This document shows positions 1-35,513 of a stretch of 35,513 nt of DNA, one piece after another. A program made the translations under genes and the position numbers. The stretch spans positions 1 to 35,513 of the forward strand of contig JAUMVX010000024.1 of NCBI GenBank assembly GCA_030529945.1, read 5' to 3'. Every line of letters begins with the position of its first letter. The stretch's first letter is position 1. The DNA is from Bacteroidia bacterium (GTDB lineage Bacteria; Bacteroidota; Bacteroidia; Bacteroidales; UBA932). Under the pieces are notes generated by a model. The model was not told the DNA's origin. It worked only from the letters and a program-made list of their open reading frames with translations, and ran no database searches.

Positions 1-51
1 TTTCAGCCCTTTTTGCTGACCATTTCTCAAACAATTAACTTAACACCCTAA

Positions 52-174
52 TAAATTTAGACCAAAAAGACGAGCAAAAGCACCAAGTTATTTTTTTAGA
101 ATCACCAAAACTGAAGAAGCCGCCATTTTTCTTTCGACAGGGGGCTTCCGGGGAATCATTAACAAAACATATTT
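52..174 (+). promoter_or_regulatory. upp promoter and leader (weak call)
   Basis: TAAATTTA at 52-59 differs from the Bacteroidota -7 box TAnnTTTG only in its last base; no clear -33 box is seen. Transcription from it would give a leader of about 110 bases. The leader holds a 16-base stretch at 72-87 that recurs exactly in the recA leader, and a possible weak stem (GAAGCC 116-121 with GGCTTC 143-148). Confidence 0.35.
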
Positions 175-804
175 ATGAGCACAGTCCACATTATCGACCA
201 CCCGATGATTCAGCACAAGCTGACCATTATGCGTGACAAGAACACAGGTTCCAAGGATTTCAGACAGCTTCTGACGGAGATTTCACTTTTTATGGGCTAT
301 GAGGTGACGCGGGACCTCCCGCTCGCCACGAAGGAGATTGAGACCCCCATCTGCAAGATGACGGCTCCGAAGGTTTCCGGCCGCAAACTCGCCATAGTCC
401 CTATCCTGCGCGCGGGAATGGGTATGCTCGACGGTATGCTCACCCTCGTCCCTGTCGCCAAGGTCGGACATATCGGACTTTACAGAAATGAGGAGACACA
501 CGAGCCTGTGGAGTACTACTGCAAGCTCCCGGAGGACATCCAGCAGAGACTCGTCATCGTTACCGACCCGATGCTCGCCACAGGCGGAAGCTCCTGCGAC
601 GCGCTCACTATGCTGAAGAAGCACGGCTGCACCAATATACGCCTGATGTGCCTCGTGGCCGCTCCCGAAGGCCTGAAGAAAGTTCAGGAAACCCATCCTG
701 ACGTGGACATCTACGTCGCCGCAGTGGACGAGCGCCTGAACGAGCACGCCTACATCGTCCCGGGCCTTGGTGACGCGGGCGACCGCATCTTCGGCACGAA
801 GTAG
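175..804 (+). CDS. upp: Uracil phosphoribosyltransferase
   Basis: Cytoplasmic pyrimidine-salvage enzyme that joins uracil and PRPP to make UMP. The 209-residue product has the normal family length. The PRPP-binding loop [11 protein letters not shown] is at residues 129-139, and the C-terminal uracil-binding segment [17 protein letters not shown] is intact. The upstream segment with PILRAGMGM (about residues 76-84) is also typical. The ATG at 175 is the first in frame and gives the expected N-terminus; no Shine-Dalgarno is visible, as usual in this phylum. It is monocistronic: the downstream potD gene is convergent, with a large palindrome between them. Confidence 0.96.
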
Positions 805-843
805 GTATCCTCTCGGCAAGAGCCTCCGCTGTCAGAGTGCATA

Positions 844-887
844 ATTGGACGAAACCCGGGACTGGCCAGTCCCGGGTTTCGTCCAAT
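844..887. terminator. Perfect 44-bp palindrome, candidate bidirectional terminator
   Basis: Two 22-base arms match without a mismatch around the centre ACTGGCCAGT (861-870). It lies in the 99 bases between the convergent stops of upp and potD, the position of a bidirectional terminator. It lacks the T-run of a classical intrinsic terminator on either strand, so termination could rely on the hairpin alone, or the element may be a protein site. Confidence 0.6.
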
Positions 888-903
888 CTTGCTGCGCGGA
901 GCT

Positions 904-2193
904 TTACTTCCTGCGCCTTCCGTGCTTCTTGCGCCGGCTGAGCAGTGCGAGAAGGGCTATGGCCACGAGGGCGGCAGCTATGCAGATGTACGTGAACATC
1001 CCGGCGTTGTCACCCTTTACGCGCGACCACATCTTCAGCAGAGCCTCGGTGCGGTCGCCGTTGTCGTGCATCATCCCACAACGCTTCATAATCGAGGCGT
1101 CAGGGTACTGGATAGGATTTATGCATACGGCTCCCGCCTCTTCTCCGAAGAAATATCTTGCATCGATCGGGGCGTATTTCACCGTGTCGATGATGCTGTC
1201 CAGAATCTCCTCGCCGCCGACCGCGCTGACGTATCCGATGGCGTCCATATTCCGGACGGCGTTCTCGGGCTTGCAGAGGAAATTGATGAAGTACCGGGCC
1301 GCCTTGATGTTTTTCGCATATTTCGGGATGACCCAGCCGTCGAACCATACGATGCTGCCCTCGTGAGGAACTTCATAGTCGAGGGACACGCCTACTTTCT
1401 CGGCTTCTTCGATGGCCCACTGCGCATCGCCGCTCCAGTCGAGGTTTATCCAGGCTTTTTCCTTGGTCATCTGCTCCTTTCCGAAATCAGCTTCCCAGCC
1501 CAGGACATTGTCCTTGACTTCGTTGAGGAAATCCTCCACAAGGCGGATGTATTCGTCGGAAGCGTCGAAGGTTATATCCTCCAGACTCAGTTCCCCGGCA
1601 TCTATCTGATCTTTATGGAGAGCTATGGTGAGAGCCGTATAGACATCCCGGAAAGCGTCCTTGATGAAAATCTTGTTCTTGAAGCGCGGATCCTTGAGGC
1701 AATTCCACGAAGAGACTTCCTCCCTGGTGACATACTTGGTGTTATAGAGGAGTCCGGTAGTCCCCCACATATACCCGACGGCATAGTCATTCGCGTTCTT
1801 CCCGGATCCTTCGATCTCGTCGAATTTCCCCCGGATATACGGGGCGATGCCGCCGATATAGTTCGGGGTGTCTCCGAAGTCGGTTTCGATTTCCAGCAGC
1901 AGGTTCTGCCTGAGCATCCGTTCTATAATATAATCGGAAGGACAGACCACGTCGAAATCCTCGTGCCCGAGTTCGATTTTGGAGAGCATAATCTCGTTCA
2001 CGTCGAAGAGCTGGTAGATAATCTCCACATCTTCGCCTGTCTGAGCCTTGTACCAACCCTTGAATTCCTCCAGAAGGCTTTCGTCTATGTAGTCGGCCCA
2101 GTTGTAGATTTTCAGCGTGTGTTCACGATCCGCAGCGCTGCAGAGGATGACTCCGGAGAGCAGCGCCAGCACGGTTGCAACAAGTTTTTTCAT
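904..2193 (-). CDS. potD: Spermidine/putrescine ABC transporter substrate-binding protein, C-terminally anchored
   Basis: Polyamine-binding component of the PotABCD importer, 429 residues. An N-terminal signal peptide (MKKLVATVLALLSGVILCSA) is followed by the typical PotD opening LKIYNWADYIDESLLEEF and the conserved DFDVVCPSDYIIERM region. There is no good lipobox, since the residue before Cys18 is Leu. Instead the last ~31 residues form a hydrophobic helix (about 399-419) followed by SRRKKHGRRRK. That is a stop-transfer anchor, so the protein is probably held on the periplasmic face of the inner membrane. The family is usually about 350 residues and soluble or lipid-anchored. It is the last gene of the operon, and its ATG overlaps the potC stop (ATGA). 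Confidence 0.93.
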   Translation of the reverse strand: MKKLVATVLALLSGVILCSAADREHTLKIYNWADYIDESLLEEFKGWYKAQTGEDVEIIYQLFDVNEIMLSKIELGHEDFDVVCPSDYIIERMLRQNLLLEIETDFGDTPNYIGGIAPYIRGKFDEIEGSGKNANDYAVGYMWGTTGLLYNTKYVTREEVSSWNCLKDPRFKNKIFIKDAFRDVYTALTIALHKDQIDAGELSLEDITFDASDEYIRLVEDFLNEVKDNVLGWEADFGKEQMTKEKAWINLDWSGDAQWAIEEAEKVGVSLDYEVPHEGSIVWFDGWVIPKYAKNIKAARYFINFLCKPENAVRNMDAIGYVSAVGGEEILDSIIDTVKYAPIDARYFFGEEAGAVCINPIQYPDASIMKRCGMMHDNGDRTEALLKMWSRVKGDNAGMFTYICIAAALVAIALLALLSRRKKHGRRRK

Positions 2194-2993
2194 TTCTTAT
2201 CTGATTTTATGGAATTTGCTTTGGCAGACCTTAAGTTTATGATTATCAGAAGAATCAACACCGTCAGGAAGATAATGGTCATAATGGGCCGTATCTCCGG
2301 TGTGAGTCCACCCTTGCGCGCATCCGCGTAGATATAGGTGGACAGGGTTTCGAGTCCTCCGTTACCTTTCGTGAAGAGGGTCACTGCGAAATCGTCGATC
2401 GAGAGGGTGAACGCCAGTATCAGTCCGGACACTATGCCCGGCTTGATCTGGGGGATGATGACCTTGCGCATAGCCTGACGGGGGGAAGCGCCCAGGTCCA
2501 GAGCCGCCTCATAGAGATTCTCAGGCATCTGCCGGAGCTTCGGCAGGATGCTCAGGATGACATAAGGGGTACAGAACGAGACGTGGGCAAGGATGACGGT
2601 GGTATAGCCCTGCCTTACTCCCAAGGCCACGAAGAGGACGAAGAGCGATATGCCCGTGATGATGTCCGGATTCAGCATAGGGATGTCGTTCAGGAAGGTC
2701 ATAGCCTTCTTCTTCCTGCCGTGAAGGTTATGTATGCCTATGGCGGAGAAGGTCCCGAGCAGGGTGGAAAGCACGGCGGAGATGACGCCTATCATCAGAG
2801 TATTCTCGATGGCCCGAATCAGCGAATTGTTCAGTCCGCCTCCGAACACGTTCCTGTAAAGGTTAAATGAGAAACCCGTCCAGTTCCCGAGGACCTTGGC
2901 CTCGGTGAAAGAGTAGATCGCGATGATCAGAATCGGGGCGTAGAGAATCACGAGCAGAATCCAGACATACGCCTGTGCAAAGAACTTCTTCAT
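2190..2993 (-). CDS. potC: Spermidine/putrescine ABC transporter permease PotC
   Basis: Second inner-membrane permease of the polyamine importer, with about six membrane helices. The binding-protein-dependent transport EAA motif is visible as LYEAALDLGASPRQAMRKVIIPQI in the second half, where it contacts PotA. The start is taken at the ATG whose A is base 2993 (MKKFFAQAYVWILL). It overlaps the potB stop by one base (TGATG) and begins just before the first membrane helix. An upstream in-frame extension to 3104 would be an arginine-rich segment lying inside potB and is not credible. Length is 267 residues, normal for PotC. It is translationally coupled to potB before it and potD after it. Confidence 0.94.
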   Translation of the reverse strand: MKKFFAQAYVWILLVILYAPILIIAIYSFTEAKVLGNWTGFSFNLYRNVFGGGLNNSLIRAIENTLMIGVISAVLSTLLGTFSAIGIHNLHGRKKKAMTFLNDIPMLNPDIITGISLFVLFVALGVRQGYTTVILAHVSFCTPYVILSILPKLRQMPENLYEAALDLGASPRQAMRKVIIPQIKPGIVSGLILAFTLSIDDFAVTLFTKGNGGLETLSTYIYADARKGGLTPEIRPIMTIIFLTVLILLIIINLRSAKANSIKSDKK

Positions 2994-3775
2994 CACAGCA
3001 GCCCTCCCGTTTCGTTGGCCCGCGTATCCTCCTTGTCGGAGAATATGGTGGTGACGCCGATAATCAGCAGCATTATCAGCGCGACGGCGGCCCCGTAATT
3101 CCACATACCGTTATTCACATTCTCCTGAATCGTCGTACCGAGCAGCTTCACCTTGTTCAGAGTCAGCAGCTCAGCTATGGCGAAGGTGGAGACGGTCGGC
3201 ATAAACACCATCATCACCCCGCTCATCACCCCGTGCATTGACAGAGGTATCGTGACCTTGGTGAAAACCTTGAACGGACTCGCCCCCAGATCCTTGGCCA
3301 CCTCGATGTAGGAATTGTCCAGCTTGTCGAGAGTGTTGTAGATCGGGTAGATCATAAACGGCAGGAAATTATAGACCATACCGAAGATGAGGGCTCCCTC
3401 CCCGAGCGGAAGATGGAGAAAGTCGAAAAGTGCCACGGTCGCAAGGGTTCTGATGAGCATATTTATCCACATAGGGAGGATGAACAGCATAACCGTCACC
3501 TTGGAACGGTTGAGACGGGCATTGCTCAGTATCCAGGCGGCCGGATAGCCTATGATGAGGCAGAGGATGGTGGTGATGATCGCCACCTCTATCGAATAGG
3601 CGAAGGTATTAAGGTCTTCGGACGTAGTGAAAAAACGCCTGAAGTTGTCGAGTGTCAAAGTCCCCGCCGCGTCAGTGAAGGCATAGACCGCTATCATCAC
3701 CAGCGGCAGCACCACGAACATCAGCATAAAGATGAAGTAAGGGACAGACCAGTATGATCTTCTGAATGATTTCAT
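2993..3775 (-). CDS. potB: Spermidine/putrescine ABC transporter permease PotB
   Basis: First inner-membrane permease of the polyamine importer, 260 residues with about six hydrophobic segments. The first is YFIFMLMFVVLPLVMIAVYAF. The EAA loop that docks on the ATPase reads YIEVAKDLGASPFKVFTKVTIPL. The ATG at 3775 lies three bases after the potA stop, and the stop overlaps the potC start, so the four genes form one tightly coupled operon. Length and topology are ordinary for the family. Confidence 0.94.
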   Translation of the reverse strand: MKSFRRSYWSVPYFIFMLMFVVLPLVMIAVYAFTDAAGTLTLDNFRRFFTTSEDLNTFAYSIEVAIITTILCLIIGYPAAWILSNARLNRSKVTVMLFILPMWINMLIRTLATVALFDFLHLPLGEGALIFGMVYNFLPFMIYPIYNTLDKLDNSYIEVAKDLGASPFKVFTKVTIPLSMHGVMSGVMMVFMPTVSTFAIAELLTLNKVKLLGTTIQENVNNGMWNYGAAVALIMLLIIGVTTIFSDKEDTRANETGGLL

Positions 3776-3778
3776 CTC

Positions 3779-5203
3779 CTATGCCTGACCCCGCTCCTCT
3801 TCCGCCTTGCGCAGGCGTATATTTTCCGGACTTATCTTTATACCGACGAGGTCGCTCTTGTCCCAGACATCGTCTGTCTGCACATAGACCTTCTCGCCGC
3901 TGTTCGTTTTCACGGTGAGGAAATAATGATTTCCCTTGTAAAGGATGAAGAACACCTTTCCGCTGACAGTGCCTTCCGAACTTTCGTCCATCAGCTCGAC
4001 CGCGCGGAATTCCACATCCGCGATGAACCGGTCGCCCTCTTTCGCGCCGGAGAGGATTTCAGAATTTGCGGTGTCATCTACGGGCCACTCGCCCCCGAGA
4101 AAGCTGACCTTCCCGTCCCCGGCGTACTCGGCGGCGAAACTGTTTCTCAGACATTCCTTATGCATCACGTGGATATCGTCCGGACGGATGAGCAGGCCCA
4201 CTTCCAGTCCCGGCTTGAAGGCATTATAGTCCTGGACCATAATCTCATAGCCTTCTTTCGTCAGCACCGTCATCTCGTAATGCACACCCTTGAAGATGCA
4301 GGACTGGACCACGCCCGTAAACTGCGCCTTGTCAAGATGTTCGCTGAATATATATATGTCTTCGGGACGTATGACGACATTCACGTGCTCGTCCGGCTCG
4401 AAGCCTTTGTCCACACAGTCGAATTCGTGGTAGATGAACTGCACCTTCTCGTCACAGGGGATGATTCCGTTCAGAATGTTGCTTTCGCCGATGAAGTCGG
4501 CGACAAACTCGTTGCGCGGCTCATTATAAATATCGGTAGGGGTACCTGTCTGCTGCACGAGGCCCTCGTTCATCACTACGATGGTGTCGCTCAGCGTGAG
4601 AGCCTCTTCCTGGTCGTGAGTGACATAGATGAAGGTGATGCCCAGCTTGCGGTGCATCTCCTTGAGTTCCATCTGCATATCCTTGCGCATCTTGAGGTCC
4701 AGCGCGGCGAGGGGCTCGTCGAGCAGGAGGACCCGGGGCTGGTTCACGAGGGCGCGGGCGATGGCGATTCTCTGCTGCTGTCCGCCGGAGAGGGACTCCA
4801 CATCCCTGTCCTCATAGTCGGACATATTCACCATCTTGAGGTACTTCCGGACCCGCCGGTCTATCTCGTCACGAGGTATCTTCTTCAGTTTCAGACCGAA
4901 GGCGATATTGTCATAGACATCGAGGTGCGGAAAGAGCGCGTAGCGCTGGAAGACCGTATTGAAAGGGCGGCGGTAGGACGGGATTCCGGAAATATCCTCG
5001 CCTTCCATAGAAATAATACCTTCATCGGCAGATATCGAGCCCGCTATGATGCGGAGCATCGTGGTCTTGCCACATCCGGAAGGTCCGAGCAGGGTGACGA
5101 ACTCGCCACGCTTAATCTCGAGATTTATGTCATTCAGGACCCGCTTGTCCCCGAATGATTTCGAAAGATGTTCAATCCTGATGATTACATCGTTCTGCGC
5201 CAT
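3779..5203 (-). CDS. potA: Spermidine/putrescine ABC transporter ATP-binding protein, long form
   Basis: Cytoplasmic ATPase driving polyamine uptake through PotBC. It has all ABC motifs: Walker A GPSGCGKT (40-47), Q-loop around Gln86 ([10 protein letters not shown]), signature LSGGQ (138-142), Walker B VLLLDE (158-163) and switch His196. The protein has 474 residues, about 100 more than E. coli PotA (378). The excess is at the C-terminus, where the OB/TOBE region from about 245 seems to be present twice; two segments resemble each other in layout ([13 protein letters not shown] near 275 and [13 protein letters not shown] near 455). The extra domain may have a regulatory role, which is inference. 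First gene of the operon. Confidence 0.94.
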
Positions 5204-5256
5204 TTCCCTAAAGCATAAAAATAGTTATTTGCAGATGCACATATTTTTCCGAGCTG

Positions 5257-5285
5257 CAAATATCGGAATAATATGCAATAAACAA
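5257..5285 (-). promoter_or_regulatory. Putative potABCD promoter
   Basis: On the minus strand GATATTTG (5264-5257) differs from TAnnTTTG in its first base, and TTG (5285-5283) lies 18 bases upstream as a -33 element. Transcription would begin near 5252, leaving a leader of about 50 bases before potA. Confidence 0.45.
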
Positions 5286-5317
5286 GGGCTTGCGGAAGTT
5301 TTTTTCGATGAGGGAGG

Positions 5318-5389
5318 GATTGGCCGGGCAGGCCGGGGCGAGATTGGCCGCAGCGGCCGGGGGAAAAATTGCCCGCATTGGGCAAAAAT
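5318..5389. repeat. Three tandem 24-bp units, each a dyad, between potA and cca
   Basis: Units at 5318-5341, 5342-5365 and 5366-5389. The first two share GATTGGCCG and both contain GGCC...GGCC; unit 2 holds the perfect dyad GGCCGCAGCGGCC. Unit 3 is diverged but keeps the layout (GCCCGCATTGGGC). Unit 3 carries the TTG at 5369-5371 that serves as -33 element of cca, so a bound protein could control cca, and perhaps potA on the other side. Confidence 0.6.
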
Positions 5390-5400
5390 GCGTAACTTTG
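5369..5400 (+). promoter_or_regulatory. cca promoter
   Basis: TAACTTTG at 5393-5400 is an exact -7 box, and TTG at 5369-5371 lies 21 bases upstream. With the start about five bases after the box (near 5405), the leader before the ATG at 5409 would be only about four bases. Confidence 0.7.
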
Positions 5401-5408
5401 CGCGCGTT

Positions 5409-6932
5409 ATGACGACGACGATTGCAGAAGGCTTTCTGGATAAGCCTATTTTCGGGATAGTGTCGCGGGTGGCACGGCAGACGGGTGTGCGGGCATTCGT
5501 GATCGGGGGGTATGTGCGCGACTGCTTCCTCGGCCGCCCGTGCAACGACATAGACATAGTGGTGGAAGGAAGCGGCATCGATTTCGCGAAGGCCGTGGGA
5601 GCGCGTACGGGCAAGCAGGTCTCGTATTTCAAGAATTTCGGCACGGCGATGATGCATTACCGGGGCGACGAGATCGAGTTCGTGGGCGCACGCAAGGAGT
5701 CCTACAGGCGCGATTCGCGCAAGCCCATCGTGGAGAACGGGACTCTGGAGGACGACCAGCTCAGGCGCGACTTCACCATAAACGCGATGGCGTTCAGTCT
5801 GCAGGAGGAGGATTTCGGTGCGCTCGTGGACCCTTTCGGCGGCATCGCGGACCTTGCGGCGGGCATCATCCGCACTCCGCTCGACCCGGACACCACCTAC
5901 TCTGACGACCCTCTGCGTATGCTCCGGGCCATCCGTTTCGCTACGAAGCTCAGCACCGGTGAAGCGCATTTCACCATAGTGCCGGAGTCGCTGGAGTCGA
6001 TGCGAAGGATGAAGGATCGTATGATCATCCTCTCGCGCGAGCGGATCGCGGAGGAGCTGAACAAGATTCTGGTGACTCCGCATCCTTCGATGGCTTTCGT
6101 CCTGATGGAACAGACGGGGCTGCTGAGCTATGTGCTGCCCGAGCTGGAGAAGCTCCGGGGCGTGGAGACGGTCGACGGGCGCGGGCACAAGGAGAACTTC
6201 TCGCACACGCTGGCGGTTCTGGACAATGTCGCACGCGACGAAATCTCCGCCATAGCGCGCGGCGAGCTGCACGACTATACGCCGGAAAGCGACGGGAACG
6301 GCTTCGTGGAGAGCGTGCGGACGGAGCCTGATCTCTGGCTGCGCTGGGCGGCGCTGCTTCACGATATCGGCAAGCCCGCCTCGAAGCACTTCGACCCGCA
6401 GACCGGCTGGAGCTTCCACGGACACGAGTACATCGGCGCGAAGATGGTGGCGAAGATTTTCAAGTCGCTCCAGATGCCGCTGAACGAGAAGATGAAGTAC
6501 GTGCAGAAGCTCGTGAAACTGCATCTGCGGCCGATTGCGCTCGCGGGCGAGGGAGTGACGGATTCGGCGGTGCGGCGTCTGCTCTTCGACGCCGGGAACG
6601 ACATCGACGACCTTATGCTGCTGTGCAACGCCGACATCACCTCGAAGAACCCGGTCAAGGTGGCACGTATCCGTGCCAATTTCGAGGAGGTACGCCGCAA
6701 GCTGACGGAGGTCGAGGCGAAGGACGCGATACGCAATTTCAAGAACCCGATTACCGGCGAATACGTTATGCAGCTCTACGGCATTCCGCCGTGCAATACC
6801 ATAGGCGTCGTCAAGGAGGCGGTGAAGAACGCCATTCTGGACGGGGTCATCGACAACAGTTTCGAGGCGGCTGACCGCTATATGCGCGAAAGCGTCGCTC
6901 CGGGACTGGGGCTGAGCGAGTGCGGGGAATAG
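5409..6932 (+). CDS. cca: CCA tRNA nucleotidyltransferase / poly(A) polymerase family protein with HD domain
   Basis: Adds or repairs the 3' CCA of tRNAs. The class II nucleotidyltransferase head has the GG loop VIGGYVRD (31-38) and catalytic aspartates in NDIDIVV (Asp47, Asp49), then RRDFTINAMAF. The RNA-binding middle is followed by an HD-type phosphohydrolase motif LLHDIGKPASKHF (His318, Asp319). The product is 507 residues, slightly longer than usual for Bacteroidales members. The start at 5409 is chosen because it follows an exact promoter box and gives the family N-terminus; the open frame runs back to 5046, but that part is antisense to potA. It stands directly before a tRNA gene, which itself encodes CCA. 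Confidence 0.93.
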   Translation: MTTTIAEGFLDKPIFGIVSRVARQTGVRAFVIGGYVRDCFLGRPCNDIDIVVEGSGIDFAKAVGARTGKQVSYFKNFGTAMMHYRGDEIEFVGARKESYRRDSRKPIVENGTLEDDQLRRDFTINAMAFSLQEEDFGALVDPFGGIADLAAGIIRTPLDPDTTYSDDPLRMLRAIRFATKLSTGEAHFTIVPESLESMRRMKDRMIILSRERIAEELNKILVTPHPSMAFVLMEQTGLLSYVLPELEKLRGVETVDGRGHKENFSHTLAVLDNVARDEISAIARGELHDYTPESDGNGFVESVRTEPDLWLRWAALLHDIGKPASKHFDPQTGWSFHGHEYIGAKMVAKIFKSLQMPLNEKMKYVQKLVKLHLRPIALAGEGVTDSAVRRLLFDAGNDIDDLMLLCNADITSKNPVKVARIRANFEEVRRKLTEVEAKDAIRNFKNPITGEYVMQLYGIPPCNTIGVVKEAVKNAILDGVIDNSFEAADRYMRESVAPGLGLSECGE

Positions 6933-7027
6933 CCCTGCATTTCCGCAAGCGGTCGGAAGCGGGCGAGGTATTCAACTCGTGTGCTGCGAAGGAAGTTGAA
7001 GATTTTTCCCGGGAAACGCGAAAAAAA

Positions 7028-7058
7028 TTTGGAGATAACGGAAATATCGTTACCTTTG
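7028..7058 (+). promoter_or_regulatory. tRNA-Glu promoter
   Basis: TACCTTTG at 7051-7058 is an exact -7 box with TTTG at 7028-7031, 19 bases upstream. Predicted start near 7063, giving a precursor with a 5' extension of about 14 bases. Confidence 0.75.
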
Positions 7059-7076
7059 CATTCCCAAAGCGAATAT

Positions 7077-7151
7077 GCTGGGTTCGTATAACGGTTAGTA
7101 CTCAAGATTCTCAATCTTGCAATAGGAGTTCGATTCTCCTACCCAGTACCA
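7077..7151 (+). tRNA. tRNA-Glu (anticodon CTC), CCA encoded
   Basis: Full cloverleaf: acceptor stem GCTGGGT (7077-7083) with ACCCAGT (7141-7147, one G-U pair at the end), discriminator A at 7148 and encoded CCA at 7149-7151. The anticodon stem CAAGA/TCTTG encloses the loop TTCTCAA, giving anticodon CTC, which reads GAG (Glu). The T arm is AGGAG-TTCGATT-CTCCT. Single gene with its own promoter and terminator. A CTC isoacceptor normally supplements a TTC tRNA elsewhere in the genome. Confidence 0.94.
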
Positions 7152-7189
7152 AAAGAGGGCGGCTGAAAGTTTCAGCCGTCCTCTTTTTT
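7151..7189. terminator. Bidirectional intrinsic terminator
   Basis: Strong stem with a three-base loop (AGT, 7068-7070 plus 100): GGCTGAA (7161-7167) pairs with TTCAGCC (7171-7177), continuing through AGAGG/CCTCT, with one G-T pair. An A-tract (7151-7154) and T-tract (7184-7189) flank it, so it serves both the tRNA on the plus strand and the convergent nucleotidase gene on the minus strand. The first A is also the last base of the tRNA CCA. Confidence 0.88.
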
Positions 7190-7207
7190 CTGTATCGCGA
7201 AGAGCTT

Positions 7208-8956
7208 TCAGCGGCCTGCGAAAAGCAGGCGCATATCCTTCTCCATCAGCGGTTTCACCTTCTTTTCCGGGACGAAACTCCAGCTTCCTATGACCGAAGG
7301 GTCCCCTATCGCGTCCGGATCTATGCACCCCTCGGACTGCAGATACCCGAACAGCAGATTGCGGATTTCCGGGAACTTGTCCAGAGTGCGCCGTTCTATC
7401 TCTTCCGGAGTCAGCCCGACTCCCTGCGGAAGATGACCGCCGCCGCCCGAAGCGCGATAGGAAGTCATAGCTACGGTGTACATCGCAGCCTCGTCGAAAG
7501 CGCTTCCGTCGGCAAAGCCGGAAACCCGGACTCTCTGCCCGAGCGGCCGGGTGACATCCACCGTATAATTCAGGCCGGCAGCCGAGTCGAAATTATAGCT
7601 GCGCTCCACAAACGACCATCTGACAGTGCCGGTACGGGGATCCGGACGGTCCCGGATCTTCAGTACGTGCCCTCCCTCCGGCGACTGTATCCACAGGTCG
7701 TACGAATACTCGAGATACCTGAGAATCTCAGCGCCGCTCAGATTCATCAGATAAATCTGATTCTCATAAGGATATATGGTGAAAAGGTCGTTGTACACCA
7801 GAGTCCCGGCCTTTACGCGGGAATCGAAGCTAAGCGGAGCGGCGAAAGAGACGCGGGCTCCGGTACTCTGAAGGCTTATGGTATGTATCAGATTCATATA
7901 CGGGCACATACCGCTGAAGGCCTCACGGGTGCGAAGGTCCGCCTTCAGCTCACCCACCTCGCGGAGGGTGAACGTCTTCACCGCCTCGTAATCCTTGTGG
8001 AACTCCTCGACCATAGCGCTGTCGGCCCTGCGCGGGTCCACCTTTATGAGAGAGGCTTCCGCAGACTTCGAGACCACCTTGCCGGAGGAAACGCTCACGC
8101 TCACTTCGGCATAGCCCAGATTGCGGGCGTGGCTGCCGGTGTTCACCAGAGCTCGCCCGTCCCTGGTCAGAACCAGCGGAGCGTGGTCGTGGGCGCAGAC
8201 CAGGACATCCACTCCCTCAAGGGACTCGAAGAGGTCCAGCCCCTGGCTTTCGAGCACGGTCCCGTCCCCTCTGCCTGTTCCCGAATGCACGGCGACCACC
8301 ACTACCTGCGGCTTCTCGCGGGCTATAATCTCATCCACATTCTCCTGGACCAGAGGTATCAGGGACTTGAAAGTCATCCCGCTCCAGAGGGACTCGTTCA
8401 GCCACGCGGCAATGTTGGCGTTGTCATAGCCGAGGACTGCGACTTTCAGTCCGGCACGCCGCAGTATGGTATAATAAGGGAAATAGGGCTTGCCGTCGGA
8501 GTTGCGGATGGCATTTCCGGCCAGGAAAGGAATCCCGGCCGCCTCCAGATCGGAGGCTACGCGGTCATAGACCGGATGCCCCGTCTCGATGTCGTGATTT
8601 CCTCCGACCACCACATCGTAACCCATATAGGCGGCCATACGCGGGAAGATATGCGGGGTGAGGGTGTCCACGTAGTTATAGTAATACACGGAATTGTCCC
8701 CCTGCAGGAAATCCCCGTCGTCGAGCAGAATCACGTTATCCGCTCCCGCTGCCTCGCGCACGCTGTCCACATACCATTTCACGGCGCAAAGCGAGTTTCT
8801 GATGTTCCCGTCCACGTAAGTGGAGTCGAAAAGACGGCCGTGCAGGTCGTTCGTGGTAAGAATCCGGAGACGATACTCTCCGTCCGCAGGGCCGCAGCCC
8901 GCAAGCATAAAGGCCAGCGTCAGGGACGCCGCGATGCCGAAAAATTTTCTGATCAT
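7208..8956 (-). CDS. 5'-nucleotidase / UshA-type metallophosphatase lipoprotein
   Basis: Surface or periplasmic hydrolase of nucleotides or related phosphoesters, 582 residues. Signal peptide with lipobox LAGC (Cys21). The metallophosphatase domain begins at about 29 with RILTTNDLHGR (Asp37, His39). The other metal motifs are DDGDFLQGDN, GGNHDIETGH, AVHSGTG and VCAHDH. The second half is a 5'-nucleotidase C-terminal substrate domain, including SYRASGGGGHLPQG. All metal ligands appear present. In many Bacteroidales these two domains are split into separate genes; here they are one chain. The start overlaps the stop of the upstream barrel gene (ATGA), so the two are co-translated. Exact substrate unknown. 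Confidence 0.9.
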   Translation of the reverse strand: MIRKFFGIAASLTLAFMLAGCGPADGEYRLRILTTNDLHGRLFDSTYVDGNIRNSLCAVKWYVDSVREAAGADNVILLDDGDFLQGDNSVYYYNYVDTLTPHIFPRMAAYMGYDVVVGGNHDIETGHPVYDRVASDLEAAGIPFLAGNAIRNSDGKPYFPYYTILRRAGLKVAVLGYDNANIAAWLNESLWSGMTFKSLIPLVQENVDEIIAREKPQVVVVAVHSGTGRGDGTVLESQGLDLFESLEGVDVLVCAHDHAPLVLTRDGRALVNTGSHARNLGYAEVSVSVSSGKVVSKSAEASLIKVDPRRADSAMVEEFHKDYEAVKTFTLREVGELKADLRTREAFSGMCPYMNLIHTISLQSTGARVSFAAPLSFDSRVKAGTLVYNDLFTIYPYENQIYLMNLSGAEILRYLEYSYDLWIQSPEGGHVLKIRDRPDPRTGTVRWSFVERSYNFDSAAGLNYTVDVTRPLGQRVRVSGFADGSAFDEAAMYTVAMTSYRASGGGGHLPQGVGLTPEEIERRTLDKFPEIRNLLFGYLQSEGCIDPDAIGDPSVIGSWSFVPEKKVKPLMEKDMRLLFAGR

Positions 8957-10107
8957 AAATTATACTTTTTCCCCGAGTGAGTTTTCTTTCCGCCGGGGCG
9001 GCGGGTGTACGAAGATTCGGGATGTCTGTAGGAATCCAGGTCGAAAAGCAGCGAAACCTTCTGCTGCCATCCGCTGAAAGGCTGCATCTCATCCGTAAAA
9101 TGGAACACGAACGACACGTTCAGACGGAGCCACGCCGCGATCTGCGGCTCCCAATACAATTCCAGCCTGTCGTAGCCGCGCCCTCCCCTGTAGAAAGGCG
9201 AACCGCTGTACAGTTCAGCGCCGTACTTCTTCCCGTAGCGGGAGCGGCTGTAGTACGGCATAAGGTCATCGCCCACATAGAGGTCATTCCTGAGGCCCAG
9301 TTTTCTGTAACGCATATGGAAAATCATCTCCGCCCCCATAGGCAGACAGCCCTCATCCTCCAGCCTGTCCCACTGATAGCTCAGCAGTCCTCCGAACTGG
9401 AGCGAGAGTTCGTCCAGACGTGTGGACTGCGAAAAGTCATAGCGCAGATACGGATTCAGAAGATGGTTGTCCACGACCCCCGGCTGTCCAGCGGAGCCGG
9501 CATAATGATACATCACGGCAGCCCAGCCCGCCGACAGGCCTTCGAGCAGTTTCCAGCGTCCTGAAGAAAATATCTTGAAGCGCTCGCGGCGGCCCTGCCC
9601 GTACATCCCCATCCAGTCGCAGCCGATTTCGGTATAGAGTCTGGAGCTGCGCCATTTGATGAGCGCCCCTTCGAGATTGTTGTCGAAAAAGCGGAGCGAA
9701 TCCGATATGAAGGCGTAGGAATACTCCCCTTCCGACATCTTCCGGGGATAGAGACCGAAGGTGCCGCTTATGCGCCCCCGGCGCAGCCTCGCATCCATAT
9801 TATAATAGAACAGCAGCTCATCAGGCGCGGAAGAGAGCGGAAGCTGCTCACCCATATTGCGTTCGAGGTCTACTCCGAGTCGCAGCGTGTGCGTGATGAA
9901 GCCTTTCTGGGGAATCCGCAGGCCCACCCAAGGCGTGAGCCGAGCGGCGTTTATGGTCATCGACGTGGTGTAGTTCATCAGACGGTAGTCGAACTCGCGG
10001 TTATCGAAGCAGTACTCGAAATCTGCATCGTAGTCCCACAGCGTCTGCTGGGCCGCAGCCGCCGTGCAGAGCGTCAGAGCCAGAATAAGCGGAAAGAGCC
10101 GTCTCAT
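8953..10107 (-). CDS. Conserved outer-membrane beta-barrel-like protein, function unknown
   Basis: 384 residues from the chosen start MRRLFPLILALTLCTAAAAQ, a clean signal peptide; an in-frame ATG ten codons earlier (10137) would sit upstream of the predicted transcript start. After cleavage the sequence is rich in alternating aromatic/hydrophobic residues separated by charged turns (LRLGVDLERN, SLQFGGLLSYQWDRL, RLELYWEPQIAAWLRLNVSFVF), as in outer-membrane barrels. I recognise no catalytic motif. It is the first gene of a two-gene operon with the nucleotidase, suggesting a role in handling or passing that enzyme's products, which is inference only. Confidence 0.65.
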   Translation of the reverse strand: MRRLFPLILALTLCTAAAAQQTLWDYDADFEYCFDNREFDYRLMNYTTSMTINAARLTPWVGLRIPQKGFITHTLRLGVDLERNMGEQLPLSSAPDELLFYYNMDARLRRGRISGTFGLYPRKMSEGEYSYAFISDSLRFFDNNLEGALIKWRSSRLYTEIGCDWMGMYGQGRRERFKIFSSGRWKLLEGLSAGWAAVMYHYAGSAGQPGVVDNHLLNPYLRYDFSQSTRLDELSLQFGGLLSYQWDRLEDEGCLPMGAEMIFHMRYRKLGLRNDLYVGDDLMPYYSRSRYGKKYGAELYSGSPFYRGGRGYDRLELYWEPQIAAWLRLNVSFVFHFTDEMQPFSGWQQKVSLLFDLDSYRHPESSYTRRPGGKKTHSGKKYNL

Positions 10108-10134
10108 AATCACAGGTACAGTCAGAAAAACCCT

Positions 10135-10142
10135 CAAAATTA
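10135..10142 (-). promoter_or_regulatory. Promoter -7 box for the barrel/nucleotidase operon
   Basis: TAATTTTG on the minus strand (10142-10135) matches TAnnTTTG exactly. Start near 10130, leader about 23 bases to the ATG at 10107. No clear -33 element is seen. Confidence 0.55.
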
Positions 10143-10165
10143 CTCATTCCTACGGAAAAAACGGC

Positions 10166-10173
10166 TATCTTTA
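10166..10173 (+). promoter_or_regulatory. GSCFA gene promoter -7 box (one mismatch)
   Basis: TATCTTTA differs from TAnnTTTG only in the last base; it lies 24 bases before the ATG at 10198. Confidence 0.5.
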
Positions 10174-10197
10174 GCCTCAATTCGGAACAGTTCAGAT

Positions 10198-11070
10198 ATG
10201 CTCAAGCTTCAAACCCCCGTAGAATTCCCGCAGAGCCGCGTCAGAATAGGCCTCGAAAACAGAATCGCCGTACTCGGCAGCTGTTTCGCGGACGGAGTCG
10301 GCGCTCTGATGAAGGACGCCGGCCTGAGAGTCTGCGTGAACCCTTTCGGCACGCTCTACAACCCCCGGTCCATCCTCAACTCGGTCCGCCGTCTGAGCAG
10401 CGGCGAGCATTTCACGCAGCGGGACTGCGTCAGATTGGGCGCCGGGGCGGACCATATGGTCTGTTCCTTCAGCCACCACACGAGTTTCGCCCGCCCCGGC
10501 GAGCGGGAATTTCTCGAAGTCGCGAACGCTTCCCTGGACGAGGCCGCCGCGTTCTGGAAGGACTGCGACCGCGTGGTCGTCACTCTCGGCACGGCGTACT
10601 GCTGGAGGAGGGTTGAGGACGGCGAAGTGGTCTCGAACTGCCTCAAGCGCCCCGCGTCCGAGTTCGTGCGCACGCGCCTGGACATCGGAGAAGTCACCCG
10701 CATTCTCGAAGAGCTGATGGAACTCTGCCCGGAGAAAGAGTTCATCTTCACCGTCAGCCCGATCCGGCACCTGAGCGGCGGCGCGCACGACAACCAGCTG
10801 AGCAAGAGCATCCTGCTGCTCGCGCTCGATAATCTTATCCGCAGTCACTCCGCCAGGGCGGACTATTTCCCCTCATACGAGATTCTGCTCGACGAGCTGC
10901 GCGACTACCGCTTCTACGCCGAAGACCTGACGCATCCCTCGCCGCCGGCGGTGCGCTGGGTGTGGGAGCGTTTCTGCGACTTCGCGGCCGAGCCAGCCGA
11001 GCGCGGGCGGCTTGCAGCCAATGAAAAGGCGTCCCGCCAATCCCTTCACCGGTCAATTCTCAAAAAATAA
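10198..11070 (+). CDS. GSCFA domain protein (SGNH-like hydrolase)
   Basis: 290 residues. The family-naming motif is present as AVLGSCFADGVG, with the probable nucleophile Ser28. Further family landmarks are VNPFGTLYNP, VVTLGTAYCWRR and FTVSPIRHLSGGAHDNQLSKS, where the SPIRH histidine region is typical. The family is widespread in Bacteroidota; its physiological substrate is not established and an esterase-like activity is presumed from the fold. The start is the ATG just after the -7-like box; a longer frame to 9889 would be antisense to the barrel gene. It appears monocistronic. Confidence 0.88.
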   Translation: MLKLQTPVEFPQSRVRIGLENRIAVLGSCFADGVGALMKDAGLRVCVNPFGTLYNPRSILNSVRRLSSGEHFTQRDCVRLGAGADHMVCSFSHHTSFARPGEREFLEVANASLDEAAAFWKDCDRVVVTLGTAYCWRRVEDGEVVSNCLKRPASEFVRTRLDIGEVTRILEELMELCPEKEFIFTVSPIRHLSGGAHDNQLSKSILLLALDNLIRSHSARADYFPSYEILLDELRDYRFYAEDLTHPSPPAVRWVWERFCDFAAEPAERGRLAANEKASRQSLHRSILKK

Positions 11071-11082
11071 TCCTCCAGTTTT

Positions 11083-11112
11083 TTTGCGGTTTCAAGATTT
11101 GCAGTATCTTTG
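11083..11112 (+). promoter_or_regulatory. Promoter of the YtrA-type ABC operon
   Basis: Exact -7 box TATCTTTG at 11105-11112 with TTTG at 11083-11086, 18 bases upstream. Start near 11117, leader about 26 bases. Confidence 0.72.
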
Positions 11113-11142
11113 CGGTGTATTACTAAACTACTACACTGAAAG

Positions 11143-11967
11143 ATGATTGAAATCAACGATCTTGCGTTCAGCTACGGAGCCGTTCCGGTGCTGGACCATA
11201 TCACGACTACGCTCGAAGATGGCCGCGTCTATGGCCTTCTGGGCGAGAACGGAGTCGGCAAGACCACTCTGCTCACCCTCCTCTGCGGGCTCAAGAAAGC
11301 CAAGTCGGGGAGCATCCGCGTGGACGGGCTGGACCCTTCGCGCAGGCTCCCGTCACTTCTGGAGAATCAGTTTTACCTTCAGGACGATGTAATGCCTTTC
11401 AGCGTCAGCGCGAAGGCTTTCGCCGAAGAGTCGGGACGCTTCCGTCCGGGATTCGACCTTTCCAAGTTCCTGTGCATAATGGCCGAGTTCGAGACGGACC
11501 CGGAGCAGAAGATGAACAGGATGTCCTCCGGCCAGCTGAAGAAAAGCTATATCGCGCTCGCGCTGGCGAGCAATGCGAAATACCTCTTCCTCGATGAGCC
11601 TACGAACGGTCTGGACATCCCGTCCAAGGCCCAGTTCCGCAGCGCTCTCGCCCGCCATACCCGTGAAGACTCGGTCATAGTGATCTCCACCCATCAGGTC
11701 AGGGATCTCGAGAACATCATAGACCCGATCATCATTCTGGACAGGAGGGACGTGCTTCTGAATGCCGGCATCGAGGAGATTTCCGAGAAGCTGTATTTCG
11801 ATTACGGAAACGTCCTGCATCCGGAAGCCCTCTACAGCGAGCAGCTTCCCGGCGGATTCATACAGGTGCTCCCGGGTAACGGGGAGGAAAGCCGCGTGAA
11901 TATCGAGGCGCTTTTCAACACCGTCCACCGTCACAAGTCTTACATCAAGGAATTATTCAGAAAATAG
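11143..11967 (+). CDS. ABC transporter ATP-binding protein
   Basis: Cytoplasmic ATPase, 274 residues. Walker A GENGVGKT (34-41), Gln77 in ENQFYLQDD, signature MSSGQ (127-131), Walker B YLFLDE (147-152), switch His184 (ISTHQVRD). The signature reads SSGQ rather than SGGQ, common in this exporter subfamily. It is the first gene of a three-gene unit with a multi-span permease and a short GntR regulator, the layout of YtrA/YtrB-type modules that respond to envelope stress or cell-wall antibiotics in Firmicutes. The substrate here is unknown. Confidence 0.92.
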   Translation: MIEINDLAFSYGAVPVLDHITTTLEDGRVYGLLGENGVGKTTLLTLLCGLKKAKSGSIRVDGLDPSRRLPSLLENQFYLQDDVMPFSVSAKAFAEESGRFRPGFDLSKFLCIMAEFETDPEQKMNRMSSGQLKKSYIALALASNAKYLFLDEPTNGLDIPSKAQFRSALARHTREDSVIVISTHQVRDLENIIDPIIILDRRDVLLNAGIEEISEKLYFDYGNVLHPEALYSEQLPGGFIQVLPGNGEESRVNIEALFNTVHRHKSYIKELFRK

Positions 11968-11971
11968 CGCT

Positions 11972-12754
11972 ATGAGAAACGAAACATTCCATCCCGGCAG
12001 ATTCGCCCGGTATTTCGCCTGCGAGATCGGAGCGTTCAGAAAGAACTGCGGTCTGACGCTTCTGCTCACCTGCGCGATGCCTTTCATCTACCTGCTGATC
12101 AATGTGCTTTTCACGGCGAGGATTTATGTGGACGACGCCAGCTCGGGTATGCGGTGGTTTCTCGCCATAGTGGCCATCTGCATAGGTGTGATATCTTTCC
12201 CTATAAAGCTCTACGGGAATGTCACCGACCGCCGCTCGGGTCCGTGGTGGACCCTGGTTCCGGTTTCGGCATTCGAGAAGTTCCTCTCGATGGTGCTTAT
12301 GACCTGCGTGGTACTCCCCGTGTGCTTTTTCGGACTCTATGCGGTCGCGGACGCTCTGGTCTGCCTGATTCCCGGCTACGGCGAACCTCTGGTCAGCGAA
12401 TATCTGAGCCTCGGGAATCTGTCGAGCGGATATTTCGCGTCCTTCGGCCCGATGTCCCTCTGCTTCGAATTCTGGCTGAACTGGTGTGCCGCCATCCTCA
12501 CTTTCACTCTGGGAGCCATATTTTTCCGCAAGGGCAAGGCCTCCAAGACCATCCTGACGATCATCCTCATCAGCATAGTGATGAGCGCGATGACCGTATG
12601 GACGCTGGAAGGGATAAACTCCTACGGATGGGATGAACTCGACAGGGATGTCTTCCTCGCCAGGATGCACACGGTGCAGTTCCTGCTGTACTTTGTCGCA
12701 GATGCGATTCTGCTCGTGGGCATCTATTTCAGAATCAAGACTATAAAATATTAG
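11972..12754 (+). CDS. ABC-2-like membrane permease subunit
   Basis: 260 residues with about six hydrophobic helices, for example LTLLLTCAMPFIYLLINVLF, FLAIVAICIGVISFPIKLY, FLSMVLMTCVVLPVCFFGLY and ILTIILISIVMSAMTVW. No signal peptide. It starts four bases after the ATPase stop and ends six bases before the regulator, so it is the membrane partner of that ATPase. The segment LYGNVTDRRSGPWWTLVPVSAFEKFLS resembles the loop seen in uncharacterised Bacteroidota permeases of this layout. Export direction is presumed; cargo unknown. Confidence 0.82.
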   Translation: MRNETFHPGRFARYFACEIGAFRKNCGLTLLLTCAMPFIYLLINVLFTARIYVDDASSGMRWFLAIVAICIGVISFPIKLYGNVTDRRSGPWWTLVPVSAFEKFLSMVLMTCVVLPVCFFGLYAVADALVCLIPGYGEPLVSEYLSLGNLSSGYFASFGPMSLCFEFWLNWCAAILTFTLGAIFFRKGKASKTILTIILISIVMSAMTVWTLEGINSYGWDELDRDVFLARMHTVQFLLYFVADAILLVGIYFRIKTIKY

Positions 12755-12760
12755 CACATT

Positions 12761-13102
12761 ATGGAATTCGACAGTACCAGACCCATTTATGTGCAGATAG
12801 GGGATTCCGTGTGCGACAAGATACTCCGCAAGGAACTTCTGCCGGACGACAGAATCCTCTCAGTGCGCGAAATGGGAGCGCAGATAGGAGTGAATCCGAA
12901 TACCGTGGCCCGCTCTTACGAGAAACTGATGGATGCGGGAATCATATACAACAAGAGAGGTATGGGGTTCTATGTGGCCCCGGATGCTCTCAAGACCGTT
13001 CTGGACAGAGAACGCAGAGCTTTCCTGGAGACCGAACTGCCGCGTTTCCGCAAAAGGGCGGAACTGCTCGGGCTGAATGTGGGGGAGCTTCTGAAGAAGT
13101 GA
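12761..13102 (+). CDS. GntR family transcriptional regulator, YtrA subfamily
   Basis: 113 residues: an N-terminal winged helix (PIYVQIGDSVCDKILRKELL, LSVREMGAQIGVNPNTVARSYEKLMDAGII, then KRGMGFYV) plus a short helical tail of about 40 residues. The short tail, without a FCD or UTRA ligand domain, is characteristic of YtrA-type regulators. It is expected to repress its own operon; no operator could be pinned down in the leader at 11113-11142. Unusually it is the last gene of the operon rather than the first. A small loopless dyad (TTCCTG/CAGGAA, 13106-13119) follows its stop. Confidence 0.9.
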   Translation: MEFDSTRPIYVQIGDSVCDKILRKELLPDDRILSVREMGAQIGVNPNTVARSYEKLMDAGIIYNKRGMGFYVAPDALKTVLDRERRAFLETELPRFRKRAELLGLNVGELLKK

Positions 13103-13145
13103 CTTTTCCTGAACAGGAATCGCCGAAGCTGCGGAAGACGGCCGA

Positions 13146-13177
13146 TTTGGCATTCCGGAAAACAATGCCTATATTTG
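13146..13177 (+). promoter_or_regulatory. Promoter of the small lipoprotein gene
   Basis: Exact -7 box TATATTTG at 13170-13177 with TTTG at 13146-13149, 20 bases upstream. Start near 13182, leader about 38 bases. Confidence 0.72.
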
Positions 13178-13219
13178 CCGCGTGTATCGGAACCTGACCC
13201 GGGATAAATCTGTCACCGG

Positions 13220-13651
13220 ATGAAAGTTTGTGTCATATTATCGGCCGTTCTGGCGGTTCTGCTTTGCGCCTGCTCCTGCAGCAGGGACGAAGCGGAGATG
13301 TTTATCGGCACTATGGTAGTGTCGGGGACGGTGTACGCCGACACGGGAGAGACTCTGGAGGATGTCACCGTCACCCTTATGGGCTTCGGGGACGAGGATA
13401 CGAATATGGAGCTGAAGGCTCTGGACACTAAATCCACCTTCACCGGAGAAGACGGCGGGTATAAGATCACGATCATCGGACCCAAGGCTCAGAAATACTT
13501 CAAGATCGTGGCCCACGATGACTCCTCTTCCCGCAAGGACGGCAGCTACCGCTCTTCTCTGGTGCTGCTCTACATAAACGACGGGACGGCTTATCAGCCG
13601 CTGACGAAGACATACGAGCTGAGGAACATAGACTTCTACCTCACGAAATAA
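13220..13651 (+). CDS. Small lipoprotein with transthyretin/carboxypeptidase-regulatory-like fold
   Basis: 143 residues. The signal peptide ends in a cysteine-rich stretch LLCACSCSRDEAEM; Cys18 fits a lipobox (L-C-A-C) and Cys20 is an alternative. The mature part begins VSGTVYADTGETLEDVTVTLMG, then ...STFTGEDGGYKITI, the pattern of a CarboxypepD_reg-like beta-sandwich. Bacteroidota often have such domains in surface lipoproteins and at the N-termini of TonB-dependent receptors. Here the domain stands alone with its own promoter. The gene converges on pbpC with no clear terminator between them. Function unknown. Confidence 0.72.
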   Translation: MKVCVILSAVLAVLLCACSCSRDEAEMFIGTMVVSGTVYADTGETLEDVTVTLMGFGDEDTNMELKALDTKSTFTGEDGGYKITIIGPKAQKYFKIVAHDDSSSRKDGSYRSSLVLLYINDGTAYQPLTKTYELRNIDFYLTK

Positions 13652-13699
13652 GTTATTTTTCAGGAATCACTAATCTCTTGAAAACAGTACCCGGCCCAC

Positions 13700-15979
13700 C
13701 TATTCGATGGTGAAGGCGATGGACAGCGACAAGCCGTCGGAATCCACGACGGTGAGGGTGTGACGGCCTTTCGGAGGATTCAGGGTGAGCTGATGGATGT
13801 AGCGGGTGGAACCCGCGTAACTGTCATCCAGATGCCAGAAGACCTCGGTGTCCGGGTCCGAATGGGCCAGATTGAACACCACGCCCTTGACGCTGCCGTC
13901 CAGCTGTCTCGGAATGGAGATGGACGCGCCGCTTTCCGGATAAATGAATTCCATAGGAAGATAGGAGTCGCTCCCCCGGATCCCCGGAGCTGCGGGAGGG
14001 AGCGGGCGGTACTCGGGATGCCTGTTCCTGTAGAACCATTCCATAGAAGGAGGCAGCAGAAACATAGTCCCGCTTACTGCGCCGGGATAGGAGGAATCCA
14101 CGCGCCACACCCCGTCGGGAGACAGCAGCACTGGCTTGTGATAGGGGCATACCTCAGTCTGCAGAGCCTTGAGGGGCAGAAGCAGAGTGTCCGCGCGTTC
14201 ACAGTACGGCCCCATAAGATGGCCGGACTCCGCACAGACTTCAGCGATGACCCCGTCCGACTCGTCCGGTGTGGAGAACCACTCCGAAGACGGGAGGGAA
14301 TTGAAGATGTCGAAAAGCACCGGACCCGCAGTACGGGCTCCCACAAGCCCCGCAGTCCCCTGCCCCTGTGCGTTTCCGGCCCAGACTCCCACCGCATAAT
14401 CGGCAGTCACCCCCACGGCCCAGGCATCGCGGAAGCCATAGCTCGTCCCCGTCTTCCACGCCACCTTGCGCAGGGAGGAGATCAGTCTCCAGTCCATCTC
14501 GTCAGGGCGGTTCACGTCCTTCAGGGCATCCAGAGTCAGATATAAGGCCACAGGGTCGTGCAGAGGGAAACGCGAGGCATATCCCTCCCCCTGATACGCC
14601 GCCGCGAGGGAGGCATACATCCGGGTGATGTCCAGAAGAGTACCTTCAGCACCTCCCAGTATGAGGGAAAGTCCGTAGAATGAGGGCGAACGGGTCAGAG
14701 TACTCATCCCGCAGTCCTTCAGCAGGGCGTGGAAACGCGGAACTCCGTAGCGGCGCAGCATAAAGACCGCCGGCACGTTCAGGGAACGTGCGAGAGCCCG
14801 CGAAGAGGGAACTGAACCCTCGAACTGCAGGTCGAAATTCTGAGGTGAGAAGCCGTTTATGTTCACCGGGATGTCAGCAAGCAGCATACCCGGAGTCAAT
14901 TCCCCCTCCTGAAGCATCGCGCAGTAAAGGAAGGGCTTCAGGATGCTGCCCGTGCTGCGGGGCGAGCGGGCTATGTCGACCTGGGCGCCGGGGCGGCCGT
15001 CCGAAGGACGGGAGTTGCCTACATAGGCAACTGTCTTTCCGCTGTGGACATCTATGACCACAGCGGAAAGATCCGCCACGCCGCCCGAGGAAAGCCAGGC
15101 GTTCCAGCGGTCACAGATATTGCTCACGGAAGCCTGGAGACCGAGGTCTATGTCAGTGGTGACCATCCTCCCGCGCATAGTCTTGTAATAATGGTCAGTC
15201 AGATGCGGGGCGTAGTGCGGCAGGGGCTGAGGCTCCTCCGGAAGAGGTTCACAGATGGCGAGACTGTGGTCGGAGGCATCCATAAAACCCTTCTCGAACA
15301 GCCTGTCCAGCAGGCGGTTGCGCTTCTTCAGCAGCGCATCCCTGTTCCGCCCGGGATGTATGGCAGAAGGAGAATTCGGGAGTACGGCCAGCAGTGCGGC
15401 CTCTCCCCAGGAGAGCTCGTCCGAGCCGTGCGAGAAATACCTCCAGGCCGCGGCGTCTATCCCCACCACATTCCCTCCGAAAGGGGCGTGCGAAGCATAG
15501 AGCGCGAGTATCCCGTCCTTGCTGTAAAGCCGTTCCAGCCTCCAGGCAAGCAGGGCCTCCAGGGCTTTCTGGCCCATATTCCTCTCCTTCCCCCTGGACA
15601 TTCTGACCACCTGCATCGTGATGGTGCTTCCGCCGCTGACCACCCTGCCCTCCGTCAGGTTCTGCATCGCGGCCCGCAGCACCGAGAGGACATTCACCCC
15701 GTTATGCAGACGGAAATGCCTGTCCTCGAACTGTATGAGGGCCTTGGCATATCTGTCGGGCACCGAAGACGGGGACGAAGGAGGGAAGCGCCACTGAGCG
15801 TCATCCGCGATGCGGGCCCCCAGAAGCTCCCCGCTGCGGTCGAGTACCACCGTCGAATACGAAGCGTCCGTGAACGGGTCACGGGGGAAGGCGTACAGAA
15901 AGCACAGATAAGCAGACAGGAGGATGAGCGGAAGCGCCTTCCCCCTGCCTGCATTCAAGTATTCCCGGAATCGGGACAT
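13700..15979 (-). CDS. pbpC: Penicillin-binding protein 1C
   Basis: Bifunctional peptidoglycan glycosyltransferase/transpeptidase, 759 residues, anchored in the inner membrane by a helix at about 16-31. GT51 domain: FEDRHF with catalytic Glu85, then GGSTITMQ (117-123). Transpeptidase: SxxK is Ser345-Ile-Leu-Lys348 in RSTGSILKPF, and KTGTSYGFRDAWAVG carries the KTG motif. A C-terminal BiPBP_C-like domain closes the protein (from about 670, ending TLTVVDSDGLSLSIAFTIE). It starts six bases after the alpha-2-macroglobulin stop. That pairing is conserved across many Gram-negative bacteria and is thought to repair the wall when proteases breach the envelope. Confidence 0.95.
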   Translation of the reverse strand: MSRFREYLNAGRGKALPLILLSAYLCFLYAFPRDPFTDASYSTVVLDRSGELLGARIADDAQWRFPPSSPSSVPDRYAKALIQFEDRHFRLHNGVNVLSVLRAAMQNLTEGRVVSGGSTITMQVVRMSRGKERNMGQKALEALLAWRLERLYSKDGILALYASHAPFGGNVVGIDAAAWRYFSHGSDELSWGEAALLAVLPNSPSAIHPGRNRDALLKKRNRLLDRLFEKGFMDASDHSLAICEPLPEEPQPLPHYAPHLTDHYYKTMRGRMVTTDIDLGLQASVSNICDRWNAWLSSGGVADLSAVVIDVHSGKTVAYVGNSRPSDGRPGAQVDIARSPRSTGSILKPFLYCAMLQEGELTPGMLLADIPVNINGFSPQNFDLQFEGSVPSSRALARSLNVPAVFMLRRYGVPRFHALLKDCGMSTLTRSPSFYGLSLILGGAEGTLLDITRMYASLAAAYQGEGYASRFPLHDPVALYLTLDALKDVNRPDEMDWRLISSLRKVAWKTGTSYGFRDAWAVGVTADYAVGVWAGNAQGQGTAGLVGARTAGPVLFDIFNSLPSSEWFSTPDESDGVIAEVCAESGHLMGPYCERADTLLLPLKALQTEVCPYHKPVLLSPDGVWRVDSSYPGAVSGTMFLLPPSMEWFYRNRHPEYRPLPPAAPGIRGSDSYLPMEFIYPESGASISIPRQLDGSVKGVVFNLAHSDPDTEVFWHLDDSYAGSTRYIHQLTLNPPKGRHTLTVVDSDGLSLSIAFTIE

Positions 15980-15985
15980 CCGCCG

Positions 15986-18900
15986 CTATCTCTGCACCCT
16001 CACCGCGCCCGACGCGGTGCAGGCGTAGGTCTGAGGATCGTACATATCCTCACAAACTGCCGATGGAAGGGCATATACGCCTTCATAGGCCGCCTGCAGG
16101 CGGAGCTTCATACGCTTGCGTGTCCCCACAGGCAGGTCGAAATACCAGATGACCCTATCGTCGCGTATATCCTGATATGAGTATTCTCCGCTCCGGTCGG
16201 AAGAGACGCCGTAAAGCCTCTCGTTGAAGATCTCCCAGCCGGAAGGAACCTTGACCGTAAGGGCCAGATTGCTGCGGTTTGCCGCCGAGGCGGAAAGATT
16301 CGTCACGAGATACTCGGCATAGAAGTCAGTCCCCTGTCTGAGATTAGCCGGGTCCACGACTTCCCCGTTCACATCCGTATAGCGCACGCTGAGGCTGATG
16401 TTCGAGCTGCGGGAGCTGACGCTTTCCCCCGCTGCCGGATAGCCGTGGAGCAGGAATACGGCATAGACCGCATCGGAAGCCTCGTTCTTTATGGACAGAG
16501 TGCCGGAGGACGGGTCGACGTCCCTGCATACGGAAGATTCCGTGCTGCGCACGCTCCCGCCGTTCACTGAGACATCTATGGCGGAAGATCCCACCTTCTC
16601 CGCGAGGCGGTTCATCGCGAGCGCGGCGAAAGCGGCGGCCTGCGTGCCGTACAGTCCGTCCGACATCTGCTCAGCGACCTCCCGGGCGAGCGGCAGGGCG
16701 GCGGTCAGATTGTCCGTAAGGACCTCTGTCTCAAGAAGCATCGCCTTGTCCCTCAAGCTGTTGCCGAAAGTATATATGTATGAGGCCTGCTCGGAGGCAT
16801 CAGCCGCGCAGGAGGATATCAGCTGGGCAGCGATGTTCTTTTTGCCGCACACGGCGTAGGCGGCGGCGAGTCTGCGGCAAGCCTGCGGAGTCATCGCGGG
16901 AGCGGATTTCAGACGGTTCATCGCACCCTCGTCGGCAGCTCCGGCAAGAGCCAGAACATAGAGACGGTACGCCTGCTGCAGGTCGTACTGCGCATACTGC
17001 TCGCCGTGCCTGTAGTTCGACACGCATTTCTTCTGGAAACGCTTCCACGAGGAGAGCACTCCCTTGTTCACGCTGAAGCCCCTTTCCGCAGCTGCCGCGA
17101 GGAACTGACCCGTCATAGAGGTCGCCCATTCGTTCGCATAGGACATTCCCGGCCAGTAAGCTATGCCTCCGTCGGCGAGCTGCCTGGAGTAGAGTTCCTG
17201 CAGGATGAGCGGAATCTGCGCATCGGCGCGCTCCGCATTGTCTTCGCTCAGATAAGGTCTGGAGTAAATCAGAGCCATACCTCTGGCGGCGAGCTGCTCG
17301 CTGCAGCTGTATTGGTAGCCGGAGGCGAAGTAGCACAGAGAGTTGAAGTCCACCGAAGGGAAGTTGCTGAGCGTGATCTGCGCACGGTTCTCCCCGTCCG
17401 GAACGAACGGAGTGAATGTCACAGTCTTGCTCTCGCCCGGCGCGAGCAGATACGCCAGCGTGCGGGTGGTCGCCGGAAGCGGGTGCACCACTGCGACACT
17501 TATGGTCTCTGAAGTCCTGTACGAGCCGCACTCGGCGCTGACGGTAATCTTCGCCGTGCCTGTGCCGCCGGTGGCGGCCAATGCGAACCGGGCCATCGCG
17601 TCCCCAGGACGGGCGAAGTCGAGAGCCTCCGAAGCGGAGCCCTGAATCTCCACCGGACCCTCCGCCTTCACGCTCACGCGCACATTCTTCATATCGTCCT
17701 CCATCGCGAAGACGTTCACCGGCAGAGTCACCTTGTCTCCGGCCGCGATGGTGCGCGGCAGAGTAGGAAGCAGCATCAGAGGCGAGCGCACAGGCACGGT
17801 CTTCTCGGCATTGCCGTAGCTGCCGTCCTGCCCCGCCACAAGCATCACGCGTACTGAGCCGACATACATCGGGAGCTTGATCTTGTGGACTTTCTCCCCC
17901 CGGTTCAGTTCGAACGGCCCGTAGAAGCGCACTACAGGGTTGAAGCGGTTATCCTTGCGGGCCCCGGAAACGATTTCGTCATCGCCTCCGATGCCGGCGA
18001 GCGGCGAGAACTTGCCGCTGAACGCTCCGAACACATCGTCATAGAGATCCCAGGTCTTCACCCCGAGCGCCTCCCGGGCATACATCGCACTGTAAGGGTC
18101 CGGAGTCCTGAAAGCGGTAAGGTCGAGCAGTCCCTCGTCCACCACCGCGAGAGTATATGTCATCGGACGGCCCTTCTTCTCGCGGACCTTCACGCTGAAC
18201 TCCTCCTGCGGACGTATCACATCCGGCAGGGAAAGTACAGGTTCGAGCCTGGCGTCCGGATTCTGCACCAGCACAGGCTGGACTCCGTACATACGGACAG
18301 GAAGGTCGTTGCCGGCATCCTTGCGGCTCTGGAGCATTGTGACGTGCACATAGAAGTTCGGCGCCATATCCTCCGTAACCTTAATCACGTGCCGGGTGTC
18401 CCGCTCCTCGTCGGTCTTCACCCAGCTGCGGGAAATCACGCCGCGTCCGTTCTCCAGCGAGACGAGAACCCGGCCTGCCTTCGCCGCCGGGATATAGACC
18501 GTCACCTCGTCGCCGACCTTGCACTCCCTGCGGTCGAGACTGAAGGAGAGCATAGTGAGAGAGGACGGGTCATTCTTTTCCGAACGTCCGCGCCAGCTCG
18601 GCCAGTCCACATAGAAGATTCCGCCTGAGGCGTGTCCGCTGTCCAGGTCCTTGACATACAGAAGGAAACGTCCCCACTCGGGATACTCCAGACGGAAAGG
18701 TACAGTGGCCGGAGAAGTCGAAGAAGTCAGAGTCCCCCGACTTACCGGGACGGAGCTCTTGCCGTTCACATAAGAGCTGAGAGATTCTCTGCGGCTCTCC
18801 CACCACCAGCTCCAGTCCATCTTGTAGATACGGTATTCGAGCCTGTCGCCCGATACGGGTCTGCCCCGGCTGTCGAGTACCACTATCGGGAAATTCAGGT

Positions 18901-21499
18901 CAGTGTCCGTCTCCTGCCACTCGGAAGGCAGTTTCACGCCCACATAGGAACGGAACGGAGAGAAGAGCTCCGTGCACGTGGCTATGCTCGCGTCTCCGCC
19001 CGGCTCCATCACGCGGGTGACGATATTCGCGTTCATCATTCCCGGAGCTGAAGGCACCTCTGAGATCTTCACGCTCACGCGGGCGCGGCCCGAGTTGTCG
19101 AGAGTCGTGGTATAGACGTCCCAATCCGCCGTATCATAGGACGAAATCGGATTCTGGAAATTATAGCCTTCATAGCCGCTGAATGCAGCTTTCCTGCGGC
19201 TGAGGGTCATCGTGGAAACGACCTTCAGCCCCGAGGCCGCCGGTCCCGTGAGCCAGTTCGAACTCACATCGAAACGGGTCACGCCGCCCGCCTGTATGAT
19301 TTCGTCCGAAAGCTCCACATTCACTTTCAGCCTGTTCGCCTTTACCGTCTCCACAGGAAGGGCTTTGTGGAAGCTGGCGCCTCCGACCTTGACATAGGCG
19401 TTCCAGGTTCCGGTAGGGTCGCTTTCACGGGTAGGGATGTCGAACACGTAAAGCCCGTTCACCCCGGAAGTGTTCACCTGCTTGGAGTAGAACTGCCCTT
19501 GAGGTGTGTAAAGTTCCATAGTGACGGGATGATGGCGCGGCACGGCCTTCCCCCTGTCCTCTATCATAGCCGACACGTGCAGCGTGTCGCCCGGCCTCCA
19601 GACTCCCCTCTCCCCGTAGATATAGGCCTTCATTCCGGAAGACAGTTCCTGTCCTCCCACATCGAAGCGGCTGAGGGACTTTTCCTCGCCGTCCACGGTG
19701 CGCAGATACCCGATCCTATCGTCCTTGCGGACCGTGAACACGAAAGGCTTGACGGAAGTCCGCAGGTGCGCGAAGCCCTTGCCGTCAGTCTTGGCGCTGG
19801 CGATCTCCTGCAGCTGGTAGCTGTAGGCCGTCACCTCCGCGAAAGAGAGAGGCTCGGTAGTGGCTAACTCGTTAGCGGTCACCCAGTAGTCCCCTGCGCC
19901 GGCACTCTTTACGATGATGCCGACATCGGAAGCGAGCAGAGAGCATTTCGGGAAGCGCTCGGATATCATATAATATGACGGAGTGGTCGGGTCGTCCCGG
20001 TCATCCCAATCATAAAGCTCCCAATCGTAATAATTGTCGTAATAGTATGCGTTGGGACGGTCCCAGACCTTCTCGTCTTCCTCAGTGAGGGAGCCCTGGG
20101 AAGGGCTCACCATAGCGGACAGACCGGAATCCGTGGCAATGGCTCCGCCGTAGAGGGAATACTCCCGGCGGAAAGAGAGGGTGATGCGGTAGAGAGCCCC
20201 CGGTTCCTTTTTGAAGAACGGACTGAGGTCGATGGAGAAATCCTGCCATTTATGCAGGTCCTTGCCCGGGTCGGAGTCCAGACGGACCGTACCCTTATAG
20301 ACCATACGGCCGCTGCGGCGGATGTCATTGCCGTCGCTGAGACGGGAATTGTCCTGAAGGTACATCAGCATATTGTTCGCGTACACCTTGATGATGGTCA
20401 CGTCCACGGCTGAGAGGTTCACGGCACGCAGCGGAAGGACCACTTCGGCCGCGTCCGGCAGGATGGAACCGGTGAATGCGAGCTTCACTGCGGGAGCGAT
20501 GTCCTCCCGGCGGAAAGTCTTGGTGTATTCCTGTCCGAGAGCCTTTCCGTCAGCGTTTTTCAGCAGGGACGACACGGTGAGCCGCACATCTGAGGCGGAG
20601 CCGCGCTCGAAGAAGAGTTTTACCCTGTTGCCCTTGACATCCATATAGCTCCTGCCTTCCGCATCGGTGTAGATGAGCCCCTTGTAGTCGCGCGAGGCAT
20701 CCAGAAGCCCGGAAAAGCGTATGTCAGCATAGCAGTCTCCGTCCTCCACGAGTTCGGCCGAGATGACGCCGAACTCCGATGTCGGAGGAAGCGCGACCTG
20801 TTGCGAATATCCGTCCTTATAGCCGAGGGATGAGGCGTCCACGCTGAGCTTGAGCTGCGAAGGGGAGTCGGGAATCGCGATTCCGCTGACCGTGAAGCCC
20901 AGCGAGATGCCGCCGCCAGGGAGAATCTCCACACTCGGAGTGGCCCCGTGACACTTTACCGAAATGATGTCGGAGGCATCTGCGGCTTCCACCGGCTCGC
21001 TGAACTGTATCTTTCCCTCCAGCTGATAGAATTCAGGCTCGGAAGGATCGATGAAGAGGCTCAGGCCGCTGACGGAGAATTGCCTGCGTGCGACGCGGAA
21101 TGAGAAGTCGAACTTCTTCAGAGACTTCTCGCTCACTCCGGCCACATCGCCGAGCCGGAAGGTGGCCTTATAGGTGGCTCCCTGTTTCAGCGCTCCGCTT
21201 TCGGGGATGAACTCAATTCGGGAGGCGGATACCCAGTGTGCGCTGCCCTTTAGCGAAGGGCTGAACGAAAACAGCGCGTCCGGGTCCACGGAACTGTCCA
21301 CGTCGGAAGCGAAATCGATGCGTATGGACGAATCCGGAGATATCGTGCCGCCCGTGTAGGCGTACACGTAGTCGATGAATGCTGCGGCAGGAGCCTGTAG
21401 TCCCTTTCCGTTACCGCAGCCGCCGAGAAGAGGCAGCAGCGCCAGCGCCAGCGAGGGCAGAAGCGCAAGTTTCGAAGCAAGTTTAAGATTCATACTCAT
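15986..21499 (-). CDS. Bacterial alpha-2-macroglobulin lipoprotein
   Basis: Very large periplasmic protease trap, 1837 residues (E. coli YfhM is about 1650). Signal peptide with lipobox LGGC (Cys28). N-terminal macroglobulin-type beta domains include an Ig-like SSIRIDFASDVDSSVDPDALF. A bait-like linker is followed by the A2M core around DLTAFRTPDPYSAMYAREALGV. The thioester motif is intact: CSEQ at Cys1399-Gln1402 within the alpha/alpha-toroid domain. The C-terminus has another beta domain. An acidic/tyrosine-rich insert (YYYDNYYDWELYDWDD, around residue 485) is unusual. It traps proteases through the thioester and works with the adjacent PbpC. Start: two closely spaced ATGs (21499 and 21493); either suits. 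Confidence 0.94.
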   Translation of the reverse strand: MSMNLKLASKLALLPSLALALLPLLGGCGNGKGLQAPAAAFIDYVYAYTGGTISPDSSIRIDFASDVDSSVDPDALFSFSPSLKGSAHWVSASRIEFIPESGALKQGATYKATFRLGDVAGVSEKSLKKFDFSFRVARRQFSVSGLSLFIDPSEPEFYQLEGKIQFSEPVEAADASDIISVKCHGATPSVEILPGGGISLGFTVSGIAIPDSPSQLKLSVDASSLGYKDGYSQQVALPPTSEFGVISAELVEDGDCYADIRFSGLLDASRDYKGLIYTDAEGRSYMDVKGNRVKLFFERGSASDVRLTVSSLLKNADGKALGQEYTKTFRREDIAPAVKLAFTGSILPDAAEVVLPLRAVNLSAVDVTIIKVYANNMLMYLQDNSRLSDGNDIRRSGRMVYKGTVRLDSDPGKDLHKWQDFSIDLSPFFKKEPGALYRITLSFRREYSLYGGAIATDSGLSAMVSPSQGSLTEEDEKVWDRPNAYYYDNYYDWELYDWDDRDDPTTPSYYMISERFPKCSLLASDVGIIVKSAGAGDYWVTANELATTEPLSFAEVTAYSYQLQEIASAKTDGKGFAHLRTSVKPFVFTVRKDDRIGYLRTVDGEEKSLSRFDVGGQELSSGMKAYIYGERGVWRPGDTLHVSAMIEDRGKAVPRHHPVTMELYTPQGQFYSKQVNTSGVNGLYVFDIPTRESDPTGTWNAYVKVGGASFHKALPVETVKANRLKVNVELSDEIIQAGGVTRFDVSSNWLTGPAASGLKVVSTMTLSRRKAAFSGYEGYNFQNPISSYDTADWDVYTTTLDNSGRARVSVKISEVPSAPGMMNANIVTRVMEPGGDASIATCTELFSPFRSYVGVKLPSEWQETDTDLNFPIVVLDSRGRPVSGDRLEYRIYKMDWSWWWESRRESLSSYVNGKSSVPVSRGTLTSSTSPATVPFRLEYPEWGRFLLYVKDLDSGHASGGIFYVDWPSWRGRSEKNDPSSLTMLSFSLDRRECKVGDEVTVYIPAAKAGRVLVSLENGRGVISRSWVKTDEERDTRHVIKVTEDMAPNFYVHVTMLQSRKDAGNDLPVRMYGVQPVLVQNPDARLEPVLSLPDVIRPQEEFSVKVREKKGRPMTYTLAVVDEGLLDLTAFRTPDPYSAMYAREALGVKTWDLYDDVFGAFSGKFSPLAGIGGDDEIVSGARKDNRFNPVVRFYGPFELNRGEKVHKIKLPMYVGSVRVMLVAGQDGSYGNAEKTVPVRSPLMLLPTLPRTIAAGDKVTLPVNVFAMEDDMKNVRVSVKAEGPVEIQGSASEALDFARPGDAMARFALAATGGTGTAKITVSAECGSYRTSETISVAVVHPLPATTRTLAYLLAPGESKTVTFTPFVPDGENRAQITLSNFPSVDFNSLCYFASGYQYSCSEQLAARGMALIYSRPYLSEDNAERADAQIPLILQELYSRQLADGGIAYWPGMSYANEWATSMTGQFLAAAAERGFSVNKGVLSSWKRFQKKCVSNYRHGEQYAQYDLQQAYRLYVLALAGAADEGAMNRLKSAPAMTPQACRRLAAAYAVCGKKNIAAQLISSCAADASEQASYIYTFGNSLRDKAMLLETEVLTDNLTAALPLAREVAEQMSDGLYGTQAAAFAALAMNRLAEKVGSSAIDVSVNGGSVRSTESSVCRDVDPSSGTLSIKNEASDAVYAVFLLHGYPAAGESVSSRSSNISLSVRYTDVNGEVVDPANLRQGTDFYAEYLVTNLSASAANRSNLALTVKVPSGWEIFNERLYGVSSDRSGEYSYQDIRDDRVIWYFDLPVGTRKRMKLRLQAAYEGVYALPSAVCEDMYDPQTYACTASGAVRVQR

Positions 21500-21562
21500 A
21501 TTTCGTCATTTTTTTTTAATTTCCGTCATTCGGCCTTACGGCCAATCCCGTCCTCCTCCACG

Positions 21563-22111
21563 TCAGCATTGGCCGCAGGCCGCGGGCGGACAGGGGTCTG
21601 ATGCTCCGGCGGAAAGTTCCGCGTAGGTCGGAACGCACGCCGAGCTCTCCCAGAAACTCTTCCCGCGAAGGCAGACGACGGTGGAACGTCCGCCGGTGAG
21701 AATCAGGCAGCCGACCCCGAGCAGTGCTCCGTAGCGCAGCGCCTGGGCGAGCACCTCGCCGGTCAGCGCCACTTCGGGCCTTTTGCACTCCACTATGGCT
21801 GCGGGGACGCCGCCCCGGCCGTACACCACTATGTCGGCGCGGTAGGTCTTGCCGCCCGGGCATTCGAGCCTCACCTCGCTCATCATCTGATGCATAGGCA
21901 CGCCCCGGTTCTCGTGGAGATAGCGTATGAACCACTGGCGCACCCTCTCTTCCGGAGTGAGCGCCACGTCCTTTTTCCTCAACGGGTCCCATATCGTTTC
22001 CACTTTGCAAATATATGGGATTTTTCGCAAAGGAATTCCTCCACTCGGCTTTTTCCGCTTCCCATCCCGGGCCGTCATCACGCGCTCTTGTATTTTATGA
22101 TGTTTATCCAT
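21563..22111 (-). CDS. Orphan HsdR N-terminal-domain protein (PD-(D/E)XK-like)
   Basis: 182 residues from the first ATG. It carries the type I restriction HsdR N-terminal core: LTPEERVRQWFIRYLHENRGVP, then YRADIVVYGRGGVPAAIVECKRPEV, where Asp and ECK form the PD-(D/E)XK signature. Members of about this size are common in Bacteroidota without HsdM/HsdS or a helicase part, and none is present here. The start is uncertain: an exact -7 box on the minus strand (22015-22008) lies inside the frame and would place transcription at an in-frame GTG (22003), giving a 147-residue product. It precedes the alpha-2-macroglobulin gene by 63 bases and may share its transcript. Function unknown. Confidence 0.75.
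   Translation of the reverse strand: MDKHHKIQERVMTARDGKRKKPSGGIPLRKIPYICKVETIWDPLRKKDVALTPEERVRQWFIRYLHENRGVPMHQMMSEVRLECPGGKTYRADIVVYGRGGVPAAIVECKRPEVALTGEVLAQALRYGALLGVGCLILTGGRSTVVCLRGKSFWESSACVPTYAELSAGASDPCPPAACGQC
22008..22015 (-). promoter_or_regulatory. Internal promoter -7 box in the HsdR-N gene
   Basis: TATATTTG on the minus strand is an exact match. Transcription would start near 22003, exactly at an in-frame GTG. It could equally drive the downstream A2M-pbpC genes. Confidence 0.45.
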
Positions 22112-22118
22112 ACCTTTG
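22088..22118 (+). promoter_or_regulatory. lemA promoter
   Basis: Exact -7 box TACCTTTG (22111-22118) with TTG at 22088-22090, 20 bases upstream. Start near 22123, leader about 24 bases. The box overlaps the first codon of the divergent HsdR-N gene. Confidence 0.72.
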
Positions 22119-22146
22119 GCAAGTTTAATCTAAAACAGTCGAAACG

Positions 22147-22695
22147 ATGACTTCCATTATTATCATTGCTATTGTCGCCCTCCTGATTCTGTGGGCAATC
22201 GGTGTTCAGAGAAGACTTGTGAAGCAAGATGAACTCTGCAAAAATGCTCTCAGCCAGATCGGAGTGCAGCAGTCCAGCCGCTGGGATGCCCTCACAGCTC
22301 TCGCGGAGCTCGTGAAATCCTACAACGAATACGAATTCGACGCCCTGATGAAAATCATCGGGCAGCGCAAGCCGGTGGACAGAAGCAGCAGTCCGGAAGA
22401 AGTGGACGCGCAGGAGAATGCGCTCCGAAATCTCGCCGTGCAGGTGACAGCCGTAGCCGAGCAGTATCCGGCCCTCAAGTCGAACGAGAACTACACCAAG
22501 ACTATGGACAGCGTGAACCTCTATGAGAATCAGGTCCGGATGAGCCGTATGGTGTTCAATGACAGCGTGACCCTGATGAACCGTCTGGTGCGCCAGTTCC
22601 CGAGCTCGATAATGGCGGGCATACTCGGATTCAAAGAAAAGGACTACCTTCAGGTAGAGGCTCAGAAGACGCAGATGCCTTCGATGAAGATATGA
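22147..22695 (+). CDS. lemA: LemA family membrane protein
   Basis: 182 residues: one N-terminal membrane helix (SIIIIAIVALLILWAIGV, about 3-20), then an all-helical cytoplasmic/periplasmic bundle with the family features VKQDELCKNALSQIGVQQSSRWDAL and YNEYEF, ending MAGILGFKEKDYLQVEAQKTQMPSMKI. The family is broadly distributed, with no settled biochemical role. Its ATG follows a clean promoter. Its stop overlaps the next start (ATGA), coupling it to a DUF2207 protein, a pairing seen repeatedly in bacteria and suggestive of a membrane complex. Confidence 0.93.
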   Translation: MTSIIIIAIVALLILWAIGVQRRLVKQDELCKNALSQIGVQQSSRWDALTALAELVKSYNEYEFDALMKIIGQRKPVDRSSSPEEVDAQENALRNLAVQVTAVAEQYPALKSNENYTKTMDSVNLYENQVRMSRMVFNDSVTLMNRLVRQFPSSIMAGILGFKEKDYLQVEAQKTQMPSMKI

Positions 22696-24371
22696 CCGGG
22701 AGAGTCATAGGATTGGCCGCGGCCGCCCTTCTGGCGGCTGCGCCGCTTTGTCTTGCCGGAACTGAGATTTACGGTATCGACATCGATGTGGCTCTGAGCC
22801 GGGACGGGACCGCTCTGGTGAAGGAGACCTGGGATGTGGACGTGTCCGGCATCACGGAATGGTATCTGGTGCGCGAAAACCTCGGCGACATAGAGATTTC
22901 GGGGCTTGGAGTGCGCGAGGGCGACAGGGATTTCCTGAACGAGGGGGCCTGGGACGTGGACAGGAGCATCCGGCAGAAGGCCTTCCGCTGCGGAATAGTG
23001 GATAAAAGCGATGGCTGCGAAATCTGCTGGGGCGTGGGAAGCGACGGCAGGCACGTCTTCACGGTTTCGTACGCGATGTCGAATGCTGTGAAGAGTCTGC
23101 GGGACTACGATATGCTGCATCTTCAGCTGGTCTCGCCGGGTCTTTCATCCGAGCCCGAGAGGGTGAGGGTGAGCATCTGCGCCCCTGTTCAGCTCGATAC
23201 TTCGGTGGCGAGAATCTGGGGCTTCGGCTATCACGGGACCAGCGGATTCGAGGACGGGAAAGCGGTGTTCGACGCTCCGGCAGGTCTGGAATATGAAGGC
23301 TCGGTCATCGCGCTGTTGCGCTTCGACAAGGGCATCTTCGAGTCGGGCAGCGTGCAGGACAGACCGTTCGAGGAGGCTCTGAATACCGCTCTGGAAGGGG
23401 CTTCGTTCTCATCACGCAGCTTCTTGGACTGGCTCTATGACATTTTTCTCACCATTCTGGGCGCACTGACCGTATTCATCGTTCCGATTCTGATCATCTG
23501 GAAGGGGATGAGCGGCAACAGCGGCGGCAAGCCAAGCGGCCTTCGCATCAGGAGATTTCTGGGCAGAAAGCCGAACGAAATAGTCTGGTGCAGGAGCATA
23601 CCGTTCGGGGCGGACCTTCTGAAATGCAACTACATCGCCCAAAGCGCCGGTCTGAACGGAGGGGACAGGACTCTGTCCGCCGCACTGATACTGAAGCTGC
23701 TGCAGGACGGATACCTGACCACGCGCAAGGACGCGGACGGCAAGGTGGAGATTATGTTCAGCGAGGGTGCGGACACTTCGCGTCTCAGCCCGACCGCAGC
23801 CAAGCTGCTGTCAATGATGCGCGAAGCTTCCGGGAAGGACAATATACTTCAGGACAAGGAGTTCAGCCGCTGGGCCAAAAGACACGGCTCCAAGGTGAGC
23901 AGGTGGACCAAGCGGTCTATGAAAGACGGGAAGGCCGGCCTTGAGGAAAGCGGAGACCTCGACGGGAGCAAGCTCACCGCCGCCGGAAAGGAGAAGGCCT
24001 GGCAGCTGGTGGGCTTCAAGAAATATCTGCAGGATTATACCCTTCTGAAAGAGCGTCATACCGAAGAGGTGGTGCTCTGGAGAGATTATCTCTGTCTGGC
24101 AGCCCTGTTCGGAATAGCCAAGAAGGTGGCGAAAGAGCTCAAGGACATTAATCCGGAGGCCTTCGAGCAGGCCACAGGCTACGACTACGGCACTATGGAC
24201 ACCATCCTCTACACCACTTCCCGTCTGTCCCGCGCCATTACGGACACCCTGAATGCCAGAAGCCTGAGCGGAAGCGGCGGCGGGAGCAGTTTCGGAGGCT
24301 TCGGAGGCTCGTCCTCATTCGGGGGCGGCGGCGGATTCTCCGGCGGCGGCTTCGGCGGAGGAGGAAGATGA
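22692..24371 (+). CDS. DUF2207 domain membrane protein with glycine-rich tail
   Basis: 559 residues. Signal peptide (to about 22), DUF2207 extracytoplasmic beta domain (about 25-215, opening EIYGIDIDVALSRDGTALVKETWDV), one membrane helix (251-270), then a large cytoplasmic region with winged-helix-like segments (DRTLSAALILKLLQDGYLTTRK). The last ~30 residues are almost only Gly, Ser and Phe (SSFGGFGGSSSFGGGGGFSG), a low-complexity tail typical of this family. Coupled to lemA by a four-base overlap. Function not established; lemA/DUF2207 pairs are linked to envelope processes by genomic association only. Confidence 0.9.
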   Translation: MTGRVIGLAAAALLAAAPLCLAGTEIYGIDIDVALSRDGTALVKETWDVDVSGITEWYLVRENLGDIEISGLGVREGDRDFLNEGAWDVDRSIRQKAFRCGIVDKSDGCEICWGVGSDGRHVFTVSYAMSNAVKSLRDYDMLHLQLVSPGLSSEPERVRVSICAPVQLDTSVARIWGFGYHGTSGFEDGKAVFDAPAGLEYEGSVIALLRFDKGIFESGSVQDRPFEEALNTALEGASFSSRSFLDWLYDIFLTILGALTVFIVPILIIWKGMSGNSGGKPSGLRIRRFLGRKPNEIVWCRSIPFGADLLKCNYIAQSAGLNGGDRTLSAALILKLLQDGYLTTRKDADGKVEIMFSEGADTSRLSPTAAKLLSMMREASGKDNILQDKEFSRWAKRHGSKVSRWTKRSMKDGKAGLEESGDLDGSKLTAAGKEKAWQLVGFKKYLQDYTLLKERHTEEVVLWRDYLCLAALFGIAKKVAKELKDINPEAFEQATGYDYGTMDTILYTTSRLSRAITDTLNARSLSGSGGGSSFGGFGGSSSFGGGGGFSGGGFGGGGR

Positions 24372-24450
24372 GACTCCCGGGGACGCGCGGTGACCGTTCT
24401 GTGCTTCCCGACAAAAACTCAAAAAACATATACGGAATTCAAGATTCGTG

Positions 24451-24507
24451 AAGCGGCGGAAAAATGTGACGAAAAAACGGAAGGAAACGTCACGATTTCC
24501 GCCGCTT
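24451..24507. repeat. Large imperfect inverted repeat upstream of recA
   Basis: Outer arms AAGCGGCGGAAA (24451-24462) and TTTCCGCCGCTT (24496-24507) are perfect complements. Inner arms GTGACG (24466-24471) and CGTCAC (24488-24493) are perfect too, around a 16-base purine-rich loop. The right arm covers the place of the recA -33 element. No T-run follows, so it looks more like an operator than a terminator of the DUF2207 gene, though the latter is possible. Confidence 0.65.
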
Positions 24508-24513
24508 TCTCCG

Positions 24514-24521
24514 TATCTTTG
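24514..24521 (+). promoter_or_regulatory. recA promoter -7 box
   Basis: Exact TATCTTTG. Start near 24526, leader about 100 bases. No TTG at the usual -33 distance; the position falls within the inverted repeat 24451-24507. Confidence 0.68.
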
Positions 24522-24526
24522 TAGGG

Positions 24527-24546
24527 TGCGGAGAATTGTCTCCGCA
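24527..24546 (+). promoter_or_regulatory. 5'-terminal hairpin of the recA leader
   Basis: TGCGGAGA (24527-24534) pairs perfectly with TCTCCGCA (24539-24546) around ATTG. It begins at the predicted transcript 5' end, a placement that commonly protects mRNA from decay. The rest of the leader contains the 16-mer shared with the upp leader (24593-24608). Confidence 0.6.
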
Positions 24547-24626
24547 TAGTGATGATGGAATAATCAATCGGTTGTTTTTTGTGAAGGATTCAGAGCAAAA
24601 GCACCAAGGGGAAACACAAACGCATT

Positions 24627-25658
24627 ATGGCTAAAGAAGTAGAAACAAATGCCGCCGCGGGAGCGAATGAGGCCAGACTTAAGGCTCTGCAGGCGACACT
24701 CGACAAGATCGAGAAAGATTATGGTAAAGGCACGATTATGAAGCTGGGGGATCAGCCACAATGGGATGTCCAGGTCATTCCGAGCGGCTCCGTAGCCCTC
24801 GACCACGCGCTGGGAATCGGAGGCTACCCGAGAGGGCGCATCATCGAAATATACGGACCGGAATCCAGCGGTAAGACCACCCTGGCCATCCACGCCATAG
24901 CCGAAGCCCAGAAACTCGGAGGCATCGCCGCCATCATAGACGCGGAGCACGCCTTCGACCGCACTTATGCCAAGGCTCTGGGCGTAAATCTGGACACCCT
25001 CCTCATCTCCCAGCCGGATAACGGCGAGCAGGCTCTCGAGATCGCGGATAACCTCATCCGTTCCGGAGCCATCGACATCATAGTCATCGACTCCGTGGCC
25101 GCACTCACTCCAAAGGCTGAAATCGAGGGCGAGATGGGCGACAACAAGGTCGGCCTGCAGGCCCGCCTTATGAGCCAGGCCCTGCGCAAGCTTACGGCCA
25201 ACATCAGCAAGACGAACACCTGCTGCATCTTCATAAACCAGCTCCGCGAGAAGATAGGCGTGATGTTCGGGAATCCGGAGACCACCACAGGCGGCAACGC
25301 CCTGAAGTTCTACGCTTCCGTGCGCATCGACGTGCGCCGCACCACCCAGCTCAAGGACGGGGACGAGGCCACGGGGAACCGCACCAGGGTGAAGGTGGTG
25401 AAGAACAAGATGGCCCCTCCTTTCAAGAAAGCCGAGTTCGACATCGTTTACGGCGAGGGCATCTCGCACAGCGCGGAGATCTGCGACCTGGGAGTCGAGC
25501 TTGACATCATCCACAAGAGCGGAAGCTGGTTCAGCTATAACGGCGAGAAGCTCGCCCAGGGCCGCGAGGCCGTGAAGGCACTGCTTCGTGACAATACGGA
25601 ACTCTGCGAGGAGATCGAGGGCAAGGTCCGCGAGGCTCTCGCGAAAATCAGCGACTGA
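24627..25658 (+). CDS. recA: Recombinase RecA
   Basis: DNA strand-exchange ATPase, 343 residues, normal length. Walker A GPESSGKT (77-84), the IIDAEHAFD segment, Walker B region [24 protein letters not shown], loop L2 region [30 protein letters not shown], and [15 protein letters not shown]. The C-terminus is acidic and short. Start ATG at 24627 after a 100-base leader. The stop overlaps the trpS start by one base (TGATG). No LexA-type box is recognised; instead a large inverted repeat covers the promoter. Confidence 0.98.
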
Positions 25659-26806
25659 TGGGGAAAATCATTCTTACGGGCGACCGTCCTACGGGCCGCC
25701 TCCATATCGGACATTACGTAGGGTCGCTCCGCCGCAGAGTGGAGCTGCAGAACAGCGGCGAGTTCGAGAAAATCTACATAATGATCGCCGACGCGCAGGC
25801 TCTCACGGATAATGCCGACAACCCTGAGAAAGTACGCCAGAACATCATCGAAGTGGCTCTCGACTATATGTCGGCGGGGCTTGACCCCGCGAAATCCACG
25901 CTCTTCATCCAGAGCCGGATCAGTGAGCTGACCGAGCTTACTTTCTTCTATATGAATCTGGTCACGGTGCAGAGGCTTCAGAGGAATCCTACCGTGAAGC
26001 AGGAAATCCAGATGCGCGGATTCTCCGAGAGCGGCGAGGAGAACAAGGCCGGAACCCCCGTGGGGTTCTTCTGCTACCCCATAAGCCAGGCGGCGGACAT
26101 CACGGCCTTCAAAGCCACTACGGTACCGGCCGGCGAGGACCAGGAGCCTATGGTCGAGCAGACCCGCGAGATCGTGCGCAAATTCAACTCCGTGTACGGA
26201 CCCGCTCTCGTGGAGCCGGAGATACTGCTGCCGGAGAACGCGGCCTGCCTGCGTCTGCCGGGCACGGACGGCAAGGCCAAGATGAGCAAGTCTCTGGGGA
26301 ACTGCATCTACCTTTCCGACTCTGCCGAAGAGGTGAGGGCGAAAGTGAAGGGGATGTTCACAGACCCGGGACATCTTCAGGTCAGCGACCCCGGCAAGGT
26401 GGAGGGGAATACCGTCTTCACCTATCTGGACGCGTTCTGCGCCCCGGAGCACTTCGACAAGTTCGGAGGCTGCTTCACCGGAAGGAAGGCTTCTTTCGAT
26501 TTCCACAGTCTGGACGAGGTGAAGGCGCAGTACAGGGCCGGAGGTCTCGGGGACGTGATGATAAAGAATTTCCTCGCCGAGGTGCTGAATGACACTCTGG
26601 AGCCTATGAGAGTGCGCCGCAAGGAGCTTGAGGCGGACCTCCCTTATGTTTACGAGGTGCTGCGCAAGGGAAGCGAAACGGCACGCGCGGAAGCGGCGCG
26701 AACACTCGCGGACGTAAAGCGCGCGATGAAGATAAATTACTTCGACCCCGGCGTACTGGAGCAGCTCATAGAGGAGCAGAGCAGAAAATACGGAAACAGC
26801 CTCTGA
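25658..26806 (+). CDS. trpS: Tryptophanyl-tRNA synthetase
   Basis: Class I synthetase charging tRNA-Trp, 382 residues; many bacterial TrpS are about 330, so it is a longer form. HIGH motif at 16-19 ([12 protein letters not shown]) and KMSKS at 208-212 ([11 protein letters not shown]). [14 protein letters not shown] matches the family's conserved tRNA/tryptophan site. It starts on the last base of the recA stop and is therefore translationally coupled to recA, an unusual partner. The gap to rlmN is 40 bases with no recognisable promoter or terminator. Confidence 0.96.
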
Positions 26807-26846
26807 AAACCGGGCGGAGAGACTGACTCGGTAATAATACGATAAA

Positions 26847-27878
26847 ATGATGAAAGAGAAACTGCTGGGGATGACTCCGGAGGAGCTGAAGGCTGCGGCG
26901 ATAGGCTGCGGCCTTCAGCCGTACGCCGGAGGGCAGATAGCCAAATGGCTGTACGTGAAGAAAGCGCACAGTTTCGACGAGATGACCGACATCTCCAAGG
27001 CCGGGCGCGAGGCGCTCGCCGCACGGTATGAACTGGGGCTTACCCTGCCGGCGGCGAGCGCACAGTCTGCGGACGGAACCCGCAAATACCTCTTTCCCGC
27101 CGGAGAGTACGCGGTGGAGGCGGTGGTGATTCCGGACGAGGAGCGCCGCACCCTCTGCGTCAGCTCCCAGGCCGGATGCCGGATGGGCTGCCGCTTCTGT
27201 ATGACGGGCCGCCAGGGCTTCCACGGTCATCTGTCCGCGGCGGACATACTCTCGCAGTTCATCGCCATAGACGAGTCCGCACAGCTGACGAATGCGGTTT
27301 TTATGGGGATGGGGGAACCACTGGACAATTACTCCGAAGTCTCGCGGGCCATCACCGTACTCACCTCCGGCTGGGGCTTCGGCTGGAGTCCGAAGAGGAT
27401 CACCGTCTCCACCATAGGAGTCATCCCGACTCTGAAGCGCTTTCTGGAAGAGAGCCGCTGCCATCTGGCGGTGAGCCTGCACGACCCCTTCCCCGAGGAA
27501 AGGGCCTCCATTATGCCCGTCCAGAAGGCCTATCCTATAGAGGATGTCGTAAACTTGATCCGTCAGTACGACTTCAGCGGACAGAGAAGGGTCAGTTTCG
27601 AGTACACTATGTTCGCCGGACTTAACGACAGCAAACGCCACGAGGATGCCCTGATCCGCCTGTTGAGAGGGCTGGAGTGCCGGGTGAATCTCATACGTTT
27701 CCACAAGATTCCGGATTTCCCCCACGAGAGCACGGCACTGCCGCTTATGGAGAATTTCCGGGACAGGCTCTCCGCTCACGGCATCACCTGCACCATCCGC
27801 GCCTCCAGAGGAGAAGACATTCTCGCCGCCTGCGGAATGCTGGCCGGACGCCATAAGGCACAGAATCCGCAAAGCTGA
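26847..27878 (+). CDS. rlmN: Dual-specificity 23S rRNA/tRNA adenine-C2 methyltransferase RlmN
   Basis: Radical-SAM enzyme that methylates A2503 of 23S rRNA and A37 of some tRNAs. The iron-sulfur cluster ligands CxxxCxxC are Cys111, Cys115 and Cys118 (AGCRMGCRFCMTG). GMGEPLDNY follows. The C-terminal catalytic cysteine is Cys329 (DILAACGMLAG). Normal length of 343 residues. The sequence begins ATGATG, and either could be used. It lies just after trpS and may be on the recA-trpS transcript. Confidence 0.95.
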   Translation: MMKEKLLGMTPEELKAAAIGCGLQPYAGGQIAKWLYVKKAHSFDEMTDISKAGREALAARYELGLTLPAASAQSADGTRKYLFPAGEYAVEAVVIPDEERRTLCVSSQAGCRMGCRFCMTGRQGFHGHLSAADILSQFIAIDESAQLTNAVFMGMGEPLDNYSEVSRAITVLTSGWGFGWSPKRITVSTIGVIPTLKRFLEESRCHLAVSLHDPFPEERASIMPVQKAYPIEDVVNLIRQYDFSGQRRVSFEYTMFAGLNDSKRHEDALIRLLRGLECRVNLIRFHKIPDFPHESTALPLMENFRDRLSAHGITCTIRASRGEDILAACGMLAGRHKAQNPQS

Positions 27879-27932
27879 AAAAGCAGTGGAACCATTCCCG
27901 CATAGTTTTTTATATATACCATTACTGCCGAG

Positions 27933-30290
27933 ATGAAAAGAATAAGGGTAAGCATATTGCTGGCCGCCGTCCTGCTGCTGACGCAGGCTGTGGGGAACGC
28001 GCAGACACAGACACGCCGTCTATCCGTGAACCCGAAGTCCGACGAAAGCGCAATGCAGCTGATGCGCGAGAGGATGAAACGCATCCGCAACAAGGAAAAG
28101 AGACCGACGGTCGCCCTCGTATTGAGCGGCGGCGGGGCGAAAGGCGCCGCTCACGTGGGAGTGCTGCGCTATCTGGAGGAGCAGCAGATTCCGGTGGACA
28201 TCGTGCTCGGCACGAGTATGGGCGGTCTGGTCGGAGGTCTCTACGCTCTGGGCTACTCCCCCGCCTTTATGGACTCGCTGCTCAGGACTTCGGACTGGAG
28301 CATACTGATGTCAGACAAGGTCCCGCGCGAGTACATCTCCTACAGCAACGTGAAGTACAAGGAGAAGTTCGCCCTCTCCTTCCCTTTCTCCATCACCCGC
28401 GACCTGCATCTCGGAGCCGGCGAGGATGACGGAAGTCAGAACTCCCTGAGGGATAACATTATGCGCAGCCTCCCGTCCGGATACATCTTCGGGCAGAACG
28501 TCGCGAACAAATTCAGCAGCCTTTCGGTGGGCTACGAGGACAGGATGAATTTCTTCGACCTCCCGATACCTTTCGTCTGCGTGGCGACTGACCTCGTCTC
28601 CTGCCGGGCCAAGATATGGCACGACGGAAAAATCACCACTGCGATGCGCTCCACGATGTCCATACCGGGAGTCTTCGCCCCGGTGAAGACAGAAGGGATG
28701 GTGCTGGTGGACGGAGGAATGCGGAACAACTTCCCTACCGACATCGCCCACGAGATGGGGGCGGACATAATCATAGGCGTGGAACTCTCGGACAGCTCGA
28801 TGTCCTACGATGACATAAACAATCTCGGAGACCTCATCTGGCAGTCCATCGACCTTATGGGCTACGACACCTTCGCGAGCAATGTGAATATGACCGACGT
28901 GTTCATCAAGCCCCGGCTCGCCGGCTACAATATGATGAGTTTCGACAGCGTTAGCATCGACACCATCATAAACAGGGGCTATCAGGCGGCCGTGGCCCAG
29001 GCCGAAAGCATAGCGCAGGTGCAGAAGCGCACCGGCAGACGCGAAAAGAAGCTCGCCGCGCCGCCCGCCACGGACATAATGACACATCCCGTCACCATAG
29101 ACCGGCTCACGTTCACGGGTCTGGACGAAACCGAAATCCAGCACATCTCGAAGAAGATCGACCTGAAGGTCGGCAGGAACGTCACCGGAGCGATGATAGA
29201 GGATGCCGTGGCGAAGATTTACGCCATCGGCGCGTATAATTACGTGAACTACGAGCTCAGCGGCTCCGAGGAGCCTTACAAGCTCGACATAAAGTGCCAG
29301 CACGGCCCCGTGAACCGTCTGGGTCTGGGCGCGAGGTTCGACTCGGAGACCCTGGTGTCCGCGATCTTCAACGTCGGAATAAACGTGAACGCGCTGTCGC
29401 GGCACGCATTGGACGTCACCGCCAAGGTGGCGGCCAACCCTTATCTCGACTTGCACTACATTATGAACACGCGCCACGGCAACACGCTGAACGCGGACCT
29501 GCTGTTCTCGTACACCGACGCGAATATGTTCGATATGGCCGACTCGCGCTACAACATAAACTATTGGCGGCTGCGGCAGAGGCTGTATTTCTCGAATATG
29601 AGCTGGTCGAATTTCGACGTGAAGCTCGGACTCAGGAACGACTGGTTCAAGACCGTGTCCTTCCTCGGGCAGGATACGGGCTCGGGCAGATACTCCGGAG
29701 AAAAGTCGAAGAACGACTACGTCTCGATTTTCGCGGACGGACGGCACGACTCCACGGACGACGGCTATTTCCCTCACAGAGGCAGCGATACGAGGCTGCG
29801 TGCGGGCTGGATCTTCACTGACAGGCGGAACGTGACCAAGTCTCTTCTGGAACTCCAGCTGGACCACAAGAGCGTCATCCCGACAAGGGGGATGCTCGAC
29901 CTGCTGCTGAGCATAAACGCCCGCGCGACCATAGGGAACAACGTCCCGCTCCCGTATATGAACGTGATCGGAGGCAGTATGCCGGGCAAGTATGTCGACC
30001 AGCAGATTCCGTTTATGGGCATAAACTACGCTATGCCGGTGGAACGGCTTCTGGCGGTGATGGGAATCGAGGCGCGTCTGGACCTGGGCAAGAACCACTA
30101 CCTCTCCGCCGTGGCGAACTGTATGGGGACGGCGGACAATCCCGACAGCATAGACCGGGGACGTATGGGCGTGGGGGCCGGACTGGAATATGCCTACGAC
30201 TCCATCATCGGACCGCTGAAGATAAACTTGCATTGGTCGGACCTGACCAAACGCGTGGGGCTGTATTGCGGGATAGGATTCGATTTCTGA
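27933..30290 (+). CDS. Patatin-like phospholipase with POTRA and outer-membrane barrel (type Vd-like)
   Basis: 785 residues. Signal peptide (MKRIRVSILLAAVLLLTQAVGNA), then a patatin domain: oxyanion loop SGGGAKG (65-71), nucleophile Ser95 in GTSMG, catalytic Asp260 in VDGGMRNNFP. A POTRA-like segment follows (about 388-445, ITFTG-like RLTFTGLDETEIQHI), then a C-terminal BamA/TamA-type beta-barrel ending in phenylalanine (YCGIGFDF), the usual barrel signal. Architecture matches PlpD-type autotransporters, except that Bacteroidota members may keep the lipase attached. Likely an outer-membrane phospholipase. First gene of a tight four-gene cluster with recX, rfbD and rnhA. Confidence 0.92.
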   Translation: MKRIRVSILLAAVLLLTQAVGNAQTQTRRLSVNPKSDESAMQLMRERMKRIRNKEKRPTVALVLSGGGAKGAAHVGVLRYLEEQQIPVDIVLGTSMGGLVGGLYALGYSPAFMDSLLRTSDWSILMSDKVPREYISYSNVKYKEKFALSFPFSITRDLHLGAGEDDGSQNSLRDNIMRSLPSGYIFGQNVANKFSSLSVGYEDRMNFFDLPIPFVCVATDLVSCRAKIWHDGKITTAMRSTMSIPGVFAPVKTEGMVLVDGGMRNNFPTDIAHEMGADIIIGVELSDSSMSYDDINNLGDLIWQSIDLMGYDTFASNVNMTDVFIKPRLAGYNMMSFDSVSIDTIINRGYQAAVAQAESIAQVQKRTGRREKKLAAPPATDIMTHPVTIDRLTFTGLDETEIQHISKKIDLKVGRNVTGAMIEDAVAKIYAIGAYNYVNYELSGSEEPYKLDIKCQHGPVNRLGLGARFDSETLVSAIFNVGINVNALSRHALDVTAKVAANPYLDLHYIMNTRHGNTLNADLLFSYTDANMFDMADSRYNINYWRLRQRLYFSNMSWSNFDVKLGLRNDWFKTVSFLGQDTGSGRYSGEKSKNDYVSIFADGRHDSTDDGYFPHRGSDTRLRAGWIFTDRRNVTKSLLELQLDHKSVIPTRGMLDLLLSINARATIGNNVPLPYMNVIGGSMPGKYVDQQIPFMGINYAMPVERLLAVMGIEARLDLGKNHYLSAVANCMGTADNPDSIDRGRMGVGAGLEYAYDSIIGPLKINLHWSDLTKRVGLYCGIGFDF

Positions 30291-30296
30291 TCGTCG

Positions 30297-30767
30297 ATGG
30301 AACAGGAACAGTACAAGTCCGCGCTCGCATCCCTGCAGCGCAGTTGCGTCAAGCGGGAGCATTGCCGTCAGGAGATTCTGCGCAAGGCTCTGAAAGAGGC
30401 CGGAGAGGATATGCAGGCCGCGCAGAAGATGGTGGAGGAACTGGTAGAGGAGCGATTCGTGGACGATGCCCGCTATGCAGCGGCGTTCGCCCGCGAGAAG
30501 GCTTCGCTCTCCGGCTGGGGGCGGGTGAAAATCCGCTATATGCTCCGGGGCAAGGGCATTCCCGAGGGGGACATCGAGGCTGCGCTGCGTGAGGTGGACC
30601 CCGATGCGGCGGGGGAGCGGCTGGAAAAGCTTCTGCGGGGCAAGTGGGCCGTGCTGCGCGAGGACCCCTACGGAAAGTTCAAGCTAATAAAATACGCTCT
30701 TTCGAGAGGTTATGAATATACGGACGAGCTCACGGGTCTCGTCGACAATATAGTGAAAGGATTATGA
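30297..30767 (+). CDS. recX: RecA regulatory protein RecX
   Basis: 156 residues, all helical, with family landmarks: SCVKREHCRQEILRKAL (first three-helix repeat), VEERFVDDARYAAAFAREKASLSGWGRVKIRYMLRGKGI (second repeat), and the basic third repeat ending KFKLIKYALSRGYEY. RecX limits RecA filament growth. It is separated from recA by three genes (about 4.6 kb) and sits six bases after the patatin gene. The stop overlaps the rfbD start (ATGA). Confidence 0.9.
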   Translation: MEQEQYKSALASLQRSCVKREHCRQEILRKALKEAGEDMQAAQKMVEELVEERFVDDARYAAAFAREKASLSGWGRVKIRYMLRGKGIPEGDIEAALREVDPDAAGERLEKLLRGKWAVLREDPYGKFKLIKYALSRGYEYTDELTGLVDNIVKGL

Positions 30768-31639
30768 ATGTTCTGGTAACAGGGGCCAATGGCCAGCTGG
30801 GACGCGAGTTGCGCAACCAGGCCTCCGGCAGCCCTCACCGTTTCATCTTCTCGGACGTGACCTCCGTCCCTGGACTTGACACCGTTTTTCTGGACATCAC
30901 GAACATCGACGCTGTGCGTCTGGTGGCCGAGTCCGAGGGAGTGGACGTGATCGTGAACTGCGCGGCCTACACCGATGTGGACCGTGCGGAGGATGATCCC
31001 GCTATGGCGGAGCTTCTGAACCATACGGCAGCCGGGGTGCTCGCCAAGGTCTGCTCCGAGAGGGACTCCACCCTCGTGCACATCTCGACCGACTACATAT
31101 TCAGCGGCGAGGGCTGCGTTCCGTACCGCGAGGACGACGCTCCCTCGCCTCGGAGCGTTTACGGCTCGACCAAGCTCGCGGGCGAAGAGTCCGTCCTGCA
31201 CTCTGGCTGCAGCAGCATCATCCTGCGCACCGCGTGGCTCTACTCGCCCTACGGCAAAAACTTCGTCAAGACCATCGCCCGCCTCGTGGACGAGAAAGAG
31301 CAGATAAAGGTGGTCTTCGACCAATGCGGAAGCCCGACTTACGCCGCTGATCTCGCCGCGCTCATAGTCAAGATATTGGACAAGAATATGATAGAACGCT
31401 GCGGAGTCTATCATTTCACGGACGAGGGGGCCATCTCCTGGTATGATTTCGCGATGGCGATAAGAGACCTTCTGGGCAGCCTCTGCGAGGTGCTCCCCTG
31501 CCGGAGCGAAGATTATCCGGCCCGTGCACGGAGGCCGCATTATTCGGTGCTGGACAAGTCTCTGGTGAAGGAGACCTTCGATGTGAAGATTCCGCACTGG
31601 TACGATTCCCTGAAAGAGTGTCTGGAAAGGATGAAGTGA
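30764..31639 (+). CDS. rfbD: dTDP-4-dehydrorhamnose reductase
   Basis: NADPH-dependent last step of dTDP-L-rhamnose synthesis for surface glycans; 291 residues, extended SDR fold. TGANGQLG (6-13) is the nucleotide-binding loop, NCAAYTDVDRAEDDP and STDYIFSGEG are family motifs, and the catalytic pair is Tyr133 and Lys137 (YGSTK). No other rhamnose genes (rfbA, B, C) are nearby, so the pathway is scattered. Overlaps recX at its start and rnhA at its end (TGATG). Confidence 0.94.
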   Translation: MNVLVTGANGQLGRELRNQASGSPHRFIFSDVTSVPGLDTVFLDITNIDAVRLVAESEGVDVIVNCAAYTDVDRAEDDPAMAELLNHTAAGVLAKVCSERDSTLVHISTDYIFSGEGCVPYREDDAPSPRSVYGSTKLAGEESVLHSGCSSIILRTAWLYSPYGKNFVKTIARLVDEKEQIKVVFDQCGSPTYAADLAALIVKILDKNMIERCGVYHFTDEGAISWYDFAMAIRDLLGSLCEVLPCRSEDYPARARRPHYSVLDKSLVKETFDVKIPHWYDSLKECLERMK

Positions 31640-32115
31640 TGGAGAGGCGTAAGATTTTCCTTTATACCGACGGCGCGTCGAGCGGCAATCCGGGTCCCGG
31701 GGGATTCGGAGTCGTGCTGAAATGCGGAGATCTGCGCAAAGAACTCTCCGGAGGCTTCGCTCTCACCACGAATAACCGGATGGAACTTCTGGCCGTAATC
31801 ACGGGGCTGGAGGCCATACGCTGGGAGAGGGCCGATGTGGAGGTCTGGAGCGATTCCACTTATGTGGTGAAGGCTGTGAACGAGGGCTGGCTCCGCTCCT
31901 GGGAGGCCAAGGGCTGGAAGAAGGTGAAGAATGTGGACCTCTGGCAGAGGTTTCTGGCGGTCTATCGGAAGCACAACGTGTGCCTGCATTGGCTGAAAGG
32001 CCACGCCGGGCATCCGGAGAACGAGAGGTGCGACGCTCTCGCCGTCGCCGCCGGGGCCGGAGCCGCCGCCCGGGGCGAAATCCTGCCTGCGGATGAGGGG
32101 TTCAGTGCCGGGTGA
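31639..32115 (+). CDS. rnhA: Ribonuclease HI
   Basis: Cleaves RNA in RNA-DNA hybrids. 158 residues. Catalytic residues: Asp11 (YTDGAS), Glu49 (NNRMELLA), Asp72 (SDSTYVV), Asp132 (NERCDALA); the basic protrusion WLRSWEAKGWKKVKN is also present. Start at 31639 overlaps the rfbD stop; an in-frame ATG seven codons earlier would lie inside rfbD. The tail beyond residue 138 is Ala/Gly-rich. The stop codon lies in the loop of the operon terminator. Confidence 0.95.
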   Translation: MERRKIFLYTDGASSGNPGPGGFGVVLKCGDLRKELSGGFALTTNNRMELLAVITGLEAIRWERADVEVWSDSTYVVKAVNEGWLRSWEAKGWKKVKNVDLWQRFLAVYRKHNVCLHWLKGHAGHPENERCDALAVAAGAGAAARGEILPADEGFSAG

Positions 32116-32135
32116 GCGCCCGGCCTCCGTTTTTT
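32107..32135 (+). terminator. Intrinsic terminator of the patatin-recX-rfbD-rnhA cluster
   Basis: GCCGGG (32107-32112) pairs with CCCGGC (32119-32124), and a run of six T follows (32130-32135). The six-base loop contains the rnhA stop codon. Confidence 0.75.
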
Positions 32136-32196
32136 GTGATGAATGCGCCGAGTATCGTTCCGAGCGATCCCGTCTTCCCGGAGATTCTCGAATCGA

Positions 32197-33525
32197 TTAT
32201 ATCATATTCTTCAGTGACAAACCTATGTAATCTATAGCCCAGCCCTTGTGATGCTCGGCAATTCTGACCGATTTGGCGGCGAGATCTTTTCGGTTGATTT
32301 TCGATTCGTTGCGCTTGCATTCTCCGATCACTATCTTGCGGTCGGCCTCGTTGACGGCTATAAGATCGATTTCGTTCTTCTCCCCAGGTTCTCCTTTCGA
32401 GCCTTTCTCCCAATAATTCGTTACGATGTTGTATTCTCCTGTCTCCATATAGGACTGCCTGAACCACTTCTCCAGAACAAGGCCCGAATAGACTTCATAA
32501 TCCGATTCAATCCTTTTCTTGACGTACTCCATATTGCCAATCTCGACTGCGCTCCTGTATTTGTAGATGAAGCGGAACCAGAAATTAAGGAAATTATCTG
32601 AAATATAATACCTTACATTCCTTGACTGCTCACCGCTGAGATATGGTCGCACTCTGGCCACGACATTGTAATCGTTCTCCAGTTTATCCAGATAGCCGCC
32701 CGTCTCGAATCCCACATAGCTGGTCATATCGCCTCGATAAGTATTGCCGCCCGCGAGAGCTGCAAGGACTGAGAAATAGTTTCCGTATTCCTTGCCGAAC
32801 TCATCGGAGAGAAGTTCCTTACCCTCGTCGATGAAATATGAACCTATATCAATAGACGTGTCGATAATCGCATCCCTGGTGAATGCCTTCTGAGTCATCA
32901 GTAGCTCAACATATTTCGCCACGCCTCCTGTCACCATATACAAAGTCAGAAGGTCGTCCGGCGTATAATCCGGGTTATGGTCGCAGAGTATTTCCTTCAG
33001 AACGGAAGTGCCGAATGGCTTGATTGTGAACCTTGCAGTGGCCCGTCCATACAGAGGCTCGTCCTTGTCGTCGAAGATCTTTTTCATCCTCGAATAGATG
33101 GATCCGCAGATGACAAGGTTAATCCGGCTGTCTTCCTTATTGGAGTCCCATACGTTCTGGATGTCCGAGAAGATTGCCTCGCCGGCAATCTTCAAGTTCT
33201 GGAATTCGTCCAGCACAAGAGTGAAATTCTTTCTTTTTGATATACTCATTATCGCCTCGAAAAGTCGTCTGAACGAGGTGAAATCCCCAATGTCCTCATT
33301 AAGAACATCCCTTACGATTTCGACGAGTTCCTGACAGAGCAGATGCTCGCTCTTTTTCCCTACGAAGAAATAGAGGAACGGGATGGAGGTGAATGAGTGC
33401 TTTATGAGCGTGGTTTTCCCAATCCTGCGTCGTCCGGTCATCACAATCATCTGAGCATTTTCGGAGGAAAGCGCCTCATATCTTTTCAATGCGGCCATTT
33501 CGGCCTCCCTGTCATAGAATTTCAT
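32197..33525 (-). CDS. AAA ATPase (ATPase_2 / DUF234 family) with nuclease-like C-terminus
   Basis: 442 residues. N-terminal P-loop: GRRRIGKTTL (Walker A), LVLDEFQN (Walker B), then CGSIYSRMKKIF. A middle winged-helix region (YRGDMTSYVGFETGGYLDKLENDYNVV) is followed by a DUF234 segment with YISDNFLNFWFRFIYK and a PD-(D/E)XK-like end, NEIDLIAVNEADRKIVIGECKR. The family is common in archaea and Bacteroidota and is often strain-variable; its biological role is not established. The start at 33525 (MKFYDREAEM) is preferred over the frame opening at 33633, which would cross an operator-like dyad. Base composition is visibly more AT-rich than rnhA and upstream, suggesting acquisition. Confidence 0.86.
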   Translation of the reverse strand: MKFYDREAEMAALKRYEALSSENAQMIVMTGRRRIGKTTLIKHSFTSIPFLYFFVGKKSEHLLCQELVEIVRDVLNEDIGDFTSFRRLFEAIMSISKRKNFTLVLDEFQNLKIAGEAIFSDIQNVWDSNKEDSRINLVICGSIYSRMKKIFDDKDEPLYGRATARFTIKPFGTSVLKEILCDHNPDYTPDDLLTLYMVTGGVAKYVELLMTQKAFTRDAIIDTSIDIGSYFIDEGKELLSDEFGKEYGNYFSVLAALAGGNTYRGDMTSYVGFETGGYLDKLENDYNVVARVRPYLSGEQSRNVRYYISDNFLNFWFRFIYKYRSAVEIGNMEYVKKRIESDYEVYSGLVLEKWFRQSYMETGEYNIVTNYWEKGSKGEPGEKNEIDLIAVNEADRKIVIGECKRNESKINRKDLAAKSVRIAEHHKGWAIDYIGLSLKNMI

Positions 33526-33542
33526 TTTTCGCCTTATTTTTT

Positions 33543-33573
33543 TGTAACAGCCGTTACAGTAAACACCGTTACA
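33543..33573. promoter_or_regulatory. Operator-like dyad TGTAAC-N4-GTTACA plus a third half-site
   Basis: TGTAAC (33543-33548) and GTTACA (33553-33558) form a perfect dyad with a four-base spacer. The octamer CCGTTACA recurs at 33551-33558 and 33566-33573. It lies 18 bases before the ATPase_2/DUF234 start, in the presumed leader, so it may be a repressor site. No regulator is encoded nearby. Confidence 0.55.
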
Positions 33574-33579
33574 AAGATG
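33572..33579 (-). promoter_or_regulatory. Possible -7 box for the ATPase_2/DUF234 gene
   Basis: CATCTTTG on the minus strand (33579-33572) differs from TAnnTTTG in the first base. Start near 33567 would put the dyad inside a leader of about 42 bases. From 33580 to 33757 I see no gene or promoter; a 65-codon minus-strand frame there has no recognisable family. Confidence 0.35.
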
Positions 33580-33757
33580 AAGATTTTTTATAAGAGAAGC
33601 AATTTTTATTGATGCCCCGTAGCTGTTGTTCAAGATGTTCTACACACGGAACAAGGCTATAGTCGGTGTTTATTATTCGGAACTGCCCGGGATGACCGCC
33701 TTCCTCGGTTCTCTCTGACGGATGTCCTTTTTCTCGACAGGCTATAAAGGAGTTCAT

Positions 33758-33826
33758 ATCGGCCAACTTGCCGAATGAAAATCAGCCAACTTGCCAAATG
33801 AAAATCGGCTAACTTGCCAAATGAAA
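33758..33826. repeat. Three adjacent 23-bp tandem repeats
   Basis: Units 33758-33780, 33781-33803 and 33804-33826 follow each other without spacers. The shared core reads GCCAACTTGCCAAATGAAA, with one or two changes per unit. They end 12 bases before the -33 TTG of the downstream ATPase gene. Placement and period (about two helical turns) suggest cooperative protein binding. Confidence 0.85.
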
Positions 33827-33838
33827 AAAGATAATGGC

Positions 33839-33868
33839 TTGATTATTTGAGAAAAAGCCGTATCTTTG
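33839..33868 (+). promoter_or_regulatory. Promoter of the DUF4143 ATPase gene
   Basis: Exact -7 box TATCTTTG (33861-33868) with TTG at 33839-33841, 19 bases upstream. Five bases after the box is the A of the ATG (33873), so the transcript is predicted to be leaderless. Confidence 0.75.
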
Positions 33869-33872
33869 CTGT

Positions 33873-35159
33873 ATGAGCAATTATAAGATAAGAGTCGCCG
33901 ATACTATCCTTAAAGATAACCTGGAAGCTGCCGGTCTGGTCCTGATTGAAGGAACCAAATGGTGCGGAAAGACCACCACGGCAGAACAGCAGGCGGGGAG
34001 TGTAGTGTATATGAACGATCCGGCAAATTCCGGAACATACATTACGTTGGCGCAGACTTCACCGGGGCTTCTGCTGAGGGGTGAAACTCCACGTTTGGTT
34101 GACGAGTGGCAGGATGCCCCCGAACTCTGGGATGCAGCCAGATTTGAGGTGGATCATCGCGACGAGAAGACAGCCCAATTCATATTCACCGGTTCGACCG
34201 TCATTCCGGAAGAAAAACGGGAAAAGATAAAACATACCGGGACCGGACGTGCGGCGTGGATAAAGATGCGCCCGATGAGCCTTTGGGAGTCCGGAGAATC
34301 TAATGGCGACTTGAGTCTCAGTAAGTTGTTTGCCGGGGAAACGGAAACCGCTTATCCTTCGAATAATCTGCAGATAGATGACCTGGCCTGGCTCATATGC
34401 CGCGGCGGATGGCCGGCCGCATTGTCTATGTCCAGAAAAGGAGCTCTCCGCCAATCGTTCAATTATATCGATGCTATTGCCGGTACGGATATTTCAGCCG
34501 TGGATGATGTGGAACGGGACAGGGATTTTACACTGCGTCTGCTCAGAAGCTATGCCCGCTTTCAAGGCGCTCAAGCTTCGGTAACTTCCATCTACGAAGA
34601 CCTCAAAACCAATGCGGCCGGTTCGATGACGACGGATACCATTACATCATACATAACGGCACTCAAGAAGCTTTATGTCATAGAGGACGCTCCGGCCTGG
34701 AATCCTAATCTCCGCTCAAAGACAGCCATAAGAACATCGGATACTCGTTATTTCGTGGACCCTTCGATAGGCGCAGCTGCATTAGGTATCGGCCCCGGAG
34801 ACCTCCTGTCAGACTTGAATACAATGGGGTTTCTTTTTGAAGCCCTGTGTGTCAGGGACTTGCGTGTATATGTTGAGGCGCTTGACGGAAATCTCCATCA
34901 TTATAGAGATAAAAATAATCTTGAGTGTGATGCTGTTCTGCACTTGAGGGATGGCAGATACGGTCTGGTGGAAATCAAGCTCGGGGGAGATAAGCTCATC
35001 GAAGAAGGAGCTTATACCTTGAAGTTGCTGACTTCGAAACTTGATATGGTAAGGATGAAGGCGCCTTCATTTCTGATGGTGCTGACAGGCACAGGCTCTT
35101 ATGCTCATAAACGTGAGGATGGCGTCTGGGTCGTGCCGATAGGATGTTTGAAGCCTTAG
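33873..35159 (+). CDS. DUF4143-type AAA ATPase
   Basis: 428 residues. The P-loop is GTKWCGKTTTA (Walker A, about 27-37), then the acid pair in RLVDEWQDAPELWD in place of a standard Walker B, and TAQFIFTGSTVI. The C-terminal DUF4143 region ends LECDAVLHLRDGRYGLVEIKLGG, whose Asp and EIK resemble a PD-(D/E)XK core. These ATPases are frequent, mobile and functionally uncharacterised; some call them archaeal-type ATPases or ATP-binding proteins of the accessory genome. Codon use is more AT-rich than the housekeeping genes. Divergent from the other ATPase across a repeat-rich region. The ATG at 33873 fits the N-terminus and the promoter. Confidence 0.88.
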   Translation: MSNYKIRVADTILKDNLEAAGLVLIEGTKWCGKTTTAEQQAGSVVYMNDPANSGTYITLAQTSPGLLLRGETPRLVDEWQDAPELWDAARFEVDHRDEKTAQFIFTGSTVIPEEKREKIKHTGTGRAAWIKMRPMSLWESGESNGDLSLSKLFAGETETAYPSNNLQIDDLAWLICRGGWPAALSMSRKGALRQSFNYIDAIAGTDISAVDDVERDRDFTLRLLRSYARFQGAQASVTSIYEDLKTNAAGSMTTDTITSYITALKKLYVIEDAPAWNPNLRSKTAIRTSDTRYFVDPSIGAAALGIGPGDLLSDLNTMGFLFEALCVRDLRVYVEALDGNLHHYRDKNNLECDAVLHLRDGRYGLVEIKLGGDKLIEEGAYTLKLLTSKLDMVRMKAPSFLMVLTGTGSYAHKREDGVWVVPIGCLKP

Positions 35160-35193
35160 TCTTTGCCGGAACCTACTATTCTCCTTAAAAAGA

Positions 35194-35224
35194 TTTGTAA
35201 TCCGCGACAAAAAGGATATATTTG
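35194..35224 (+). promoter_or_regulatory. Promoter upstream of a structured non-coding region
   Basis: Exact -7 box TATATTTG (35217-35224) with TTTG at 35194-35197, 19 bases upstream, among the best-formed promoters in the window. No open reading frame starts within reach; the transcript (from about 35229) would run into the hairpin region. Confidence 0.72.
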
Positions 35225-35264
35225 CAGAGGAAAGAACAGGCTATTAGAAAAATATTTATAAACA

Positions 35265-35400
35265 GGCGTTAATGTCCGTGCTTCCTTGAAACTTCGACAT
35301 CTTCAACAGTAGCACAACGGAATTAACGCCCACGTGTTCGAAATGAACTCGTGGGCTTATCCGTTGGAATGTGCTACAGGTTGTCGAAGACCTCAAGGAG
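35265..35400 (+). ncRNA. Candidate structured RNA: long rod hairpin with a competing stem
   Basis: Blocks pair in nested order: CTTCCTTGA (35281-35289) with TCAAGGAG (35393-35400, one bulge); CTTCGACA (35292-35299) with TGTCGAAG (35382-35389); GTAGCAC (35309-35315) with GTGCTAC (35371-35377); AACGG (35316-35320) with CCGTT (35361-35365); CCCACG (35329-35334) with CGTGGG (35350-35355); GTTC (35336-35339) with GAAC (35345-35348). Alternatively GGCGTTAAT (35265-35273) pairs with ATTAACGCC (35322-35330), which excludes part of the rod. The strand is assigned from the promoter at 35217. A T5 run at 35422-35426 may mark the end, giving about 197 bases. It could be a 6S-like RNA, a leader of a gene beyond the window, or an element end. 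Confidence 0.5.
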
Positions 35401-35513
35401 CAGACCAATGAGTAAGTCCACTTTTTGTATGCTCTCAAGAATATATTCTAACATTCAATCACGTGACTTTAACCAATTTTTGTACAATTAACTCTCCAGC
35501 TTGACGGTCTTGG

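Follow-up and report, generated by a model that had tools for sequence, protein, structure and literature searches.

Which force could empty an entire stretch of a bacterial genome of one four-letter word? The window, meaning the whole stretch of DNA analyzed here (35,513 bases), contains no CATG, compared with 140.1 occurrences expected under a maximal-order Markov model (z −16.1). The expectation is 133.7 from base composition and 134.8 from dinucleotides. CATG is its own reverse complement, so the count of zero applies to both strands. The earlier note on this DNA had claimed that CATG is missing where about 139 sites would be expected and had proposed a tetramer count against a Markov model; this count places the word far below expectation, as claimed. 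Rusinov et al. 2015 (PMC4687349) define a site as avoided when its ratio is under 0.78 and 15 or more sites are expected. The window falls within this definition with a ratio of 0.00, taking the expectation from the maximal-order Markov model, which need not equal that paper's own.

The removal of CATG is largely synonymous. When codons were shuffled synonymously with the proteins held fixed (200 rounds; 27 predicted proteins covering 33,348 nt, with four frames entered downstream of the true start), the mean was 136.2 CATG and the minimum 118, compared with zero observed. Codons ending in C or T that precede ATG end in T in all 124 cases, while only 227 of 1,389 do so ahead of other codons starting with A. 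Histidine is encoded by CAC in all 57 instances that precede G, and none of the 48 NCN codons preceding TG ends in A. The preferences for T before Met and for CAC before G-starting codons had been read from the sequence previously, as had the compliance of the AT-rich ATPase region (32197–35159), and all three hold, the last with zero CATG versus 11.6 expected. In a codon-guided, pairwise comparison of recA, trpS, rlmN, a recX-like, and an rfbD-like gene (about 4.5 kb of aligned coding DNA), this genome retains 0 of 25, 0 of 15, and 0 of 25 of the CATG sites present in three relatives. An artefact of reading or assembly, such as DNA that was cut at CATG before sequencing, is practically inconceivable and is refuted by codon choice, as codons switch from C to T ahead of ATG. 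Furthermore, all 27 reading frames are intact across 35.5 kb in which about 140 sites are expected. The features of the window are listed in Table 1.

Table 1 Position of the CATG-free stretch and of selected genes within it.
Feature	Position	Strand	Remark
Stretch without CATG	1..35513	.	0 versus 140.1 expected
Largest ORF of the window, 1,837 aa, without CATG	15986..21499	-	alpha-2-macroglobulin-like, by reading only
recA	24627..25658	+	named by reading; anchor for the comparable stretch in relatives
trpS and rlmN	25658..27878	+	named by reading
ATPase gene, AT-rich, without CATG	32197..33633	-	ATPase_2 + DUF234; PADLOC PDC-S27
ATPase gene, without CATG	33873..35159	+	DUF4143 + AAA_14; PADLOC PDC-S01

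The avoidance holds beyond the window, where the earlier note had suggested looking. In a sample of 20 other stretches of the genome (233,626 bases, 2,893 of them masked), 68 CATG are present versus 899 expected. The resulting ratio of 0.076 also lies below 0.78 (threshold from PMC4687349). The absence is not absolute genome-wide, given that 68 sites persist in the sampled bases. Of the 19 readable stretches, ten lie between 0 and 0.024, and the highest values are found in L019 (0.41), L021 (0.24), L024 (0.22), and L016 (0.22). L019 and L016 carry genes that read as recombinase-, transposase-, and toxin-antitoxin-like. In the window and 19 sampled stretches, a search for rRNA, on which constrained sites might have been checked, came up empty, and only five tRNAs were present. 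Recognition-site avoidance typically takes the form of a thinning-out of sites. The phenomenon is of a known kind and is here unusually complete. Combined-term literature searches found no paper on CATG avoidance.

The putative restriction-modification genes held responsible sit outside the window on contig C26 (loci L001/L013). They comprise a partial endonuclease of the ICEA family (PF05315, 6.9e-53), which matches profile positions 113 to 218 of 218 and hence the C-terminal part only, and a D12 methyltransferase (PF02086, 1.1e-49) with an open frame of 334 aa. The start of the D12 gene overlaps the end of the endonuclease gene by four bases. In an alignment of ICEA proteins (those of L110 and L120 left aside), the fragment keeps all near-invariant columns from DHKDGR onward, a motif that we take to be part of an HNH-type site. 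Searches of solved structures returned no relative of the endonuclease or of the D12 protein. Judging from family members and the avoided word, the two proteins would cut and methylate CATG. The search for NlaIII-type genes proposed in the earlier note yielded a candidate pair. The note's idea that the lineage “has, or long had” such a system is supported by these overlapping genes together with the lack of avoidance in the closest sampled relatives, which are free of ICEA; it is refined to “had,” as the assembly shows an interrupted endonuclease gene.

The arrangement resembles IceA1/HpyI of Helicobacter pylori, in which an ICEA-family endonuclease likewise adjoins an adenine methyltransferase that is specific for CATG. 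CATG is the target of M.HpyI in the iceA system (PMC10423294), and iceA1 resembles NlaIII (PMC13340068). The NlaIII system of Neisseria lactamica is cited as a homolog of iceA1 and its methylase (PMC13340068); the likeness to the present genes is drawn at the level of the family rather than from direct comparison with the NlaIII sequence. Rusinov et al. 2015 (PMC4687349) describe avoidance under orthodox Type II systems as affecting short palindromic sites, growing stronger with long exposure, and leaving traces after loss of the system. The present case is like those described there in its short palindrome and, on the preferred explanation, in long exposure and in traces that outlast a loss.

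CATG avoidance is lineage-specific and not a trait of the clade. recA was matched in 136 of 149 family and 188 of 200 genus genomes. In the recA tree, this genome clusters with G226, G261, and G335 (support 99/94), which are its closest sampled relatives, have CATG ratios of 0.84, 0.60, and 0.94, respectively, and lack ICEA. Counting this genome, ICEA is found above the cut-off in only one of the family and three of the genus genomes. The other carriers include G250 (0.05–0.11 in four readable stretches), G313 (0.00–0.02 across six stretches), and G344 (0.06, single stretch). G363 has both ICEA and D12 and a ratio of only 0.60; G247, where D12 is present and ICEA was not found, has 0.56. Three ICEA lineages that are separate on the tree avoid CATG almost completely, with G363 as a weaker fourth. 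On the tree, ratios below 0.3 occur in four of five ICEA-positive and five of 45 ICEA-negative genomes (Fisher p 0.0025, uncorrected for descent; the ICEA-negative G113 has a sub-cut-off match at 7.8e-4, G345 was treated as G250, and G346 as G313). Independent pairs, which are too few for significance, give about three in the same and none in the opposite direction for ICEA, and about four and none for D12.

Four genomes (G228, G299, G221, and G015) have ratios of 0.07 to 0.25, yet neither ICEA nor a gene like the D12 methyltransferase of this genome (P0001) was found in them. G228 also shows no D12 gene, and its lone N6_N4 match, under the cut-off, falls in what looks by reading like an RNA methyltransferase gene. 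These genomes speak for a different, undetected system, for example one acting in G228 and G299, as the cause of the avoidance, with the ICEA pair being coincidental. This is improbable in view of the three separate ICEA lineages and of the survey below, in which ICEA + D12 genomes from several phyla tend toward avoidance. The exceptions may be traces of lost systems, an alternative documented in PMC4687349.

The survey covered 54 ICEA loci, 50 of which were taken forward (all but L118, L144, L145, and the partial L146). After L129 and G376 (L126, no recA match) were dropped, 48 ICEA genomes were compared. Genomes with ICEA and a nearby D12 gene (n = 40) have a median CATG ratio of 0.12 and lie below 0.78 in 37 cases, the exceptions being G359 (0.88), G388 (0.91), and G390 (1.05). 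ICEA genomes without D12, a label set by hand that refers to the fetched locus and not to the whole genome, lie at 0.67 to 1.06 in seven of eight cases and at 0.02 in one. Relatives without ICEA above the cut-off (n = 43) have a median of 0.87, with 18 below 0.78. Genes in pieces were counted as present (D12 in L125 and L141, ICEA in L143), and two weak stretches were kept, namely that of G358 (33% match, probably not recA) and that of G369 (4.6 kb, 12.3 expected). Across the whole analysis, the stretches L009 and L150 are masked over their full length. An extra upstream gene for an N6_N4-type methyltransferase is found in 41 of the 54 related loci. In G281, which has a ratio of 0.07, an EVE-like plus nuclease-like protein occupies the position of ICEA. 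As a tentative and rather doubtful reading, there may be two kinds of ICEA systems, of which those bearing D12 purge CATG from their host and those with N6_N4 only do not. The outcome would then depend on how good the protection is, or on a different recognition site, and not on the endonuclease alone, and the EVE-like protein of G281 may be an alternative enforcer.

CATG is not the only rare word in the window. CTAG is absent as well (35.2 expected), but it is low in most relatives sampled, and a large control set in PMC4687349 shows it underrepresented in 55.4% of its site-genome pairs; its absence is therefore not specific. The behavior of CTAG could suggest that a mutational or structural bias, of the sort proposed for CTAG itself, depletes CATG with no part played by restriction. 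Such a bias is very improbable for CATG, given that 36 of the 43 ICEA-free relatives have ratios of 0.6 or more and that the avoided word varies among relatives (ACGT has a ratio of 0.09 in G058 and 0.04 in G139). It was rejected on the near-normal CATG of sister genomes and on codon choice. GATC occurs 81 times versus 169.0 expected, and this shortage has its own candidate cause in a DpnII-family system found in the same genome.

The endonuclease gene appears to be broken by an IS21-like mobile element, as judged from a contig end. Its frame breaks off at this end just before the DHKDGR motif; no full-length endonuclease gene was found in this genome, and the N-terminal half is absent from searches of the assembly at E ≤ 0.001. 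The last 47 bases of the contig recur, with a 95.7% match, as the end of a second one and are similar, weakly by E-value, to DNA flanking istB of IS21-family elements. When 60 bases of that second contig were compared with plasmids, 16 weak matches came up, of which three records were inspected (E-values of 6e-5, 0.1, and 1). In two of these records the match sits 8 and 12 bases beyond istB; in the third, IS21 genes are nearby with an IS3-family gene intervening. Searches for the element end found nothing in viral contigs or, with a 97-base query, in plasmids, and this genome showed no transposase belonging to the element itself. The assembly is split into 93 contigs, with the gene at the edge of one of them, which speaks for an alternative in which the population still has a working endonuclease and CATG is selected against today, the contig end being a strain variant or an assembly artefact. 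The near-total absence of CATG over many stretches, which implies very recent selection, would fit this scenario. It is possible but unlikely, as the match between the two contig ends, their resemblance to DNA by istB, and the missing N-terminal half stand against it. It differs from the preferred explanation in the final step alone, so the probabilities of the two overlap.

The preferred explanation, long exposure to an NlaIII/IceA-type restriction-modification system whose endonuclease has since been lost recently, is very probably correct. Counting against it are the four avoiders in which no such genes were found, the intermediate ratios of G363 and G247, the three ICEA + D12 genomes that show no avoidance, the ICEA genome at 0.02 without D12 in its locus, and the 18 ICEA-free relatives under 0.78. 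We infer that self-restriction was the selective force and that events took the following order. An ancestor would have gained a Type II system of the ICEA/NlaIII kind, whose endonuclease would cut at CATG and whose D12 N6-adenine methyltransferase would mark that site. Incomplete protection would have turned every CATG into a liability. Changes that remove the word, mostly silent ones such as C to T before ATG, would have been favored until 0 to 2% of the expected sites were left in many stretches. An IS21-like element would then have split the endonuclease gene just ahead of DHKDGR. The methyltransferase gene remains, and the return of CATG would have barely begun in much of the genome.

An apparently damaged endonuclease gene next to a retained methyltransferase gene is a further likeness to IceA1/HpyI. 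In H. pylori, most iceA1 genes are reported to be mutated, and every genome studied has M.HpyI (PMC13340068, PMC10423294). However, CATG is the densest motif compared in H. pylori, with 9,036 per Mb (PMC10423294), whereas it is almost gone here. Extrapolated from the samples, thousands of CATG sites were lost in one lineage, and its nearest sampled relatives kept most of theirs. This lineage-specific loss, combined with a likely culprit gene that looks freshly broken, offers a natural clock, as CATG should now return at a neutral rate. Species that avoid different words allow the speed and the substitution routes of obeying a restriction taboo to be asked about. The finding also raises the question of what has spared CATG in H. 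pylori, which has a related system.

CATG is absent from the window (0 in 35,513 bases), as the earlier note had read by eye, against 140.1, 134.8 and 133.7 copies expected from trinucleotides, dinucleotides and base composition, respectively. CTAG is also missing (0 versus 35.2 expected), GATC stands at about half its expectation (81 versus 169.0); the remaining 13 palindromic tetramers span 0.68–1.26 in the count that the note had called for. When synonymous codons were shuffled over 200 rounds with the 27 predicted window proteins kept fixed, CATG appeared 136.2 times on average and at least 118 times. Avoidance works via silent changes, and protein content is not the route. Both codon habits named in the note hold when counted: ahead of ATG, 124/124 pyrimidine-ending codons have T in third position (227/1,389 ahead of other A-starting codons), and His before G is CAC in 57/57 codons. 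None of the 48 NCN codons preceding TG ends in A. Among four counted one-change neighbours of CATG, TATG (1.53), CACG (1.36) and CATA (1.32) are enriched and CGTG (0.89) is not.

The depletion extends beyond the window into the host assembly (2.28 Mb, 93 contigs, 95.7% complete), which is probably of metagenomic origin. In 20 further stretches (233,626 bases, 2,893 masked), 68 CATG stand against 898.9 expected (0.076), alongside 17 CTAG (268.2 expected) and 433 GATC (1,066.4 expected, 0.41). Residual CATG is patchy, with ratios of 0–0.024 in 10 of 19 readable stretches and 38 of the 68 copies on the four richest (L019, L016, L021 and L024). By reading, genes resembling those of recombinases, transposases and toxin-antitoxin systems lie on L019 and L016. 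An intergenic repeat, GTCATGCCCGACCTG followed by its partner CGGGCATC, carries CATG in this otherwise CATG-avoiding genome; 14 of the 68 copies sit in the context of such a repeat.

The note had proposed that the lineage has, or long had, an NlaIII-type system that punishes CATG, and a fitting gene pair was indeed found in the host genome. The one D12-type (PF02086) N6-adenine methyltransferase gene found (334 aa, contig C26) is overlapped at its start by four bases by a frame of the ICEA endonuclease family (PF05315, 6.9e-53). The reported target of M.HpyI, the iceA-system methyltransferase, is CATG (PMC10423294, in excerpt), and iceA1 is reported to be similar to NlaIII (PMC13340068, in excerpt), which suggests by analogy that the host proteins are specific for CATG. 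Elsewhere in the genome, a DpnII-family endonuclease adjacent to a CcrM-like N6_N4 methyltransferase is the natural candidate behind the GATC deficit, and a further N6_N4 methyltransferase on contig C31 is type III by reading. Two divergent ATPase genes in the window match candidate defence models of PADLOC (PDC-S27 and PDC-S01, respectively).

The ICEA match begins at profile position 113, and the earlier part is absent from the frame. Contig C26 breaks off 15 codons before the DHKDGR motif is reached, within DNA that does not code for ICEA. From this motif onward, in a region that we take to be an HNH-type site, every near-invariant residue in an alignment of ICEA proteins is present. The final 47 bases of C26 match the end of contig C93 (95.7%), where they continue into an ATPase-like frame that is large and unrelated. 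When 60 bases of that C93 end were used as a query, 16 plasmid records matched weakly, and three of them were opened: in two, which carry IS21-family elements, the matching stretch begins 8 and 12 bases beyond istB, and in the third, IS21 genes are nearby with an IS3-family gene in between. The E-values are weak (6e-5, 0.1 and 1), so the position of the match, more than its score, supports the label “IS21-like”. Searches for ICEA in the host genome returned nothing beyond the C-terminal fragment on C26. Because the gene is broken in the assembly and only this fragment was found, the sequenced strain is probably devoid of a working CATG endonuclease, barring a misleading assembly.

ICEA over the cut-off occurs in 1/149 sampled genomes of the family and 3/200 of the genus, the host included in both; another family member, G113, matches below the cut-off, and its CATG ratio is normal (0.90). 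In a 48-genome tree built from recA DNA, the host clusters with G226, G261 and G335 (support 99/94), whose ratios around recA are 0.84, 0.60 and 0.94. Ratios below 0.3 require six changes on this tree, five of them on well-supported branches. Over some 4.5 kb of coding sequence aligned with these three relatives, the host retains 0/25, 0/15 and 0/25 of their CATG sites, respectively; a within-genus control, G217, retains 8/25 of those of G226 and 7/25 of those of G335. Nine other words compared against the same relatives are retained in the host at 0 to 80%, among them AGCT (11/17, 12/15, 13/20) and GTAC (0/10, 3/9, 3/13), so zero retention in one comparison is not peculiar to CATG. The single-step outcomes, non-independent counts pooled from all three sisters, were C1T 21, C1G 16, A2C 6, C1A 4, G4C 3, T3A 1 and A2G 1. 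Other ICEA carriers with low CATG are G250 (0.05–0.11), G313 (0.00–0.02) and G344 (0.06). Relatives also avoid other words: ACGT in G058 (0.09, L075) and G139 (0.04, L076), CGCG in G107 (0.40, L080) and GGCC in G039 (0.07, L089).

A scan of public genomes yielded 54 ICEA loci. By hand count, with several loci cut by contig ends, an N6_N4-type methyltransferase gene lies beside ICEA in 41, a D12 gene in 44 and both in 33. CATG was read in 48 ICEA genomes, around recA except in G358. With D12 in the locus (n = 40), the median ratio is 0.12, with 37 genomes below 0.78, 27 below 0.3 and 18 below 0.1; G359 (0.88), G388 (0.91) and G390 (1.05, D12 gene in pieces) show no avoidance. Without D12 (n = 8), ratios are 0.02, 0.67, 0.69, 0.75, 0.76, 0.80, 0.88 and 1.06 (p 0.002, Mann-Whitney). 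Eighteen alignment columns distinguish the no-D12 ICEA group, which took in L126 and L128 and not L120. Among 43 family and genus genomes without ICEA over the cut-off, the median is 0.87, with 18 below 0.78, four below 0.3 and two below 0.1. The three groups are of differing phyla, and their comparison is uncorrected for descent. On a 50-genome recA tree, 4/5 ICEA-positive and 5/45 ICEA-negative genomes fall below 0.3 (Fisher p 0.0025); independent pairs number about three in the same and none in the opposite direction, too few for significance.

Four genomes have low CATG and no ICEA or gene like that of the host D12 protein (P0001) in our searches: G228 (0.07 and 0.23 in two stretches; L217), G299 (0.09 and 0.17 in two stretches; L162), G221 (0.25; L226) and G015 (0.23; L081). 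G221 has a D12 gene without a match to P0001 at E <= 0.001. For G299 and G221, which are sisters on the recA tree (95/92), low CATG is consistent with an ancestral system that has since been lost, and traces of lost systems are documented for other words (PMC4687349, in excerpt); an undetected system may instead be at work. G363, with both ICEA and D12, is reduced only to 0.60, and G247, with D12 and no ICEA found, to 0.56. G281 (0.07), in which no ICEA was found, encodes an EVE-like/nuclease-like protein between the end of an N6_N4 gene and a D12 gene. This protein (~380 aa; EVE and C-terminal RE_Alw26IDE matches, both sub-threshold) lies in or beside ICEA operons at 10/54 loci, once as a fragment.

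Features and stretches in the host and in ICEA-related genomes
Feature	Location	Strand	Remark
ATPase gene	window 32197-33633	-	PADLOC candidate defence model
ATPase gene	window 33873-35159	+	PADLOC candidate defence model
DpnII-family endonuclease and CcrM-like N6_N4 methyltransferase, adjacent	L002:1357-2975		contig C16, host genome
Low-CATG stretches, examples	L022; L018; L010		0/75.9; 1/82.9; 1/50.9 expected
Richest residual stretches	L019; L016; L021; L024		15/36.6; 10/46.2; 8/33.4; 5/22.8 expected
Intergenic GTCATGCCCGACCTG/CGGGCATC repeat	L006:6660-6800; L006:10640-10760; also L008, L014, L018, L021		
EVE-like/nuclease-like protein	L228:347-1498		G281, in place of ICEA
EVE-like/nuclease-like protein	L096, L100, L102, L105, L107, L109, L111, L119, L129; L095		fragment in L095
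ICEA without D12 in locus	L120, L122, L132, L133, L135, L137, L140		CATG 0.67-1.06

On the accepted view, Type II endonucleases act separately from their methyltransferases, and an unmethylated CATG is therefore cuttable. In PMC4687349 (in excerpt), site avoidance is reported only for such “orthodox” Type II systems. Each silent mutation removing a CATG would lower the risk of self-cutting, and on the host's own branch nearly all CATG would have been removed from much of the genome. Interruption of the endonuclease would then have left CATG free to return. The window contains no CATG although 2,025 of its words are a single change away from it, and little neutral divergence would therefore have followed the loss of the endonuclease, by rough estimate at most about one percent if about a third of one-change mutations are tolerated.

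Site avoidance by orthodox Type II systems and its persistence after system loss are already known; a limited literature search turned up no account of CATG loss for this bacterial group. What stands out is the completeness of the loss, the apparent reliance on a D12 partner and the contrast with iceA-bearing H. pylori: there, no motif in the comparison is denser than CATG (9,036 per Mb; PMC10423294, in excerpt), whereas in the present host it is almost gone.
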